Source: an uncultured Pedosphaera sp. (lineage in GTDB: Bacteria > Verrucomicrobiota > Verrucomicrobiia > Limisphaerales > Pedosphaeraceae). From it: DNA of 64,000 nt. The notes beneath the pieces are model-generated. The model worked only from the letters and a program-made list of their open reading frames with translations. It ran no database searches and was not told the DNA's origin. Shown here in pieces: positions 1 to 64,000 of the stretch (position 1 is its first letter; each line of letters opens with the position of its first letter). The stretch is taken from assembly GCA_903918755.1 (NCBI GenBank), contig CAIXFN010000014.1, positions 186,001 through 250,000 on the forward strand. The letters run 5' to 3'. The position numbers and the translations under genes are program-made.

Positions 1-505
1 CTTCCGACCCGCTCCGGGTGGCGGTGATGACCACGCGGTTGGTGCCCTTGAGGTGGGCCATGAAGGGGGCGCTGGAGGCGGAGCAATCCAGTACGGCCAG
101 CGGACGCTTAAAGGGTTGCAACCAGCCGGCCAGTTCCGTGGCAGAGAAATCCGGTCCGCGCAGGTTGAACTTGGCTTCCTTGCCGTCATACGTGCCGTGG
201 CCGATCAACACGAGCCACAATTCGGCGGCGGATTCCCGGGCCTCGCTGCCGAGCGTCTGGGTGAGTTGCTGCAAATCCGTGGTGGCATTGGTGGGAGCGA
301 GACCGATGGTGACACATTTGACGCCGCCCTGCTTGCAGGCCGCCTGCCACAATTCAGCGGAGTGGGCAAACGCCTTGCCAAACTCCTCTTCGCCGGGGGC
401 ACCGACGACGAGAATGACCGTCGGTTGTTCCGGGGCGGGCGGCAGGTCAGCCCGGCTGGTGCCAATCAAACCGATAATGAGAGACAAACCAAAAATCCAA
501 CGCAT
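1..505 (-). CDS. Caspase-like (peptidase C13-type) exported protein, C-terminus missing
   Basis: The gene runs off the left edge, so only about 168 N-terminal residues are visible. It starts at ATG 505 with a signal peptide (MRWIFGLSLIIGLIGTSRA). The mature part shows a caspase-fold pattern: a beta strand ending in LIGHGTYDG, which gives the candidate catalytic His, and a later LAVLDCSASSAPF, which gives the candidate catalytic Cys. Such C13-like domains are secreted cysteine-peptidase folds in Planctomycetes and Verrucomicrobia. The start overlaps the stop of the upstream gene (TGATG), so translation is probably coupled and this is the last visible gene of the MoxR/DUF4159 operon. Its substrate is unknown, and activity cannot be judged without the missing part. 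Confidence 0.75.
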   Translation of the reverse strand, partial: MRWIFGLSLIIGLIGTSRADLPPAPEQPTVILVVGAPGEEEFGKAFAHSAELWQAACKQGGVKCVTIGLAPTNATTDLQQLTQTLGSEARESAAELWLVLIGHGTYDGKEAKFNLRGPDFSATELAGWLQPFKRPLAVLDCSASSAPFMAHLKGTNRVVITATRSGSE

Positions 506-2916
506 CACGCGAGTCCTTTCCAACGGCGCAGTCCCCACTCCCCGATAAAGCACGCGAGCGCGAATAGGAAAACCGCAGAGCGGTTCCACAACGGCGCGCT
601 GACCTCCTCCATGATGGGAGCCTGCCGGTTCGGGAGGGCAGTGGCAAAATCATCCAGCTTCTCCGCGGCGATCACCTTGCCACCGGTTTGTTGCGCGATT
701 CTTTCCAGCAACGCGCGGTTCGGCCGGAGGGAGCTGAATTCATCCGCGGCCGGATCGGAAGTCCAGCCGGATTCAGCGCGGCCCAATTCGGCGCCGGTGG
801 CATCCGTCACCACCGCTTCCACCAGGTAACCACCGGTTTCGCGGGGAATGTACGTGGCTTCGTAGAGGCCGGGTTCGCGCGGCGAGGCCTCGGCGGGGAG
901 GCGGATCGAGTTGGTGGCAAAGCGCAGGGCGGGCGACGCCACGCCGTTGGTGCCGGGCGGGGCGCTGGTTACCGTGCGGATGGTCAGCACGGCGGAGACA
1001 TTATCCATGGGCTTGAAAGCTTTGTCGCGGACGCGCACTTGGAGGCGCATGGCCTGGTTGGGATCGTTCTTGGCCAATTCGACCTGGAGATCGATGCGGT
1101 TCGGCACATCCGAAACGAGCCAGCGAAACATTTGGCGCCAGGCTTTGTCCATATCCTTATGGCTTGCTTCGTCCCGCATGCCCCAACGCCAGAGGTCGGT
1201 GAGCATGAGGGCGCCGACCCGGCCATTGCCGAAGCGCTGGACGACCAGGGCGGGATGGGTGACGCCGTGCTCGTCCTTGACGGAGGCGATGGTGCTGGCA
1301 CCGGGTTTCATATCCCGCACGCGGTTCAGGGTCATGAACGGAGGCATGCCCTGGATGCGCTTCTGCTCATCCGCCTCGTTGTTGCGGACGCGCGCCCAGG
1401 GCTGCAGCCAGCCTTCATGGGTCAGGCTCAAATGGAATTCCTTGGCGTCACCCGCCGCGGTTACGTGATCCAGATACACGGGGAGCATGTCGCCCACGGG
1501 CGTGCGCTCATACTTGCCTTCGCGGAAGGCATCCGCCCCGCCCATCATCAGGAAGCCGCCGCCGCGTTCGGAAACGAACTTTTGCAGCAAAGTCATTTGA
1601 TCGCGGGTGAAATACTCCGCTTCGAGATCGTTAATCACCACGGCGTCGTATTTGGAATAAAGCTCCTCGGCCGTCTTGGGAAACCCGCCGACCAATTCAG
1701 CCGAGTCCGCTCCGTCCGGCAACAGCCGGATGAACACGGGCTGATCGTATTTTTCCACTTCCTCCTGGTTGTCAAAGCCGCGGAACAACGGATTGCTGGA
1801 TTCTCCCGGCCGACCGCGAAAGGCAAACTTTGGTTCCCGGCGGGCGATGCGGATCATGGAAACCAGTTTGAGCTGCTCGTCTTCATCGAGCGCGCGGTGC
1901 ATGAAGCGATATTCCCATTTGGGTTGCCCGGCGATGTACAGGATGCGGTGCGGACCCTTGCCGCGATTCACCAGCACGAGGCGGCGGTTGTTCGCGAGGG
2001 TGGCCTCCGCGGAGGTGGAGGGCTGCTCAAACTCGCCCATTTCATCCTGCGCGGCGGCCTGTACCCGGTAAAACGAGAGGCCCGGAGCTTCCGGCTTCAG
2101 TTGGAAGCGGAACGCGGTGGCTTCGCCGTCCGCGGGCGCCCGGAGCGATTGCTCGGCCACCTTCTTGCCGGTGGCATCCAGGACTTGCGCGGTCAGCGGC
2201 CTCCCGGAATAGCCGGCGCCGGTCGCGTCCGCTTGGATGTTTACAGGTGCATCCTCAAAAGCAGTCTGGCTGACGCTGACCTTTTGCAGCGCCACGTCCC
2301 GGATGGGATCATCCGTGCCAATGACTACCGGATAAATCGGCGGGAGGCCGGTGGCGTCGAATTTGCCATCCGGCAAATCGGTGGCATTGCCGTCTGTAAA
2401 CAACAGGACCCCGCTGAGCGGTTGGCCGCGATAACGCTCGGAGATATCCCGGAGCGAAGTGGCCAGGGCGGTGGAACGACCATCGAAGGCCAGTTCCGAA
2501 AAATCCCGGGTGCTTTGCAACCGGGAATCAAAAAGATAACGCCGCACCTGGAAATTCTGATCCAGCTTGGCCGGCCAGAGCGCGGATTCCTGGGTGAGCA
2601 GGTGATGCAAAAACTGGCCGCGGGTTTCCCTGGCGTCCCGGTCCTTGATGCCCATGCCCTGGCTGTTGTCCGCGAGGATCGCGAATAGGTTGGCGCCGGG
2701 CCGGGCGCGCTGGGTGGTCCAGAGCGGTTCAACGAGGCAGGCCGCGAGGGTGAGCAAGCCGAGCAGTTTGAGGGCGAAAGCGGCGGTGCGGAGGCCGGGA
2801 TGTGCGGGCGCGCGCCGGTACGTCCACGCCAGCAAGATACCCATGAGGGTCACGAAAGCCGCCGCGGGCAGGATCCAGTCGCGCCCCGAAATAACCAGTG
2901 TGGCAAGGGTCATCAA
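505..2916 (-). CDS. Membrane-anchored VWA / glutamine-amidotransferase-like protein
   Basis: 803 residues. Two N-terminal membrane spans (about 15-31 and 43-62) are followed by a VWA-like region with a MIDAS-like ADNSQG (82-87) and LLFTDGN (171-177). From about 322 to 560 comes a domain of the glutamine-amidotransferase-like fold (YIAGQPKWEYRF; later YDAVVINDL and GGGFLMMGGADAF), of the kind found next to BatA-like proteins. A last membrane helix lies near the C-terminus (SAVFLFALACFIGEWG). No catalytic Cys of a true class I amidotransferase is evident, so this is probably a binding or scaffold domain facing the periplasm. The start overlaps the upstream stop by 4 bases (ATGA). Function is inferred from its place in the MoxR operon. 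Confidence 0.82.
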   Translation of the reverse strand: MMTLATLVISGRDWILPAAAFVTLMGILLAWTYRRAPAHPGLRTAAFALKLLGLLTLAACLVEPLWTTQRARPGANLFAILADNSQGMGIKDRDARETRGQFLHHLLTQESALWPAKLDQNFQVRRYLFDSRLQSTRDFSELAFDGRSTALATSLRDISERYRGQPLSGVLLFTDGNATDLPDGKFDATGLPPIYPVVIGTDDPIRDVALQKVSVSQTAFEDAPVNIQADATGAGYSGRPLTAQVLDATGKKVAEQSLRAPADGEATAFRFQLKPEAPGLSFYRVQAAAQDEMGEFEQPSTSAEATLANNRRLVLVNRGKGPHRILYIAGQPKWEYRFMHRALDEDEQLKLVSMIRIARREPKFAFRGRPGESSNPLFRGFDNQEEVEKYDQPVFIRLLPDGADSAELVGGFPKTAEELYSKYDAVVINDLEAEYFTRDQMTLLQKFVSERGGGFLMMGGADAFREGKYERTPVGDMLPVYLDHVTAAGDAKEFHLSLTHEGWLQPWARVRNNEADEQKRIQGMPPFMTLNRVRDMKPGASTIASVKDEHGVTHPALVVQRFGNGRVGALMLTDLWRWGMRDEASHKDMDKAWRQMFRWLVSDVPNRIDLQVELAKNDPNQAMRLQVRVRDKAFKPMDNVSAVLTIRTVTSAPPGTNGVASPALRFATNSIRLPAEASPREPGLYEATYIPRETGGYLVEAVVTDATGAELGRAESGWTSDPAADEFSSLRPNRALLERIAQQTGGKVIAAEKLDDFATALPNRQAPIMEEVSAPLWNRSAVFLFALACFIGEWGLRRWKGLA

Positions 2917-5900
2917 TTACTCTTCCCCAATTGTTCGTAATAGCGGCGGACCAGTTCGGAATACTGGGCCGGCACCGGGTCGCGATCCAGCGGCACCAGG
3001 GCATCCTGATTGGAGCGGCGCGCGATTTCTTCGTCCACCCGCGCGCGGACTTCCGCCAGCGGTTTGGAGATTTCCTGTTTCACTACGGCCCAGTCGGGCT
3101 TCTTACCCACGCGTTTGAAATCCTGCCGGACCGCCTTGGCGCGGTCGCGGATGCGGGCCACCTGGGTGCGCAGTTCCGGCGAATCCACCATCTCCTCGAC
3201 GTTGCGCAGGCGGTCGGACCAGTCGGTGTAATCGGCGCCGGTCAACGGGCCGCCCCAATTGCCGCCATCCACCCCACCATCGACGTAATTTCCCCCGGGA
3301 CCGGCGTCATCCAGACTCTGCCGATAACCGCCGGCACGACCGCCGTTGTTGGCGTTCCGCTGGCCACCACGACCGCCGCGGCCATTCTCGCCAGGGCTGT
3401 TGGGATCCCCGGGATTGTTGCCCTGGGCATCCGCGGCCGACGCCTGGCCTTGTCCCTGACCCTGGCCGTCGCGGCCGCCGGGTTGGTTGCCGCCGCGTTG
3501 GCCTTGACCGCGCTGCCCTTGACCCTGGCCACGCTGACCACTCTGTCCGGATTGTCCCGGTTGGTCACCCTGGCCCTCCTGACCGGCGGCATTGGCTTGT
3601 TCGCCCGGCTGCTGGCCCTGGCCGGCGCCTTCGCCACGCTGACCATTCTGGCCATTCCGCCCCGGTTGGCTGCCTTGTCCACGCTGTCCCGCCTGGCCTT
3701 CCCGGCCGGGCTGCTGGCCGGCGGCATTGGCTTGGGCAGCCGGGTCCTGGCCTTCACCGGGTTTCCCGGCGGGTTCACCGGCCCCCGCTTCCGCAGGGTT
3801 GCCCGGTTTGCCCGGTTCACTCCCTGCCGCGCGATTCGTGCCCCGGTTGTCAGCTTGGGCGAGTTCGCGGTCCAGTTGCTGGCTGAGCTTTTCCAATTCC
3901 TGCCGCGCGAGGCGCAGGGCTTCGGTTTCATCGCCCAGCACGCTTTCGGCGGCCCGTTCGACCGCCTGACGGAGATCATTGATGCCTTTGCGGGCGGGTT
4001 CCTCGAATTCGCCGGCCTTGGGAACAAAACCGCGTTGCACGAGTTCCGCCGACTTGTCGAGGGCCTCATTGAGGCTGTCGGGAGTGGCTTGGCGGAGGGT
4101 GTCGTAGAGTTGCTGGGAGAGCAAGGGTTGGGTGGCTTCGGCCTGCTCGGAGACCCGCCGCATTTCGTTGAACAGATTGGTCAGCCCGCCTTTTTGTTGG
4201 GCGAGCTCCTCGGCCAAGGCGTGGCGCGCGTCGGAATCCCGCAGTGATTTTTCCTTTGGATCGCCCAATTCACCGATCTTCTTGGCGATGTCATCTTCCT
4301 TCTGGGCGAGTTGCCGGGCGTCGTCGCGCATCTGGCGCATTTCCTCGGAGAACTGGGCGGAACTCTTTTTGCGCACATCGTCGTGCAATTGCTGCAGATC
4401 GCGCTGCGCGCGGGTGCCGGAGGCGAGGGCCTGCGGTACGGATTGCTTCTCGATGGCGTCCGCGGTTTGTTGCACTTCCTGGCGGGTTTGGTCCAGTTGC
4501 TGGCGTTCCTCGGACATCCGGGACTGGTTTTCCGGCCGGTCCATGCGCTGCCGCAGCTCATCCACGTCGGCAAGCATGTCCTGCTGCTCCTCGCGTAGTC
4601 GTTTCAGCCGATCCCGGGCGGCCTCGCGTTCCTGCTCCGTCTTCGCCTCCTGCAGCGCCGTTTGGAGTTCCTTGAGGCGGTTGTTCAAATCCTGCTGCCG
4701 TTGGGCCAGTTCCTTGAGGCGGTTGACGACCTGCAACTGCTCCTTTTGTTCCGGGGTTTGTTGCGCGGCGGCTTCCCTCTGGTTTTCGTAACGGTTGTCG
4801 GATTGCTTCAGGTCCAACTGGCTGGCCTGCCGTTGACCGCGTTGGCCTTGCTGACCCTTCTGCCCGCGTTGCCCGCGTTGCTGGGAGACATTAAATTCGC
4901 GGGCCTGCAACTTGAGCACCGCCTGCAGGGCGGCCTGCTCGTCGGCCAGGGCCGGGGTCAGCGGGGGCAAGGAATTGTTGACGGCGGCATCACCCAGTTG
5001 GGTGCCGGCCTTGACCATGGCTTTTTCCGCGGCGTCCACGTAAGGCTTGATCTTGGGATCCAGCGGTTGCGCCTTCATCTCGCGCACCTGGTCCAGCGCG
5101 TCCTTCTGCGAATCGCGCACGACACTGACATCCGCCTTGAATTTGTCAGAAGGCTTGGCGCCATTCTCGCGGCGCTTCAAGTTCCAAGTGGCGGCGACGA
5201 TTTGTTTCTGAATGTCCGCGAGCTTTTCCGCCTGGCTCCCCCCTTGTTGCTGCCCACCCTGCTGTTGCTGTTGGCTCTCGCTTTGGTCGCCTGGCTGACT
5301 TTCGCGAAAAATCTCATCGAAGGGTTTGATCTCGGCGAAATACATGTCGCTGACCGTGCGCCGGACAGCGCCCTGGGAATCGGAGTCCTCCGCCCAGACA
5401 TAGTAACTCAAGACCTGATCCGGCTGCGCGCCGAGGCTTTCGAGGGGGAGGACGTAGCTGAGGGTCTTTTTTTCGTGGGGTTTCGAGTCCTTCCCCAGGA
5501 CCACATCCTTGGTTTCGCCACCGGCGAGATTGTAACCGATGCCGTAGGATTTTAATCCAAAGTCATCCGAGACCTCGGCCTGGAAGTTAATCTCCGCCAA
5601 CGCCGAAACCCGTTGATCCCCCTTCGGTAGCGTGAGTTTTACCTCGGCCGGGCGGTTGGCGAGGGCTTCGAGCACAAACTCGGAGGACAGCTTATTCGTG
5701 CGGCCTGCCTCGTCCACCAGGACAAGTTCATAGCGTTGCGACTTGTCGAGTTTAAACCCCGCATGGTAAACGGAAGGGTTTTTGGCATCCACGGTCAGCG
5801 CGGCCATTGAGCCGTCTTTGGCCACCAGCTTCGCGGTCGCCACCGGCTTGTTGAGAAAAAAGGAATAATCGAGCGTGGAACCTTCCACGGCGCTCACCCG

Positions 5901-6788
5901 GCGCGTGTCGGGAATGGTCTTCTCCGCCAGTCCGGTGTAGGCGGGGTAGGCGACATGGGCATCCGCCCGTTCCAATTTCGGATAGTCGAACACGGTCACC
6001 TTGAATTCCCGCGTCTGATCGCGGCCAAAATCGACGCGGTAGGTAAGATCCCCTTTAACGGCGGGCAGGCCACCGCCGAACACCGGGTCGGCGAGGTTTT
6101 TCATCAAGGGGACGGAAAGCTCGCGCTCGTTGACCGGTTTAACCAGCAGATGCGCCTCGGTTGGCAACTGGCCGCGGAATTTCGCCAGCACTACCAGGCC
6201 GCTGCCGCGTTCGAGGGCGATATCACCGGGAGTAACATCCACGCCGTTGGACACCGCCGCGTCGCTAAAGAGTGACGTGGGGCGGAAGATAAAATTGGGG
6301 CGCAATCCCACCATCACCCCGGCGAAGCAGGCGAGCCCCACCCATTGCGCGAATCGGGCCAGGGCCAATTCCCGGGCCACGCGTTGGCCCCAGGGAGAGC
6401 GTTGGTACTCCTCCAAAGCCTCGGAGACTACCCGCTGTTGCAAATAACCCAGTTCCCCGGTGGTGGCATCGGGAGTTTGCTCCACGGCAGTGAGCAGTAC
6501 GGCGTGCAATTCCGGATTTTCCCGTTCGATCTCCCGGGCGACGGTCTGCACGTCGGGGGTGCTGAGCCGGGAAAAGAACAAGATCCGGGCGGCGGCGGCG
6601 AGGGCGGCGGCCAGCAGGAACAAAAACATCCAATTCGTGGACCAGCCGTAGGTGCGGTGCAACTGGAGCAATAGCAAACCCGCGACGGTGGCGCCGGCCC
6701 AGACCAGGGCGAGGGCCTTATATAGGCGGCGTCGCCGCGACCCCTGCGCAATAGGCGCCAAAAGAGATTGCAAAAGGCGGTTGATCAT
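2913..6788 (-). CDS. Large DUF4175-like coiled-coil membrane protein with Gln/Gly-rich tail
   Basis: 1291 residues. Three hydrophobic spans are visible (about 23-42, 53-72 and 147-162), an arrangement typical of DUF4175-type proteins. A beta-rich extracytoplasmic part (about 190-490) follows. Then comes a very long Gln/Glu/Arg-rich stretch (about 500-970), probably coiled coil, and a low-complexity tail rich in Gly, Gln, Asn and Pro (about 975-1160) made of irregular G-Q-x units. The C-terminal 120 residues are again charged and ordered. The protein probably spans the periplasm or interacts with the wall as part of the MoxR/Bat complex. Start and stop overlap both neighbours by 4 bases. The family assignment rests on architecture; no enzymatic motif was seen. 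Confidence 0.78.
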   Translation of the reverse strand: MINRLLQSLLAPIAQGSRRRRLYKALALVWAGATVAGLLLLQLHRTYGWSTNWMFLFLLAAALAAAARILFFSRLSTPDVQTVAREIERENPELHAVLLTAVEQTPDATTGELGYLQQRVVSEALEEYQRSPWGQRVARELALARFAQWVGLACFAGVMVGLRPNFIFRPTSLFSDAAVSNGVDVTPGDIALERGSGLVVLAKFRGQLPTEAHLLVKPVNERELSVPLMKNLADPVFGGGLPAVKGDLTYRVDFGRDQTREFKVTVFDYPKLERADAHVAYPAYTGLAEKTIPDTRRVSAVEGSTLDYSFFLNKPVATAKLVAKDGSMAALTVDAKNPSVYHAGFKLDKSQRYELVLVDEAGRTNKLSSEFVLEALANRPAEVKLTLPKGDQRVSALAEINFQAEVSDDFGLKSYGIGYNLAGGETKDVVLGKDSKPHEKKTLSYVLPLESLGAQPDQVLSYYVWAEDSDSQGAVRRTVSDMYFAEIKPFDEIFRESQPGDQSESQQQQQGGQQQGGSQAEKLADIQKQIVAATWNLKRRENGAKPSDKFKADVSVVRDSQKDALDQVREMKAQPLDPKIKPYVDAAEKAMVKAGTQLGDAAVNNSLPPLTPALADEQAALQAVLKLQAREFNVSQQRGQRGQKGQQGQRGQRQASQLDLKQSDNRYENQREAAAQQTPEQKEQLQVVNRLKELAQRQQDLNNRLKELQTALQEAKTEQEREAARDRLKRLREEQQDMLADVDELRQRMDRPENQSRMSEERQQLDQTRQEVQQTADAIEKQSVPQALASGTRAQRDLQQLHDDVRKKSSAQFSEEMRQMRDDARQLAQKEDDIAKKIGELGDPKEKSLRDSDARHALAEELAQQKGGLTNLFNEMRRVSEQAEATQPLLSQQLYDTLRQATPDSLNEALDKSAELVQRGFVPKAGEFEEPARKGINDLRQAVERAAESVLGDETEALRLARQELEKLSQQLDRELAQADNRGTNRAAGSEPGKPGNPAEAGAGEPAGKPGEGQDPAAQANAAGQQPGREGQAGQRGQGSQPGRNGQNGQRGEGAGQGQQPGEQANAAGQEGQGDQPGQSGQSGQRGQGQGQRGQGQRGGNQPGGRDGQGQGQGQASAADAQGNNPGDPNSPGENGRGGRGGQRNANNGGRAGGYRQSLDDAGPGGNYVDGGVDGGNWGGPLTGADYTDWSDRLRNVEEMVDSPELRTQVARIRDRAKAVRQDFKRVGKKPDWAVVKQEISKPLAEVRARVDEEIARRSNQDALVPLDRDPVPAQYSELVRRYYEQLGKSN

Positions 6789-8896
6789 AGTGTGCCTTCA
6801 AGGGGGACCGTAGTCCGGTTCGTGATCCGGCTGGCGACCAGGGTTTCCACCAGCAATAGCACCAGCGCGGCCAAAGTCAACCAGCGCCAGAGCTTCTGCT
6901 GGCTCTCCAATTCTGTGTCATGCAGCCGGCGCTTTTGCTCCAGTTGTTGGGCTGGATCCACCGCGCGCGGCTTCATCGGGACTCCCAGTCGCTCCAACTC
7001 ATCCAAAGGTAACGGCGCGGTCCGGCTTTCCGCGCCCGCCAGATTGACGGCAAACCGCACCGGCAGACCGCCGGCGGCCACGGAATAGATGCCGGGCAGA
7101 TCGGTCCCGGTAAACCGGGTCTCGCCCGCCGCCAGCGTGGTGGTGGTGCCGTCGGGTTTGGTCACCACGAGGGGGAAGGATTGACCGGGCACCCGGGCGC
7201 CGGACAAATCCACCGGTTCACCGGCCTCGCCCTGCGTGATCTGCCCCTTGATCCCGCCAGCCAATTCCAATGCGGCATACAGCAGGGGCACGAATTTGGA
7301 AGACAACGCCAACTGGCTGTCAGCGGGCTGCCAACCCGAGGTGAGCACCAGCAGGCGCCCCGCCCCGCGCGGGATTTCCAGGAAGGCGGGATCGCCATTG
7401 TCGAATTTGGCTAACACATGGGCGCCGGGAAATTGCCTCAGGTCCAGCCGGCGGTATTTCCAGAAATGAATTTTGGTGAAGTCGTTGTAGCGGTTATCGG
7501 CGAACGAGGCAAAAAGCGGATGCTCAAAGGCGATCTGGCTCAGCATCGCATAATTGGGCGCGGCGACGTCCGTGACGGTCAATGCCGGTGCCATACCCGC
7601 CAACTGGCCCAGCGAGGCGGGTTGGGCGTTCGTCTTGAGGACGTACCAGACGGTGCCGCCATTGGTCATGAACGATTGCAAGGCGGCGAGTTGTTCGGCC
7701 GGCAGGGTATCCGCTGCCAACACCAGCCGCGTGGCGGCTAATTCGGTCGGGAGCAGGGGAGTGGTGGTGGGGTGCGGGGCAATGACCACGTTTTGCTGCC
7801 GGGTGGCCTGAAAGGCGCGTTGCAAGTAAAAGAGCGGTTGGTTCGGGTCGGTGGTTTTTTCATCCCCCAGGTAGAGGACCTTGATTTGTTCCGCTTTGGG
7901 CGGGAGGAGGTAAACTGTGTTGTCGAAGTCATCATCATCGCCGCTCAACACCAACTGCTCCCCGGTGACATTGGGCGGCAGCTTGGGGGCCGCCACAATG
8001 CGATTCTGGCCGGGCGGCACGTAAACATCTGTGGGCAGGGCACCGGCGACGCCATTCCACCGCAATTGAAACGACTCGCGTTGGGAATTGGCGGAATTGC
8101 TGACCCGGAGACGTGGCCCGGTGTCGGCCTCCGACGCAGTGGAATCGGCGGTTTCGGCGAGCCATTGGATCCCCGCGTTGGAAGTCTTGCGCGGGCTGAC
8201 CACTTCAACCTGGACTTCGATGCCTTTCGGCCATTCATAGCCCTGCAAACCATCCAACCGCGCCCCTTCCTGCAAATCCGTGACCAGGACAATGCGGCGG
8301 GAGCCGGAATCCCGGCGGAGCTGGTCGCCTTCGGCGAATGCTTCCGCCGCGCGGGTGAGGGCGCGGCCCAATTGGGTGGCGGCCCAGCCAGGTTGGATTT
8401 CGGCGAGGCGCCGGGTTGTGACCGGGACCCGTTCGCTGGCGGGCAGGGCGGCCCATTGGTCAAAGCCAATCAACGGCCGCACCTGGTTATCAAAACTGTA
8501 TACGGCCACCTGATCGCCGGGACCGGTTTGCCGCAGGGTGGCTTCGGCCCGGCCGAGGGCGGCCTCCCAGAGTCCGGCGCGACGCATGCTGGCGCTGCGA
8601 TCCAAAAGCAGGATGACCTTGCGACCGGAATCCGCCGCCTGCGGGGCGAGCATGGGCTTTTGCAAAAAGGGCCGGGAAAAGCCGAGTGCCAGCAGGCAGA
8701 TCACCAGGCAGCGGAGCAGCAGGAGCAGCAAATGCTCCAGCCGGCTGCGCTTGGTCATGCGTGGTGGGGTGGGCTGCAGAAAAATCAGGGAACTGAACGG
8801 AAGATTTTCCTTCGACGACCGCCGGATCAGGTGGAAGAACACCGGGAGGGCAATGGTCACCGCGCCGAGCAGGAAAAGGGGGGCGAGAAAGCTCAT
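6785..8896 (-). CDS. BatA-like membrane protein with VWA domain
   Basis: 703 residues. The N-terminus (PLFLLGAVTIALPVFFHLIRR, then LPFSSLIFL) is the typical aerotolerance BatA N-terminal domain, with spans at about 5-23 and 56-72. A VWA domain follows with an intact MIDAS, DRSAS (99-103), and a later LVTDLQEG. A glutamine-amidotransferase-like segment lies in the middle, and a C-terminal helix (WLTLAALVLLLVETLVA) anchors the end. In the Bat family such proteins form membrane complexes with MoxR and DUF58 proteins; metal-dependent ligand binding by the VWA domain is the likely role. The gene follows the DUF58 gene by 16 bases and overlaps the DUF4175-like gene by 4. Confidence 0.88.
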   Translation of the reverse strand: MSFLAPLFLLGAVTIALPVFFHLIRRSSKENLPFSSLIFLQPTPPRMTKRSRLEHLLLLLLRCLVICLLALGFSRPFLQKPMLAPQAADSGRKVILLLDRSASMRRAGLWEAALGRAEATLRQTGPGDQVAVYSFDNQVRPLIGFDQWAALPASERVPVTTRRLAEIQPGWAATQLGRALTRAAEAFAEGDQLRRDSGSRRIVLVTDLQEGARLDGLQGYEWPKGIEVQVEVVSPRKTSNAGIQWLAETADSTASEADTGPRLRVSNSANSQRESFQLRWNGVAGALPTDVYVPPGQNRIVAAPKLPPNVTGEQLVLSGDDDDFDNTVYLLPPKAEQIKVLYLGDEKTTDPNQPLFYLQRAFQATRQQNVVIAPHPTTTPLLPTELAATRLVLAADTLPAEQLAALQSFMTNGGTVWYVLKTNAQPASLGQLAGMAPALTVTDVAAPNYAMLSQIAFEHPLFASFADNRYNDFTKIHFWKYRRLDLRQFPGAHVLAKFDNGDPAFLEIPRGAGRLLVLTSGWQPADSQLALSSKFVPLLYAALELAGGIKGQITQGEAGEPVDLSGARVPGQSFPLVVTKPDGTTTTLAAGETRFTGTDLPGIYSVAAGGLPVRFAVNLAGAESRTAPLPLDELERLGVPMKPRAVDPAQQLEQKRRLHDTELESQQKLWRWLTLAALVLLLVETLVASRITNRTTVPLEGTL

Positions 8897-8912
8897 GATT
8901 CAGTTGGCTACC

Positions 8913-9887
8913 TCAGCCCAGCCGGCGTTTCACCAGTTTACCGCGTTGCATCCGCTCGCGGAGGAAATCGAACAGCGCGAGTTCCAGCGGACGATCCGTG
9001 CCCAAGCGACGGTAGCCGACCCCGAGGTTTTTGCACGCGCCTTCGACGGCGGTATTGTGGGCATTGAGCTTTTCCAAATAATCCTTCCGGGCAATGGCGG
9101 GGTCCACGTACAACTGCCGCCCGGTTTCCACATCGCGGAACATGACCGACTGGGTGAAACCGAAATTGAGTTCCGCCGGATCCAGGACGTGGAAAATCAC
9201 GACTTCATGGCCGCAGGCAGCGAGGGAGGTCAGGTCTTTTTCCAGCGCTCCGATGGGTGCGAGCAGATCGGAAATCAAAACGAGCAGGGCCCGCTTCTTC
9301 ACGGTGCGCACGATGCGGGCGAGCGGAGCGGTGAGGTTGGTGGCCGAACCGGTGGCGGGCTGCTCCAGCTTGAGCATGATGTGCCGCAGATGGCCCGGGC
9401 GATGTCGGGCGGGAAGGTAATCGCGGATGGCCTCATCGAAGGTTAGCAGGCCCACCGCATCCCCCTGCAAATAGAGGAAATAGGCCAGCGTGGCGGCGAG
9501 GGTGTTGGCGTATTGGGCCTTGGTATAACCCAGCGAGCCGTAGCTCATGGAGCGGCTGTTATCGACCAGCAGGTGGCAACGCAGGTTCGTTTCGTCTTCG
9601 AACTTTTTGATGTAATAACGGTCGCTCCGCGCAAACAAACGCCAGTCCAGGTAGCGCGGATCATCACCGGGGGAGTACTCGCGGTATTCGCTGAACTCAA
9701 CCGAAAAGCCGTGATAGGGACTGCGGTGCATGCCGTGCCAAAACCCTTCCACCACCACGCGAGCCCGCAGTTCGAGATTCCGGATGGACATCAGCGTCTG
9801 CGGATCAATCAGATTGCGATTCGAGGCCGCCGGGGTGGCGGAACCCGAAGTTTTTCCGGAAAGGGTGGTTGGCGGCGCGGTGGTCAT
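8913..9887 (-). CDS. DUF58 protein of the MoxR/Bat system
   Basis: 324 residues from ATG 9887. An open frame extends further upstream, but that extension lies inside the moxR gene. The chosen ATG overlaps the moxR stop by 4 bases (ATGA), which supports it. The DUF58 signature YREYSPGDDPRYLDWRLFAR is complete (68-87), and a VWA-like MIDAS DNSRS lies at 109-113. DUF58 proteins are cytoplasmic or membrane-associated partners of MoxR ATPases, and the pair usually sits directly upstream of BatA genes, exactly as here. A short Ser/Thr/Ala-rich N-terminal tail precedes the conserved part. Confidence 0.92.
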   Translation of the reverse strand: MTTAPPTTLSGKTSGSATPAASNRNLIDPQTLMSIRNLELRARVVVEGFWHGMHRSPYHGFSVEFSEYREYSPGDDPRYLDWRLFARSDRYYIKKFEDETNLRCHLLVDNSRSMSYGSLGYTKAQYANTLAATLAYFLYLQGDAVGLLTFDEAIRDYLPARHRPGHLRHIMLKLEQPATGSATNLTAPLARIVRTVKKRALLVLISDLLAPIGALEKDLTSLAACGHEVVIFHVLDPAELNFGFTQSVMFRDVETGRQLYVDPAIARKDYLEKLNAHNTAVEGACKNLGVGYRRLGTDRPLELALFDFLRERMQRGKLVKRRLG

Positions 9888-10906
9888 TTTTTCGCGGGTG
9901 CCGGGGTGCCCTGCAGGTTTTCCACGAGGCGGTCGATGACGCGATCCACGGTGATGCCTTCGGCCTCGGCCCGGTAATTGAGCAGGATGCGATGGCGGAG
10001 CGTGGGTTGGGCGAGGGCGTAGAGATCTTCCTTGGTCACGTGGGCCCGGCCATGGAGCAGGGCGCGGACCTTGGCCCCCAGGACGAGATACTGGCCGGCG
10101 CGCAGACCGGCGCCCCAACTCACCCATTCGTTGACATATTCGGACGTGTTGGCCTGCCGCGGGCGGGACGAGGCGGCCAGCCGGACGGCATGGCGGACCA
10201 AATCCGTGGCAATGGGCACCTTGCGCACCGTCTCGTGAAATCGTTGCACGTCCGCACCCGTAAACAAAGGAGCAATCGCGGAAGCGGTGCGGGACGTGGT
10301 GCGGGTCACCACTTCCACTTCGTCGTCCTCCGGCAGGTAATTGATGACCACGTTGAACATGAACCGGTCGAGTTGCGCCTCGGGCAGGGGATAGGTTCCT
10401 TCCATTTCGATGGGATTCTGCGTGGCCAGCACGAAGAACGGTTCGGGCAGGGTGTGCCGGACGCCGGCAGTGGTGACCTGGTGCTCCTGCATGGCTTCGA
10501 GCAGGGCCGCCTGGGTTTTGGGGGGCGTGCGGTTGATTTCGTCCGCCAGGATCATGTTGGCAAAAATCGGGCCCGGGACGAACACCATGCGGCGGCTGTC
10601 ACCGGTGTCCTGCAGAATCTCCGTGCCGGTGATGTCGGCGGGCATGAGATCGGGCGTGAATTGGATGCGTTGAAACTTGAGGTGGAAAATCTGGGCGATG
10701 GATTTGACCAGGAGGGTTTTGGCCAGACCCGGCGCACCCGTGATGAGGCAGTGGCCGCCCGCAAAGAGTGCGATCAGGAGTTGCTCGATGACCTCCTTCT
10801 GGCCGACGATGACTTTGGCCAGTTCCGTTTCGATGCGGGCGCGGCCGGCAATGATCTGCTCGACCGCCTCTTTTTCCGCCAGATTTGAGTTGGGTGTCGT
10901 TTCCAT
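9884..10906 (-). CDS. MoxR family AAA+ ATPase
   Basis: 340 residues, the normal length for a MoxR protein. Walker A is GAPGLAKT (57-64) and Walker B/sensor region is MILADEINRTPPKTQAALLEAMQEH with D122-E123. It continues through the expected ATQNPIEMEGTYPLPEAQLDRF sensor region and ends in the lid domain. MoxR proteins act as ATP-driven chaperones that remodel or load cofactors on VWA-domain partners. The partners are evidently encoded downstream (DUF58, BatA-like, VWA/GATase-like). It lies 29 bases after the last DUF4159 gene, the widest gap in this run, so an internal promoter is possible but none is obvious. Confidence 0.95.
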   Translation of the reverse strand: METTPNSNLAEKEAVEQIIAGRARIETELAKVIVGQKEVIEQLLIALFAGGHCLITGAPGLAKTLLVKSIAQIFHLKFQRIQFTPDLMPADITGTEILQDTGDSRRMVFVPGPIFANMILADEINRTPPKTQAALLEAMQEHQVTTAGVRHTLPEPFFVLATQNPIEMEGTYPLPEAQLDRFMFNVVINYLPEDDEVEVVTRTTSRTASAIAPLFTGADVQRFHETVRKVPIATDLVRHAVRLAASSRPRQANTSEYVNEWVSWGAGLRAGQYLVLGAKVRALLHGRAHVTKEDLYALAQPTLRHRILLNYRAEAEGITVDRVIDRLVENLQGTPAPAKK

Positions 10907-10935
10907 AGGTTGATACTTCAGATTCGCGGTCGGTC

Positions 10936-11949
10936 TCAGTGAGTCATTAAATAAAAGATGATGTTGATGCCCAGCGGGAAGGCCCGCCGCTCCGAAAAGG
11001 TGTGAAAAAAGGCGTCATCCTCGCCTTCGCGTTCCCAGCCGTCCCCGTTGTCGCAATTGTGCGTGGCAATGACCATGATCCGGCCTTTGGAATCCAACAT
11101 GGCGCGGACATGCATGTCCTTGGCGCCGTCGGGGCGGTAATCGTCATGGTAGGTTTCCCAGGTGATGCCGTAATTCATCGTGTCGCTGTAGCGCAACAGG
11201 CTGTTCTTGGCCCAGCGGCTGTTGGGGGTTTGCAATTCGTTCTTTGTAACCTTGATGTCGAAGACGCAATGGAAGATGGGATGATCCATGGGGAGTTCGG
11301 TGAACGTGCCCTCCGGCAGGGCCCGTTTGATTTCATATTCAAAATTGTCCCACTGCTTCTGTCCCCAGAAATCATCGACCATCAGCACGCCGCCGTTGAG
11401 CAGGTACTTCCGCAGGCGGGGCACATCGTCGTCCTTCAATTCCATCCGGCCCGGTTCGACCATGTACAACCAGGGATAGCTGTTCAGGTTGGGATCGGAC
11501 AGTTTGAGCACCCGACCGTCTGGATCCACGCGCAGGGAAGTCATCTGCTGGAGCCGGTAGGAAAGATTGAGGTCGCTGTCGGGGAAATCCGTGATCCAGC
11601 CCCAGGGGCTGGCGCTGCCGGAAATCCGTGGGTTCACGCCGTACCGTCCATAGGTGTAAATTCCGCGGGCAAAAGTGAAGACGTCCTTTTCGAATCCCGG
11701 GGCGTTGGTCCAGTTGGGTGGTTGGCTGCTGTGGAGGGCAATTTCGCGGGCGGTCTTAACGGTGTCCTCATTGACCAATTCTCCATTCCGCACATCGGGG
11801 GGCGGTCCTTCGGTGGTGACCCACGGGGAACTGGCGTTGATGTCCGGCCAGGGCCCTATGTAACGACGCGTCTGGGCGGCGCAAATGCCCACCGCCAGCG
11901 CGGCCAGCGCGCTTACAAAAATCGCCTTCGTCAACTGCTTCGCGTCCAT
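10936..11949 (-). CDS. DUF4159 secreted protein, copy 4 of 4
   Basis: 337 residues from ATG 11949. The frame could start one codon earlier at TTG, but the ATG overlaps the upstream stop (TGATG) and is preferred. A signal peptide (through about GICAAQT) is followed by a DUF4159 domain covering most of the protein: a conserved block around FTFARGIY, WITDFPDSDLNLSYRLQQMTS, GGVLMVDDFWG and a C-terminal NCDNGDGWEREGEDDAFFH...FYLMTH. DUF4159 has a glutamine-amidotransferase-like fold; no enzyme activity is established. This copy lacks the Gly/Arg-rich stretch of its three neighbours. Probably exported and acting with the Bat proteins. Confidence 0.88.
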   Translation of the reverse strand: MDAKQLTKAIFVSALAALAVGICAAQTRRYIGPWPDINASSPWVTTEGPPPDVRNGELVNEDTVKTAREIALHSSQPPNWTNAPGFEKDVFTFARGIYTYGRYGVNPRISGSASPWGWITDFPDSDLNLSYRLQQMTSLRVDPDGRVLKLSDPNLNSYPWLYMVEPGRMELKDDDVPRLRKYLLNGGVLMVDDFWGQKQWDNFEYEIKRALPEGTFTELPMDHPIFHCVFDIKVTKNELQTPNSRWAKNSLLRYSDTMNYGITWETYHDDYRPDGAKDMHVRAMLDSKGRIMVIATHNCDNGDGWEREGEDDAFFHTFSERRAFPLGINIIFYLMTH

Positions 11950-12953
11950 CAATGCGTCATCAGATAGGAAATTATATTGATTCCGAGCGGAAAAGCGCGT
12001 TTTTCGGAAAATTCATGAAAAAAACCGTCGTCTTCGCCTTCCCGCTCCCACCCATCGCCATTATCGCAATTGTGGGTGGCGATCACCAGGATGCGCTGCC
12101 GGTCATCCAGGATGGCCCGCACATGCATGTCCCGGGTGGCCGGCGGGCGTTCGTAATCATCATGGTTTTGTTCCCAGGTGATGCCGTAAACGGGGGAGGA
12201 GGGATTTAGACTCCAGATTCCCTGACGGGCGTTCGGGGTCTGGAGCTGGTTTTTCGGCCCCCTGATCTGGAAAACGGAATGGAAAATCGGATGTTCCATG
12301 GGCAGTTCGACGAACCGGTACTTTTCCTCTGGCAGGGCGCGCTTGATCTCGTATTCAAAATTGTCCCATTGTTTCTGGCCCCAAAAGTCATCGGCCATCA
12401 GCACCCCGCCGTTGAGCAGGTACCGGCGCAGGATGGGAACTTCGGGGTCCTCCAACTTCAGTCGACCCACCTCCACCATATAAATCCAGGGGTAGCTCGC
12501 GAGGTCCGGATTGGTCAGACGCAAGGTGCGGCCGTCAGCGTCCGTGCGGAGGGAGGTCATCTGCTGGACGCGGTAGGAGAGGTTCAGATCGCTGTCCGGA
12601 AAATCAGTGACCCAGCCCCGGCCGCTCGCGGTGTAGGAAACGCGCGGGTTGCTGCCGTTGCGGGCGGGGCTGTAGATCACGCGGGTGAAGGTGAAAACGT
12701 CGCGGTCGAAGCCGGGGGAATTCGTCCAATTCAAGGGTTCGGTGCTGTGGGCGGCAATTTCCCGCGCCGTGTTGACGGTGCGCTCATCCACCTCCACGCC
12801 GCCTTCGGTATAGGTAATCGGGCCCCCGCCGCCGCCGCCCCAGAAACCACCCCGGCCGCCCCGGCGACCAAAGCCGCGATTTTGCGCCAGGGCGAAACCG
12901 GCCAGCAGCAAGGCTGCGGCGGTGATCAGCATGGTTTTGCGTCCCGTTGTCAT
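11949..12953 (-). CDS. DUF4159 secreted protein, copy 3 of 4
   Basis: 334 residues. A signal peptide (AAALLLAGFALAQ) is followed by a short glycine/arginine-rich stretch (NRGFGRRGGRGGFWGGGGGG), then the DUF4159 domain with FTFTRVIY, WVTDFPDSDLNLSYRVQQMTS, GGVLMADDFWGQKQWDNFEYEIKRALP and the shared C-terminal block NCDNGDGWEREGEDDGFFHEFS...YLMTH. It is most similar by eye to copy 4: both carry the DDFWGQKQWDNFEYEIKRALPE stretch. Three bases separate it from copy 2, and its stop overlaps the start of copy 4 by one base. Role unknown; context suggests a periplasmic or surface partner of the MoxR/Bat complex. Confidence 0.88.
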   Translation of the reverse strand: MTTGRKTMLITAAALLLAGFALAQNRGFGRRGGRGGFWGGGGGGPITYTEGGVEVDERTVNTAREIAAHSTEPLNWTNSPGFDRDVFTFTRVIYSPARNGSNPRVSYTASGRGWVTDFPDSDLNLSYRVQQMTSLRTDADGRTLRLTNPDLASYPWIYMVEVGRLKLEDPEVPILRRYLLNGGVLMADDFWGQKQWDNFEYEIKRALPEEKYRFVELPMEHPIFHSVFQIRGPKNQLQTPNARQGIWSLNPSSPVYGITWEQNHDDYERPPATRDMHVRAILDDRQRILVIATHNCDNGDGWEREGEDDGFFHEFSEKRAFPLGINIISYLMTH

Positions 12954-12956
12954 ATT

Positions 12957-13916
12957 TCAGTGGGTCATCAGGTAGAATATGAGGTTGATGCCCAGCGGAA
13001 AAGCCCGCTTCTCCGAAAAAATCTCGAAAAACTTCTGATTCTCACCTTCCCGTTCCCAGCCGTCCCCATTGTCGCAATTGAAAGTGGCGATCACCATGAT
13101 TCGGCCGTGGTCATCGAAAATGGCGCGGACGTGCATCGGGCGACATTCTTCATCTCCTCCATCCTCGCGAGGATGCCTTTCCCAAGTAATGGAGGGATCT
13201 TCCCCATTGCTCTCAAAAGTGCGCTCACCCGGGGTTTGCAGGCGGCTTACCGGTCCTTTGAGGTCGAAAACGCAATGAAACAGGGGATGGCTGATGTCCA
13301 ATTCGGTGAACTGTTTTTCCGGAAGCACGCGGTGGATTTGTTGCTCAAAATAGTCCCACTGCCATTGCCCCCAAAAATCATCGGCCATAAAGACGCCGCC
13401 ATTGAGCAGGTATTTGCGCAGGAGGGGCACCTCTTCATCGCGCAGGGACAAACCGCCGGGTTCGACCGTGTAAATCCAGGGGTATTCCGCCAGTACGGGA
13501 TCCGTGAGGCGGAAAATCCGGCCGTCGGGATCCACCCTTAGCGAGGTCATTTGCTGGAGGCGGAACGAAAGATTCAAATCGCTATCCGGGAAATCCGTGA
13601 CCCAATTGCCGGCCGAAGGAGGGGCGTCTTCGCCGCGATCGCGAATGAGCCGGGCAAAGGTCCAAACATCCTTCTCGAAACCGGTGGGATTGGTCCACAC
13701 CGGGGTGCCGCTGCTATGCGACGCAATTTCCCGGGCGGTCTTGACGACACGCTCATCCACCGCTTCATTGCCCTCGGTCCAAACGACCGGGCCGCCGTTC
13801 CGCCGGAATCCGCGGCCCCATCCGCCGGAGCCCCAACCCCGATTCTGGGCCGCGCAAACGCCTGCAACTAGCAGGGCCAGCGCGCCGAGGAGGAGGGTTT
13901 TACGCGGGTTCAACAT
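12957..13916 (-). CDS. DUF4159 secreted protein, copy 2 of 4
   Basis: 319 residues. The signal peptide ends near GVCAAQN and is followed by a Gly/Trp/Arg-rich stretch (RGWGSGGWGRGFRRNGG) and a DUF4159 domain: WTFARLIRD, NWVTDFPDSDLNLSFRLQQMTS, GGVFMADDFWGQWQWDYFEQQIHRVLP, and the C-terminal NCDNGDGWEREGENQKFFEIFSEKRAFP...LMTH. Only one base lies between this gene and copy 1 upstream. Compared with the other copies the region between the two conserved blocks is the most divergent (a Glu/Asp-rich RHPREDGGDEECRP). Probably exported; no catalytic residues are assigned. Confidence 0.88.
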   Translation of the reverse strand: MLNPRKTLLLGALALLVAGVCAAQNRGWGSGGWGRGFRRNGGPVVWTEGNEAVDERVVKTAREIASHSSGTPVWTNPTGFEKDVWTFARLIRDRGEDAPPSAGNWVTDFPDSDLNLSFRLQQMTSLRVDPDGRIFRLTDPVLAEYPWIYTVEPGGLSLRDEEVPLLRKYLLNGGVFMADDFWGQWQWDYFEQQIHRVLPEKQFTELDISHPLFHCVFDLKGPVSRLQTPGERTFESNGEDPSITWERHPREDGGDEECRPMHVRAIFDDHGRIMVIATFNCDNGDGWEREGENQKFFEIFSEKRAFPLGINLIFYLMTH

Positions 13917-13917
13917 A

Positions 13918-14886
13918 TCAATGGGTCATCAGGTAGAAGATGATGTTGATGGCCAGCGGATAAGCGCGGCGCTCGGAGAATTTCTTGAAATAATCCTCGG
14001 CCTCGCCTTCGCGCTCCCACCCATCCCCATTGTCCGTATTGTGGGTGGCAATGACACTGATGCGCTCGCGGCTATCCAGCCAGACCCGCACATGCATTTC
14101 TTTGGTGTCCTCGGTGCCGCGGTCGCTGCGGCCATTCCGCTCATAGTTGTGGATGCTGGGCACCTGGAGGTCATTCTTGGAGGCGCGGAGGTCAAAGACC
14201 GTGTGGAAGATCGGGTGGGAAATGGGTAATTCGGTCCAATTCCGCTCGGGGAGCACCCGCTTCATTTCGGATTCAAAGCTGGTCCATTCCCGGTCGCCCC
14301 AGAAATCGTCCGCCATAAGCACGCCGCCGTTTTGGAGGAAACGCCGCAGGGGTTCAATTTCGTCCGGCCGCAAGCCCAAGCGACCGGGTTTGACCAGGTA
14401 GATGAAGGGGAAGGACGCGAGGTCGGGGCTGGTAAGTTTCAGCACGCGGCCATCGGGATCGGAGCGCAGGGAGGTCAAATCCTGGAGGCGGAAGGAGAGA
14501 TTCAGATCGCTGTCCGGGTAGTCATTCACCCAACCCATGAAACTGCCGAAGAACCCCCGCCCCCCGCTGTTCGCCTTGAATTTCCAGATGACCCGGGCAA
14601 ACGTAAAGACATCGCGCTCAAATCCCGTGGCATTGGTCCAATTGGGATATCCAGTGCTGTGGGAGGCGGTTTCCCGGGCGGTGCGCACACTCTCCTCGTT
14701 TACCTCGTCGCCTCCCTCAGTGTGTACGATCGGACCGTTGGGGTCATCGCCCGCCCCGCGCCGCCCGCCCCGCCGACCGCCGAATCCGCCCCCAAAACCG
14801 CCGCGATCAAAGGACTGGGCGACGCAAAAGCCCGCTAGCAGCAGGGTGGCGGCGGACAGGAGCAGGGCTTTGCCGGAGGTTTTCAC
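13918..14886 (-). CDS. DUF4159 secreted protein, copy 1 of 4 (GTG start)
   Basis: 322 residues, starting at GTG 14886 and 8 bases after the peptidase gene. A signal peptide (LLLSAATLLLAGFCVAQ) precedes a long Gly/Arg-rich stretch (FDRGGFGGGFGGRRGGRRG). The DUF4159 domain has FTFARVIW, GWVNDYPDSDLNLSFRLQDLTS, GGVLMADDFWGDREWTSFESEMKRVLP and the C-terminal block NTDNGDGWEREGEAEDYFKKFS...FYLMTH. It is the most divergent of the four (DREWTS instead of QKQWDN; NTDN instead of NCDN). Like the others it is probably exported and of unknown activity. Confidence 0.87.
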   Translation of the reverse strand: MKTSGKALLLSAATLLLAGFCVAQSFDRGGFGGGFGGRRGGRRGAGDDPNGPIVHTEGGDEVNEESVRTARETASHSTGYPNWTNATGFERDVFTFARVIWKFKANSGGRGFFGSFMGWVNDYPDSDLNLSFRLQDLTSLRSDPDGRVLKLTSPDLASFPFIYLVKPGRLGLRPDEIEPLRRFLQNGGVLMADDFWGDREWTSFESEMKRVLPERNWTELPISHPIFHTVFDLRASKNDLQVPSIHNYERNGRSDRGTEDTKEMHVRVWLDSRERISVIATHNTDNGDGWEREGEAEDYFKKFSERRAYPLAINIIFYLMTH

Positions 14887-14894
14887 ACCAGGTG

Positions 14895-17528
14895 TTACAA
14901 GCGATGGCCACTCCCTTCGCCAGTACCAGCGGGTGCGCCCGCTTCGATTTCCAACAGCAAAGCCTGGGCGGCGCGGAACCGGGGCGCCTCTTCCAGCGCT
15001 TGCAGCACCTGGCGGCGGGCGCCCACCCCATCCCCCTGCCGGCGGAGCAGGCGCGCCAGGTGGTAATGGACATCCGCCGGATCGGCCGGATCCAGCAGGA
15101 GCAGTCGCTGCAGGGAGCGGATTCCGCTGTCGAGCCGGTTCTGGGCCTCGGCCGCGGTGGCCAGTCGACGATACGGTTGCGCCACGAGGGGGTTGACGGC
15201 CAGGAAGCGTTCAGCGTTCTCGGTGACTCCCGGCCAGTCTGCGGCCAGGGTGTCCAAATCCATCAGGCGGGAGAAAGCGTCAGTGGCATCCGCTTCCAGC
15301 GCGGTCAGCTTGATTAACACCGCCCGTTCTTCATTCGTTTCGCCCAATTCCCGATGGGCGCGGGCGAGCACCGGGTAGGCCTCAACGCCCTTCGGGTATA
15401 ATTCGATGAGCTTCAGCAAGGGCGCTTTGGCGGATTTCCAGTCCTTCGCTTTGGCGGCCTGGGTGGCGGTGTCGATCAGGTCCCAATAATTGGTCGGGTT
15501 ATGGGTTGCGGCATTGGTGCCGGTGTTGCCGGGCGGACGCAAAACGCGGACCAGTTGGTTGGGCTTGCGGTGGGGGGCGGCGTTTTCGTTGTCATCGCCA
15601 TCGTCGTCCGCTTTGGTCCAATCCAGACCGGGCGCGAGATTGGTCGCCTGGGCTTTGATATAGACGGCGAAGTCGCCCTCCAGTTTATCCAAAGGTTCGG
15701 TGCGGGCGGCGAGCGCGGTGTTCATGGCGACCCCGTCACCGAGGTCCTTCAAGATGGCCTGGAGCGCCGGCAGGCCGAACTTCTCGACCAGATACTGCAC
15801 CACAATCGAAGACTCAAAATAGGCAAACTGGACATGCAGCGCGCTCTTCGGCGTCATGAAGGCCGAGCTCAGTTCCCCGACCGGTGTCAGCTCTCCTTGC
15901 AGAACCATTTCGCGAAAGCGCGGGTTCATGCCGCGGTCCCAGGTGGGATTGGCGAGGCGCGATTCATACACCGAGATGCCTTCGCTCAACCACCGGGGCA
16001 TTTTGTTCTTCGTGAGCCCGAGCGTGATGACGTGACAATACTCATGCCAGAGCACGCCCTCCCAGTTTTCGGGATGGCCGGCCTGGGCAGCCGGGCTGTT
16101 GGCGGTGATCACGTTGCCAAAACACACGCCCAGAAATCCCGGGTTATGCGCCACCCCGAAAGTCCGCACGCCGAAATCTTTTTGTTCCGCAAAAACTTCC
16201 ACCGTGGTGGGCTGCGCCGGGGTAAACCCGTATTTTTCACTGAGCCGGTCCTTGGCCCGCTGTAACAAGGCGAGCACGCGGTCGCCATAAAGGGCGGCCT
16301 CGTTGGTCGTCATGCGCACGATGAAATCGGCGTTCGTCAGGGTTCGATATTTGCCGATGGTCTCCCGCAAGGTGACCAGATTGTAGGCCGTCACGTCATA
16401 TCCATCGCGGCGGTGGACCTCGTCCGCGAGTTCCCAACCGGCGGCTTCGCGTCCCAGGCGCAACCAGTCCTGAGCCAGTTGGATTTTGGACGGGAGGTAA
16501 TCCGGTTCGAAGGCCAGGGCCTGTTGCTGGTAACGGGCGCCTTCGGCAAAGCGGTATTTTTGGGAAAGCTGCCGGCCAATCAGGTGATCCACGTGCGGGT
16601 TGTTGGTCCAGTATTTCAGGGCGGTCTGCCGCGCGGAAGTTTCGGCGTTGGTGTCGCTGGCCAGATGCGCCAGGACGGCCCGGTACGCCCAGGCATCCGG
16701 CTCCCAGGGGTTTACATTTAACGCGCGGGTGAGTTGTTTTCCGGCCTCGTCATATTCCTCGGCCGTGATCAGGTGTTCCGCGTACATCAGAATCGCCGGA
16801 ATATTATTGGAATTGAAGGCGAGCACCTGGTCGAGGTATTTGCCCATCCGGGGGGCGTCACTCGGCGCGTAGGCCTGCGCCAGTCCGAGTTCAATTTCCG
16901 GGTCGTCGGGAAACTTCTTTAACGCCTCGAGAAAAGTCTTGGCCGCGAGTTCGTAATCATCCTTGTCCAAGGCCAGCTGACCGCTGGCGATCCAGGCATC
17001 CCGGCAATGGGAATCCGCCCGTTTGGCCTGATCGTAAAAATTCTCCAAGACCAACTTCGGGTCGAGGTTGAGGAGCAGCGCGGCCTGGCCCACCGCCACG
17101 AGGCTCGCGGCATCGCGGACGGAGTCCCGCAGGCTGCGGGAGGAGATGATGCCGCCCAGTTGTTCGAGAATTTCCTTGGCGCGGGTCGTGTTGCCGGCGG
17201 AGTTGTAAACTTGGATCGCCAGCACGCGGAGAGGGATGTTGCTGCGGTCGCGGGCGAGGGCGGTGGACACGCTCTTTTCTGCCGCGGCATATTTTCCCAC
17301 TGCGAGTTGCGCCCGCACCAACAATCCCGCCCAACCATCTTCCCAGGGGGTTTTGGTCACGACTTCCTGGGCATTGGTGATGCACTCGGCGTAACGGCCT
17401 TGGAGGTAAAGCTTTTGCGCGGCGTCCAGATCGGCGGCATCCGCGGGAAGTAACAAAAAAAGGAGGGACGCCGCCAGCAGCGCCGCCCGGCCATGCACCC
17501 GGCAAAGCAAAAATCTGCTGTAGTACAT
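14895..17528 (-). CDS. Exported TPR protein with gluzincin peptidase (peptidase MA-like) domain
   Basis: About 877 residues from ATG 17528; a GTG two codons upstream is an alternative start. A hydrophobic N-terminus (AALLAASLLFLLLPADAAD) looks like a signal peptide. TPR-like helical repeats fill the first part (for example KLYLQGRYAECITNAQEVV). A metallopeptidase core follows near residue 494, LWHEYCHVITLG, with HExxH ligands and the third-ligand Glu in RWLSEGISVYES. More TPR repeats follow to the C-terminus. The fold matches the peptidase MA-like/gluzincin group. It is the first gene of the minus-strand run, so it may process or degrade partner proteins. The real substrate is unknown. Confidence 0.85.
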   Translation of the reverse strand: MYYSRFLLCRVHGRAALLAASLLFLLLPADAADLDAAQKLYLQGRYAECITNAQEVVTKTPWEDGWAGLLVRAQLAVGKYAAAEKSVSTALARDRSNIPLRVLAIQVYNSAGNTTRAKEILEQLGGIISSRSLRDSVRDAASLVAVGQAALLLNLDPKLVLENFYDQAKRADSHCRDAWIASGQLALDKDDYELAAKTFLEALKKFPDDPEIELGLAQAYAPSDAPRMGKYLDQVLAFNSNNIPAILMYAEHLITAEEYDEAGKQLTRALNVNPWEPDAWAYRAVLAHLASDTNAETSARQTALKYWTNNPHVDHLIGRQLSQKYRFAEGARYQQQALAFEPDYLPSKIQLAQDWLRLGREAAGWELADEVHRRDGYDVTAYNLVTLRETIGKYRTLTNADFIVRMTTNEAALYGDRVLALLQRAKDRLSEKYGFTPAQPTTVEVFAEQKDFGVRTFGVAHNPGFLGVCFGNVITANSPAAQAGHPENWEGVLWHEYCHVITLGLTKNKMPRWLSEGISVYESRLANPTWDRGMNPRFREMVLQGELTPVGELSSAFMTPKSALHVQFAYFESSIVVQYLVEKFGLPALQAILKDLGDGVAMNTALAARTEPLDKLEGDFAVYIKAQATNLAPGLDWTKADDDGDDNENAAPHRKPNQLVRVLRPPGNTGTNAATHNPTNYWDLIDTATQAAKAKDWKSAKAPLLKLIELYPKGVEAYPVLARAHRELGETNEERAVLIKLTALEADATDAFSRLMDLDTLAADWPGVTENAERFLAVNPLVAQPYRRLATAAEAQNRLDSGIRSLQRLLLLDPADPADVHYHLARLLRRQGDGVGARRQVLQALEEAPRFRAAQALLLEIEAGAPAGTGEGSGHRL

Positions 17529-17649
17529 GAACACTTTTACGCCAGTAAGGGGCCGGGTTCAAGCGGCAATCTTTGGCCGGAGCCCACCGGCCCCAGGAAA
17601 CCGTCCCCGCGGTAAACTATCACGCTGATGGGCGGGAACCTGCTCCGGA

Positions 17650-19374
17650 CTAGGGGCCGTGGGTCAGCAGGTGACGCCGCCAGACCTGTTTGGCGTTGCA
17701 GACATACAACCATTCTTTGCCGGGGCCCGCAAACGCCAGGCTGACGCACCCCTTGTCGTTCGGCGGGGCGATCACCCCGCCCATGCGGCCGCCGCGGTCA
17801 AACATCTGGATCCCGGCGAACGAAGTGACATAGTAACGGCCTTCGACATCGGTGGTCATCCCATCGCCGCCGCTCGTGGGTTTCGCGGTCATCCGCAGTG
17901 TCATGTAGCGTTCGGCCCCGCCCAACTGTCCATCCGGCCGGACGTAATAATGCCAGACCGATTGCCCGTTGTATTCCGAGACCGCGAGAAACTTGCCGTC
18001 GGGGGAGAGAGCGATGCCGTTGGGGCCTTTGATGCCGGTGGCCACGGCTTGCGGCCGGGTGGAACCGGCGGCGGCCAGGGGGAGCATTTTGATTTCGCCG
18101 GCGCCGGTGTCCGTATAATAAAGCCAGCCGGCCGCGCTGACGGCGAGGTCGTTGGGTTTCACGTCCGCGGCGAGTTCGGTAATCGCCTTGGTTTGCGGAT
18201 CAATGGCGACCACCTTTGGTTTCACGGCGCCGTCCGGCTGGGTCACCGCATAAAGCCGGCCTTCCGGACCAAATTTGAGTCCGCTGGCTTTGACCCCATG
18301 TTCGAGCCATTTTTCCGGTGCGCCGCCCACGGCCACCCGCCAGATGGTGGAGTTGCCCAGATCACTAAAATAAAAATTGCCGGCGGAGTCCCCGCAGGCG
18401 GCATCGGTGAAGCCATAACCTTCGCCGACCAATTCCCAACCACCGGTCGGCGGCAGGATTTTGACGAGGGCTTCATCGCCGCCCAGATTATCCTTCGTGA
18501 GCGGCGCGGGCAGGGGCGTGGCCGGACGCCAGAGCCAGCGGAGAGAATCCGGCAGGATGGCACCGCCGTGCTTGCCACTGTGGCCACCGTCACCCAGCAC
18601 AAAAGTCACGTCATAGCCCGCGAAGCGGAGGGCGCTTTCCATGGATTTGTTCGCCAGCGGCCAGTCTCCGTGCAAATTGTTCAAGTCGTTACTGCCGTCT
18701 TGCAGAAAAACGCGCAGGGGTTTGCGCTCGGTCTTGCGGATCAGGGCCGGATACTCGTGCCCGCCGCGGATATTCGTGAAACTGCCGATTTGGGAAAGCA
18801 CCTTGCGGAACATGTCCGGTCGTTCCCAGGCCACGGTAAAGGCGGCGATGGCACCGGAACTCATGCCCCCAATGGCCCGCATTTCGGGATCCGAGGTCAG
18901 ATTATATTCCCGGGCAAAGTGGGGGAGGATTTCCTCGCAGATGAATCGCGCGTATTGATCGCCCAGGGAATCATACTCAAACGAGCGGTTGCTCGCGCCG
19001 CCCGGACCGCCGCGCTCCCCGAGGGTGCCCGGGTTAAGGAAGATACTAATCGTCACGGGCATTTCGCCTCGCGCAATCAGGTTGTCAAAAACTATGGGCG
19101 CCCGCTGGCTGCCGCGTTCATCCATGTATCCCCGTCCGTCCTGGAAAACCATCACTGCAGCGGGCTTGCTGGCCTCGTATTGGGCCGGGACATACACCCA
19201 CCCCTCCCGGTGGGTCCCCGGGAAGACGGTGGAATTCGTCCATTGAAAGGCGGTCACTTTTCCGGCCGGCACCCCTTCATGCCGCTCGGAATCGGGACCG
19301 AACTTGTAATCATCGGCGGCCCGGGCGGCGAGCGCGACACCGCACCACAGGCAGAGGGCAATCAGGGCTTTCAT
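17650..19374 (-). CDS. Esterase (IroE/enterochelin-esterase fold) fused to SMP-30/gluconolactonase-like propeller
   Basis: 574 residues with a signal peptide (MKALIALCLWCGVALAARAAD). Residues about 40-285 form an alpha/beta-hydrolase of the PF00756 esterase type: AVMVFQDGRGY, a nucleophile elbow GGMSSGA with Ser173, and GDGGHSGKHG carrying the candidate catalytic His. Residues about 300-570 form an SMP-30/gluconolactonase-like beta-propeller (NGIALSPDGKFLAVSE, VEGRYYVTSF). Such fusions are common in Planctomycetes and Verrucomicrobia and are thought to act on carbohydrate esters or lactones outside the cytoplasm. It is a single gene: 121 bases separate its stop from the peptidase gene, and it is divergent from the exosortase gene. 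Confidence 0.88.
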   Translation of the reverse strand: MKALIALCLWCGVALAARAADDYKFGPDSERHEGVPAGKVTAFQWTNSTVFPGTHREGWVYVPAQYEASKPAAVMVFQDGRGYMDERGSQRAPIVFDNLIARGEMPVTISIFLNPGTLGERGGPGGASNRSFEYDSLGDQYARFICEEILPHFAREYNLTSDPEMRAIGGMSSGAIAAFTVAWERPDMFRKVLSQIGSFTNIRGGHEYPALIRKTERKPLRVFLQDGSNDLNNLHGDWPLANKSMESALRFAGYDVTFVLGDGGHSGKHGGAILPDSLRWLWRPATPLPAPLTKDNLGGDEALVKILPPTGGWELVGEGYGFTDAACGDSAGNFYFSDLGNSTIWRVAVGGAPEKWLEHGVKASGLKFGPEGRLYAVTQPDGAVKPKVVAIDPQTKAITELAADVKPNDLAVSAAGWLYYTDTGAGEIKMLPLAAAGSTRPQAVATGIKGPNGIALSPDGKFLAVSEYNGQSVWHYYVRPDGQLGGAERYMTLRMTAKPTSGGDGMTTDVEGRYYVTSFAGIQMFDRGGRMGGVIAPPNDKGCVSLAFAGPGKEWLYVCNAKQVWRRHLLTHGP

Positions 19375-19514
19375 CCGCCCTGTTTAACCCAGGCCGAGGT
19401 CCCGGTGCAAGCCGCAAACCTCCCCTTTTCGCAGGGGCGGAAGCCCGGAATGCCGCCCGCACTCGTGGATCAAATCTGTCGCCGATTTGTTGCCGAAGCG
19501 GGGATGGAATTTGA

Positions 19515-19544
19515 TTGAGCAGTCGGGGTGGCTCGTGGTCTAAT
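19515..19544 (+). promoter_or_regulatory. Possible sigma70-type promoter of the exosortase operon
   Basis: TTGAGC (19515-19520), an 18-base spacer and TCTAAT (19539-19544) lie just before the exosortase start at 19562. The rest of the 187-base divergent interval shows nothing clear. The leader would be very short, so this is only a candidate. Confidence 0.22.
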
Positions 19545-19561
19545 TGAGGGCTGAGTAGATC

Positions 19562-20536
19562 ATGGCAAGCAACCCAACAGCAACATCCGCCGGGCCTTTG
19601 GTTGAATTTCGCGCCGAATTCGCGCGATGCTGGAACCGCTTGCCCAACAAGGCTTTATTTTTCACCCTGTTGGCCGCCTGGCTGCTGCTGTTCCAGTTTT
19701 TGGGAACCTGTACCTTCGGTTACGTGGACACGACCTCGTTGATGTACTGGCTGTATAATGCCTTCGTCAAAAGTGCCGGTAATGAGGACCATGGATTGCT
19801 GATCCCGTTTGTCGTTTTGGTCCTGTTTTGGTGGAAGCGGGAACAGTTGCTGGCCTTGCCGAACCGGCTTTGGTCGCCGGGGCTTATTTTGCTGGCCCTG
19901 GCTTTGCTGGTGCATGCGGTGGGCTACCGGGTGCAGCAACAGCGGCTCTCGGTCCTGGGTTTTTTCGGTGGAATTTACGCGCTGATGGCGCTGGCTTGGG
20001 GGCGGGCCTGGTTGCGTGCGGCTTGGTTTCCCTTTTTCCTCTTCGCTTTTTGCATTCCCATCGGCTCGCTGGCGGAGACGGTCACTTTTCCCCTCCGCAT
20101 CATGGTCACCAAGATCGTGGCCACGGTGGCCCATATCCTGGGGTTGGATGTGATCCGGGAGGGAACGCAATTGTTCAACTCGTCCCACACCTACAGTTAC
20201 GAGGTGGCGGCGGCCTGTTCCGGGTTGCGCAGTGTGATTGCCATCCTTTGCCTTTCCACCATTTATGGATTCGTCGTCTTTCGCAGTCCCTGGAAGCGGT
20301 TGCTGATGATCGCGGCCGCTTTTCCCCTGGCGGTGCTGGGGAATTCCCTGCGGATGATGTGCATTATTGCCGCGGCGGAAGTTTCGGGTCAGGAAACCGG
20401 CAATTATGTTCATGAAAGCGCCATTTTCAGCTTGCTGCCGTACGTGCCCGCCATTGCCAGCGTGATGGCGCTGGGCCATTGGCTGCGCGAGCAGCCGCCC
20501 GAACCCACTCTGCCTTTGCAACCCAAAACGGTATGA
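19562..20536 (+). CDS. Exosortase (transmembrane cysteine transpeptidase)
   Basis: 324 residues with about eight membrane helices. The exosortase/archaeosortase catalytic triad is present: Cys219 in EVAAACSGLRS, Arg264 in LGNSLRM, and His284 in NYVHESAIFS. Exosortases cut short C-terminal sorting signals (PEP-CTERM and variants) and transfer the protein in the membrane, usually in species that make exopolysaccharide. The next gene encodes the usual EpsI partner, and its start overlaps this stop by 4 bases (ATGA). The subclass cannot be decided here: no protein with an evident PEP-CTERM or related tail is encoded in the window. Confidence 0.93.
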   Translation: MASNPTATSAGPLVEFRAEFARCWNRLPNKALFFTLLAAWLLLFQFLGTCTFGYVDTTSLMYWLYNAFVKSAGNEDHGLLIPFVVLVLFWWKREQLLALPNRLWSPGLILLALALLVHAVGYRVQQQRLSVLGFFGGIYALMALAWGRAWLRAAWFPFFLFAFCIPIGSLAETVTFPLRIMVTKIVATVAHILGLDVIREGTQLFNSSHTYSYEVAAACSGLRSVIAILCLSTIYGFVVFRSPWKRLLMIAAAFPLAVLGNSLRMMCIIAAAEVSGQETGNYVHESAIFSLLPYVPAIASVMALGHWLREQPPEPTLPLQPKTV

Positions 20537-21288
20537 ACCGCTCCACTTGGCTGACTTTGAGCCTGGGTCTGGCCTTGATTGGCGGCACCGGGGCCTTTCT
20601 GGCCTGGTCCAACACCCACCAAAAGCTCGGGCGTCCGGGCATCCGGACCACGGCCATTCCCGGCAGTCCGCGGCTCGAACTGTATTTGCCTCCACAAGTG
20701 GCGGATTTCAAAAGTGAACTGGTGGCGACGGACACCAATCTGCTGCTGTTCATGCCGCCGGACAGCAGCTTCGCGCAACGTATTTATACCGCGCCGGATG
20801 GCTGGCAGGCGGCCGCGGGACTGGTGCTGATGGGCACGGACCGTTCCACGATTCATAAGCCCCAGTTTTGCCTGGTGGGCCACGGTTACACTCTGGACGA
20901 CGCCAATTCCACCGCCACGACCATCCGGATGACGCGGCCGCAGCCTTACGATTTGCCAGTGATGAAGTTGCTGACCACGCGGGAAGCGGCAGGCCCGGAC
21001 GGGCAAAAGGCGACCCGGCGTGGTGTCTACATCTACTGGTTTGTCGCGGACGGTCGGCTGACCGCCAGTCATGATGCCCGGATGTGGGAAATGGGTTGGC
21101 AACTGTTGAAGACGGGAGTGCTTCAGCGCTGGGCTTATATCACCTATTTCGCCGAATGCCCGCCTGGTTACGAGTTGGAAACCTACCGACGATTGGAGCA
21201 CCTGATTCAAGTCTCGGTGCCGGAATACCAATTGGTTCCCGGCGCCCAGGTGGCGGGCCGGAGTACGGCCCAAGCCGCCCTTCACTGA
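20533..21288 (+). CDS. EpsI-like exosortase-associated protein (DUF3485)
   Basis: 251 residues from ATG 20533, chosen because it overlaps the exosortase stop (ATGA); the frame is open further upstream, but only inside the exosortase gene. A signal anchor covers residues 5-25 (TWLTLSLGLALIGGTGAFLAW). The remainder is the periplasmic EpsI domain with the typical segment RRGVYIYWFVADGRL and KTGVLQRWAYITYFAE. EpsI proteins occur alone or fused to exosortases and are needed for exopolysaccharide export or sorting in some species; the mechanism is not known. Translational coupling here suggests a 1:1 partnership with the exosortase. Confidence 0.88.
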   Translation: MNRSTWLTLSLGLALIGGTGAFLAWSNTHQKLGRPGIRTTAIPGSPRLELYLPPQVADFKSELVATDTNLLLFMPPDSSFAQRIYTAPDGWQAAAGLVLMGTDRSTIHKPQFCLVGHGYTLDDANSTATTIRMTRPQPYDLPVMKLLTTREAAGPDGQKATRRGVYIYWFVADGRLTASHDARMWEMGWQLLKTGVLQRWAYITYFAECPPGYELETYRRLEHLIQVSVPEYQLVPGAQVAGRSTAQAALH

Positions 21289-21312
21289 CCCGTTTCCGCG
21301 GTCTTGGTTGCC

Positions 21313-21341
21313 GGCCGGGCAGCCAAAGGCATTGCCCGGTC
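21313..21341 (+). terminator. Strong hairpin between epsI-like gene and sugar transferase gene
   Basis: GGCCGGGCA (21313-21321) pairs with TGCCCGGTC (21333-21341), 9 pairs with one G-U, and an inner GCC/GGC stem closes an AAA loop with a 2-base bulge. The following CGCGCGGTTCTGTTATT has only a weak U-rich stretch, so it may be a weak terminator or attenuator in the 99-base gap. Confidence 0.4.
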
Positions 21342-21387
21342 CGCGCGGTTCTGTTATTGAAATGTCCGTCCAGTCGGTTGATTTTAC

Positions 21388-22779
21388 ATGTTACGCCGCA
21401 ATCGCCAGATTAAAACACAAATCCAACAATGCGTGGATGCGTGTGTCTTCGCGTTTAGTTTTTGGTTTGCCTGGCGGCTCCGGGCGGATCCCTGGATCAT
21501 GGAGTGGCTCAACCTCAACCCCATTACTCCGTTCGACTCGTACACCTATGTTTTTCTGGTTTTGATTCCGGCCGGACCGCTGGTCCTCGAAGCGCAGGGG
21601 TTTTACGACCGGTCGGCGCTTTCGCCCCGGCGGATGGCGTTCCGGGCTTTGTTAAAAGGTTGTTTGGTCACCACCCTGGGTTTGATCCTCATCCTTTTCT
21701 TTGTACGCCGCGAACTGGCGCGTTCGGTGCCCCTGCTTTTCGGCGTGATCGGTTTCCTCTTGGTGCTGGCCAAGGAGGAATTGATGCGGCTGGGCTTGCG
21801 CAGCAAATTTGCCCGGGCGCAAATGGAGCGGCGGTTCGTGCTGGTGGGCACCGCCGAGGAGACTGCCGCCATGCGCGAGCGGCTCAAAGTGGACTGGCAC
21901 CAGGGCATGGTGGTGCTGGCGGAATTGAACCTGAACAAAACGCCAGTCACCGAACTGGCGCATTTGCTGCACGAACATTCCGTCAATGGCGTGATCCTGA
22001 ACGCGCGGCACAATGACTTTGAGCAGATCGAGGCCGCGATTCGCACTTGCGAATTGGAGGGCGTGGAGGCCTGGCTCGTGGCGGATTTCTTCAAACCCCA
22101 ACTCTCCCGGACCAGTCTGGATGATTTTCAGGGCCGGCCGGTGCTGGTTTTTCGTTCAACCCCCGAGGATTCGTGGCAAAGCGTCGCGAAGCAATTGCTG
22201 GATTTCATCCTGGCCGCCAGCATGCTGATCGTGATGTCGCCGATTTTGCTCGTCGTCAGCCTCCTGATCAAATTCACCTCGCCGGGGCCGATCCTGTTCA
22301 AACAGCAGCGTTGTGGCCTGAACGGGCAGCCTTTCACCATTTATAAATTCCGGACCATGGGCACCGACGCCGAGCAGCGCAAGGCGGAGCTTGCCGCCAT
22401 GAATGAAATGACGGGGCCGGTGTTCAAGGTGACGAACGATCCCCGCATCACCAAGGTGGGGACGTATTTGCGCAAATTCAGCCTCGATGAGTTTCCCCAA
22501 TTGCTCAATGTGTTGCGCGGGGAAATGAGCATGGTCGGACCGCGGCCGCTCCCGGTGGACGAGGTGAAACGCTTCGACGATCTGGCGCATCGGCGCCGGC
22601 TCAGTGTCAAGCCGGGGCTCACCTGCCTCTGGCAGATCAGCGGCCGCAATAACGTGAAGGATTTCCGCGACTGGGTCCGGCTGGATTTGGAATATATCGA
22701 CAACTGGTCGATCTGGCTGGATTTGAAAATTCTTTGGCTTACGATTCCCGTGGTGGTGCTTGGTACTGGGGCCAAATGA
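21388..22779 (+). CDS. Polyprenyl-phosphate sugar-1-phosphate transferase (WbaP/WcaJ type)
   Basis: 463 residues. Four N-terminal membrane spans (first about 14-30) lead into a cytoplasmic Rossmann-like domain (RRFVLVGTAEETAAM ... NGVILNA). The C-terminal PF02397 catalytic domain has a re-entrant hydrophobic segment (FILAASMLIVMSPILLVVSLLI) and the family motifs FTIYKFRTM, SLDEFPQLLNVLRGEMS, MVGPRPLP, RLSVKPGLTCLWQISGR and DLEYIDNWS. It transfers a hexose-1-phosphate from a UDP sugar to undecaprenyl phosphate, starting a repeat unit of an exopolysaccharide. The sugar cannot be read from sequence. Context with exosortase, EpsI and a UDP-sugar enzyme fits an EPS locus. Confidence 0.93.
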   Translation: MLRRNRQIKTQIQQCVDACVFAFSFWFAWRLRADPWIMEWLNLNPITPFDSYTYVFLVLIPAGPLVLEAQGFYDRSALSPRRMAFRALLKGCLVTTLGLILILFFVRRELARSVPLLFGVIGFLLVLAKEELMRLGLRSKFARAQMERRFVLVGTAEETAAMRERLKVDWHQGMVVLAELNLNKTPVTELAHLLHEHSVNGVILNARHNDFEQIEAAIRTCELEGVEAWLVADFFKPQLSRTSLDDFQGRPVLVFRSTPEDSWQSVAKQLLDFILAASMLIVMSPILLVVSLLIKFTSPGPILFKQQRCGLNGQPFTIYKFRTMGTDAEQRKAELAAMNEMTGPVFKVTNDPRITKVGTYLRKFSLDEFPQLLNVLRGEMSMVGPRPLPVDEVKRFDDLAHRRRLSVKPGLTCLWQISGRNNVKDFRDWVRLDLEYIDNWSIWLDLKILWLTIPVVVLGTGAK

Positions 22780-22829
22780 GGTTTCCTGTCCCTCCGCACT
22801 GCCGGGTGCTCAACGTTTCTCACTGATTT

Positions 22830-23852
22830 ATGGCCGGAATCGCCAAACCCAAAGCGGGGCGCCAGGCTCCTTCAGCTACCCCCACCTCGGTGGTGACGGG
22901 TGGGGCGGGATTCTTGGGTTCGCATCTCGTGGATTATCTCCTGGCCGCCGGGCACCGGGTGGTGGCCATCGACAATTTTGTCACCGGTTCCGTGGACAAT
23001 ATCGCCCACCTCGGGGGCAATCCGCGTTTCAAATTCATCCAACAGGATGTGACCGAGTTCATTTTTCTCGAAGGTCCGGTCGATTTCGTCTGGCATTTTG
23101 CTTCCCCGGCGAGTCCCATCGATTATTTGGAGATCCCCATCCAAACGCTCAAAGTGGGCTCTTTGGGGACCCACAAAGCGCTCGGCCTGGCGAAGAACAA
23201 AGGAGCGCGATTTTTGTTGGCCTCGACTTCCGAGGTGTACGGGGATCCCCTGGTGCATCCTCAGACGGAAGCCTATTGGGGCAACGTGAACCCCATTGGC
23301 GTGCGGGGTTGCTACGATGAGGCGAAGCGCTTCGCGGAGGCCATGACGATGGCCTACCACCGGGAACACGGGGTGGCGACCCGGATCGTGCGCATCTTCA
23401 ACACCTACGGCCCGCGTATGCGTTTGCTGGATGGACGGGTGGTGCCGGCGTTTATTGGGCAGGCGTTGAAGCATCGGCCTCTGACCGTGTTTGGCGGCGG
23501 GGAGCAGACCCGCAGTTTTTGTTACGTTTCGGATTTGATCGAGGGAATTTACCGATTAATGAACAGTTCCACGCATGAGCCTGTCAATATTGGTAACCCA
23601 CAGGAAATGACCGTCCATGAATTTGCCCAAGCCATCATCCAGGCGACCGGTGCCCGCAGTCGGGTGGTCTTTCGGCCGCTCCCGGTGGATGATCCGCGGC
23701 AAAGGCAACCGGATATTACCCGGGCCCGGTCCTTGCTGCGGTGGGAGCCGAAAGTTAATTTGAACGAAGGATTGGAAAAGACTATCGCTTTTTTTCGCGA
23801 GCGCCTATTATCCACTTCACTCCGCAGGAAAACCCGGAGCAAAGAAAACTAG
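22830..23852 (+). CDS. NAD-dependent sugar epimerase/dehydratase, probably UDP-glucuronate decarboxylase
   Basis: 340 residues. An NAD-binding [10 protein letters not shown] (24-33), a catalytic Tyr162/Lys166 pair (YDEAK) and a Ser in [12 protein letters not shown] mark an extended short-chain dehydrogenase. The sequence [17 protein letters not shown] and [12 protein letters not shown] are hallmarks of the UXS group, which converts UDP-glucuronate to UDP-xylose. It probably provides an activated pentose for the polymer started by the neighbouring transferase. The gene starts 50 bases after the transferase gene. A related UDP-sugar activity is the main alternative. Confidence 0.9.
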
Positions 23853-23969
23853 AGCCAAACCGATTTTATATTTGACCAGTCACATTTTTTTCAGTACCCA
23901 CCACGAATTGCCATTAAAGCAAACGGTCCGGATGGCCGGATTGAAGGCTGACTGAGGCGAAAATTTGTA

Positions 23970-25892
23970 ATGTTAAACTCAAAGTCATTTTTGACGGTCG
24001 ATTTCGGTGCCGGAAGTCTCAAGCTGGCCGAATTCGAGGTAAATGAGTCCGGCGGCCTCCGGCTGAAGCAATATGGTTTTCGTTCGCTGGGCGCGGAAGG
24101 CTCGCAGGAGGCCACCCGCGAAGCCACCATGCAGAAGGCCTTGATCGAGTTGCTGGCGGAAAAGGGTGTCCGGTCGAAAAACGTCAATGTCTGCGCCCCA
24201 GGTTTTCACGTTTTCTCGAAGTTCGTCAAACTCCCGCCGGTCGAACCTGCCAAGGTCACGCAGATCATCCAATACGAAGCGCAGCAAAATGTTCCCTTTC
24301 CGCTGGCTGAAGTAGTGTGGGATTACCAGATTCTCGGCACCACTGCGGGCGGGGAGTTGGAAGTCCTGCTGGTGGCCATTAAGTCCGACATCGTGGAAGG
24401 TTTGTTCCGCGTCACCGAGTCCGCCGGACTGCGGCTCCAATTGGCGGATGTCTCGCCCGCCGCCCTCTGCAATGCCTTCCGCTACAATTATGGCGACTTG
24501 GAAGATTGCACGATGCTGCTCGACATCGGCGCCAAGACGAGCAACCTGCTCTTCTTTGAAAAGGGCAAAGTATATTCCCGGAGTATCAATCTGGGGGCGA
24601 ATTCCATCACCACGGATTTCGAAAAGGAATCGAAACTGAGTTTCACGGAAGCGGAAAAGAAAAAGATCAGTGAAGGCTTTGTGAGCCTCGGTGGCGCGTA
24701 TGAAGAGCCCGAAAACGCGCATCAGGCCGCGATTTCAAAGATTGCCCGTCAGTTCATGACCCGGCTGCACATTCAGGTCAATCAGACCATGCAGTTTTAT
24801 CGGGGACAGCAGGGGGGGGCGGCGCCGCAACGGCTCTTCCTTTCCGGCGGTGCGTCGGTCATGCCGTACACGGCGCAATTTTTTCAGGAAAAACTGAATC
24901 TGCCGGTCGAATACTTCAATCCTCTGCGGAACGTCCAGATTGATCCGGGGATTAACCTGGAAGAGTTGGCGCGGGTGGCCCATTCGCTCGGCGAAGTGGT
25001 GGGATTGGGGCTGCGCAACTTGGCGCATTGCCCGGTCGAGTTGAACCTGATGCCCGAGAGCACCCTCAACTGGGTCAATTTCAACCAGAAAAAGCCTTAT
25101 CTCATCGCCACCGTGTTCAGCCTCGTGGTGGTGGTCTTTGCCGCGGGTGTTTTGTTCGACAAATTAAACGAAGTCAACAAGCAGGAATTGCAGGTTCTGG
25201 AACAACAAATCAACCCGCTGACCGCCCGCAAGACCCAATTTCAGAAGGCGCTGGCGGATCTGGAAAAATCCAAAAAGGATGCCACGCAAATCACCACCTG
25301 GATGGATGACCGGTATTATTGGGGTGAAGTGCTTGGGGAGTTGCACAACATCATGATCCAGGTGGAGTCGGAGACCAGCAACAAGCTGCACACCGCCACC
25401 GGGGTCTGGATTGAGACCTTTACCACGGATGGAGAGACTCCGGCGACGGATCCCTCCGCCGGCTTTGTCAACCCTTTCAATGCCCCCAACCCGGCCGGCG
25501 GTGGCGTTCCGCCGCGGGATGCGGCCTGGATGCGTCGTTACGGTCGCCAGGCAACGGGAGGTGCTCCTCCGCCGGCGCCACCGGCTCCTGGTGCACCCGA
25601 TGCAGGCACCACTCCTGGAGCGCCTGCCACGGCGAAAGTAAAACCGGCCAAACCCACCGCCACCAACGAAGTGGACACCATCACCATGATGTGTCGGGCC
25701 GTTGACGTATCGGCCACGGGTGGCCCCTCCGCCACCACTGACATGGCTTTTGCAGTTCGGGACGCGCTTAAAGAGAGCCCGATGTTCGACAAGGAAGAAA
25801 CCCAGCTCACGAGCGCCGTGAGTCCAACCGATGACCACAGCACCTTCACCTTCAATGTGATCGTGAAACTGAAAAAGCCATTGAAGTTATAG
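23970..25892 (+). CDS. PilM-PilN-like fusion of Amuc_1101 type
   Basis: 640 residues. Residues 1-350 are an actin-like PilM domain, with nucleotide-binding blocks DFGAGSLKLAE (11-21), DIGAKTSN (185-192) and FLSGGASVM (290-298). A membrane helix (about 377-395), a coiled coil (about 398-440) and a periplasmic end follow, as in PilN, with a Pro/Ala-rich linker (about 505-565) before the last beta domain. In type IV pili PilM binds the cytoplasmic N-terminus of PilN; here both appear in one chain. The locus matches the Akkermansia Amuc_1101 family. The next gene starts one base after the stop. No pilus ATPase or platform protein is nearby. Confidence 0.86.
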   Translation: MLNSKSFLTVDFGAGSLKLAEFEVNESGGLRLKQYGFRSLGAEGSQEATREATMQKALIELLAEKGVRSKNVNVCAPGFHVFSKFVKLPPVEPAKVTQIIQYEAQQNVPFPLAEVVWDYQILGTTAGGELEVLLVAIKSDIVEGLFRVTESAGLRLQLADVSPAALCNAFRYNYGDLEDCTMLLDIGAKTSNLLFFEKGKVYSRSINLGANSITTDFEKESKLSFTEAEKKKISEGFVSLGGAYEEPENAHQAAISKIARQFMTRLHIQVNQTMQFYRGQQGGAAPQRLFLSGGASVMPYTAQFFQEKLNLPVEYFNPLRNVQIDPGINLEELARVAHSLGEVVGLGLRNLAHCPVELNLMPESTLNWVNFNQKKPYLIATVFSLVVVVFAAGVLFDKLNEVNKQELQVLEQQINPLTARKTQFQKALADLEKSKKDATQITTWMDDRYYWGEVLGELHNIMIQVESETSNKLHTATGVWIETFTTDGETPATDPSAGFVNPFNAPNPAGGGVPPRDAAWMRRYGRQATGGAPPPAPPAPGAPDAGTTPGAPATAKVKPAKPTATNEVDTITMMCRAVDVSATGGPSATTDMAFAVRDALKESPMFDKEETQLTSAVSPTDDHSTFTFNVIVKLKKPLKL

Positions 25893-25893
25893 T

Positions 25894-26961
25894 ATGTCTT
25901 GGATCAAGCGGAATCTGTATTTTGTCATCGGTGGACTGGTGGCACTCGGCTTAATGGGCTACGGCGGCTTTGTCTTGTGGACCGCCTATTCCAACGAGGG
26001 CGCCTCTGCCGAGGAAATCATCAAACAGTACGGCGTACTGGATGAACTCAATAAACAAAACCCCCACCCGGGCTCCACGGGCAAGGTGGATAACGTCAAG
26101 GCGGCCAAAGATCAGGAGGGCCTGCTCCGGGTATTTATCGCGAAGGCGCGCGGTCTTTTTGTCACGCCTCCTCCGATTCCCTCCGGCGAAAAGGTGGATG
26201 ATCAGAAGTTCTCCAACCAACTGCTTTACACCATTGCCGAATTAAACCGGGAGGCCAAGGCAGCCAGCGTGACCTTGCCGGAAAATTACGCGTTTACTTT
26301 CGCTTCCCAACGGTTTCTCACCCAGTTTGACCCCGGGAGCATTGAGCCTCTCGCCATGCATCTGGGGGAAATCAAGACGATTTGCGACGTGCTTTTTGCC
26401 GCCCGGATCAATGCCTTGGAGGGCATTCAGCGGGAGGTGGTTTCGGCCAAAGACCAGAATGTCTCCGATTATTTGACGACGCAAAAAACCATGGTTACGC
26501 CGCTGGGTGATTTGACTCCCTATCGGGTTGTGTTTCGTTGTTTTAGCGCGGAATTGGCGGAGGTCCTCAGCGGTTTGGCCAGTTCGAGTCACGGTTACAT
26601 CGTCAAGACCATCAATGTGGAGCCGGCGGCGCCGATTGCTGACCCGGGAGTTCCCTCGCCCGGAACCGTTCCGGCCTTGGCCACGCCGATGCCGATGACT
26701 CAGGCGGAGCGATATAACATGCGTTACGGCCCACGCAACCCTGGTGGGCCGCCTCCGGTTGCCCCGGTTCCCGTTGCTGCCCCGCCGGTTAGCAAACCTA
26801 CGGTGCTCCTGAATGAGCGGCAGTTAAAAGTAACCCTCATGATTGAGGTGGTCAAACTTAAGAACCCGGACGAAGCCGCGAAACCCAAGCCCGGCGCTCC
26901 CGCCGCCGCCGCCGGTCGCTCCCGCAATCCCGCTCCCGCTCCCGCCGCCCCTAACCAATAA
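25894..26961 (+). CDS. Amuc_1100-like pilus-associated single-span protein
   Basis: 355 residues. One N-terminal membrane helix (about 9-30) is followed by a helical stretch and a mixed alpha/beta periplasmic part, then Pro/Ala-rich linkers (about 250-315) and a conserved-looking LKVTLMIEVVKLKNPDEAA. The architecture, size and order (PilM-like, this, Amuc_1099-like, secretin) correspond to Amuc_1100 of Akkermansia, whose protein resembles a PilO/GspM-like pilus component and signals to host TLR2. The match is by architecture and position, not by a database search. A role in the alignment complex between inner membrane and secretin is likely. Confidence 0.72.
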   Translation: MSWIKRNLYFVIGGLVALGLMGYGGFVLWTAYSNEGASAEEIIKQYGVLDELNKQNPHPGSTGKVDNVKAAKDQEGLLRVFIAKARGLFVTPPPIPSGEKVDDQKFSNQLLYTIAELNREAKAASVTLPENYAFTFASQRFLTQFDPGSIEPLAMHLGEIKTICDVLFAARINALEGIQREVVSAKDQNVSDYLTTQKTMVTPLGDLTPYRVVFRCFSAELAEVLSGLASSSHGYIVKTINVEPAAPIADPGVPSPGTVPALATPMPMTQAERYNMRYGPRNPGGPPPVAPVPVAAPPVSKPTVLLNERQLKVTLMIEVVKLKNPDEAAKPKPGAPAAAAGRSRNPAPAPAAPNQ

Positions 26962-26972
26962 GTAATATTTCC

Positions 26973-27755
26973 ATGGAGTTCATAAAGAAAAATTACGAGA
27001 AGGTATTGCTGGTCGTGGTGCTTTCCGCCCTGACCATCGGGGTGTGCTTGCTGCCGTTTTACCTTTCGCACAAGCGGCAGGATCTGGCCGACAAACGAAC
27101 CGAGAAGCTCATGACGAAAGTCAAGGAGTTGGCCGCCTTGGATATGGCGGCCTTTGAGGGATCGGCGAAACGCGCTCAAACTCCCGTGCAGTACGAGTAC
27201 ACCCGCAATCACAACCTTTTCAATCCGATCCTCTGGCAAAAAACTCCCCCCCCGGAAAGCCGCCTGATCAAGGGCGAGATTAAAAAGCAGGGGCCCGAGA
27301 CTTTGGAAGTGGTGGAGATTCGCCCCTTGTATCTTCGAATGGCCTACGAGGGCATGAGCGGCACGCGTTACACCATTGGTTACACCAACGAGGCGGCTGT
27401 CAAGTCATCCCAACGCTCCGGACAGCATCTTGCCATTCGCGACGAAAAATGGGATTTGTTCACCCTGCGGGAAGTCAAGGGCGCCCCGGAAAAGCCGACT
27501 GAACTGGTTTTTGAGCTGACCGAGGGCGGTCCCGCTGTGTCTCTTTTCCCCGGGAAAGTCTATGAACGGGTGGAGGGGTATGAAAGTGATCTGCGTTACC
27601 CGCCCGAGCAGAATAAACTTTTCCGCAAGCAACGCCGCGATTCCAAGTTGCAATTGGGCGGCGATAAATACAAAATCGTTGCCATCACCGCGAGCAACGT
27701 TGTAGTATTTGCCGAAGAAAATCAAAAAAAGACGACGATCAACTATAAGCCGTAA
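26973..27755 (+). CDS. Amuc_1099-like single-span pilus-system protein
   Basis: 260 residues. One membrane helix (about 9-30, KVLLVVVLSALTIGVCLLPFYL) is followed by a Lys/Arg-rich region, then FNPILW and a beta-rich domain in two parts: SRLIKGEIKKQGPETLEVVEIRPLYLRMAYEG and KYKIVAITASNVVVFAEENQKKTTI. A short beta domain before a secretin gene resembles the PilP/GspC homology region that contacts the secretin N-domains; this is inference from fold and place. It lies 11 bases after the Amuc_1100-like gene and 41 bases before the secretin start. Confidence 0.7.
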   Translation: MEFIKKNYEKVLLVVVLSALTIGVCLLPFYLSHKRQDLADKRTEKLMTKVKELAALDMAAFEGSAKRAQTPVQYEYTRNHNLFNPILWQKTPPPESRLIKGEIKKQGPETLEVVEIRPLYLRMAYEGMSGTRYTIGYTNEAAVKSSQRSGQHLAIRDEKWDLFTLREVKGAPEKPTELVFELTEGGPAVSLFPGKVYERVEGYESDLRYPPEQNKLFRKQRRDSKLQLGGDKYKIVAITASNVVVFAEENQKKTTINYKP

Positions 27756-27796
27756 CCGATTTGCGTTGGAATTTTCCTGTCCACGCCACCAAACCC

Positions 27797-30496
27797 ATGA
27801 TTAAAGCAGCCTCCCCATTGTTGTTCCTTCTTTCTTTTCTTGCCGCCGTCTCACCGCTGGGGGCACAAACCAATCCGGGCGATGTCGGCCTCGCGAGTGG
27901 CGAAGGATTCCGCCGCCAGGCGGCGACCATTGAATTGCGCCAGAAATTGGTTCAGGCCGAGGGCGCGCAGCAACGTAAAGATTTGGTTTCGGCCGCCCGG
28001 CTCTATGAGCAATGCCAAACCTTGGTCGAGCGCATCGGTTCCAACGTTGATGCCGAAAGCAAGCGGGTTACGACTGGCTTGGACACGGTACTCTTGGAAT
28101 TGGCTCGGGAGGCCATGAAACATCAGGATTACAAAACCGCCGATGAGCACATCAAACGGATTTTGATCGTCGATCCGCATAATCAGGAAGCTTATGCGCT
28201 GCAAAAGCAGAACAATCTGGCCATCCAGGCGAGCGCGGGAATGAAGCCCACCCAGGAAATGTTGGATAAACTGCCCCAGTTCGAGACCAATGCAATTCAT
28301 TCGGCGACCTTGGTGCAAAATGGCAAGTTTCTTTACGAGGCTGGCAAATATGATGAAGCCGAAGTGCAACTGGATCTTGCCCTCAAGGAGGATCCTCGCA
28401 ATCTGGCGGCTGCCAAATACATCAATTTGATCAAGGAGCGGAAAATGGGGCAAGCCACCCGGGCGAGTGAACTCGCCTCTCGCAATGCCTTGGTTCAGGT
28501 GGAGGAGGCTTGGGATGTTCCGCTGCGCAAATTGTCGGAACAACGCCCAAATCTGTGGGCGCGCACCAACCTGGTATTCACCAGCAAGGGCCGGCAGGAT
28601 ATTTTGCGGAAATTAAACGCCATCACCATCGACACGATCAAGTGGGATGGCCTTCCCCTCACTGAAGTCATTAACAACCTCGGCGAACTGACGCGGGCTC
28701 GCGATCCAGATAAACTCGGGGTTAATTTCATGCTCAACCGGGAACAACCCGGCACCGGAACTACTGGCATTCCGATTATCGACCCCACGACCGGTCTTCC
28801 CGCTCCCGCTGCTCCCACGGGTGAAGGTGCCGATATCGGAGCGGTCGTTATCAAAGTCAATCCGCAACTCAACAATCTCCATCTGGGCGACGTTCTTGAC
28901 GTGATTACCAAATCCTCCGACAAGCCCATTAAGTTTAGCATCGAGGACTACGCCGTTTCGTTTTCGCTAAAAGCTCCGGAAGCCGAGCCGATGTATACCC
29001 GCACTTTCCGGGTCAATCCTGACACCTTTGAACAGGGCCTGGCAGCGGTTTCTGGTGTGGCCTTCGCCGGCTCAACGGCGAGCAGCGGCAGCAGTGGTGG
29101 CGGTGGTGGCGGTGGTGGCGGTGGTGGTGGTGGTGGTGGTTCCGGCGGCGGACAAAACGGTGGCGGCAACGTGGTCATTCCCCAAGTCTTTCCTGCCGGC
29201 GGTGGTGGCGGCGGTCAAACTGGCGGTGGTGGCGGCGGTCAAACCGGTGGTGGTGGCGGTGGCGGCACCGGCGGTGGGCTTCGTAATATCACCCAGACCA
29301 ACTCCATGGCGAACATGCAGCTCATGGTCCGGAATTTCTTCAACCTTGCCGGGCTTAATTTCAGCACCAACCCCGTGGCAGGGTCCGCGGGTAAAGCCAT
29401 GTTCTTTAATGATCGCAAAGGCGTGCTCTTCGTGCGGTCAACGCTGTCAGACTTGGAGCTCATCGCCCAGGCGGTTGAGGCCCTCAACGTCGCTCCCCCG
29501 GAAATCAACATCAAGGCCAAGTTTGCCGAAATCACCCAGAATGACAGCCGCGCTTTGGGCTTTGATTGGTTCCTGGGTAACGTTCTGACCGCCGGTGGCA
29601 ACGCCGCGATTTCCGGCGGCACCGTTCCCACGCTGACTGGGGCGCCCACGACGGCCAATCCCGGTGGGAATTTCCCGACTGGCGGTACGGCCGGCCCGTC
29701 TTCCACGGATGGTCAAATCACCTCCGGTCTCCGGAACGCCGGGGTGCCGACCTTGGGAACGTTCACGGGCTTGTTGACCCAGCCTCAATTCCAGGTTGCC
29801 TTGCACGCCCTCGAACAGCGGGATGGCACCGATCTGCTTCAGGCGCCCGAAATCACCACCGAAAGTGGTCGGCAGGCACAAATTCAAGCGGTGGAAGTTC
29901 AAACCATTGTCACCGGTGTCGGCAATACGGGAACCGCCACTGCGCAAGCCCCCACCACCACGACGGCGGTGTTGCAACAGATTAGCCCCAGCTTTAACTA
30001 CAACACCAGCCCGCTGCCGTTCGGGCCCGTCTTGGACGTGATTCCTTATGTCTCGGCGGATGAATTTTCGATCCAGATGACGATCATCCCGACCGTCACG
30101 GAATTCATCGGTTATGATGACGCGGGCAAGTTTATTCCCACGGCGGCTGTGGTGGGTGGCAGTGCGGTGCCCCTGACGGCGGTGCTGCCCTTGCCCCATT
30201 ATCGCGTGCGCCAATTGGTCACCAGTTGCATCGTTTGGGATGCGCAGACCATTGTCATGGGCGGTTTGCTCACGGACAGCGTCTCGCGCGTCAAGGACAA
30301 GGTCCCCTTCCTCGGTGATATTCCCTTCCTGGGACAACTTTTCACCAGTGAATCGTCCACCAAGACCAAGAAAAATCTGATGATCTTTGTCACCCCCACC
30401 ATCATCAACCCGGATGGTTCTCGGTATCACTCGGACGACGAAATGCCCTTTGCGCAGAACACGGTGCCTCCCCAAACCCGGGTTATGGCCCAATAA
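27797..30496 (+). CDS. Type IV pilus-like outer-membrane secretin (Amuc_1098 type) with polyglycine tract
   Basis: 899 residues from ATG 27797. A TTG 36 bases upstream is in frame but would put sequence in front of the clear signal peptide (ASPLLFLLSFLAAVSPLGAQ). Residues about 40-250 are helical repeats, TPR-like. STN/N-domain-like segments follow (LPLTEVINNLGEL, NNLHLGDVLDVI). A glycine tract (about 433-494) precedes a further N-domain (INIKAKFAEITQNDSRALGFDW) and the secretin barrel (about 640-870), whose end VPFLGDIPFLGQLFTSE is the family signature. It forms the ring channel for pilus or pseudopilus export. It is the last gene of the pilM operon. Confidence 0.92.
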   Translation: MIKAASPLLFLLSFLAAVSPLGAQTNPGDVGLASGEGFRRQAATIELRQKLVQAEGAQQRKDLVSAARLYEQCQTLVERIGSNVDAESKRVTTGLDTVLLELAREAMKHQDYKTADEHIKRILIVDPHNQEAYALQKQNNLAIQASAGMKPTQEMLDKLPQFETNAIHSATLVQNGKFLYEAGKYDEAEVQLDLALKEDPRNLAAAKYINLIKERKMGQATRASELASRNALVQVEEAWDVPLRKLSEQRPNLWARTNLVFTSKGRQDILRKLNAITIDTIKWDGLPLTEVINNLGELTRARDPDKLGVNFMLNREQPGTGTTGIPIIDPTTGLPAPAAPTGEGADIGAVVIKVNPQLNNLHLGDVLDVITKSSDKPIKFSIEDYAVSFSLKAPEAEPMYTRTFRVNPDTFEQGLAAVSGVAFAGSTASSGSSGGGGGGGGGGGGGGGSGGGQNGGGNVVIPQVFPAGGGGGGQTGGGGGGQTGGGGGGGTGGGLRNITQTNSMANMQLMVRNFFNLAGLNFSTNPVAGSAGKAMFFNDRKGVLFVRSTLSDLELIAQAVEALNVAPPEINIKAKFAEITQNDSRALGFDWFLGNVLTAGGNAAISGGTVPTLTGAPTTANPGGNFPTGGTAGPSSTDGQITSGLRNAGVPTLGTFTGLLTQPQFQVALHALEQRDGTDLLQAPEITTESGRQAQIQAVEVQTIVTGVGNTGTATAQAPTTTTAVLQQISPSFNYNTSPLPFGPVLDVIPYVSADEFSIQMTIIPTVTEFIGYDDAGKFIPTAAVVGGSAVPLTAVLPLPHYRVRQLVTSCIVWDAQTIVMGGLLTDSVSRVKDKVPFLGDIPFLGQLFTSESSTKTKKNLMIFVTPTIINPDGSRYHSDDEMPFAQNTVPPQTRVMAQ
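29095..29279 (+). repeat. GGN trinucleotide-rich low-complexity tract in the secretin gene
   Basis: Two blocks of repeated GGT/GGC codons (about 29095-29140 and 29200-29279) encode runs of glycine, broken by GGGQNGGGNVV and GGGQT units. The tract is in frame and so could gain or lose units without frameshift. Confidence 0.9.
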
Positions 30497-30538
30497 ATCC
30501 TGTAATCCGAATTGACGTACCAAATTTGGAAAAGCCAC

Positions 30539-30603
30539 CCTGCTTGCCGCAAAACCAGCCACCCATCAGGTTCACTCGGTGTGGCTGAAATGCGGCAGGC
30601 AGG
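30539..30603 (+). other. Long two-step hairpin after the secretin gene
   Basis: Outer arms CCTGCTTGCCGCA (30539-30551) and TGCGGCAGGCAGG (30591-30603) pair over 13 positions with one G-U. Inner arms CAGCCAC (30556-30562) and GTGGCTG (30581-30587) pair perfectly over 7. The loop is 18 bases. No T-tract follows. It fills most of the 147-base gap between the pilus operon and the next gene. It could be a transcript boundary, an RNA-processing or stability element, or a palindromic repeat unit. Confidence 0.7.
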
Positions 30604-30643
30604 AGAACCCGAGAATATTGGACAAGTGGGAACGGCTCTGTTA

Positions 30644-32563
30644 ATGTATTCAAAATCTATGTCACCACTGCAGCGCGCAATCAAAACGCTGGGGATCTTA
30701 AGTCTGGCCCTCGCCGCTCCCGGGTTGGTCCATGCCCAATCCGGATTCAGCCCGCAAGCGCAGGAATTTGTCCCCTTGGGAAATCTTCCTGGTGACCAAA
30801 TCCGGCCGGCTGTCGCGTTCACCAACGCCGGCGGCTGGATAGTTTGGCAGGACAATATCACGGATGGCAGCGGCTTCGGTATCAGCGCCCAGCGTCTGGA
30901 TAGTTCCCTTTCCGCCACTTTCAACCCGTTCCGGGTCAACCAGCAGGGGAGTAATGACCAGCAAAATGCCAAAATCAGCCTGCTTGGCAACGGCGGGGCT
31001 GCGATCATCTGGCAGGGGGGCGCCACGAGCTATCAGCACGTTTACGCTCGTTTCATTGCCACCAACGGAACTTTTCTGACCGGCGAATTTCAGGTCAATA
31101 CCGCCACCAACTTTCAAGTCAACCCCACGATCACCACGCTGGCGAATGGCAACTTGGTGGCTCTGTGGTCCAGCTTCAACCAGGCATCCGCCGGGAGTTT
31201 GCAGGACGTTTATGGCCAATTGCTGAGTCCCAACGGCCAAAAAATCGGTGGTGAATTCGCGGTTAACACGTTCCAGGTCAACAACCAACGGACTCCCGCT
31301 ATTGCCGCGCTACCTGCCGGTGGTTTTGTCGTCACCTGGGTTTCCGAACTGCAACGGGCAACCAACGGCGTGGACATTTTTGCCCGTGTTTTTAATGCGA
31401 ATGCCGCCCCAGTCACCAGCGAATTTTTGGTGAACAGTGGAACCAATGTTTGCGCCAACCCGGCCGTGGCCGCTTCCAAGGACGGGACCTTCATGATCAC
31501 TTGGGGGGAGAAAGATACCGCAGTGCTGAACAATGACTGGGATATTTACGCCCGTCGATTCACGGCGGGTGGGAGTGGTGGGACGACTTTCCGGGTTAAC
31601 ACGCAACGCTTTGGTCCTCAATTCCTTCCGCAAATCGCGGCCGTTCGATCTGGTTATCAAATTGTCTGGACCAGCGTGGGGCAGGACGGTTCTCGCGAAG
31701 GTGTCTACAGCCAGTTTGTCGCCGCTGACGGATCACCGCTTTCTTCGCTGTCGGGCAACGGGACGGTGCTGTGGGAACTCCCCGTGAACACCACCACCTT
31801 AAACTCCCAGATATATCCCGCTATTGCGGCGGATGGATCAGGTCGGTCAATGGTGGTCTGGTCCAGCTACACCGGGGGGTTAAACAGCATGGATCTCTAC
31901 GCTCAGCGCTATTCCTCGGCTCAACAGTCGCTTCCCGCTCCCGGGGCGCCCTTTGTCGCCGCTGTCAGTGGCGATCGCTTAACGGTGACTTGGCCAAACG
32001 TCGCGGGCTTTCAGGTGGCCAACTACGATTTATACATCGATGGCTCCGCGGTTCCTACGGTGGTGAGCAACAATTATTTTTCTGTGGCCGGCCTTGCCCC
32101 TTCCAGCACGCACAGCTTCCAGTTGGATTATGTGCTGGTGGGCGGTCAGCATTCACCCCTGTCAGCCACCACCTCCGGAACAACCTGGGCGGCGGATGTC
32201 AATGGTGATGGGCTGCCCGATGATTGGCAGGCTCTTTATTGGGGATCAAATTCTAGTCATTGGCCCTCCGCCGGGACTCTTTTGGCAGCCAAAGGGCCAA
32301 CTGCGGAAACCGTATTTCTGTGGGGAGCCAATCCCCTGTTGCCGGCCACCTGGCTCACGACAGCCATTCAGGAGACAACGCAGGGAACATTCCTTTCCTG
32401 GAATACTCAGCCGGGTGGTGTCTATCAGGTTTTAACCTCCAAAGATCTCAACAATTGGACCAATCTGGGCAGTTCACGATTCGCGGCGGGGACCAACGAC
32501 TCTGTGTTCGTCGGGCTCTCTGCGGGGGGGAATTTTTACAAGATCAATCGTATCCGGTATTAA
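30644..32563 (+). CDS. Secreted propeller-like repeat protein with fibronectin III and C-terminal FYR-type module
   Basis: 639 residues from ATG 30644; ATG 30659 is an equally possible start. The frame continues upstream across the hairpin, but with no signal peptide placed at the start. The signal peptide is IKTLGILSLALAAPGLVHAQ. Five to six repeats of the form (V)YGQ-L-x-G-x-x-x-GGEF-VNT ... P-I-x-x-LxxGxxVxxW fill residues about 35-425 and suggest a beta-propeller. A fibronectin-III-like domain (about 430-516) and an Asp-rich EF-hand/dockerin-like motif DVNGDGLPDDW follow. The last 55 residues contain a module (LSWNT, GVYQVLTSKDLNNWT, NFYKI) shared with neighbouring proteins. Probably surface-bound or secreted; ligand unknown. 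Confidence 0.78.
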   Translation: MYSKSMSPLQRAIKTLGILSLALAAPGLVHAQSGFSPQAQEFVPLGNLPGDQIRPAVAFTNAGGWIVWQDNITDGSGFGISAQRLDSSLSATFNPFRVNQQGSNDQQNAKISLLGNGGAAIIWQGGATSYQHVYARFIATNGTFLTGEFQVNTATNFQVNPTITTLANGNLVALWSSFNQASAGSLQDVYGQLLSPNGQKIGGEFAVNTFQVNNQRTPAIAALPAGGFVVTWVSELQRATNGVDIFARVFNANAAPVTSEFLVNSGTNVCANPAVAASKDGTFMITWGEKDTAVLNNDWDIYARRFTAGGSGGTTFRVNTQRFGPQFLPQIAAVRSGYQIVWTSVGQDGSREGVYSQFVAADGSPLSSLSGNGTVLWELPVNTTTLNSQIYPAIAADGSGRSMVVWSSYTGGLNSMDLYAQRYSSAQQSLPAPGAPFVAAVSGDRLTVTWPNVAGFQVANYDLYIDGSAVPTVVSNNYFSVAGLAPSSTHSFQLDYVLVGGQHSPLSATTSGTTWAADVNGDGLPDDWQALYWGSNSSHWPSAGTLLAAKGPTAETVFLWGANPLLPATWLTTAIQETTQGTFLSWNTQPGGVYQVLTSKDLNNWTNLGSSRFAAGTNDSVFVGLSAGGNFYKINRIRY

Positions 32564-32569
32564 GCGTTT

Positions 32570-34948
32570 ATGTTCCTAACAATTAAGAGATCGAGCCTGG
32601 CCCTGATACTGGTGCTATTGGTATTGGGAAGCCCCGCCGTCTATGGTTTTTCGCTGCTCGGGCCTCATGCGATTCCCAACGGAGCAGACGCCTTCCAACA
32701 GCCGGTCATTGGCTACAACCTTACTCCCGCCAACAACGATCGCGCTGATGTCGGCGATCCCAAGAACCTGAATGAGGATTACCGCTGGAATGCCGGGGAT
32801 ATATATTACGCCTTTGACAGTTCCTTCATCACCTATTTTGGCACCAACGGGATGGCCGAGGTGGACAAGGCGTTTGCCATTTATAATTCTCTGAAGAATG
32901 TTTCCGCCTACAGCAGTGATCTAAGTGAGTGGCCCACGTTGACCACCTTCGTTAACTACCGCGCCAATGCGGCGGGTTTGATCGATATTAAGTCGGTCGT
33001 CATGGAATTCATTATCGAGCAGTTGGGTCTTGCTCAGCCGGAGCGTTATACCTATGCCCTGCACGAACGCGTCCTGCCTCCCAATGCCAAATGTCCCGCC
33101 TACAACTATGCGGTCATTCAGCGGAATTACGACCCCGTGAGCCAGGTTTACAGCAGTTTCGTCAACGGCACGCTTTACGGTTATAGCATTTTTGAAACTT
33201 GCGGTTTCGCTGTCAACCCGTTGCCGGGCGTGGGGGCGGAGACGGCCATCTACGCTGTCGATGCTGACTCCTACAATATTTATAATACCGTAGCCGCTGG
33301 CGATATTTCCACGGGCGGAATCTATACCTTCGGCACGAGTGTGGGATCCGGTGGGACATCATTTGGTCAGTATTACACCGGTTTGACCCGGGATGATGTG
33401 GGCGGGTTGCGCTATTTGCTTTCGTCCAACCGGGTGCACATGGAAGCTGTGGATGGCACCAGCTTGCTGGTCAGCACCAACACCTCCGGTGGCCAGCAAC
33501 TTTTGACGACCCGTGATTATGGTCTTTTCGCTGCGCAAGCGTTGACCAACAATGCAGCCGCCCTTCAGGCTTTATATCCTGGCTTGGTCATCCTCAATTC
33601 GCGTTCCTATTTCGCCTTGCAGGTCACCACCAATTTCATTGCCAGTCTCACCAACCTGCCATTTTCCCCGGTTGGCAGCGTTCCCAATGTTCTTTTGACG
33701 CCCTTCTACACCACCAATATTACGACTTATTACCAACACACTTTCGGCAATATTGTCATCAATCCCACTTTGGCGCATCCCGAAGGCGAAGGTGCGTTCA
33801 CGAACGGTTACAAGACAATTTTGACCACGAGTTCAATCAACTATCAATGGAAGCCGGTCAATTCCACAAATTTGATCGCAACCAATACGACTGCGGTAAA
33901 TGCCACGACCGCTTTGGTTACCAACTTCCCCAATGGTGAGTTTTACATATTTCCCCAGGCGGAATGCGGACCTTACGTCCTGACGAGTCAATTCTATACC
34001 TTTATTACGGCAACTACCAATACGACCGGCACGGTAACCATCGCCCCGGGCAGCACCGGTTTGGTCGCGTCCGCTGTGAGCACCGTGACTTACGTGACGA
34101 ATCATGACTTCATCTACTATGCCGTTCAATGTGACACCGCGCCCGTTACTCTTCGGGCGGGCATTGAGAAGGTGAATTTTCACCGTCAGGATTATGATTC
34201 ACTGATTGGGACCAGTTGGACGCCGGTTACCAACTACCACACGATCGTCAGCATTACCAATTCAACGCGCACAGCTGATCGCTTTCAACGGATTTTGAAT
34301 CAGCCTGATTTCGTCTTCTTCGCTCAGGATCTCATTGTTCCTGGAGTCGGGGCTCCGGTTGTTCCTTCCGTCCTGCGGACCACTCCGCGTTATAACTTTA
34401 CGGTGGCTAATACCACCGGGTTGGCTGGACCAGGAACGATTGGGCCGCCGAATCTTGCCAGCGGACCCCTTTCCCTTACCTTCAATAAGGGAGTGCCCGC
34501 CACGCTAAACTCATACCAAGGCACTATTTTGGATGAAGGAACCGCATTTTCTACCTATTTGTGGGGTTCTTACGACGGAACGACCAACGCTCCCGTCGTG
34601 TATCCGAGCACCGCCAGCCTGAACAATTACGAGAATTCGTTGTTCCTGCAAATTACGACCCCCATGGTGCTTCCCACCGGCCATCAAGGGAAGGCTTACA
34701 CAGCGCAGATTCAAGCGACGGGTCAATCGCCGGCTCCCTACACTTGGTCTTTCGTCGGGGTGGGATTGCCGCCGGGACTGACTAAATCCGCACCGATTAC
34801 CGTGGTCAATACCCCCACGAGCACCACCTCTACTATAACCATTTCAGGGACGCCTACCACGACCGGAATTTTTGACTACGTTGTCCAAGTTTCGGATAGC
34901 ACCGGCCGGGCATCGCAGTTGAATTTTGTGATCGAGATCGACCTTTAA
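32570..34948 (+). CDS. Secreted protein of unknown function with C-terminal Ig-like (putative Ig/cadherin-type) domain
   Basis: 792 residues, starting 6 bases after the preceding gene. A signal peptide (LALILVLLVLGSPAVYG) is clear. The N-terminal 300 residues have no family I recognise; a repeated pattern begins with NEDYRWNAGDIYYAFDSSFITYFGTNG and may be a peptidase-like or binding domain, but no HExxH was seen. The middle is Thr/Asn-rich beta sequence. The final about 95 residues resemble the He_PIG type Ig-like domain (LPTGHQGKAYTAQIQATG, LPPGLTKSA, ITISGTPTTTGIFDYVVQVSDSTGR). Unlike its neighbours it lacks the FYR-type ending. Context suggests an envelope or secreted function. Confidence 0.75.
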   Translation: MFLTIKRSSLALILVLLVLGSPAVYGFSLLGPHAIPNGADAFQQPVIGYNLTPANNDRADVGDPKNLNEDYRWNAGDIYYAFDSSFITYFGTNGMAEVDKAFAIYNSLKNVSAYSSDLSEWPTLTTFVNYRANAAGLIDIKSVVMEFIIEQLGLAQPERYTYALHERVLPPNAKCPAYNYAVIQRNYDPVSQVYSSFVNGTLYGYSIFETCGFAVNPLPGVGAETAIYAVDADSYNIYNTVAAGDISTGGIYTFGTSVGSGGTSFGQYYTGLTRDDVGGLRYLLSSNRVHMEAVDGTSLLVSTNTSGGQQLLTTRDYGLFAAQALTNNAAALQALYPGLVILNSRSYFALQVTTNFIASLTNLPFSPVGSVPNVLLTPFYTTNITTYYQHTFGNIVINPTLAHPEGEGAFTNGYKTILTTSSINYQWKPVNSTNLIATNTTAVNATTALVTNFPNGEFYIFPQAECGPYVLTSQFYTFITATTNTTGTVTIAPGSTGLVASAVSTVTYVTNHDFIYYAVQCDTAPVTLRAGIEKVNFHRQDYDSLIGTSWTPVTNYHTIVSITNSTRTADRFQRILNQPDFVFFAQDLIVPGVGAPVVPSVLRTTPRYNFTVANTTGLAGPGTIGPPNLASGPLSLTFNKGVPATLNSYQGTILDEGTAFSTYLWGSYDGTTNAPVVYPSTASLNNYENSLFLQITTPMVLPTGHQGKAYTAQIQATGQSPAPYTWSFVGVGLPPGLTKSAPITVVNTPTSTTSTITISGTPTTTGIFDYVVQVSDSTGRASQLNFVIEIDL

Positions 34949-34951
34949 GTT

Positions 34952-37900
34952 ATGAAGCGATTGTTTTCCACCTGTCTTTTGGTGTTTTTGGCGCTGACCC
35001 GGTCGGCTTCATCACAACCCAGTCTCGGTTATACCAATTTGGGGAATGTGCTGGCTCCCCTGAACATTGACGCCTACAATTTTGTCAATGCCGGGACGGT
35101 CGATCTCACCGGTTACGGACTGCTGTTTTCGTTTAGCGACACTACCAATTTTGTCAACCGGGGGACAATGACCAGTGACATCGGTTTTGTCTTTGATACT
35201 GAACCCACCAGCGGGAGTGCCGGTGTTCATGCCGCTGCCTCCTTTAACAACGCCAGCACCGGGACAATCAAGGGATCCTCTCCGGTGCTCAAAGCCACTG
35301 GTGTCGTGGGGCTGAGTTTGCAAGGTCCGCAAGTGCGGGTGACGGCTAACGCAATAACCAATGCGGGCGACATCCACGTGGGGATTGGTGGGTTAATACG
35401 CCTGGCGGGTAATAACCTCAACTTGAAGAACGGCACCTTGGAGGTGGACGGCGTGAGTGCTTCCTCAAGTGCGACCAATATTATCTTCACCGGAATCAGT
35501 GGACTGTTGACCTCCATTCCGGGTTTGTTTCCGGGGGTTTATCCCTCGGGAGTTTACGATACCTATTGGGGTGTCGGGACCGACACAAATACGCAAATCT
35601 CCTTCCAGTATCCCCTGTTTGCAACCAGCGGGGTCTATGACCAGACAAACTCGGGTTCCAGTTTCGCGCTGCTGCAAAGCCAGTTGTCGCTCAACAATTT
35701 GACAGCTTACGGCTATACGGCCGCGATCAATGGGGACACCAGCAATCTGGTCACCCAGATCGTGGTGCTTGGTGACAACAACCTGGATGGCAATATCTCC
35801 ATGTCCGCGCGTTTCGAAGCTGGTTTCCTTGGCAGTAAGCCCAGCGAATTCCCTATTCCGGTGGTGCAGTGGCTTTCGGTTGTCAAAAATTTGCCTGGGC
35901 TCCCTCCGGTCACCAACACGCTTTATCTGACCGATGATTTCGGCGTCCGGACAAACGGTTTTAATATCGTCAAGACCAATTCATCGTCGTTAAGCGGCCA
36001 AATCGGCTACTCCCCCACCAACTACACATTTAGCCGGGTATTTTCAGGCTTTACCAATCTCTCCACCGGCAATTTTCCTGGTGTTGCCAGCATCCTCACC
36101 AACGGGTTGGTTGCGGGCACCACGAATGATTATACTGCGTATGGCGTAACTCTCTTGGCGACCACCGCATCCCCGGATCCGACACACCCCCTGCAAAACA
36201 TTACGAATACGCCGGGGCGGATCGAGATTGTTGGGGCCAACGCCGATTTGACCAAGGTGCGCATCACCGGACCCAATTATTTGAGTTTGACGATCACGAA
36301 CCATTTTACCAATGGAGGAAACGCTCAAATCTCCGCGCCGACCGAGGATCTAAATCTCGCCACGACGAACGGCATCCTTCTAGTGACGAATCTGGTGGCC
36401 CCTTATCTCCCGCAATTTAGTGGCACGATCGATATGTATAGCACCCGTTGGACGAACATCTTTGCCGGAAGTTCGAACGCAAATGGGACCATCACTCCCG
36501 GATTTACGAACCGTTACCACATGCTCATGCTGCAAAGTCAACTGTCCTCGTTGTCCGTTGCCGCCGTGCAGAACTTTGCCTTGCGCACCACGAATACCGC
36601 CTCGGCCGGCGCCAGTCCAGGCAGCGCCTACAATGGCACGGTATATATCAGCGATTTGCTTAATATCACCAGCAACCTGCAGGTCGTGGCGGACCAGGTA
36701 ATTATCACCACGAATCGGGCTGGTTCGGCCACACCCGAGGGGCAGATTAATCTGAGCAGCGATTTCAATTGGTCCGGGAATTTTCCGACTTTGAAGTCCC
36801 TGAGCAATTACGGACAAATCACGTTGCCTGGATTTGGGCAGTTCTTTCAGGATCGGATGCCCCCATATTATGCGTCCGCGAGCACTGTTGGTTACGCCAG
36901 CTTGGCGAATTACGGAGTGCTTAGTTCGGGTGGCGTAAGCATTTGGGCTACCAATTTTGTGAATGCTGGCACGAATGCTCCCGGCACTTTGGTCACTTTG
37001 ATTAACACTAATTTCTTTTTCCTCACTAACAGCATTCTGTTTAATTTCAACACCTTCTCTTATTCAATTGGACAGGGTTTGATTTCGGCTTCTGCCGGTC
37101 CTGTCATTCTGAGCACCGACAATGGACTGCTCATGAACGGGGAAATTGCCGCACCGATGAGCGATGTCAGCATCACCGCTGGAAATCTCACCATGAGCAA
37201 TCACGGCATTTTGGCGGGTGGGGCGTTGAATCTGGCAATTACCACCAACAATTATACTGTCGACGGAAGTGGTCGCTTTCTGACGAACACCTGGCAGGTT
37301 GGAAACGGTTTCACGATGACCACCAAACCGGTCAGCGGTGACTTCCTCGGCACCACCTTGACCAGCATTCTTCCTCCCCGCGTGGAGGCCGTCAGCACTT
37401 GGGCCGGGATTAATTACGGCGACAGCCCGGCTGGTTTTACCAACAACGGCGCTCTGGGACATTTGATTCTGGATGGGGGTGATATCGACAGCACTTTCAC
37501 CTTTACTGCTGCAAATGGCACCAATAATGCCCTTTATGTGGATTTGCTTGAATTGCGTAATTACGCCACCAACCGGTTGAACCCGGATCTCACCGAGTTG
37601 AATATCGATCCCAATTTCACCATATATTTTGCGGATGCCCGTATCCTTAATAACGATGGTACCACAGCCGACATCTCTGAAAAACTCAATCATGCCAACG
37701 GTGAACGCTTGCGCTGGGTGCCCGGCTTCGCTGGGTTGTTCAGCGGAACAAACGTCACCTATCCTTCGGGCGTTACCTACACCCTCAATCGCCCGTTGGT
37801 TCAGAGCACCGCCCTCGATTCCAATGGCAATGGTATTCCCAATGCTTACGATCCGGCGCCGGTTTTCGTGAGCAGTCAGTTGGTGGTAGGCATGCGTTTG

Positions 37901-38113
37901 ACCAACAAGCCGACTGCCGGATCGGTGGTGCTCTCCTGGCCGACGATTGCGGGCGGTACGAATCATGTTGATTTGTTGACCAATTTTTCGAACGGCAATT
38001 GGTCGAGTGTCACCAACTTTGTATCACCCACTGGTGGTAACGTTTCTGTGACGTTGCCTTCGGCGGGCAAAGCTGGATTCTATCGGGTGCGGATTGATCC
38101 GCAACAACCGTAA
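34952..38113 (+). CDS. Large secreted adhesin-like protein, probable beta-helix
   Basis: 1053 residues, 3 bases after the previous stop. The signal peptide is RLFSTCLLVFLALTRSASSQ. The sequence is rich in Asn, Thr, Gly and Ser, with loose repeats such as NFVNAGTVDLTG, NFVNRGTMTS, NNASTGTIKG and NAITNAGDIHV, which fit right-handed beta-helix rungs of the filamentous haemagglutinin kind. There is no autotransporter barrel. The C-terminal about 65 residues (AGSVVLSWPTIAGG ... NWSSVTNF ... AGFYRVRIDP) form the module shared with the neighbouring proteins. Probably an adhesin or matrix protein; the exact ligand cannot be inferred. Confidence 0.78.
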   Translation: MKRLFSTCLLVFLALTRSASSQPSLGYTNLGNVLAPLNIDAYNFVNAGTVDLTGYGLLFSFSDTTNFVNRGTMTSDIGFVFDTEPTSGSAGVHAAASFNNASTGTIKGSSPVLKATGVVGLSLQGPQVRVTANAITNAGDIHVGIGGLIRLAGNNLNLKNGTLEVDGVSASSSATNIIFTGISGLLTSIPGLFPGVYPSGVYDTYWGVGTDTNTQISFQYPLFATSGVYDQTNSGSSFALLQSQLSLNNLTAYGYTAAINGDTSNLVTQIVVLGDNNLDGNISMSARFEAGFLGSKPSEFPIPVVQWLSVVKNLPGLPPVTNTLYLTDDFGVRTNGFNIVKTNSSSLSGQIGYSPTNYTFSRVFSGFTNLSTGNFPGVASILTNGLVAGTTNDYTAYGVTLLATTASPDPTHPLQNITNTPGRIEIVGANADLTKVRITGPNYLSLTITNHFTNGGNAQISAPTEDLNLATTNGILLVTNLVAPYLPQFSGTIDMYSTRWTNIFAGSSNANGTITPGFTNRYHMLMLQSQLSSLSVAAVQNFALRTTNTASAGASPGSAYNGTVYISDLLNITSNLQVVADQVIITTNRAGSATPEGQINLSSDFNWSGNFPTLKSLSNYGQITLPGFGQFFQDRMPPYYASASTVGYASLANYGVLSSGGVSIWATNFVNAGTNAPGTLVTLINTNFFFLTNSILFNFNTFSYSIGQGLISASAGPVILSTDNGLLMNGEIAAPMSDVSITAGNLTMSNHGILAGGALNLAITTNNYTVDGSGRFLTNTWQVGNGFTMTTKPVSGDFLGTTLTSILPPRVEAVSTWAGINYGDSPAGFTNNGALGHLILDGGDIDSTFTFTAANGTNNALYVDLLELRNYATNRLNPDLTELNIDPNFTIYFADARILNNDGTTADISEKLNHANGERLRWVPGFAGLFSGTNVTYPSGVTYTLNRPLVQSTALDSNGNGIPNAYDPAPVFVSSQLVVGMRLTNKPTAGSVVLSWPTIAGGTNHVDLLTNFSNGNWSSVTNFVSPTGGNVSVTLPSAGKAGFYRVRIDPQQP

Positions 38114-38205
38114 TTAATGCATTTGGCAGAAGAGTGATTTTGCGAACGTCAAAAGTGATGCGCAGAGTCCGAGTTGACGAGGAAAATTTTAGTCCGGAAG
38201 GTATT

Positions 38206-41200
38206 ATGTATAGAACGTACGAAAACAGCCCGAAAATGCCTGGTGCCCGAACCGCGATTCTGCGCTGGGTGCTGGGATTGGTTCTTGGCACTGTCGCGAT
38301 CAACGGTTGGGCGGCGCCTGCCAACGATAATTTTGGTCAAGCTGCAATCTACGATCCGACTGTTCGCCAGGTCAGTGGCAAGACCGTTAACAATGTAGGG
38401 GCAACCAAAGAGATTGGGGAACCCAATCACGCCGGTAATGCCGGCGGTGCTTCCGTTTGGTGGTCTTGGGTGGCTCCCATTTCCGGTCCGGTGGAGTTTG
38501 ACACGCAAGGCAGCACTTTTGACACCTTGTTGGCGGTTTATACCGGCACTGATGTGACTTCCTTGGCGCCCTTGAGTGCCAATGACGATGTCAATTTTCC
38601 CGCCGACAAGACCAGCAAAATTACGTTTATTGCCACCGCTGGAACCACCTACATGATTGCGGTGGACGGATACGGAGGCGCCACGGGTAGCATTTTCCTG
38701 AATTGGTCGCCCATCGGAGCGTTGGCGGGCGGCAATTTTCTCTTTGCCGCTGGGCAATCGACCGCCGATGGCATCCCCTTGTACCAAATCTCGGAGTATG
38801 AGAACTCCAGTGCCAGTATTGCGGATCCCAATAATTCCCCCGCCATGGGTAGTGCGTTGACGCGCCTGGTGGTCAAGCGTGCATCTGGCAGCGCTGGTTA
38901 TCTGCATGCCACGGTGCTCATCACCAACAGCACTTATACGAATCTCGTTTGGACGAATCAATATGGTACCAATATTTACACTACCAACATTGATAACACT
39001 ACGCCAACTCCCACGATAACGTACACCAACGCCTTTACTACCAACCAGGTGGATGTGTTGTGGCAGCAGTATTACTACCCGGGATTCGGATACCAATACC
39101 TTCACATCACCAACGGAACCATTTTTACCAACACATTCACTGCGGGTACCTGGCAGTATCCTCCCCCTTTGATCCCTCCCGGCTTGGTGGTGGGAACAAA
39201 TATCGGCGCTCCGCCGATTCCGTGTGCTTATGTGCTCGGCAAACCGGTGACGAACGCCACTGCCGTTACTGTTGGGGCGACCACTGTGACGAATTATTTG
39301 ATCACGGTAACGGAATCCTATTGCACCAACATCCTAACCGACGTGGTGGTTCCATCGGCCATCGCAGGACTTGATTATACTCCCGCGGTTTTTGATGTGA
39401 ATTTTTATGATTACCAACAAAGCGCCGAAATCACCGGTATTGGCATTCGTCCTTCTTTCTTAAAACCACCCCGACTTGTATTGGCATTGATCACCAACGT
39501 GTCCTTGGATTCAGCCGAAATTTCCGATATCGTTCCTCCAACAATTGACCCGGTGGGTGGTGCTGCGTTCATCAATGTGGTGAGCCTGAGTGGTCGTCCT
39601 TTGGATCCGAACAATGATCCTGAAGGCCCGGGCGGCACGACGAATTCAATCGTCAATTTTGTTGCCACCAATCATCGCTACAGTGAAGGCAACAGTGCCA
39701 GAAATCTGGCATCCGTGGGTGTTGTTTGGCTGGGATCTCAGCCTGGAGGCTCAGTGAGTTATACTATCAACTCTTTGGATATCATTGGGTTTAGTATCGA
39801 TACTTTTGCTTTGCAAGCTGGATCTGATTTTGCCACCCCGTCGGTCGGGCTTCAGCGTCCCTCTGGTCAATCGGTCGACGTCACGAACATTCAAGGTACG
39901 ATCACCTATAAGCCATTTCCAAATCCTCAGTACATCGAAATTCCTGTCCCGGTCGACAACCTGGTTGAATTTAACGAGGATTTTCAGGTTAACCTCTATA
40001 ACGCCAATGGTTGTTTGATTGGCCAGAACCCAACCGCCACAGTTACGATTCTGGATCGTAATTTACCCGCCGGCACAGCCGATCTTACCTTTAATGTCGA
40101 CGCCAGCCCCTTGACCGATCCACCTTATAACGCCCATCCTGGACCCAACGGTGAGGTTCACGCAGTTGCTGTCCAAAGCGACGATAAGATACTTCTCGCG
40201 GGTGATTTCAATGCTTTTAACACCAAACCACGCGGGCACATCGCCCGGGTTTTGGCGGCCACGGGTCAAATTGACGAAGGGTTCATGGCCTTTCCTAACA
40301 GTGGCTCCGACGGAATTATCAATGCTTTGGCATTGCAAGGAGACGGTAAAATTCTGATCGGCGGACAATTTACGTCCTTTAACGGGAGCAACCTGTTTTC
40401 CATTGGGCGCTTAACTTCGAGCGGCGGAGTGGATGGCTCGTTTAATCCGGGTTTGGGCGTGCAAACAATCGGTGGTGTCCCGGGCAATGTGCTTGCGATG
40501 GCGCTGCAGCCCGATGGGAAGATCCTTGTCGTCGGTGACTTTAACCGTGTGGGTGGGACCAATCGCATTAACATTGCCCGCTTTAACGCGGACGGTTCGG
40601 TGGATTCTACCTTTGACTCCGGGGTCGGGCCCAACGGAATCATCAATTGTCTGGCGTTGCAACGGGACAATCGCATTGTCGTTGCTGGTCAATTCACAAC
40701 TTTTGACAATGTCAGCCGGGCTTATATTGCGCGCTTGATGCCGGATGGTAGTTTGGATAACAGCTTTGATCCCGGGACGGGAGCCAACGATGCCATCTAC
40801 GCGATTGCGGTGCAGCCGGATACTCGTATCGTCGTGGGCGGTGCTTTCACCAGCTTGGAGCTCAATAACTTCCCGCATATCGGGCGTTTAAATTCCGATG
40901 GGTCACTGGACACGACATTCCTCCCGGGTGCAGGCCTCGACGCCAATGTGTATGCGATTACCTTGGAATCGAGCGGTAAGATATTTCTCGCGGGGAACTT
41001 TGAATCCTATAACTCCACCCGGCGTATGGGGCTCGCTCGCCTGCTAACCGACGGCAAGTTAGATACCTCGTTCCTTGATACCGCGTACAACGAATTTGCC
41101 GGTTTGCTTCGTCACTATAACAGCGAAGATGTGGAGCCGCGCGGCGCGCTTTATTCCGTGGGCTTACAAAGCACCGGCGACGTGATCATTGGTGGAAACT

Positions 41201-44200
41201 TTTCGAAATTGGGTGGATCTCCGGGTGCCTATAGTGGGAAGGAAACTTCCGGTCACTTGGTGATCGTGGCTCGACAGAATTTTGCCCGTCTGATTGGCGG
41301 AGGAACTCCCGGTCCCGGTAATATTGGCTTTGCCAATTCATCCTATTCCGCTGACAAAGCGGGTGCTACCAGTTTCATTACGCTGGTCCGCACCAACGGT
41401 TCCCTTGGGCAAGCTTCGGTTTCGATTAATACGACTGCACCGGCCAGCGGCAATGGTGCTGCGGTTCAGGGTGTGGATTATACCCTGCTTCCTAAATATC
41501 AAAATCCAACCTGGATCAGCAGCGGCCCAACCTATGGTGGGGGAATTACCTGGATGGATAGCGATGCGGTATTTGGTCCGAACAACACGGTCATCAGCGA
41601 CATTACGCAACAGATTTATCAGAGTGCGGCGGCACAGGTGTTCATCACTCTGTTAAATCCGCCCGGTCAATCCGGTAATCGTAGTCTGGATTTGGCAGTG
41701 AACCTGCCGGCGATTCCGAACTTTGTTGATTTGGGAGGCGAGCCGATGCCAACCGGCGTCGCTTTGGGTCTTACGTATGCCCCTTTGACCATTGTGGATA
41801 ACACCACTCCTCACGGTGTCTTGGGCTTTAGTTCCGCCCTTTACACGGTGGATCAAAACGGGACCAACGCAGTCATTACGGTTGTTCGTACTAATGGCAG
41901 TTCCGGAGTGGTGCAGATTAATTACGCCACGGCCAACGGGGTGGATAATCTTCCGTTTACGGTGGGCGCGCGCGCAGGAAGCACGAATGATTACCTCGCC
42001 ACGAGTGGAAAGTTAACTTTTGGTGACGGCATCACCAACCAAACTTTCCGTATTCCTTTGATCAACAACGGAATTGTTAAACCGGATGCAACTATCCAGG
42101 TTTACCTGTTTAACGTCACCGGTGGTGGTGTCCCCGGTCTGACCAATACAATTGTCAAGGTGATCAATGACAACTTGGTCTACGGCAAAATCAACTTTAC
42201 CGCCACCAATTACACCGTTCGTGAAACGGAGACCGCCGCTGTCATTACGGCAACCAGAACTGGAGGAAGCGCTGGCACCGTCCAGGTTACCTATTCAGCA
42301 AGTAGTGGTGCAGGCGCAACCGCCGGAGTGGACTTTACCGCGGTTACCAATACGCTCTTGTGGAACAGCGGCGACGTCGCCCCTAAGACCTTTACCGTCC
42401 CGGTGTTCCACGACAATCAGGTCTTGACCAACCTGAAGACAGTGAATTTGAAGTTATACGGTGCCATCGTCAATACCGCCCCCCAAAAGAACGCTTTGGG
42501 TACTGTTACCAACGCGACCTTGAGCATCCGTAATGATGATCAGTTTGGTCACCCGACTTTTAGCGTGGCGAACTATTACGTAAACGAAAATGCGGGCTTT
42601 GCCAATATTACGGTACTTCGCCAGGGAGGCAGTGCGCAAACGATTGCGGTTGATTATTTTACCTCCGATTTCACCGCCAAAGTTTCCAATAATGATTACC
42701 AACCCGTCCACGGCACGCTCACCTTTGGTCCCGGGGTTTTTAGTCAAAATTTCACGGTTCCGATTACGGAACACGCCCAGGCTGGTGATGCTCCTGCCGG
42801 TATCTACTCGTTCCTGGTGAATCTTACCAACCCGGTTCCCGCTTCCGGTCCTGGTGGCGGCGTGACATTGGGGAGTGTTAGCACTGCCGTGGTCAATATC
42901 ATTGACAATTATACTTACAATCAGCCTCCTGGTGGCAACGATCCCGTCTTCAACCCCAACGCTTATTTTAACGGCACCGTGTATTCCCTGGTGTTGCAGC
43001 CCGACGGCAAGATTTTGGCCGGCGGTGATTTCACGGTCGCAAATGCCTACGTCCGGAATCACATTGCCCGTTTGAATCAGGATGGTTCACTGGATGTGAA
43101 GTTTTCCTCGGAGACGGAAGGAACCGACGGTGTGGTTCGCTCCATCCTGCGTCAATCTGATGGTGGTATTGTCATCGCGGGCGGCTTCCAACAAGTGTCC
43201 AGTGTCAATCGCAGCAAGATTAGCCGTTTGAATCTTGACGGCTCTTTGGACACGACCTTCAACCCCGGATCGGGTTTTGATAACACGGTTTATTCTCTCG
43301 CCGAGACCTTTAGCGGCACCGGTACCAATGCGACGCGCAAACTGGTTGTCGGGGGCGCCTTCACCCTGGCCAATGGGTTTGTGCTTCACGGCATCGCCCA
43401 GTTGAATAACAACGGCACGATTGATCAGGGCTTTGTCGCCACGGGTGCGAATGCACCGGTTTATGGGGTGGCGGTTTATTCTACGAACGATTTTAATTCC
43501 GGAAAGATCATCATTGTCGGTGATTTCACCATGGTAAACGGGACGGCCCGCAATCATATCGCCCGGCTCAATGCCGACGGCACTCTTGACACGACCTTTG
43601 ATCCCGGGGTTGGTCCCGATCAGCCTTTGCGAGCTGTGGCGATTCAGGTGGATGGGAAACTCCTGATTGGCGGACTCTTTACCTCGATTGGCGGTGTTCC
43701 CGCATCCCATCTCGCGCGTTTGAATAGCGACGGAAGTATCGACGCATCGTTTGCCGCGCAACCGGGCACCAGCGACTCGGTCTTGACCCTGGCATTGCAA
43801 GAGGACCTGAAGATTATCGTTGGTGGGGCCTTTACCAGTGCCAACGGTGTGACCCGGGGGCGGATTACCCGCTTAAACCCTGACGGTACTGTCGACGGCA
43901 CAATCAACTTCGGCTCCGGGGCGAATGATTTTGTCTCGAGCGTGGTTATTCAATCCGACGAGAAGATGATTTTAGGTGGCGGTTTTACCACTTATGATGG
44001 AGTCAGTCATCCCTACATCGCCCGGATATATGGGCTCACCGAGCAGGATGCCGGTGCGGTTACTTTCACCACCGCTGGTTTTTCGGCCATCGAAAGCACC
44101 ACGAACGGAGTCATCACGGTGCGACGCACCGGCGGAACGACTGGTGCGGTGCAAGTGGACGTGGCTACCTCGGATGGCACGGCCATTGCCGGTCAGGATT

Positions 44201-47200
44201 ACGTGGCGGTTTCCAAAACGTTAACGTTCCCGAGTGGCGAAACATTCGAGAGCTTTAATGTGCCGCTCCTTGATACGCTCAAGGTGGGACCGAATTTGAC
44301 AATCAATCTGACATTGTCCAATCCTCGCGGAGGTAATTCCTTTAATAATCTCGTTCTTGGAGTGCAACCCACGGCGGTGCTGACGATTCTTAACGACAAC
44401 AGCACGGTGAGCTTCTCCAGCCCGAATTATCGTATTGTTAAAAACAACGCCCAGGGATCAGCCAATATTTATCTGGAACGTTCCGGTAGCACGATCGGAC
44501 AAGCCACGGTTGACTTTGCTACGACCACCACTGGAACGGCAATTCCTGGAATTGACTTCACCCCCGTGGCCAGCACTGTGGTGTTTTCGCCTGGACAAAC
44601 CGAAGTCGTCGTGACGGTGCCGGTCATTAACAATGGATTGGTGGAGGGCAACACCACCGTCGGTTTGGCCATCATGAATGCCTCCAACACAGTGCCTTCG
44701 GTGCCCTCGACCTCGCTGTTGACAATTGTGGACAACAATTTGTCGCCTGGCAATCTCTCCTTCGCTGGAACGAATTACATCGTTTATGAGAATCCGGCCA
44801 CCAATTCCAATGCCACCAATGCGGTCGCGGCCATCAAAATTCTGCGGACTGGGGGCACTTTGGGTCAGGTATCCGTCCAGATCGGAGTAAGCGGTGGGAC
44901 CGCCCTTCCGGGAGTTGATTACATTGCCACGAATCAGACGCTCGCGTTTGCTGATGGCCAGACGGAGAACACCTTCTACGTCACCATTCCGCACAATCCC
45001 CGAGTCACGGGCAACCAGTATGTCAATATCGGCTTGAGTAACCCCACCGGGGGAGCATTGATCCTCGGTCCGAGTAGTGAACAATTGATCATCGTCGATC
45101 AGGATGTTGGATTCGGATTTGTTCAGCCGAGCTATTTTGTCAGCGAGACGGCTGGCAGTCTGTCTGTCAGTGTCCAGCGATTGGGACGGACAAACGGAAC
45201 CTATTCCGTTACCTATGCGACAATGGACGGCACCGCGCTGGCCGGGACGGCCTATGGCCCGCTTAGCAATATCTTGACCTTCGCCAGCGGCGAAACGCTC
45301 AAGACATTTACACTTCCGATCTACCATAACACCAACGTTACTGGAAATCAGTCCTTTACTATTAATCTTTCCAATCCGTCCCCCTTGACGCAACTGGGTG
45401 CCGTAAGCACCGCCTTGGTAACGGTTCTCGACGTTGATACCGGCTTGGCGTTTGCCACAAATCAAGTGAGCGTCGTCAAGTCGGCCGGACAAATCGCCAT
45501 TGGCGTGGTTCGGACTGGCAGTCCGGCGGGCTCCGTTGGTATTGCTTACAGCACTTCCGATGGTAGTGCCACCGCTGGGGTAAAGTACACCTCGACAACC
45601 GGGGTGTTGACTTTCCTCGACGGCCAGACCAGCAATTATTTTACCGTTCCAATTTTGAATGACAACGCGGTGGATGGCGACCAGACGTTTAATGTAACCT
45701 TGTCCAACCCGTCGAATGGCGCCCAGTTGCTGGCTCCGTCGGTCACGACCGTTACCATTGTTGATATTACCAGCGGGTTCAATTTCGCCAACTCCGTCTT
45801 CTCGGTGAACGAAAATGGAGTTAGCGCACTGATTACGGTTCTGCGCAACGGGGTTACCAACACCGCGGTGAGCGTCAATTACGCTACCACGGACGGCAGC
45901 GCCCGGGCGGGGGTGGATTATGTTGCCACCAGTGGCGTCCTGCAATTCCTCCCGGGTCAGACCAGCCGGACCTTCCCGATAACCATTATTGACCGCGGTT
46001 TGATCGGGGGCACCGTTACTGCGTTGATCAGTCTTTCGAATCCCTCCACCAATGGGATCCTGCTGGCGACCAACATTGCCACGCTCAATATTAATGACAA
46101 TGACGGCAGCCTGATCGTTCCGGCCGGCGTATCGCTAATTACTGAATCGGGACCGACAAATGGCGTCATTGATCCCGGTGAGACGGTGACCGTCCTCTTT
46201 GCCTTGCGGGACGGCGCTGGCAACAGCACCTCGAACCTGGTTGCCACTTTGCTCAGCACCAACGGGGTCACTGCTCCGAGTGCGCCGCAAACCTATGGAG
46301 CCCTGCAGGCTTTTGGCCCGAGCGTTTCCCGGCCCTTCACGTTTACCGCGAATGGGACCAATGGTGGCAACATCACCGCGGTCTTCTCATTGCAGGATGG
46401 GACCAACAATTTGGGCAGCAGCCGTTTGGTGTTCTTCACCTTCGCTTTGGGTGCCAACACCAATACTTTTAGCAATAATTCAACCATTGTGATCAATGAT
46501 TTGGCGCCGGCTTCTCCCTATCCCGCCACGATCAATGTGGCTGGTCTCAATGGCTTGGTAAGCAAGGTTACGGTTACCGTCTCGAACCTTTCCCACGGCT
46601 ACCTTTCCGACGTGGACATGCTTCTCGTTGGGCCGGCAGGGCAGAAGCAATTGCTGATGACTCACATTGGAGGTGGGCATGGAGCGACCAATCTAACTCT
46701 TACCTTTGATGATTCCGCGGCGAATTCGCTCACGACTTCAACGCCCACGAACGGAACTTATAAGCCGACGCAATTTGGCATTGTGCCATTCCCGGCGCCC
46801 GCTCCCGTTCAGCCTTATGCGCTGAACTTGGCGACCTTTAACGGCACCAATCCGAATGGGGCATGGTCGCTTTACGTTTTGGATGACAATGCTCTGGATG
46901 TCGGTGGAATTACCAATGGTTGGAGTTTGAAGATTCAAACAGTCAGCCCTGTCCCCGGCAGTTCTGATTTGGTGTTGGGATCTGTCAGCACTCCGGTGCA
47001 GGTGGTTGCCACGAGTAATCTTGTGTTTACGCTCAATGTAACCAATGCGGGACCCTCTCCCGCCACTGGCGTGGTGCTCTCCAATACATTGCCGGCGGGT
47101 GCCGCTTTTGTGAGCTCGGTGCCTGCCAATCAGGCCGTTTATAATTCCGGGGGCACCGTCACCGTGGTATTTAACTTGGGCAATCTCGGCACCAATGGAA

Positions 47201-47910
47201 CCACCAATGTGTTCATTACCGCCAGCGCCCCGGCGTCGGTTGGGAGTATCACCAATTTTGCCTCGGTAGCTGGCAATGAAAGCGATCCGAACCTGGATAA
47301 CAACGTTGCCTCGTCCGTCAGCGCCGTGATTCCCGCCAATGCGGATCTTGCGATTGGCTTGGTAGGTGCGCCGGATCCTGTCTTCGCTGGGGGCACCTTG
47401 GTCTATACGATGAGTGTGACAAATCTCGGTCCGGCCAGCGCCACGAATGCCATTATCACCGACGTTCTGCCTGCCGGAATGGCCTTTGTTTCCACTTCTG
47501 CGGGCGGTTCCTATACGACCAATTCCAACACGATTACGTTTAATCTGGGTGGCTTGGGCAGCGGCACGGTTGTTAAGCCAACGATCACGGTGCGCCCAAC
47601 CAGTTTTGGCATTGTGACGAACACGGTTAGTATCACCTCCGGTGTTCCCGATCCGTTCAAAGGTAATAATCGTGCTTCGGTAAAGACAATCGTCCAGGCG
47701 GTTGAGATCGCGAGCGGGAGCAGTGCTGGATCCGTGGTGTTCACTTGGCCCGCCTCCGTGTCTGGGTACGTCATTGAGTTCACGCCCACCTTGCTCGCCC
47801 CGGTGGTTTGGACCACCGTAACCAACCCGCTTCCCGTGATTGTGAATGGCCAGTACAAATTCACGCCCAACCTGCCGGGGTACTACCGGTTGCGCGCTCC
47901 GTTGCCCTGA
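38206..47910 (+). CDS. Giant secreted Calx-beta / delta-60 repeat protein
   Basis: 3234 residues from ATG 38206, preceded by GGAAGG 5 bases upstream; the open frame begins 24 codons earlier, before the signal peptide (ILRWVLGLVLGTVAINGWA). Order: a pre-peptidase C-terminal-like beta domain (about 39-169), a Thr/Asn-rich region and one Calx-beta-like unit, seven delta-60 repeats (about 649-1009), four Calx-beta units (about 1042-1569), seven more delta-60 repeats (about 1589-1945), six Calx-beta units (about 1952-2635), an Ig-like segment plus P-domain-like module (about 2642-2913), two DUF11 repeats (about 2919-3162) and a final 60-residue FYR-type module. Calx-beta units bind calcium; the whole is a likely adhesin or matrix fibre. 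No enzyme domain was seen. Confidence 0.88.
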   Translation: MYRTYENSPKMPGARTAILRWVLGLVLGTVAINGWAAPANDNFGQAAIYDPTVRQVSGKTVNNVGATKEIGEPNHAGNAGGASVWWSWVAPISGPVEFDTQGSTFDTLLAVYTGTDVTSLAPLSANDDVNFPADKTSKITFIATAGTTYMIAVDGYGGATGSIFLNWSPIGALAGGNFLFAAGQSTADGIPLYQISEYENSSASIADPNNSPAMGSALTRLVVKRASGSAGYLHATVLITNSTYTNLVWTNQYGTNIYTTNIDNTTPTPTITYTNAFTTNQVDVLWQQYYYPGFGYQYLHITNGTIFTNTFTAGTWQYPPPLIPPGLVVGTNIGAPPIPCAYVLGKPVTNATAVTVGATTVTNYLITVTESYCTNILTDVVVPSAIAGLDYTPAVFDVNFYDYQQSAEITGIGIRPSFLKPPRLVLALITNVSLDSAEISDIVPPTIDPVGGAAFINVVSLSGRPLDPNNDPEGPGGTTNSIVNFVATNHRYSEGNSARNLASVGVVWLGSQPGGSVSYTINSLDIIGFSIDTFALQAGSDFATPSVGLQRPSGQSVDVTNIQGTITYKPFPNPQYIEIPVPVDNLVEFNEDFQVNLYNANGCLIGQNPTATVTILDRNLPAGTADLTFNVDASPLTDPPYNAHPGPNGEVHAVAVQSDDKILLAGDFNAFNTKPRGHIARVLAATGQIDEGFMAFPNSGSDGIINALALQGDGKILIGGQFTSFNGSNLFSIGRLTSSGGVDGSFNPGLGVQTIGGVPGNVLAMALQPDGKILVVGDFNRVGGTNRINIARFNADGSVDSTFDSGVGPNGIINCLALQRDNRIVVAGQFTTFDNVSRAYIARLMPDGSLDNSFDPGTGANDAIYAIAVQPDTRIVVGGAFTSLELNNFPHIGRLNSDGSLDTTFLPGAGLDANVYAITLESSGKIFLAGNFESYNSTRRMGLARLLTDGKLDTSFLDTAYNEFAGLLRHYNSEDVEPRGALYSVGLQSTGDVIIGGNFSKLGGSPGAYSGKETSGHLVIVARQNFARLIGGGTPGPGNIGFANSSYSADKAGATSFITLVRTNGSLGQASVSINTTAPASGNGAAVQGVDYTLLPKYQNPTWISSGPTYGGGITWMDSDAVFGPNNTVISDITQQIYQSAAAQVFITLLNPPGQSGNRSLDLAVNLPAIPNFVDLGGEPMPTGVALGLTYAPLTIVDNTTPHGVLGFSSALYTVDQNGTNAVITVVRTNGSSGVVQINYATANGVDNLPFTVGARAGSTNDYLATSGKLTFGDGITNQTFRIPLINNGIVKPDATIQVYLFNVTGGGVPGLTNTIVKVINDNLVYGKINFTATNYTVRETETAAVITATRTGGSAGTVQVTYSASSGAGATAGVDFTAVTNTLLWNSGDVAPKTFTVPVFHDNQVLTNLKTVNLKLYGAIVNTAPQKNALGTVTNATLSIRNDDQFGHPTFSVANYYVNENAGFANITVLRQGGSAQTIAVDYFTSDFTAKVSNNDYQPVHGTLTFGPGVFSQNFTVPITEHAQAGDAPAGIYSFLVNLTNPVPASGPGGGVTLGSVSTAVVNIIDNYTYNQPPGGNDPVFNPNAYFNGTVYSLVLQPDGKILAGGDFTVANAYVRNHIARLNQDGSLDVKFSSETEGTDGVVRSILRQSDGGIVIAGGFQQVSSVNRSKISRLNLDGSLDTTFNPGSGFDNTVYSLAETFSGTGTNATRKLVVGGAFTLANGFVLHGIAQLNNNGTIDQGFVATGANAPVYGVAVYSTNDFNSGKIIIVGDFTMVNGTARNHIARLNADGTLDTTFDPGVGPDQPLRAVAIQVDGKLLIGGLFTSIGGVPASHLARLNSDGSIDASFAAQPGTSDSVLTLALQEDLKIIVGGAFTSANGVTRGRITRLNPDGTVDGTINFGSGANDFVSSVVIQSDEKMILGGGFTTYDGVSHPYIARIYGLTEQDAGAVTFTTAGFSAIESTTNGVITVRRTGGTTGAVQVDVATSDGTAIAGQDYVAVSKTLTFPSGETFESFNVPLLDTLKVGPNLTINLTLSNPRGGNSFNNLVLGVQPTAVLTILNDNSTVSFSSPNYRIVKNNAQGSANIYLERSGSTIGQATVDFATTTTGTAIPGIDFTPVASTVVFSPGQTEVVVTVPVINNGLVEGNTTVGLAIMNASNTVPSVPSTSLLTIVDNNLSPGNLSFAGTNYIVYENPATNSNATNAVAAIKILRTGGTLGQVSVQIGVSGGTALPGVDYIATNQTLAFADGQTENTFYVTIPHNPRVTGNQYVNIGLSNPTGGALILGPSSEQLIIVDQDVGFGFVQPSYFVSETAGSLSVSVQRLGRTNGTYSVTYATMDGTALAGTAYGPLSNILTFASGETLKTFTLPIYHNTNVTGNQSFTINLSNPSPLTQLGAVSTALVTVLDVDTGLAFATNQVSVVKSAGQIAIGVVRTGSPAGSVGIAYSTSDGSATAGVKYTSTTGVLTFLDGQTSNYFTVPILNDNAVDGDQTFNVTLSNPSNGAQLLAPSVTTVTIVDITSGFNFANSVFSVNENGVSALITVLRNGVTNTAVSVNYATTDGSARAGVDYVATSGVLQFLPGQTSRTFPITIIDRGLIGGTVTALISLSNPSTNGILLATNIATLNINDNDGSLIVPAGVSLITESGPTNGVIDPGETVTVLFALRDGAGNSTSNLVATLLSTNGVTAPSAPQTYGALQAFGPSVSRPFTFTANGTNGGNITAVFSLQDGTNNLGSSRLVFFTFALGANTNTFSNNSTIVINDLAPASPYPATINVAGLNGLVSKVTVTVSNLSHGYLSDVDMLLVGPAGQKQLLMTHIGGGHGATNLTLTFDDSAANSLTTSTPTNGTYKPTQFGIVPFPAPAPVQPYALNLATFNGTNPNGAWSLYVLDDNALDVGGITNGWSLKIQTVSPVPGSSDLVLGSVSTPVQVVATSNLVFTLNVTNAGPSPATGVVLSNTLPAGAAFVSSVPANQAVYNSGGTVTVVFNLGNLGTNGTTNVFITASAPASVGSITNFASVAGNESDPNLDNNVASSVSAVIPANADLAIGLVGAPDPVFAGGTLVYTMSVTNLGPASATNAIITDVLPAGMAFVSTSAGGSYTTNSNTITFNLGGLGSGTVVKPTITVRPTSFGIVTNTVSITSGVPDPFKGNNRASVKTIVQAVEIASGSSAGSVVFTWPASVSGYVIEFTPTLLAPVVWTTVTNPLPVIVNGQYKFTPNLPGYYRLRAPLP
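46129..46944 (+). repeat. Composite module (Ig-like + P-domain), copy in the giant protein
   Basis: Encodes ESGPTNGVIDPGETVTV ... LVATLLSTNGVTAPSA ... LQDGTNNLGSS, then SPYPATINVAGLNGLVSKV, LTFDD, NGTYKPTQFG and WSLYVLDDN. The same order of motifs appears twice in the M36 peptidase gene (52182-52997 and 53771-54584), so the module was copied between or within these adjacent genes. Confidence 0.85.
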
Positions 47911-48017
47911 TAGCCCAGCAATTCCGTTAGGGGACAGGTCGGTGGTCGGGTGGGATGAGAGTCCGGAGTAGTTGCAGTTTATTAATTAACGGCAGAAGAG
48001 TTTGGTTTGTAGCTAAA

Positions 48018-51000
48018 ATGAAAAAGCGTATTTTTGGATTGGGGCCGGTCACGCGTGGTTTCACCAGCCTCGTCCTTGTTTTGGCGGTCTTCACGACGAC
48101 CGCCTTGGCTCAGGTAGCCCCCAAACGGGCCACGCTGCCCAATTTTGACAGCCGCCTTACCAAGTCACCGGGCCCGGCCGAATTAGCCGGTGATGCTCGC
48201 TCCGCTCTTTTGGCGCTGCAATCCACCATCCCGGGTGTGCAGGTGGAAGTTGATCCACTCACCAAAACGCCCAAATTTATTCATTCCACGCAGGGTTTTC
48301 TGACCGGACCAAACGGTCAGGCTTTGAACTTCTTGCCCGGGGCGATCGGTCAAACCTCCGGGGGTAATGACGCGTATCAAGCGATCCGCGGATTTTTAAA
48401 CGATCATCAAGGATTATTCGGCTTTACCGCGGAGATTTTGACAAATGCCACCACCAAACGTGACTCGGTTGGAGCCCACAATGGTTTGCGGACGGTTGTC
48501 TGGCAACAACAGTTGGATGGAATTCCGGTCTATTCCGCGATCCTGATCGGAAATGTCACCAAAAACGGTCAAATTGTCTCACTTGCTAGTCAGTTTATAG
48601 CGAATGCCGCCACCAAGGCCGACGCCGGCAACCTCAATCGCGCAGCGATTCTTTTCCAGCCGCCCGTTGACACCATCGGTGCGGTGAAAGCCGCCTTTCA
48701 GAACTTGGGAGACGTTTCGGTCGGTGATGAGGCCATTCTCACGGGCAATGTCCAGGGTGAAGGTTACGAAGTCGTTCAGCTGGCCGGGGCAGGGGTCGCT
48801 TACGCGCGGAAGGTTTGGGTGCCGATGAGCAGTGAAGCACTTCGCCTTGGTTGGGAAGTGGTTTTGACCAGCCCGAAATACCACGAAATGTTTTTGGAGG
48901 TGATTGACGCGGAAAATGGCAGCCTGATTCGCCGTCAATCGCTTACAGAGTATGTCAGTGACGCGACCTATCGCGTCTTCACCAGTCATAGTCCCGCCCC
49001 TTATTCGCCGGGTACGCCAACTCCGACTGCGTTTCAGGCCCCCTTGGTTGCCCGGGATTTGATTACGACCAATGCCTACTCTCTGGTGGCTTCTCCCAAC
49101 GGATGGATCAACGACGGCGTCAACGAAACCCTGGGAAACAACACCGATGCGCGCCTCGACCGCAATGGCGATGGTCAGCCTGATGGTCCCCGTCCGCAAG
49201 GCAATCCCAACCGGGTTTTTGATTTTGCGCAAGATCTGACGCTTGCACCCATCAATTACACCAACGCTTCCATTACTCAGTTGTTTTACTGGTGTAACGT
49301 CTATCACGACGTCCTTTACAGCCTCGGTTTCACCGAAGCGGCCGGCAACTTTCAGACCGATAATTTTGGTCGCGGGGGCCTTGGTGGTGACGCGGTGCAG
49401 GCGAACTGCCAGGCCGGCGCGGATGTCGGTCAGGCTGACAATTCCAATTTCTTTACCCCGCCAGATGGTCTTCCCGGGGTCATGAACATGTTTGATTTCA
49501 GCGGACCCAACCCCCGTCGTGATGGCTCATTGGATGCGGATGTGATCTTGCATGAGCACACCCACGGTTTGAGCAACCGGTTGGTGGGTGGCGGAACCGG
49601 TATTTCGGCCTTGCAGACGCGCGGCATGGGTGAAGGTTGGTCTGATTTCATGGCCGCCTGCTTGTTGAGCAAGCCGGGTGAAGACCCTGACGCCACCTAT
49701 CAAGGTGGGCCTTACGTTAGCTACCTTATCGGGGGCTCGGGGTTCACAGCCAATTATTATTACGGCATCCGCCGCTATCCCAATTCCACGGATTTGGGCA
49801 AGAGCCCGCTCACTTTCAAAGATTTGGATCCGGCGCAAGCAAGTCCCCACACCGGAGTTCCGCTCAGTCCTCTTTTCTCGCCTTTTGACCCGACCTCCGC
49901 GAATGAATTTCATAATGCTGGTGAGGTTTGGTGCGAAACCCTCTGGGAAGCGCGGGCAAATCTGGTTCATAAATTGGGTGGCGCAGCCGGCAACCAAACC
50001 ATCATGCAATTGGTGGTCGACGGCATGAAACTGGGTCCGTCGGATCCCACTTTCCTCGATGCGCGGGATGCCATTATTTTGGCGGACCAAGTGGACAATG
50101 CGGGAGCGAATTTTACCGAACTATGGAAAGCCTTCGCGAAACGCGGAATGGGTTTTAACGCGGTGTCGCCGAACAGTTCCTCAACCACCGGGATTATTGA
50201 AAATTATGAACTCCCGGGATTGATCGTGTTGAGCACGACATTGTCGGGTGGAAATGGCAACGGCATTATTGACAATAACGAATGCAACAACCTGCAAATC
50301 ATCCTGCGCAATTCCGGAGCCGCACCCGCCACCGATGTTTCTGGTCGTCTGACCTCCCTCACACCGGGAGCGGTGGTTTCGCAACCAGTTTCCACCTATC
50401 CCAACATGGCGAGTGGTGGCCGCGCAGTTAATTCCGTGCCGTTTAAACTGAGCACAACTCCGGATTTTGTATGCGGGACACCCATCAATTTTGCCTTCGT
50501 AGTCAAATCCGACCAGGATACGCGCACAAATTTCTTCCAACTGACCTCTGGTACAGCCGGTTCACCCATCCGGTATGATAACCCCAATTCCTACTCGATT
50601 CCGGATGGGAATCCGGCTGGTGTTAGTTCTCCGGTGACTGTTTCTGGATTTAGCGGCGGGGTCGGCAAAATCAGCGTGGCCTTGAATATCAATCATACTT
50701 ATGATGCTGACTTGACCCTTGAATTAATCGCGCCAGATGGCACGAGTGTCATCCTTTCCAGCCAAAATGGCGGTTCGGGCAATAACTATGGCACTGGCTG
50801 TCAGGATACGTCGCGAACGATTTTTGATGACGCCTCGCAAGTCGCGATTTCCTCCGCCAAGCCTCCCTTTGTCGGAACTTTTGCCCCGGATCATCCGCTC
50901 GCGGTCTATAATGGCAAATCGGGCGCCACGGTAAATGGTGTCTGGCAGTTGCACATCGTCGATGGGTTTCAAGGTGATGTCGGCACTTTGAATTGCTGGA

Positions 51001-54000
51001 CGCTCCTATTGTCTCCCGCCCTCTGCACGGACGGCGGTGGAACCTGTGCGGGCGTTGACCTTTCGCTTGGTATGACTGGCGAGCCGAGCCCGATCACCTT
51101 GGGGGCCAGCGTTACCTACCATATCGCGATCACCAATAACGGTCCGCAAGTTGCCAAAGGCGTGACCATGAACCAGACTTTGCCTCCCGGTGCCATCTTC
51201 GTATCCGCCAGCAGTTCTCAGGGTAGCATTGCCCCTTCGAGTGGGGGGATCACTGCGAGTTTCGGTACGCTGAATCCGGGCGATAGCGTGCAAATTGTCG
51301 AGGTGATTACTCCGACCAGCACCGGAACAGCTTTTTCCACTGCGACCGTTGGCGGTAGCGTAACGGAAAATGATCCCTCCAATAATTCCGCCACCGTGGG
51401 TGTGGTGGTGAATCCGACCTTTACGGATTTGGCCATTGGATTATCGGCCTCGCCCAATCCCGCCCCGAATGGTTCTCCGATCATTTATTCGGTGTCAGTC
51501 ACCAATTTTGGTCCGTATCGGGCGACGGCGGTTTATGTCACCAACACGCTGCCGGCGGGAGTCATTCTGAATTCGATAAATCCCTCTCAGGGGACGTTTA
51601 CGTTGGCGGGCAATTCTGTGGTGTGCAATCTCGGCGGTCTGGCATCTGGTGCCTCCGCTCTGGTCGCAATTTCCGTCACGCCGACGAATTTGGGGAATAT
51701 TACCGCGAGTGCCACCGTGGCAAACTTGGCGCAAATCGACCCGATTCCAGGGAATAACAGCGCCTCGTTGCTGGTCATCGTCAATCCGGCGGCCGATCTT
51801 GGGGTGGTCATGACGGGTTCCCCCAGTTCCGTCATCGTGCGCAGCAATCTGAGTTACGCCATTCTGGTCAACAATCGCGGGCCCAACGCGGCTGCCGGGG
51901 TGACTCTTACCGATCCGTTGCCGGCTGGTGTCCGACTGCTCTCCGTGACGAGTTCGCAAGGGACGATTGTCACCAACGCAAATTCCCTGACATTTAATTT
52001 GGGAGCTCTGTCTTCCGGAGGCAGCGCCACGGCCGCCATTGTTGTGGCGGCGACCAATATTAATGTTTTGACCAATGTAGTGACCGTATCCTCCAGTCAG
52101 GGCGATCCCAATCTCGGGGACAACACGGCTGCGGTGATCACTCAAGTGGCCAACCGGTTTACGAATATCGTTGCCGCAGGATCCTCGCTCGTCGCCGAAA
52201 GCACCCTGCCGCCGAACGGGGCCATTGATTTGGGTGAGACTGTTACGGTCGGCTTGCGCCTGCAGAATATCGGAAATGTTCCGAATGGTAATCTCGTGGC
52301 CACTTTGCTGCCCACGGGTGGGGTGACGGCCCCGAGTGCCGCCCAGAGCTTTGGCGTGCTGAATCCCGGCGGATTGGCCAAGACCAAGAATTTCAGTTTT
52401 ACCGCCAGCGGGGTGAGCGGTGGAATTTTGACCGCAACGCTGCAACTGCAGGATGGCACCAATAATTTGGGCACGGTTCAGTATGCTTTTCCGCTGCCTA
52501 CGGTTTCCCAATTCGCGAACACCACGGATATCATCATCCCCGATCACGGACCGGCGACGCCCTATCCCTCCTCCATTACCGTATCGGGAATCACGGGTCT
52601 GGTGGGCCACGTTGCGGTTACGCTGACCAACTTGAATCATTCGTACCCGAGTGATGTTGACATTCTTTTGGTTAGTCCCGGTGGCCAGAATATCCTGCTC
52701 GCTTCGCATGCGGGGGATGGCAATTATCCGCTGACCAATGTCTCCCTCACATTTGACGACGCGGCGACATTGTCACTGCCCGCCGCCAATCAGATTTTTT
52801 CGGGAACTTATAAGCCCACTCAGTACGGGGCGGCGACCCTCCCGCCGAGTGCTCCGGCGAGTCCGTATGATACGGTGCTGTCCACCCTGAACGGCGGCAA
52901 TGCGAATGGCAAATGGTCGCTCTATGTTGTGGATGAATCTCCGGGTGATTCCGGTAGCATTCTTGGCGGATGGAGTCTGGCTATTACCGCAATTCAACCC
53001 TTGAATCAGGTAGCCGATCTGGCTTTGAGCGCTTCAGCGACACCCAATCCGGTATTGGTGGCCAGTAATCTCACCACGACTTTTGTGATCAGCAACCGGG
53101 GACCGAACACAGCGACTGGTTTGGCGTTCAGCAACACCCTGCCGTCCGGGGTAAGCTTCATCTCCGGTAGTTCCGCCCAGGGGAATGTCCTGAACAACGG
53201 TGGGTCGCTGTATTGCATCTTCACCAACAGCCTCGCCGCGGGGTCCGCCGCCACGGTGACGGTGATTGCTTCGCCCACCGTAGCGGGCAGTTTGACCAAC
53301 ATCGCCAGCATTGGCGGCAATGAGATTGATCTCAACCTGACCAACAATTTGGTAAATCTTGTCACTATCGCCACTCCCGCGAGTGCCGATCTTTCCGTTA
53401 GCATCCTGACTACCAACTCCGTGGTCGTGAGCAGCAACCTCACCTACGTCGTGACCGCCACCAACAGTGGTCCGAATAGCGCCCTGGCGGTTGTGATCAC
53501 AAACCAATTGCCCGCCAGTCTTACGAACGTGCAATTTAGCGCCAACGGGGGCGTGGTCACGAATTATGGCAATCTGGTGGTTTGGAATCTCGGGTCTTTG
53601 GTGCCCGGGGGCAGTGCCTTTATCACAGTCCAGGGCAATCCCGCGGACTTGGGACTGATTACCAATAGCGTTTCGATTGGCTCTTCGGCGAGTGATCCAG
53701 TGCCCGGAAATAACCTGGCTTCCGCGATTACCACTGTGATTCTCGCCTCCCCCACAATTGCCGCCAGCGGTGTGGAATTGTTGGCGGAAAGCGCCCCGGC
53801 AAATGGGGTGGTTGATCTTGGTGAAACCGTGACCGTTGGTCTTAAATTGGCCAACATCGGTTCGGCGGATACCGGCAACTTGACAGCTACTCTGCTGCCA
53901 ACGGGTGGTGTTTCTCCGGTGACCACCTCACAAAATTATGGTTCATTGGTTCGTGGTGGCGCCGCGGAGGAAGCTCCGTTTACCTTCACCGCGACCAGTC

Positions 54001-55193
54001 AAACCGATGGCATCGTCACCGCGACACTACAGCTTGCTGATGGCGGCACAAATCTCGGAACGGTTTCTTTTGTCTTCAACCTGCCCCGGACAAATCAATT
54101 TGCTAATCCCGGCGGAATTCTGATCCCGGATAGCGGTCCTGCCGCGCCTTATCCCTCGACCATCGTGGTTTCTGGCGCCACCGGGTTGGTGAGTCACGTC
54201 AGTGTGACCCTGTCCGGCGTCAGTCACTTGTTCCCGGATGACATCAATGCCCTTTTGGTGGGGCCTGATGGTCGCTCGGCACTCTTGATGTCCGGTTCCG
54301 GCGGCGGGCACAGCATCAGCAATCTCACCCTTACATTTGACGATTTTGCTTCCGCGACTCTGCCGAGTGCGACGCAAATTCTCTCCGGCACGTATCAACC
54401 TTCGGATAATGCTCCCACCCGGAACCTGGCTTATCCTGCCCCGTCTCGGCCTTATGGCGCCCTATTGACCGGGTTTAACGGAATTAGTCCCAATGGCAAT
54501 TGGCAATTGTTTGTCTTTGATAGCGCGGCCGGGGACGCTGGATATATTGCTGGAGGCTGGAGTTTGAATTTGACCACGGTTAATACCCTTAACCCGGTCG
54601 CGGATCTCGGGGTGACCATGACGGTGGCGCCTGCGGTCAATTTGTATGCGGGTATCACCACCTTTGCTTATGTGGTCACCGCCACCAATGCCGGACCGGC
54701 CAACGCGACCGGCGTGACCATCAGCGACCGGCTACCGGTGGGCCTGAATTTGATTTCGGCTGTCGCCTCCCAAGGCACGGTTTCCAATATCGAGGGGGTC
54801 ATCACTGCCAATCTCGGAAATATTTACGCGCAGAGCAATGCCACCTTTACGATCACCGTTACAGCGGCCAATCCCGGCACGTTTGTCAATTCCGCTTCTA
54901 TTGCCGGTACCTCCACGGATTTGAATCCCAGTAACAACCTGTCCCAGAAATCAGCGATCGTGAATGGATTCACTCCTTTCGATTTGACGGCGGGTGTGCT
55001 GGATGCAAATGGGGCATTTTCCCTCACGCTGACCGGCGGCATCGGGCAAACTTATGTGATTCAAGGCTCCAGCGATTTGATCACATGGACACCCTTGACC
55101 ACCGTCACTCTGACTTCCGCCAGTTACCGCTTCCTGGACACTAGTTCCACCGGCCTCAGCCAGCGATTCTACCGCGCCGTCTTTAATCCATGA
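48018..55193 (+). CDS. Giant secreted M36 (fungalysin-type) metallopeptidase with P-domains and DUF11 repeats
   Basis: 2391 residues from ATG 48018, chosen for the basic start MKKR and signal peptide (LVLVLAVFTTTALAQ). The FTP-like propeptide covers about 35-305. The M36 catalytic domain (about 315-733) carries H512-E513-H-T-H516 in DVILHEHTHGLSNRL and the third zinc ligand E539 in GMGEGWSD. A first proprotein-convertase P-domain (about 852-1001) follows, then DUF11 x3, composite module 1 (P-domain), DUF11 x2, composite module 2, DUF11 x1, and a C-terminal FYR-type module. M36 enzymes degrade extracellular proteins such as elastin or collagen; P and DUF11 domains may attach it to the surface. 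It is far longer than typical members. Confidence 0.92.
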   Translation: MKKRIFGLGPVTRGFTSLVLVLAVFTTTALAQVAPKRATLPNFDSRLTKSPGPAELAGDARSALLALQSTIPGVQVEVDPLTKTPKFIHSTQGFLTGPNGQALNFLPGAIGQTSGGNDAYQAIRGFLNDHQGLFGFTAEILTNATTKRDSVGAHNGLRTVVWQQQLDGIPVYSAILIGNVTKNGQIVSLASQFIANAATKADAGNLNRAAILFQPPVDTIGAVKAAFQNLGDVSVGDEAILTGNVQGEGYEVVQLAGAGVAYARKVWVPMSSEALRLGWEVVLTSPKYHEMFLEVIDAENGSLIRRQSLTEYVSDATYRVFTSHSPAPYSPGTPTPTAFQAPLVARDLITTNAYSLVASPNGWINDGVNETLGNNTDARLDRNGDGQPDGPRPQGNPNRVFDFAQDLTLAPINYTNASITQLFYWCNVYHDVLYSLGFTEAAGNFQTDNFGRGGLGGDAVQANCQAGADVGQADNSNFFTPPDGLPGVMNMFDFSGPNPRRDGSLDADVILHEHTHGLSNRLVGGGTGISALQTRGMGEGWSDFMAACLLSKPGEDPDATYQGGPYVSYLIGGSGFTANYYYGIRRYPNSTDLGKSPLTFKDLDPAQASPHTGVPLSPLFSPFDPTSANEFHNAGEVWCETLWEARANLVHKLGGAAGNQTIMQLVVDGMKLGPSDPTFLDARDAIILADQVDNAGANFTELWKAFAKRGMGFNAVSPNSSSTTGIIENYELPGLIVLSTTLSGGNGNGIIDNNECNNLQIILRNSGAAPATDVSGRLTSLTPGAVVSQPVSTYPNMASGGRAVNSVPFKLSTTPDFVCGTPINFAFVVKSDQDTRTNFFQLTSGTAGSPIRYDNPNSYSIPDGNPAGVSSPVTVSGFSGGVGKISVALNINHTYDADLTLELIAPDGTSVILSSQNGGSGNNYGTGCQDTSRTIFDDASQVAISSAKPPFVGTFAPDHPLAVYNGKSGATVNGVWQLHIVDGFQGDVGTLNCWTLLLSPALCTDGGGTCAGVDLSLGMTGEPSPITLGASVTYHIAITNNGPQVAKGVTMNQTLPPGAIFVSASSSQGSIAPSSGGITASFGTLNPGDSVQIVEVITPTSTGTAFSTATVGGSVTENDPSNNSATVGVVVNPTFTDLAIGLSASPNPAPNGSPIIYSVSVTNFGPYRATAVYVTNTLPAGVILNSINPSQGTFTLAGNSVVCNLGGLASGASALVAISVTPTNLGNITASATVANLAQIDPIPGNNSASLLVIVNPAADLGVVMTGSPSSVIVRSNLSYAILVNNRGPNAAAGVTLTDPLPAGVRLLSVTSSQGTIVTNANSLTFNLGALSSGGSATAAIVVAATNINVLTNVVTVSSSQGDPNLGDNTAAVITQVANRFTNIVAAGSSLVAESTLPPNGAIDLGETVTVGLRLQNIGNVPNGNLVATLLPTGGVTAPSAAQSFGVLNPGGLAKTKNFSFTASGVSGGILTATLQLQDGTNNLGTVQYAFPLPTVSQFANTTDIIIPDHGPATPYPSSITVSGITGLVGHVAVTLTNLNHSYPSDVDILLVSPGGQNILLASHAGDGNYPLTNVSLTFDDAATLSLPAANQIFSGTYKPTQYGAATLPPSAPASPYDTVLSTLNGGNANGKWSLYVVDESPGDSGSILGGWSLAITAIQPLNQVADLALSASATPNPVLVASNLTTTFVISNRGPNTATGLAFSNTLPSGVSFISGSSAQGNVLNNGGSLYCIFTNSLAAGSAATVTVIASPTVAGSLTNIASIGGNEIDLNLTNNLVNLVTIATPASADLSVSILTTNSVVVSSNLTYVVTATNSGPNSALAVVITNQLPASLTNVQFSANGGVVTNYGNLVVWNLGSLVPGGSAFITVQGNPADLGLITNSVSIGSSASDPVPGNNLASAITTVILASPTIAASGVELLAESAPANGVVDLGETVTVGLKLANIGSADTGNLTATLLPTGGVSPVTTSQNYGSLVRGGAAEEAPFTFTATSQTDGIVTATLQLADGGTNLGTVSFVFNLPRTNQFANPGGILIPDSGPAAPYPSTIVVSGATGLVSHVSVTLSGVSHLFPDDINALLVGPDGRSALLMSGSGGGHSISNLTLTFDDFASATLPSATQILSGTYQPSDNAPTRNLAYPAPSRPYGALLTGFNGISPNGNWQLFVFDSAAGDAGYIAGGWSLNLTTVNTLNPVADLGVTMTVAPAVNLYAGITTFAYVVTATNAGPANATGVTISDRLPVGLNLISAVASQGTVSNIEGVITANLGNIYAQSNATFTITVTAANPGTFVNSASIAGTSTDLNPSNNLSQKSAIVNGFTPFDLTAGVLDANGAFSLTLTGGIGQTYVIQGSSDLITWTPLTTVTLTSASYRFLDTSSTGLSQRFYRAVFNP
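52182..52997 (+). repeat. Composite module (Ig-like + P-domain), copy 1 in the M36 gene
   Basis: Encodes LVAESTLPPNGAIDLGETVTV, NLVATLLPTGGVTAPSA, LQLQDGTNNLG, TPYPSSITVSGITGLVGHV, LTFDDAATLSLP, SGTYKPTQYG and WSLYVVDESPGDSG. Homologous to 46129-46944 and 53771-54584. Confidence 0.85.
53771..54584 (+). repeat. Composite module (Ig-like + P-domain), copy 2 in the M36 gene
   Basis: Encodes LLAESAPANGVVDLGETVTV, NLTATLLPTGGVSPVT, LQLADGGTNLG, APYPSTIVVSGATGLVSHV, LTFDDFASATLP, SGTYQPSDN and WQLFVFDSAAGDAG. More diverged than copy 1. Confidence 0.85.
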
Positions 55194-55768
55194 TCGTTTT
55201 CGGGCTCACGGGTGGCATCGGTACGGGTAAAACCACCGCTGCCACTCGCTTGGTGGAATGGGGTATCCCCGTAATTGATTCCGACGTCATTGCCCGGCAA
55301 TTGGTTGAACCCGGTTGCCCGGCGCTGCAGACCATCGTTGAGCTGTTCGGAGAGGAAATGCTCGACTCCTCGGGTGCCTTGCGTCGCCACGCGCTCGCCC
55401 GCCGGGTCTTCGGGGATCCGGGCGCTCGGGCGCAATTGGAAGGAGTGTTGCATCCCCTAATCCGCGCAGCCTGGGGCCGCAAAGTCAGCGACTGGCGATC
55501 TCAGGGAGTGGACCGCGCGGTGGTGGTGATTCCGCTCCTATTCGAGACCGCGGCGGAAGCTCAATTTGATGTCACCATTTGCACCGCCTGCAAACTCGCC
55601 ACACAGCACCAGCGGCTCTTGGAACGGGGTTGGGACGAGGCCCAAATCTTGGGAAGATTGCAGGCGCAATGGCCGTTGGAGAAAAAAATGGAGCGCGCGC
55701 GCTATGTGATTTGGGCGGAAGGTCCCCTGGCGGTGCTGGAGGCGCAGCTACGACGTGTTCTTCCTTGA
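55190..55768 (+). CDS. coaE: Dephospho-CoA kinase
   Basis: 192 residues, the usual CoaE length. The P-loop is LTGGIGTGKTTAA (6-18, Lys14). DSDVIARQL is the conserved Asp-containing CoA-binding segment, and HPLIRAAW and VVVIPLLFE are further CoaE motifs. It phosphorylates the 3'-OH of dephospho-CoA with ATP, the last step of CoA biosynthesis. It starts inside the M36 stop (ATGA overlap), an odd coupling of a housekeeping enzyme to a secreted protease. The stop is only 3 bases from the stop of the convergent glgB gene. Confidence 0.95.
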   Translation: MIVFGLTGGIGTGKTTAATRLVEWGIPVIDSDVIARQLVEPGCPALQTIVELFGEEMLDSSGALRRHALARRVFGDPGARAQLEGVLHPLIRAAWGRKVSDWRSQGVDRAVVVIPLLFETAAEAQFDVTICTACKLATQHQRLLERGWDEAQILGRLQAQWPLEKKMERARYVIWAEGPLAVLEAQLRRVLP

Positions 55769-55771
55769 CGG

Positions 55772-57967
55772 TCAGACGGGTTGGAACACCACCACTGAGA
55801 GCGGCGGCAGGGTAAATGTGGCCGAGCACGGCTGGTTGTGGACGTGATAATTCTCCGTGTCAACGCCCCCCAGATTGCCGGTATTGGAACCCCCGTATAA
55901 CTCAGCGTCGCTGTTGAGGATTTCCCGCCAGTGTCCGGGGCGGGGCAGTCCAATGCGGTAACTGGGGCGGACGACCGGCGTGAGATTCATGATTACCACG
56001 ACTTCGCTGGTATGATCGGCCGTGCGCCGGCCGAACGAAAGCACGCTGTTAGCTTGATCCGCACAGTCAATCCAATAGAACCCCTTGGGATCATAGGCGG
56101 CATCCCAGAGGGCCGGAGTGTTGCGGTAGAATTCGTTCAAATCCGCTACGAAACGCTGAGCGCCGCGATGAAAGGGCCCTTGGTCCAGCAGCTCCCAGGC
56201 GAGACCGGCGTTGGCATTCCATTCGGAAACCTGGCCGAATTCGCAACCCATGAACAGGAGGGGTTTTCCGGGGAAGAGCCATTGATAGGCCAGTAAAGCC
56301 CGAAGATTCGCAAATTTCCGCCAGTCATCCCCGGGCATTTTGCCCAGCAGTGAGCGCTTGCCATGGACGACCTCATCATGGGACAGCGGCAGGATGAAAT
56401 TTTCGTTATAATGATACAGCATCGCGAACGTGAGATCGTTCTGGTGATAGGGGCGGTAGATGGGATCACGGCTGAAATACCCCAGCGTGTCATGCATCCA
56501 GCCCATGTTCCACTTTAGCGTGAAACCCAGGCCGCCCAGATAAGGCGGACGGGTCACCATCGGCCATGCCGTGGACTCTTCGGCGATGGTCATCACTCCC
56601 GGAAACTGGGTGTGCGTGAGATAATTGAATTGTTTGATGAATTCGATGGCCTCCAGATTTTCCCTTCCCCCGTGCCGGTTGGGGATCCATTGACCTTCCG
56701 CCCGGGAATAATCCAGGTAGAGCATGGAGGCCACCGCATCCACGCGGAGCCCATCGATGTGGAAACGCTCGCACCAAAACAGGGCGTTGGCGGTGAGGAA
56801 ATTGCAAACTTCGTGGCGACCGTAGTTGAAAATCAGCGTGCCCCAATCCTGGTGGGCTCCCTGGCGGGGATCCTCGTGTTCATACAGGGCGGTGCCGTCG
56901 AAGCGGGCCAGCGCCCATTCATCGCGGGGAAAATGGGCTGGAACCCAATCGATAATGACGCCGATGCCCGCGGCGTGGAGGGCGTTGACCAGGAATTGGA
57001 AATCATCGGGGGTGCCGTAGCGTTCCGTCGGAGAATAGAAGCCGGTGACCTGGTAACCCCAGGAAGGGTAGAAGGCATGTTCCGACACCGGCAGAAACTC
57101 CACGTGGGTGAATCCCATTTCCTGGATGTAAGGAATCAGCAGACCGGCCAGTTCCCGATAACTGAAGGATTCGGCGGCCGACTTCTTTTTCCACGAGCCG
57201 AGGTGTACCTCATAAATGCTAGTAGGAGACCGGAGGGCGTCGTTTTTGCCGCGGCGATCCAGCCAGGCTTGGTCCGTCCAGGTGAATTTCTGGTTGTTCC
57301 ACACGATCGAGGCATTCTTGGGCGCGGATTCAAAGAAGAAACCGTAAGGATCGGTCTTCAAGCTGATGCCCCCCTGCAGTCCTTGCACTTCAAATTTGTA
57401 ATGGGCGCCTTCCCCGATGCCCGGCACAAAGATCTCCCAGACTCCGGAGGCCCCCAGCAGTCGCAGCGGATGGTAGCGACCATCCCAACCGTTGAAATCA
57501 CCCACCACACTCACACGCCTGGCGTTCGGAGCCCAGACGGCAAAACTGGTGCCGGGCACGCCATCAATCACGCGCAATTGGGCCCCAAGTTTCTCATAGA
57601 TGCGGTGCTCCTCGCCTTTGCCAAAGAGGTAAAGATCGGTTTCCCCGAGCGTCGGCAGGAAGGAATAGGCATCCCGGGTGGTGCGCACCTGGCCCTGGTA
57701 ATCCGTGATCACCAGGTCGTATGCGTAAACTTTGCGGGCGGTTTTCGTGACCCCTTCATAAAGCCCGGCGGGATCCAGACGCTTAAGCGTGAAGGCCGGT
57801 TTGTCCTTCTCCAGCGTCGGGCGCACCTCCACCTTGGCGGCATTCGGCAGAAAAGCCCGGACCACCAGGCCGGAGCCGTCACCCAAAGGATGCATGCCGA
57901 GCAATTGGTGCGGGGAGCGGTGAGTGACCTGGGTCAGACTTTGCTTTTCTTCAGGGGTCAGGAGCAT
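55772..57967 (-). CDS. glgB: 1,4-alpha-glucan branching enzyme (GH13_9)
   Basis: 731 residues, full length. N-terminal CBM48 modules (one about 20-115, one about 130-230, with VSVVGDFNGWDG) precede the GH13 catalytic barrel. Nucleophile Asp410 (HIDGLRVDAVASMLYLDYS), acid/base Glu463 (IAEESTAW) and transition-state Asp531 (LPLSHDEVVHGKRSL) are all present at the spacing of the E. coli enzyme. It makes alpha-1,6 branches in glycogen. No other glycogen gene is in the window. It is transcribed against coaE with a 3-base gap and without an obvious terminator between them. Confidence 0.97.
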   Translation of the reverse strand: MLLTPEEKQSLTQVTHRSPHQLLGMHPLGDGSGLVVRAFLPNAAKVEVRPTLEKDKPAFTLKRLDPAGLYEGVTKTARKVYAYDLVITDYQGQVRTTRDAYSFLPTLGETDLYLFGKGEEHRIYEKLGAQLRVIDGVPGTSFAVWAPNARRVSVVGDFNGWDGRYHPLRLLGASGVWEIFVPGIGEGAHYKFEVQGLQGGISLKTDPYGFFFESAPKNASIVWNNQKFTWTDQAWLDRRGKNDALRSPTSIYEVHLGSWKKKSAAESFSYRELAGLLIPYIQEMGFTHVEFLPVSEHAFYPSWGYQVTGFYSPTERYGTPDDFQFLVNALHAAGIGVIIDWVPAHFPRDEWALARFDGTALYEHEDPRQGAHQDWGTLIFNYGRHEVCNFLTANALFWCERFHIDGLRVDAVASMLYLDYSRAEGQWIPNRHGGRENLEAIEFIKQFNYLTHTQFPGVMTIAEESTAWPMVTRPPYLGGLGFTLKWNMGWMHDTLGYFSRDPIYRPYHQNDLTFAMLYHYNENFILPLSHDEVVHGKRSLLGKMPGDDWRKFANLRALLAYQWLFPGKPLLFMGCEFGQVSEWNANAGLAWELLDQGPFHRGAQRFVADLNEFYRNTPALWDAAYDPKGFYWIDCADQANSVLSFGRRTADHTSEVVVIMNLTPVVRPSYRIGLPRPGHWREILNSDAELYGGSNTGNLGGVDTENYHVHNQPCSATFTLPPLSVVVFQPV

Positions 57968-58106
57968 TGCGAAAATGCTACCAAACGCCCCTTCTGAATG
58001 CCACGGAAAACTCTGCCTCGCCGCGTGGCGGTTGGCGGTCGGATGGCAAATCCGTGACAGGACGCCAGATACGAATTACGATGCGAAACCAGCGTGCCGG
58101 ACCACC

Positions 58107-58124
58107 AACCGGGCCTTCCCGGTT
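58107..58124 (+). other. Perfect 7-bp palindrome in the divergent glgB / FG-GAP interval
   Basis: AACCGGG (58107-58113) and CCCGGTT (58118-58124) flank a CCTT loop. It lies 26 bases before the chosen start at 58150 in the 182-base divergent interval, which shows no other clear site. Operator or leader hairpin are both possible. Confidence 0.35.
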
Positions 58125-58149
58125 TCCGCGAACGGACTTTGGGGTCGGG

Positions 58150-60549
58150 ATGGCCAGCAAAATGAAACCAGTATCCCAAAATGAACGGCCAGACCGCCCG
58201 CAAGGGCCGGGGGCACCGCGTCAGCGCCAGCCTCTGCCTGGTGCCGTGGTTGTGGTGGTGCTGGTCGTATTCTTTAGCGGATTGGCCGTGGTGGCGTTCA
58301 GGATTTTGGGTCGGCCGCCTGCCGGGGCCGCGACCTCCACGGCAGCGGCGGACGCCAAAGTGATTTCTCCGAAAATTTTTGAGCGTTACCACGCCCTGGA
58401 TGCCCGGCAACGCGAATGGGACCACACGGTGTGGGCGGATGAGACCCTGGCCGAGCAGCACGAGGAGGTGTTCGTGCAACTCTGGGATAAGTTAAACCGC
58501 GCCCCCGATCCTCTCGCGGTGTTGCTGGAGGTCGGTGTGGCGGAGGTTCGGTTGGGGGTGACCAATCGGGAACAGAATCTGGGGCATGGCGTGCAATCCG
58601 TCCAACTCGGCGAGCCGGCGCAAAGGCTCACCCAGACCGCCTGGCGGGAACGCCTGCAAGCATGGCGTCAGGACGGCTGGCGCTTGGAAAACTCGGAATG
58701 GCGCATGCGACAATTCACGCCGCCGACCAATTCCCAGCCGGCGACTTCGGTCATTGGCCTGGTCGGGGATGCGCTGAACACCGGCAGGAATCTGCGGGCA
58801 ATAGTCCGGGGCGACTTGCTGGTGAGTTGGCGGCCGGCGGGGGGGGAGGAGAGTCTGCCGCAACCGCTGCTGATCGACGCCACCCACTTGGAATTTCTCA
58901 GCCGGCCAGGGGAGACCGGATTCCGGGAACGTCAAAGCATCCCGGTTTCACCCGATCCCAAGTCATCTTACGTGGACCCCCTGATCGTTTACGATCTGGA
59001 CGGGGATGGTATCGATGAAATCATCCTCGCCTGCAAGAACCTGGTACTTCGGAACCAAAACGGTACGTTTGTTGCCCGGCCCCTGTGCGATCAGCCGCCG
59101 AAATTGTTGCATACAGGCGTGATCGCCGATTTCACCGGGGATGGGCTCCCGGATTTCCTCTGTGCCGATCGCGAAGGTTTGTTGTTGTTCGTCGGCCAGC
59201 CCGGTGGCCGGTTTCCTGATCCCGGTCGACGCGTCTGGCGAAGTCCCGGGCCCTTGAAGTTTGTGGAGGTGTTGACGGCGGGTGATTGCAATGGCGATGG
59301 CAGCCTGGATGTGTGGTTGGCGCAATACAAGGTGCCGCATGTGCGGGGTCAGATGCCCACGCCGTACTACAATGCGAATGACGGTTATCCCTCCTTCCTG
59401 CTGGTGAACGACGGAGCGGGAAATTTTCGCGACGCCACCGAGTCGGCGGGCCTGGCGGCCAAACGATTCCGGCGATCCTACAGCGCTTCGTTTGTGGACT
59501 TCAATGGGGATGGCCGGCAGGACCTCCTGATCATCAGCGATTTTGCGGGCGTGGATTTGTACCGCAACGATGGGGGCGGCCATTTCACCGATGTGACGAC
59601 TGCGCAGGTGGATGAGCCGCATCTTTTTGGAATGGCGCATGCGTTGGCGGATTTCGATGGCGACGGTCAATTGGATCTTTTGGCAATCGGAATGAACTCG
59701 CCGGCCGCCGAGCGTCTCGATCATCTGGGCTTGGGGCCGCGCGAACGTCCTGATTACCAGGCGATGCGCCGCATCATGACCGCAGGGAACCGGCTCTACC
59801 TTGGGCGTGAAGGTGGCTTCCACCGGTCACCGGACCATGCGCAAATCGCCCATACCGGCTGGTCGTGGGGGGTGACCGCACTGGATTTTGACAATAGTGG
59901 TTCGTTGGCGCTTTACATCGCCGCCGGACACGAGAGCAAGGGGTCGGTGCGCGATTATGAGGCGCGTTTCTGGCAGCACGACATTTATGCCGGAAATTCA
60001 GCGGATGACCCCGCCACGGAAATGTTCTTTGGAGCGGAAAACCTCGCCCGGGGGGCGGGATCATACGGGGGTTATTACCAGAACCAGTTCTTCCTGCACC
60101 ACGCCAATGCCGGCTTCCAGGAAGTGGGCTACCTGCTGGGTCTGGCCCCGCGGGCGGATTCGCGCAATGTCGTGAGTGCGGACCTGAATGGGGACGGCAG
60201 GCTGGACTTGGCATTCATCACCGTGGACCCGACCTTCCAGCACCAGGTTTTGCATTTGCTCGAGAATCGCCTGCCGGAGATGGGAAATTGGATCGGATTC
60301 CGATTGCGGGAGGAGGGCGGGGGATATTCACCCGTCGGCGCGCGCGTGACCATCACGACCTCCAATGGCCAACAAACCCGGTGGCTGGTGCTCGGCGATT
60401 CCTTCCGTTCCCAACACCCCCCCGTGGCCCATTTCGGCTTGGGGAAAGAGACCAGTGTTCGAAGCGTGGAAATCCACTGGCCCAATGGTCAAACCCGCAC
60501 CCTCAACCAGCCCGCGATCAACCAATATCATGCGGTCAAAGCGCGGTGA
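58150..60549 (+). CDS. Membrane-anchored FG-GAP/VCBS repeat protein with ASPIC/UnbV C-terminus
   Basis: 799 residues from ATG 58150; the start is uncertain and ATG 58162 is also possible. The frame is open upstream, but that part reads into the divergent promoter interval. A basic, Pro/Gln-rich N-terminus precedes one membrane helix (AVVVVVLVVFFSGLAVVAFRIL). The region to about 265 is without known motifs. FG-GAP-like Ca-binding repeats follow: DLDGDGIDEIILA, DFTGDGLPDFLCA, DCNGDGSLDVWLA, DFNGDGRQDLLII, DFDGDGQLDLLAI and DLNGDGRLDLAFI. The last 90 residues are the ASPIC/UnbV domain (GARVTITTSNGQQTRWLV ... HFGLGKETSVRSVEIHWPNGQTRTL). Probably a surface protein binding calcium; partner unknown. 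Confidence 0.87.
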   Translation: MASKMKPVSQNERPDRPQGPGAPRQRQPLPGAVVVVVLVVFFSGLAVVAFRILGRPPAGAATSTAAADAKVISPKIFERYHALDARQREWDHTVWADETLAEQHEEVFVQLWDKLNRAPDPLAVLLEVGVAEVRLGVTNREQNLGHGVQSVQLGEPAQRLTQTAWRERLQAWRQDGWRLENSEWRMRQFTPPTNSQPATSVIGLVGDALNTGRNLRAIVRGDLLVSWRPAGGEESLPQPLLIDATHLEFLSRPGETGFRERQSIPVSPDPKSSYVDPLIVYDLDGDGIDEIILACKNLVLRNQNGTFVARPLCDQPPKLLHTGVIADFTGDGLPDFLCADREGLLLFVGQPGGRFPDPGRRVWRSPGPLKFVEVLTAGDCNGDGSLDVWLAQYKVPHVRGQMPTPYYNANDGYPSFLLVNDGAGNFRDATESAGLAAKRFRRSYSASFVDFNGDGRQDLLIISDFAGVDLYRNDGGGHFTDVTTAQVDEPHLFGMAHALADFDGDGQLDLLAIGMNSPAAERLDHLGLGPRERPDYQAMRRIMTAGNRLYLGREGGFHRSPDHAQIAHTGWSWGVTALDFDNSGSLALYIAAGHESKGSVRDYEARFWQHDIYAGNSADDPATEMFFGAENLARGAGSYGGYYQNQFFLHHANAGFQEVGYLLGLAPRADSRNVVSADLNGDGRLDLAFITVDPTFQHQVLHLLENRLPEMGNWIGFRLREEGGGYSPVGARVTITTSNGQQTRWLVLGDSFRSQHPPVAHFGLGKETSVRSVEIHWPNGQTRTLNQPAINQYHAVKAR

Positions 60550-60812
60550 CCGAGGTATTGAAACCAGATTTCGCGGCGGCCCGGACATTTCTGGAGCGCT
60601 GGTGTTTTCTCAAGGACGGCGCCGTGACTTTCTTGGGAGCGTTCGTTTGTGCTAATCATCCGGGGGATCAACTTAGCTTTCGCAGCCGCGTCCATGGCTA
60701 TATGGATGTGCCGCAGCAGATCGCACAGGACAAGCAGGTGATCATCGCGCTCAAGCCGGGAGCGCATATTGCCATTCGCAATCCGGGGCGATCTGCCCTA
60801 CTAAAAAGCTGA
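60546..60812 (+). CDS. Small protein of unknown function, 88 residues (GTG start)
   Basis: It starts at GTG 60546, overlapping the stop of the preceding gene (GTGA), and ends with TGA 60812. The sequence (VTEVLKPDFAAARTFLERW ... GDQLSFRSRVHGYMDVPQQIAQDK ... PGAHIAIRNPG) has normal composition and no membrane segment or signal peptide. No family is recognised. The coupled start is the main reason to believe it. The in-frame extension to 60288 lies inside the FG-GAP gene and is rejected. Confidence 0.55.
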   Translation: MTEVLKPDFAAARTFLERWCFLKDGAVTFLGAFVCANHPGDQLSFRSRVHGYMDVPQQIAQDKQVIIALKPGAHIAIRNPGRSALLKS

Positions 60813-60880
60813 CTTGACTCCCGCCTTGACGAATACCAGACACCCTTTGAGAATCGTCAAAGATCAATCTACCTATTTTT

Positions 60881-62185
60881 ATGCGTATTCACTCCTCGTG
60901 CTGGCTCGCCAGCCTGCTGTTCGCGATCTCCGCCTCGGCGCAGACGCCGACCGCCAATTCCGCCGATCCGTATCTCCAGAAGTTTCCAGCGATGATGTCT
61001 CCCGCGCCGCTCCGGGGTCTGTTGCAAAAAGGCGATCGGTTGGCCATTTGCGGGGACTCGATCACCGAGCAGAAGATGTACTCGCGGATCATGGAGACGT
61101 ATCTGACCGTCTGCGTGCCGGAAATGGACATCACGGTGCGGCAATACGGCTGGAGCGGCGAGAAGGCGGCGGGTTTTCTGGGACGGATGACCAATGATTG
61201 CCTCCGGTTCAAACCTACAGTGGCCACCACCTGTTACGGGATGAACGATCACGAATATCGGGCTTACGAGCCACGGATCGGGGAGTTGTACCGCGAAAAA
61301 ATGTCCGGAGTGGTGGAGTCGTTCAAGGCCAACGGAGTGCGGGTCCTGCTGGGCACGGCGGGAACGGTGGGCAAAAAGCCGAGTTGGGTGGGAGACCCGA
61401 ACGCCTCAATCGGGGACATGAACCTTAATCTTGCCAACCTGCGTAACATTGACATCGAAATCGCCGGAAAAGCAGGGGTGGGATTTGCGGACGTGTTCTG
61501 GCCGATGCTGACGATCGGGCATTCCATGGCGGTGAAATCGGACGGCGCGTTTGCCTTGTCCGGCAAAGACGGCGTGCATCCCGGCTGGGCGGGACAGGTG
61601 GTGATGGCGTATGCTTTTTTGCATGGCTTTGGCTTGGATGGGGCCATCGGCACTTTCACGATGGATTTGGTTTCCGGCACCGCGTCGGTCACGCCCGGGC
61701 ATGAGGTGATCAGTTCCAGCAAAGGAGAGGTGGAAATCAAGAGTTCCCGTTATCCCTTTTGCCCCGGCGAGGGGGATCCGGCCAAAGATGACAATATCCG
61801 GGCGGGGACGTTGCTGGTGCCTTTTGCTGCTGAACTCAATCGCCTGACGCTGCTGGTGAAGCACGCCGATGCGCCCCTTTACACGGTGACCTGGGGAGAG
61901 CAGAAGAAAATCTTTAGCGGCGGACAGTTGCGCCGGGGAATCAATCTGGCGGAGGAATTCTTGACCAACCCCTTCTCGGACGCCTTTAAAAAGGTGGATG
62001 CGGCCGTCTTCGCCAAGCAGCAGTTTGAGACCCATCAAATCAAGGAGGTCTTTCATGGCGGGGAGGGCAAGGCGGACATGGAAGCGGCGGCTGCGAAGAC
62101 GGAGGCGGAGCGCGCGCCCCTCGCCGCGGCGATCAAAGCCGCCTTCGTGCCGGTGACGCATCACCTCAAAATTACCGCGGAATAG
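60881..62185 (+). CDS. Secreted SGNH/GDSL hydrolase
   Basis: 434 residues with a signal peptide (SSCWLASLLFAISASA, cut near AQTPTAN). The SGNH blocks are complete: Ser60 in AICGDSITEQ, Gly93 in GWSGEKAAG, Asn122 in CYGMNDHEY, and Asp230/His233 in SGKDGVHPGWAG. This fold covers acetyl-xylan and other carbohydrate esterases in Planctomycetes/Verrucomicrobia, besides lipases. A C-terminal domain (about 280-430) adds a beta-sandwich-like segment and a Lys/Ala-rich helix. The nearest genes give no hint of substrate. An in-frame gap of 68 bases precedes it, without a sure promoter. Confidence 0.9.
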   Translation: MRIHSSCWLASLLFAISASAQTPTANSADPYLQKFPAMMSPAPLRGLLQKGDRLAICGDSITEQKMYSRIMETYLTVCVPEMDITVRQYGWSGEKAAGFLGRMTNDCLRFKPTVATTCYGMNDHEYRAYEPRIGELYREKMSGVVESFKANGVRVLLGTAGTVGKKPSWVGDPNASIGDMNLNLANLRNIDIEIAGKAGVGFADVFWPMLTIGHSMAVKSDGAFALSGKDGVHPGWAGQVVMAYAFLHGFGLDGAIGTFTMDLVSGTASVTPGHEVISSSKGEVEIKSSRYPFCPGEGDPAKDDNIRAGTLLVPFAAELNRLTLLVKHADAPLYTVTWGEQKKIFSGGQLRRGINLAEEFLTNPFSDAFKKVDAAVFAKQQFETHQIKEVFHGGEGKADMEAAAAKTEAERAPLAAAIKAAFVPVTHHLKITAE

Positions 62186-62251
62186 TGGGACTCAGGGGCC
62201 GCCCGCCCGTCGGATTATCGGAAAACCGCCCCGACGGTGCCGAAATGCTTC

Positions 62252-62268
62252 TTGCAACTAAGTCTCAA
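62252..62268 (+). promoter_or_regulatory. Fur-box-like palindrome before the feo operon
   Basis: TTGCAACTAAGTCTCAA is an interrupted inverted repeat (TTG-nn-ACT-A-AGT-nn-CAA) 20 bases before the first feo start. Its place in front of ferrous-iron uptake genes and its symmetry fit a ferric-uptake-regulator operator; the exact motif of this lineage is unknown to me. Confidence 0.5.
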
Positions 62269-62288
62269 CTGGCCTAGTTTTCGTACGA

Positions 62289-62573
62289 GTGAACGTAGCG
62301 AAAAAAACGACCATCGTCCGGCAGGGAGCCTGCGGCCAGCCGGCCCTCTGCCGCCTGAGCCAGGTGCGGGCCGGAACGGTGGTTTGCATCAAGCAGCTTT
62401 CGGCCTCCCAGGCCATCATGGATCGCCTGCGCGAGATGGGGTTCTGTGAAGAGCAGAAAATCCGCCTGTTGAGCCGCGATGGTAATTTGATTTGCCAGGT
62501 TTGCGAAGCCCGGCTGGGGATTAGTGCCGAACTCGGGGAGTCCATTTTGGTGGAAGCCGTTGCCCACCACTGA
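62289..62573 (+). CDS. feoA: FeoA-family protein, first copy (GTG start)
   Basis: 94 residues from GTG 62289, slightly long for FeoA because of an N-terminal tail of about 20 residues. The SH3-like core is typical: LSQVRAGTVVCIKQL, the conserved RLREMGFCEEQKIRLL, and a C-terminal EARLGISAELGESILVE. FeoA proteins are small cytoplasmic partners of the FeoB iron(II) transporter. It is followed after 13 bases by a second feoA. Confidence 0.9.
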   Translation: MNVAKKTTIVRQGACGQPALCRLSQVRAGTVVCIKQLSASQAIMDRLREMGFCEEQKIRLLSRDGNLICQVCEARLGISAELGESILVEAVAHH

Positions 62574-62586
62574 TTTCCAACGCACC

Positions 62587-62829
62587 ATGCCTGGCACCAC
62601 CCAACCCCTGACCTCGCTCACTTTGGGCGCCGCCGCCACGGTCACGGAGATCAAGCTCCCGCCGGCCAGTCGGCCGCGATTGATGGAGATGGGGCTGCTG
62701 GTGGGCACAAAGGTGGAATTGGTGCGCTTCGCCCCGCTGGGTGATCCCGTGGAGATCAAAGTGCGCGGCTATAATCTGACCCTGCGGAAGCACGAAGCGG
62801 AACAAATATGGGTGCGCCCGGTGGAGTAG
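62587..62829 (+). CDS. feoA: FeoA-family protein, second copy
   Basis: 80 residues from ATG 62587, after the 13-base gap. The core has LTSLTLGAAATVTEIKLP, PRLMEMGLLVGTKVELV and DPVEIKVRGYNLTLRKHEAEQIWV, the usual C-terminal FeoA pattern. The frame is open upstream into the first feoA, but that start would sit inside its coding region. The stop lies 22 bases inside feoB, so feoB translation is probably coupled. Two feoA genes may act as separate subunits of one FeoB system. Confidence 0.9.
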   Translation: MPGTTQPLTSLTLGAAATVTEIKLPPASRPRLMEMGLLVGTKVELVRFAPLGDPVEIKVRGYNLTLRKHEAEQIWVRPVE

Positions 62830-64000
62830 TGGCCGAAGGCGGTCCGCAATCCGCCCCCACCGGTTCCGTGTACGTGGTCCTGACCGGCAATCCCAATTGC
62901 GGCAAGACGACGCTGTTCAATTCCCTCACGGGTCTTCGGGCGAAGGTGGGCAATTACGCCGGGGTGACGGTGGAGCGGAAGGAAGGCCGGCTGCTCAATG
63001 CCCCCGCCAGTGCCGGGATCAAAATCCTCGATCTTCCGGGCACCTACAGCCTCAGTCCCCAATCGCTCGACGAACAGATTTCCCGGGACGTGCTGCTGAA
63101 CCGCCTGCCCGAATTGCCCGCCCCCAAGCTGGTGGTCGTGGTGGTGGACGCCTCGAATCTCCAGCGCAATCTTTACTACGCCACGCAGGTCATCGAGTTG
63201 GGCTACCCCACCTTGGTGGCGTTGAATATGGTGGATGTGGCGGAAGCCAACGGCCATCACATTGATACCGAAGGCCTTGGTCTGGCCCTGGGGGTTCCGG
63301 TCCTGCCGCTCATCGCGAGTCGCGGGGAAGGGGTGGCGAGCCTGCGTGAGGTAATCATCACCGAGACGACCGCAGCGGAAGGCCGACCGGCGACGCCGCG
63401 CCAATTCTGCCGGTTACCCGCACAACTCACGCAGGAAGCCGCCATCCTGGCGGGCTTGCTCGCGGAGACTTTCCGGGAACGGCGGACCCAGGCGCAGGCC
63501 GAGGCGTTGTTGATCCTGAGTAATGAAAATGCCGTGGCCTCCAGCGGCGCCCATTATCCACCGTCCATTCAAGGCGCGGTGACCGCGGCCCGCGCCCGAT
63601 TGGATGCCGCCGGCATCGATTGGCGCACCGTGCCAATTGAATCCCGCTATACCAGCGTGATGGAGATCCAGGAGGCGGTGGCCACCACCACCGACCACCT
63701 GCGCGAGACTTTCAGCGACAAACTGGATCGCGTTTTGACCCACAAGGTCTGGGGCACCGTGATTTTCGTGGCCATCATGGGCCTGATGTTCCAGAGCATC
63801 TTCAGCTTCGCCCAACTGCCCATGGATGGGATCAAAGGCTTCGTGGGCTGGCTCGGAGAACACGTGGCTCACCTGCTGCCGCCCGGGGAGTTGAACAGCC
63901 TGCTCGTCCACGGCGTGGTGGCCGGGGTGGGGGCGGTGGTGCAGTTTCTCCCGCAAATCCTGCTGCTTTTCTTTTTCATCGGCCTTTTGGAGGACACCGG
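62808..64000 (+). CDS. feoB: FeoB ferrous iron transporter, C-terminus missing
   Basis: The window ends inside the gene; about 397 residues are visible and no stop occurs. A cytoplasmic G domain starts after a 20-residue tail: G1 GNPNCGKTTLFN, G3 DLPGTYSLS, G4 NMVD and G5-like ASRGEG. A helical guanine-dissociation-inhibitor region follows. Then the first membrane helix (VWGTVIFVAIMGLMFQSIF) and the Gly/Val-rich core VVAGVGAVVQFLPQILLLFFFIGLLEDTG appear, the last being the conserved FeoB Gate motif. It imports Fe(II) across the inner membrane. The start overlaps the second feoA by 22 bases. Confidence 0.96.
   Translation, partial: MGAPGGVVAEGGPQSAPTGSVYVVLTGNPNCGKTTLFNSLTGLRAKVGNYAGVTVERKEGRLLNAPASAGIKILDLPGTYSLSPQSLDEQISRDVLLNRLPELPAPKLVVVVVDASNLQRNLYYATQVIELGYPTLVALNMVDVAEANGHHIDTEGLGLALGVPVLPLIASRGEGVASLREVIITETTAAEGRPATPRQFCRLPAQLTQEAAILAGLLAETFRERRTQAQAEALLILSNENAVASSGAHYPPSIQGAVTAARARLDAAGIDWRTVPIESRYTSVMEIQEAVATTTDHLRETFSDKLDRVLTHKVWGTVIFVAIMGLMFQSIFSFAQLPMDGIKGFVGWLGEHVAHLLPPGELNSLLVHGVVAGVGAVVQFLPQILLLFFFIGLLEDT

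Follow-up and report, generated by a model that had tools for sequence, protein, structure and literature searches.

Amuc_1100 of Akkermansia has drawn wide attention as a heat-stable protein with activity on host TLR2, and the literature calls it an outer-membrane protein (PMC5332112, PMC10688800). A four-gene locus resembling the cluster that encodes it lies in a Limisphaerales/Pedosphaera-type genome, with no pilus motor genes beside it. This raises the question of which machine such a locus belongs to, and whether host signalling or an ordinary pilus or secretion function explains its conservation. We examined the locus within the window, that is, the whole 64,000-nucleotide stretch analysed, together with the rest of the genome and 289 sampled genomes of Verrucomicrobiota.

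Four genes related to Amuc_1101–1098

Positions 23970–30496 contain four closely spaced open reading frames on the + strand, encoding relatives of Amuc_1101, 1100, 1099 and 1098 in the same order. These are a PilM-like protein (23970–25892, 640 aa), an Amuc_1100 relative (25894–26961, 355 aa), a short Amuc_1099 relative (26973–27755, 260 aa) and an Amuc_1098-related secretin (27761–30496, 911 aa). The first-pass annotation had proposed these frames and their homology to the Akkermansia cluster in identical gene order, and both proposals were borne out, the homology by NCBIfam, profile and structure matches. The best NCBIfam matches were Amuc_1101_fam (498.3 bits), Amuc_1100_fam (NF038287; 65.5 bits, E 5e-18) and Amuc_1098_fam (323.6 bits), with E-values from 1e-149 to 5e-18, far above chance. 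All three scored under the curated equivalog cut-offs of 650, 180 and 750 bits, respectively, and the proteins are homologous without being filed as equivalogs. The 260-aa protein by itself matched no NCBIfam family, including the Amuc_1099 family NF042425 (threshold 50 bits). In the control locus from Akkermansia all five Amuc cut-offs were passed, and its proteins matched the PDB structures of Amuc_1100 and Amuc_1102. Among the four proteins of the window we found no Pfam or NCBIfam match to PilN, PilO or PilP as such, nor to the GspL, GspM or GspC sequence families; one trans-membrane span was predicted in each of the 640-, 355- and 260-aa proteins.

The 640-aa protein exceeded the PilM cut-off (TIGR01175, 145.1 bits vs 133; PF11104, 126 bits) and matched a solved PilM structure (PDB 3jc8, E 3e-35). 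Its PilM-type actin-like domain (residues 10–350) is followed by the motif ELNLMP (357–362), a trans-membrane segment (378–396) and a periplasmic PilN-like part that matched no family. A motif of the ELNLMP kind occurs at the equivalent place in 73 of 89 homologues. PilN binds PilM by means of an INLLP motif. Because an INLLP-like motif, a single trans-membrane segment and a periplasmic part come after the PilM domain, the most fitting reading of the protein is a natural fusion of PilM and PilN, whose C-terminal part would take the PilN role.

We predicted the structure of the 355-aa protein with AF2 from a 34-row alignment without templates. The model (mean pLDDT 83) comprised an N-terminal trans-membrane helix, a coiled coil and two alpha-beta-beta motifs forming an abb-abb ferredoxin-like core; this is the arrangement that has been reported for Amuc_1100 (PMC13119276). 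In a Foldseek search against the PDB, the ten best matches were all Amuc_1100 chains, 6lad, 6laf and 6kny among the entries matched (E 4e-9 to 3e-8, probability 1.00), at an identity of about 10% over the structural alignment. The next matches were PilO of Pseudomonas (2rjz, E 5e-3) and then of Myxococcus; for 2rjz and 5uvr the probability was 1.00 and E ranged from 5e-3 to 3e-2, and the likeness to PilO is one of fold. The first-pass annotation had named the lack of an Amuc_1100 match, or a best match confined to PilO/GspM families, as the outcome that would count against this kinship; Amuc_1100 came first and PilO second. Searching with the 355-aa sequence alone (phmmer against the PDB) returned nothing, and a profile built only from the order missed Amuc_1100, so the link depends on the NCBIfam model, on structure or on profile-profile comparison (hhalign of order-only against Akkermansiaceae Amuc_1100 sequences, prob 99.7). 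A further match, obtained with profile A1, was discarded as circular because Akkermansia rows were inside that profile. Because PilO ranks directly after Amuc_1100 among the structural matches, the two do not exclude each other, and on its modelled fold the 355-aa protein is most likely a PilO-like inner-membrane alignment protein. That Amuc_1100 structurally resembles proteins of type IV pili and of type II secretion has been published before, as cited in PMC13119276.

The 260-aa protein was linked to Akkermansiaceae Amuc_1099 by hhalign (prob 95, E 4e-8) and otherwise by position. Its AF2 model (pLDDT 87) showed a trans-membrane helix and a beta-rich region, and matched no PilP or GspC structure in the PDB. 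Foldseek gave only weak matches to KOW/Tudor/Kelch-type beta-barrels and propellers, and we do not claim a PilP fold. The protein occupies the PilP position, which is consistent with a PilP role.

The 911-aa protein consists of a TPR region (TPR_2, 26.5 bits), secretin N domains, a Gly-rich linker and a secretin pore at residues 683–882 (PF00263, 104 bits). Translation probably begins not with the TTG at 27761 but with the ATG at 27797, which precedes a signal peptide. Against generic models, GspD scored slightly above PilQ (123 vs 102 bits). The N-terminal TPR region is also present in homologues. Other bacteria have TPR pilotins that help PilQ, and by analogy this region is possibly a fused, built-in pilotin. 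Elsewhere in the same genome (C34:82765-90004), three more ORFs related to this secretin were found: a 1750-aa ORF with TPR, N-domain and secretin regions, and a tandem pair of short secretins (353 and 325 aa). Two or three tandem secretin genes follow the Amuc_1099 relative in some lineages (L089, L105 and L123), and an ORF of 3956 aa that includes a secretin-type region lies at 3795–15665 of locus L069 in contig C49.

Motor genes and distribution in the phylum

The absence of pilB and pilC noted in the first-pass annotation is correct for the window, but not for the genome. Among twelve GspE/PilB/PilT-type ATPase matches in this genome, contig C21 carries PilB (577 aa), PilT (369 aa), a second PilB (568 aa) and PilC (439 aa), along with prepilins and a GspK-like protein, and it contains neither PilM nor a secretin. 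PilT exceeded its cut-off (447.8 vs 319.1 bits); PilB and PilC were best matches under their equivalog cut-offs. In two genomes of another family (G157, locus L116; G015, locus L117), exactly the set pilB-pilT-pilB-pilC immediately precedes Amuc_1102-1101-1100-1099-1098 on one strand, and at L117 three prepilin-type proteins stand between pilC and the Amuc_1102 cluster. In trees, PilB1, PilB2 and PilC of C21 each grouped with their L116/L117 counterparts (support 100/99), apart from the other GspE/GspF proteins of the genome. Because of this contiguity and this grouping, C21 and the window are read as two halves of one pilus operon. Judged from gene order and phylogeny, the L116/L117 set would represent a single type IVa pilus operon that has been split in the window's lineage. 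A PilT copy with 78–96% identity was found in most genomes of the order, always on a contig other than that of the operon; within the limits that draft assemblies set on such a reading, the split appears to hold across the order. The genome as a whole encodes 82 prepilin-type N-termini and several separate GspE/GspF/secretin clusters besides a Tad-like one; its repertoire of type IV filaments is unusually large.

A match to the Amuc_1100 family was present in 224 of the 289 Verrucomicrobiota genomes. The locus had been presented as one outside Akkermansia, which is true, but with this count such occurrence is the rule: the operon is phylum-wide and not rare. The M-O-P-Q order and strand were kept in all 41 first-round loci, drawn from many families, M being missing only at one locus cut by a contig end (L100). 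In a maximum-likelihood tree built from 89 PilM-like proteins, branching followed taxonomy and all 34 rows from the window's order formed a single clade (SH-aLRT 95), which indicates vertical inheritance of the operon and not transfer from Akkermansia. In the nearest named relatives, metagenome assemblies labelled Pedosphaera sp., 'Limisphaerales' or 'Verrucomicrobia subdivision 3', the PilM-like protein was about 75% identical. A MAG titled Akkermansia muciniphila (CAMBEJ010000008.1; L215) encodes a PilM-like protein 56% identical to that of the window, against only 25% for the Akkermansia-type locus (L082), and the record looks mislabelled.

The Amuc_1100 relative was absent from 8 of 13 PilT-negative genomes vs 57 of 276 PilT-positive ones, a suggestive co-occurrence that carries little weight because the counts ignore phylogeny. 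Two families (f4 and f7) were without both PilT and Amuc_1100, a pattern that suggests coordinated loss or a retraction-free variant. Five genomes (G116, G208, G205, G281 and G136) had an Amuc_1100 relative and no PilT over the cut-off. In the open literature we found no account of the phylum-wide operon, of its contiguity with pilB-pilT-pilB-pilC or of the order-level variant described below.

An order-level variant of the locus

No Amuc_1102-like gene was found beside the PilM-like gene in any of the 32 loci of the order with room upstream, vs 47 of 54 elsewhere, and the Amuc_1102 family model NF042424 had no match in this genome at E up to 10. The first-pass annotation had overlooked the absence of this usual fifth gene, here and throughout the order. 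Directly upstream of the PilM-like gene lies a NAD-dependent epimerase/dehydratase (22830–23852, + strand; PF16363/PF01370), separated from it by 117 bases and adjacent in 21 of 30 order loci. At five loci of other families an equivalent epimerase stands directly before Amuc_1102-1101; the window accordingly resembles this arrangement minus Amuc_1102. Further upstream on the + strand, and in about half of the order loci, are an exosortase (EpsH; 19562–20536; PF09721, 153 bits; 11 of 23 loci), an EpsI-like DUF3485 protein (20479–21288; PF11984; 11 of 26) and an EPS priming sugar transferase (21388–22779; PF02397, 230 bits; 13 of 27). The order's Amuc_1099 relatives are shorter than those elsewhere (median 267 vs 344 aa), and alignment showed that they lack the calcium-site-like DxDxDG insert (TSP3) of the longer forms as well as a CxxC..CPFC stretch present in some lineages.

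Downstream, also on the + strand, are three secreted proteins that we call dn1–dn3. The repeat protein dn1 (30512–32563, probable start 30659) has Trp-rich propeller-like repeats, FN3 and a C-terminal YYRVxRxR-type motif, and directly followed the secretin in all 21 order loci with room and in none elsewhere. It is usually followed in the order by dn2 (32570–34948), which combines an order-restricted N-terminal core with a C-terminal Ig/cadherin-like domain; loci outside the order yielded neither protein, and a search of 144 other genomes of the phylum did not detect the dn2 core. The window's genome also has a paralogue of dn2 at C44:38672-39864; it is spread over different reading frames, contains a stop and may be a pseudogene. 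The third, dn3 (34952–38113), is weakly conserved in the order. Searches of dn1–dn3 against PDB and Pfam returned only FN3- and Ig-like domains. Beyond them are two giant secreted proteins, one of 3258 aa (38134–47910) with Calx-beta, DUF5122 propeller repeats and DUF11, and one of 2412 aa (47955–55193) with an M36 fungalysin peptidase, P-domains and six DUF11 domains. Pfam matches bear out the EPS locus and the large secreted proteins reported earlier beside these genes, the former lying upstream and the latter downstream.

On these gene comparisons, the order carries a derived variant of the operon, with no adjacent Amuc_1102, a shortened Amuc_1099 homologue, exosortase/EPS genes often upstream and two secreted proteins downstream. 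It is conceivable, though we consider it rather doubtful, that in Limisphaerales the pilus assembly module was rebuilt as a surface-display apparatus, having dropped Amuc_1102, become associated with exosortase/EPS genes and gained a secretin with dedicated cargo or tip proteins, dn1 and dn2. If so, the machine would deliver an extracellular structure peculiar to the order, either replacing a standard pilus or adding to it.

Competing readings and known systems

On the basis of homology, gene order, the fold of the 355-aa protein, the orthology of the C21 motor with operon-joined motors and vertical inheritance, the four genes very probably encode the alignment complex and secretin, one half of a type IVa-like pilus machine that the motor on C21 would drive. 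The 640-aa fusion would sit at the inner membrane with the 355-aa protein as its PilO-like partner, the 260-aa protein would bridge the inner membrane and the secretin, and the 911-aa protein would be the secretin of the outer membrane, carrying a TPR region of its own. The other half of the split operon, on C21, would supply the motor (PilB, PilT, second PilB and PilC) and the prepilins; ATP hydrolysis by PilB and PilT would drive a pilin filament out and back through the alignment complex and the secretin. The unlinked motor and assembly genes of this genome, and the five Amuc_1100-bearing genomes without PilT over the cut-off, count against a pilus, as do the missing family matches to PilN, PilO and PilP, the 260-aa model without a PilP or GspC counterpart in the PDB and the secretin's slightly higher score with GspD. 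The earlier proposal that the ancestral role was a general secretion or pilus system and not host signalling gains support in its pilus form.

The strongest competitor, which we judge improbable, is a type II secretion-like module (GspL-GspM-GspC-GspD) with a pseudopilus exporting dn1–dn3 and the giant proteins. The one-chain layout of the 640-aa protein (actin-like domain, trans-membrane segment, periplasmic part) is that of GspL, the secretin's best generic models are GspD, dn1 constantly follows the secretin in the order, and several PilT-less genomes retain the Amuc_1100 relative. However, the cytoplasmic domain of the 640-aa protein is PilM by cut-off, the linked ATPase set contains a bona fide PilT, and the other GspE/GspF/secretin clusters of this genome (C14:147-159k, C118, C111 and C78) fit type II secretion better. 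A remnant module, with assembly genes lacking a motor and non-functional in this lineage, would agree with the window's lack of pilB, pilC and pilT and with the undetected Amuc_1102, but is very improbable given that all frames are open and conserved across the order and that an intact orthologous motor exists at C21. A TLR2-type host-interaction locus as in Akkermansia, suggested by the homology to Amuc_1100, is less credible still, with a phylum-wide family, the low identity to Amuc_1100 given above and named relatives that are mostly MAGs from the environment (sediment, bog, lake, groundwater).

The preferred pilus reading can be set against three known systems. With type II secretion, the locus shares the four-gene GspL-GspM-GspC-GspD layout and the GspL-like layout of the 640-aa protein, but its sequence is that of PilM, not GspL, and elsewhere in the phylum it is linked to PilT and PilB. 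With pilMNOPQ of type IVa pili (Pseudomonas, Myxococcus, Thermus), it shares the order PilM-PilN-PilO-(PilP)-PilQ, the PilM sequence, the PilO fold and a secretin; unlike them, PilM and PilN are apparently fused, a TPR region is fused to the secretin, and PilP is replaced by a protein without detectable relationship to it. With Amuc_1102-1101-1100-1099-1098 of Akkermansia, it shares the same four genes in the same order and the same Amuc_1100 fold, whereas Amuc_1102 is missing, the Amuc_1099 relative is short and without the DxDxDG insert, the neighbours are different and all scores are under the NCBIfam equivalog cut-offs. A phylum-wide pilMNOPQ-like operon that is contiguous with pilB-pilT-pilB-pilC in some lineages leads to the prediction that Amuc_1100 of Akkermansia would itself face the periplasm from the inner membrane as a PilO-like subunit, an ordinary pilus component in its local version rather than a protein specialised in host signalling. 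If Amuc_1100 is conserved for pilus assembly, its host activity would be incidental, arising from protein that is released or exposed, and the role of the Amuc_1098–1102 cluster becomes directly testable.

Follow-up and report, generated by a model that had tools for sequence, protein, structure and literature searches.

A C-terminal beta-domain of exported Verrucomicrobiota proteins as a candidate sorting or surface-retention signal

Why do four neighbouring genes for exported proteins of quite different build close with the same short stretch, and could this stretch be an address? To our knowledge, the ways in which Verrucomicrobiota move large proteins across the outer membrane are poorly understood. 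The locus lies in a stretch of 64,000 nucleotides from an uncultured Pedosphaera sp. (the window). An initial annotation, made from the window sequence alone, described a common C-terminal module in the products of genes ending at positions 32563, 38113, 47910 and 55193, and read it as a sorting or anchoring signal.

The host genes and the gene of the 792-aa protein among them lie on the plus strand. The exported product of host 1 (30644-32563) has an FN3-like stretch and a TSP3-like one ahead of the tail. Its 683-aa open reading frame (ORF) starts with TTG at 30512; the alternative start at 30644, which gives 639 aa, is the likelier one because of the signal peptide. It is followed by a 792-aa exported protein without tail (32570-34948), by host 2, a 1053-aa exported protein with signal peptide (34952-38113), by host 3, a 3258-aa protein with Calx-beta, DUF5122/delta-60 repeats, P-domain and DUF11 (38134-47910), and by host 4, a 2412-aa M36 (fungalysin) metallopeptidase with DUF11 repeats and P-domains (47955-55193). 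The gaps between these five successive genes measure 6, 3, 20 and 44 bases, and a CoaE gene overlaps the host 4 gene by four bases. Directly upstream of host 1 on the same strand (23970-30496) lie genes for an Amuc_1101-like PilM, an Amuc_1100-like protein, a 260-aa product and an Amuc_1098-like secretin, together a candidate export apparatus. Also upstream of the hosts, an XrtA-like exosortase (TIGR03109, E 1.7e-39) is encoded at 19562-20536 and an exopolysaccharide glycosyltransferase (TIGR03025) at 21388-22779.

Elsewhere in the order, 29 loci were compared, and in 21 of them a homologue of host 1 adjoins the secretin; among the remaining eight, some of the fetched stretches end too early for this to be judged. 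Three host 1 orthologues whose frames are closed by a stop (loci L385, L388 and L399) all lack the tail. Because of this adjacency and of the three closed, tail-less homologues, host 1 is taken to belong with the secretin within the order, and the tail does not strictly do so. The related locus L248 has the order host 1, a short gene like that of the 792-aa protein, host 2 and M36 peptidase, with tails on all but the second; this 516-aa counterpart (L248:2286-3833) holds the same place and has neither an Ig-like end nor a tail. One and the same orthologue may thus carry a tail or lack it, as would suit an address label added on to the protein, and also an optional binding module.

Pairwise likeness of the window tails is by itself weak evidence for a common module, since the other three share only 13-29% identity with the first. 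A hidden Markov model (HMM) was therefore trained on 78 tails of the same genome, all from outside the window. It recovers the tail of the 2412-aa peptidase (54975-55190; E 5.6e-17), of the 1053-aa protein (37883-38110; E 8.9e-17), of the 3258-aa protein (47692-47907; E 7.2e-10) and of the 639/683-aa protein (32348-32560; E 9.2e-10). Beyond these four, none of the 487 window ORFs (at least 60 aa, six frames) reaches an E below 0.5, and the best reversed window ORF scores 0.73. The shared ends are thus where the initial annotation had placed them, and its remark that the 792-residue protein lacks the module agrees with the absence of any match of that protein to the HMM. The module is about 57-70 residues long. 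Its conservation was read from an alignment of 82 of 86 listed tails of the genome, among them that of host 1, with that of the M36 peptidase as first row; four weak or short ones were omitted (L083, L074, L062 and the fragment L095). In the numbering of the 72-residue query, Trp38 is kept in 79 tails, Arg67 in 78, Leu35 in 73, Tyr66 in 67, Phe65 in 66 and Tyr27 in 60. The motif line first proposed is about right, with Leu35, Trp38 and the final Phe65, Tyr66 and Arg67 conserved over the 82 tails.

The module is far from confined to the window. In the genome of 7.19 Mb, a profile of the four window tails has matches at 90 places (E up to 1), and a profile of the 82 tails at 150 or more (the best 150 of 360 candidates). 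These places were fetched, translated in six frames and searched again without positional assumption, giving 154 domains in 151 stop-terminated ORFs, a count that leaves out ORFs without stop and duplicates sharing the last 150 residues. Of the 154 copies, 148 (a lower bound) finish 1-9 residues ahead of the stop, most often three, four or five (62, 39 and 27 copies). Another two (L193, L209) also stand at the C-terminus, in alignments cut short, and L066, L206, L203 and L032 each contain one of the remaining four copies, which are internal. Those in L066 and L206 are followed by sequence resembling FN3 strand G. The copy in L032 stands near residue 502 of a 626-aa ORF and precedes a glycine run; it may be a fusion or an exception.

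The last residue before the stop is also restricted. Among the 148 terminal copies, 82 have Pro there, 26 have Gln and 13 have Asn (121 together); a small aliphatic residue almost never stands last. Pro closes 82/148 tails as compared to 32/410 control ORFs, a rough comparison in that the controls include spurious frames. Judged by the sequences, a free and restricted C-terminus is part of the module's pattern, and the end itself appears to be selected.

The proteins that bear the module look exported. Of 142 full host ORFs, 126 have a signal-peptide-like start; the same loci supplied 56 control ORFs, of which 25 have one. The rule is home-made and generous (in a stop-to-stop ORF, any Met up to residue 170 is considered), and, as the controls indicate, many frames pass it. 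Most of the 16 failing hosts show by eye a signal-peptide-like stretch after a GTG or TTG start or in an upstream extension, and two of them (L181, L202) resemble fragments. Cytoplasmic hosts, which would have spoken against a sorting signal, did not turn up: on reading these 16, no clear case was seen. Host ORFs have a median length of 889.5 aa; the shortest, of 65 aa, is a fragment where its stretch ends, the longest has 5885 aa, and short hosts of 158-174 aa also bear the tail. The longest tail-bearing ORFs listed are L163 (5885 residues) and L207 (5716 residues). A domain scan of 146 segments upstream of tails, each up to 335 residues, returned immunoglobulin, He_PIG, laminin-G, LRR, NHL, DUF11, TSP3 and other extracellular domains, from hosts unrelated to one another. 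NCBIfam models in the same segments included choice-of-anchor GloVer (5), choice-of-anchor Q (4), rhombosortase-dependent M36 peptidase (4) and myxosortase-dependent M36 peptidase (3).

Across the phylum, the module was detected in 89 of 194 genomes at E 0.001 and in 61 of 107 genera, per-genome counts being taken from the best 30 candidates at most; whole families and genera are without it. At the best-match loci of 29 other genomes of the phylum, 26 copies are terminal, at most 12 residues from the stop. Frequent internal positions, which would argue against a sorting signal, are thus seen neither there nor among the 154 copies of the own genome. The three internal ones (L211, L223, L234) may be fusions or exceptions to the terminal rule. 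Among the ten genomes behind named loci, three verrucomicrobial ones hold at least 150 tails each and one of Verrucomicrobiaceae 51; no tails were found in the three planctomycetes, two acidobacteria and one burkholderialean. In a sample of 79 planctomycete genomes two matched weakly, and these matches are internal FN3 domains with a following strand. Since these are internal and the sampled genomes of the other phyla are tail-less, the terminal form seems, on sequence grounds and as far as sampled, to be confined to Verrucomicrobiota.

Host 4 offers a comparison within one enzyme family. Its best NCBIfam models are those of myxosortase-, T9SS- and rhombosortase-dependent M36 relatives, with scores below their cut-offs. 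We compared 80 M36 loci from named genomes, 38 of them verrucomicrobial (the phylum being unstated for two, L259 and L262) and 42 from other bacteria. Among the 38, 24 M36 ORFs are closed, and 14 of these end in the module. Five others (L252, L255, L258, L270, L272) end in an apparently longer variant, L256 and L277 look frameshifted, and L264, L269 and L278 are closed without the module. This longer variant contains a DG-E-V-VR segment, closes with residues such as RKFVRVKLVNP and takes the module's place in M36 peptidases of Verrucomicrobiaceae and Chthoniobacter type. None of the 42 other loci (planctomycetal, acidobacterial, proteobacterial and others) carries the module, and some (L288, L304, L312) end in a hydrophobic stretch with basic residues. 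On M36 peptidases the module thus occupies the place of the known sorting tails of other lineages. The argument used for GlyGly-CTERM is of this kind, namely that the sorting tails on a single enzyme family differ from lineage to lineage (PMC3237569).

What kind of domain is it? AlphaFold2 on the 82-tail alignment predicts with confidence (pLDDT 94.9) an all-beta fold whose sixth and last strand spans residues 65-71 of 72. A model of the last 200 residues of host 1, made from two sequences, reached pLDDT 50 and is not used as evidence. Foldseek against the PDB gave a best E of 0.26 and nothing below 0.001. A second structure aligner ranked FN3 and Ig chains first, with a best Z of 7.9 and all values below 8, the level at which they would be trusted alone. 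The top matches are the C-terminal domain of Nir2 and the FN3 domains of Pel3/PelI (Z 7.5-7.9, rmsd 2.2-2.4), and many FN3 chains follow at Z 6-7.2. In isolated FN3 chains of 84-97 residues, the alignment covers about residues 4-76 and the chain runs on for 10-20 residues past the end of the predicted module, so that strand G has no counterpart in the model. The confident model thus describes an FN3-like six-stranded sandwich without strand G. By sequence, the nearest PDB chains are glucanase/chitosanase modules (E 6.9e-6); far weaker are the FN3 matches, led by an Fn3-like protein (E 0.015). The tail is described by none of the Pfam or NCBIfam families; among the 82 members, Pfam FN3 matches none at E 0.1, and Pfam F5/8 type C matches four weakly. 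We found no description of the module in the literature searched, which covered few subscription papers, and we do not claim its absence from print.

The initial annotation had also suggested looking for a co-occurring secretion system. The own genome has 13 GspD-type secretin matches, the best at 2.1e-87 and below the curated cut-off. GspD lies above this cut-off in 52 of the 194 genomes and is strong (E 1e-80 or better) in 153. Set against the tails, 85 genomes have both, 68 GspD only, four tails only and 37 neither (Fisher p 5e-8, phylogeny ignored); within the window's class the numbers are 26, 10, three and 27. In one family (f3), 17 genomes have weak secretin matches only, 16 of them without tail and one with a single tail, and the only genome with a strong GspD has at least 30. 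The exosortase (E 1e-34 or better) is associated with tails more strongly than GspD is: 81 genomes have both, 37 exosortase only, eight tails only and 68 neither (p 2e-16, again ignoring phylogeny). Both associations may reflect phylogeny and lifestyle. As the exosortase exceeds GspD and the p values ignore phylogeny, we claim no exporter from co-occurrence, and the GspD secretin was not accepted on this ground. One genome (G108) has four tail matches, of which two or more are terminal, with 4 and 11 residues left before the stop, together with only a weak secretin match; this argues against a need for GspD.

Almost all of the genomes (186/194) contain the Amuc_1098 family. In tail-bearing genomes outside the order, 20 stretches around matches to this family (19 of 15-20 kb, L351 of 3.7 kb; secretin marked in 17) contained no tail gene, so the Amuc_1098 system could not be upheld there as exporter by neighbourhood. 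In two tail-rich genomes of one genus, a tail-less protein of about 3150 residues directly follows the secretin (L367:4151-13627, L368:6411-15836). Co-occurrence as such is present for secretin and exosortase, it is specific for neither, and no system was singled out. A secretin-based exporter of T2SS or T4P type is the leading candidate, unproven, for the putative export of tails.

Taken together, we consider it somewhat more probable than not that the module serves in Verrucomicrobiota as a C-terminal domain for sorting or surface retention, of neither T9SS nor sortase type. This is the best reading because the module is terminal, its hosts look exported, it stands in place of known sorting tails on M36 peptidases and choice-of-anchor domains occur in several of its hosts; the first interpretation is in part supported by this. 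The hosts would leave the cytoplasm by their predicted N-terminal signal peptide. Model and sequence suggest that the last 57-70 residues would then fold into a small FN3-like sandwich stopping at strand F, with the edge strand (FYR) and the free C-terminus, usually Pro, Gln or Asn, exposed. A receptor in or on the outer membrane might recognise edge and end, possibly donating the missing strand, and might route the protein out or hold it on the surface. Cleavage of sortase, exosortase or rhombosortase type is not expected, because a transmembrane helix and a basic cluster are absent. A more specific proposal, which we offer only tentatively and with clearly less confidence, is that Verrucomicrobiota possess their own outer-membrane export or display pathway with at least 150 substrates in some genomes; its signal would be the strand-G-less FN3-like domain, and its receptor would donate a strand as in pilus assembly and read the Pro/Gln/Asn C-terminus. 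Points against sorting are that no machine is singled out, that host 1 has tail-less orthologues, that the 792-aa neighbour is exported without a tail and that the FN3 matches stay below Z 8.

The module might instead bind a ligand and anchor proteins on the surface by exopolysaccharide, peptidoglycan or another glycan, with no exporter reading it. The glucanase/chitosanase modules rank ahead of the weaker FN3 chains among PDB sequences, F5/8 type C shows its few weak matches, and tails go with the exosortase, one of which lies in the window alongside a polysaccharide glycosyltransferase. Yet binding modules are seldom restricted to the last residues before a stop and need neither a fixed distance to it nor a Pro/Gln/Asn end, and the module has about half the length of a discoidin domain; we regard this explanation as unlikely. 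It is less likely still that the module is a C-terminal cap without targeting function, which would aid folding and shield large beta-rich proteins from tail-specific proteases. Prc/Tsp-like proteases give reason to avoid small aliphatic C-terminal residues, which would suit the ends observed, and most hosts are long; however, the conservation of Trp38 and Arg67 over 82 divergent tails goes beyond the needs of a cap, hosts of only 158-174 aa bear the tail, and whole families and genera do without it. Very improbable, finally, is that ordinary FN3 domains, spread by duplication, stand last by chance: the fold is FN3-like and some internal matches are plain FN3 with the following strand, but random placement would not put 148/154 ends within nine residues of the stop, lose strand G or converge on Pro, Gln or Asn, and Pfam FN3 finds no member.

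If the module is indeed a sorting or retention domain, the 148 or more tailed proteins of a single genome would be recognised as a secretome in one step, and many giant "hypothetical" proteins would gain a common address. Because some genomes bear tails and others do not, phylogenetic profiling could then be used to look for the exporter, as was possible with exosortase and rhombosortase.

Among known systems, the closest in kind are the C-terminal domains (CTDs) of the type IX secretion system (T9SS), described as small Ig-like beta domains that close numerous unrelated proteins exported by Sec, with many copies per phylum (PMC10202324). Like the type A CTD, the module is terminal and its hosts have Sec-type signal-peptide-like starts. 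The T9SS CTDs (type A PF18962/TIGR04183; type B PF13585/TIGR04131) belong to Bacteroidota, the module to Verrucomicrobiota; they have seven strands versus six in the predicted model, and motif-E lysines where the module ends with a conserved FYR and a terminal Pro. PF18962 gave no match in the own genome at E 0.001 (the control, Bacteroides ihuae, matched below the cut-off) and is absent from the matches of the 82 tails, and membership in the type A CTDs was rejected on this basis. The SprA/Sov translocon profile matched none of the 194 genomes and likewise none of the control genomes, and no T9SS CTD is among the PDB fold matches listed, which excludes nothing. The Pel3/PelI FN3 domain is among the nearest folds (4u49, 4u4b, 3b8y; Z 7.5-7.8, rmsd 2.2, 68 residues aligned), and export of Pel3 by the T2SS is described as needing loop regions, one of them within its Fn3 domain (PMC7949064). 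This domain is N-terminal, seven-stranded, restricted to one enzyme family and only 7-13% identical to the module. The F5/8 type C (discoidin, CBM32) domain, at about 140 residues, is about twice as long as the 57-70 residues of the module. MYXO-CTERM, GlyGly-CTERM, PEP-CTERM and LPXTG tails are terminal, common to unrelated exported proteins and swapped between lineages on homologous enzymes (PMC3237569, PMC11980579). They consist of a motif, a transmembrane helix and a basic cluster, whereas the module is a predicted folded beta domain without helix; with an all-beta model and last residues of Pro, Gln or Asn in place of a basic cluster, a sortase-like tripartite tail was rejected. The module is thus alike in kind to the T9SS CTDs, differs from them in profile, end motif and phylum, and stands apart from the tripartite tails by its lack of a helix.
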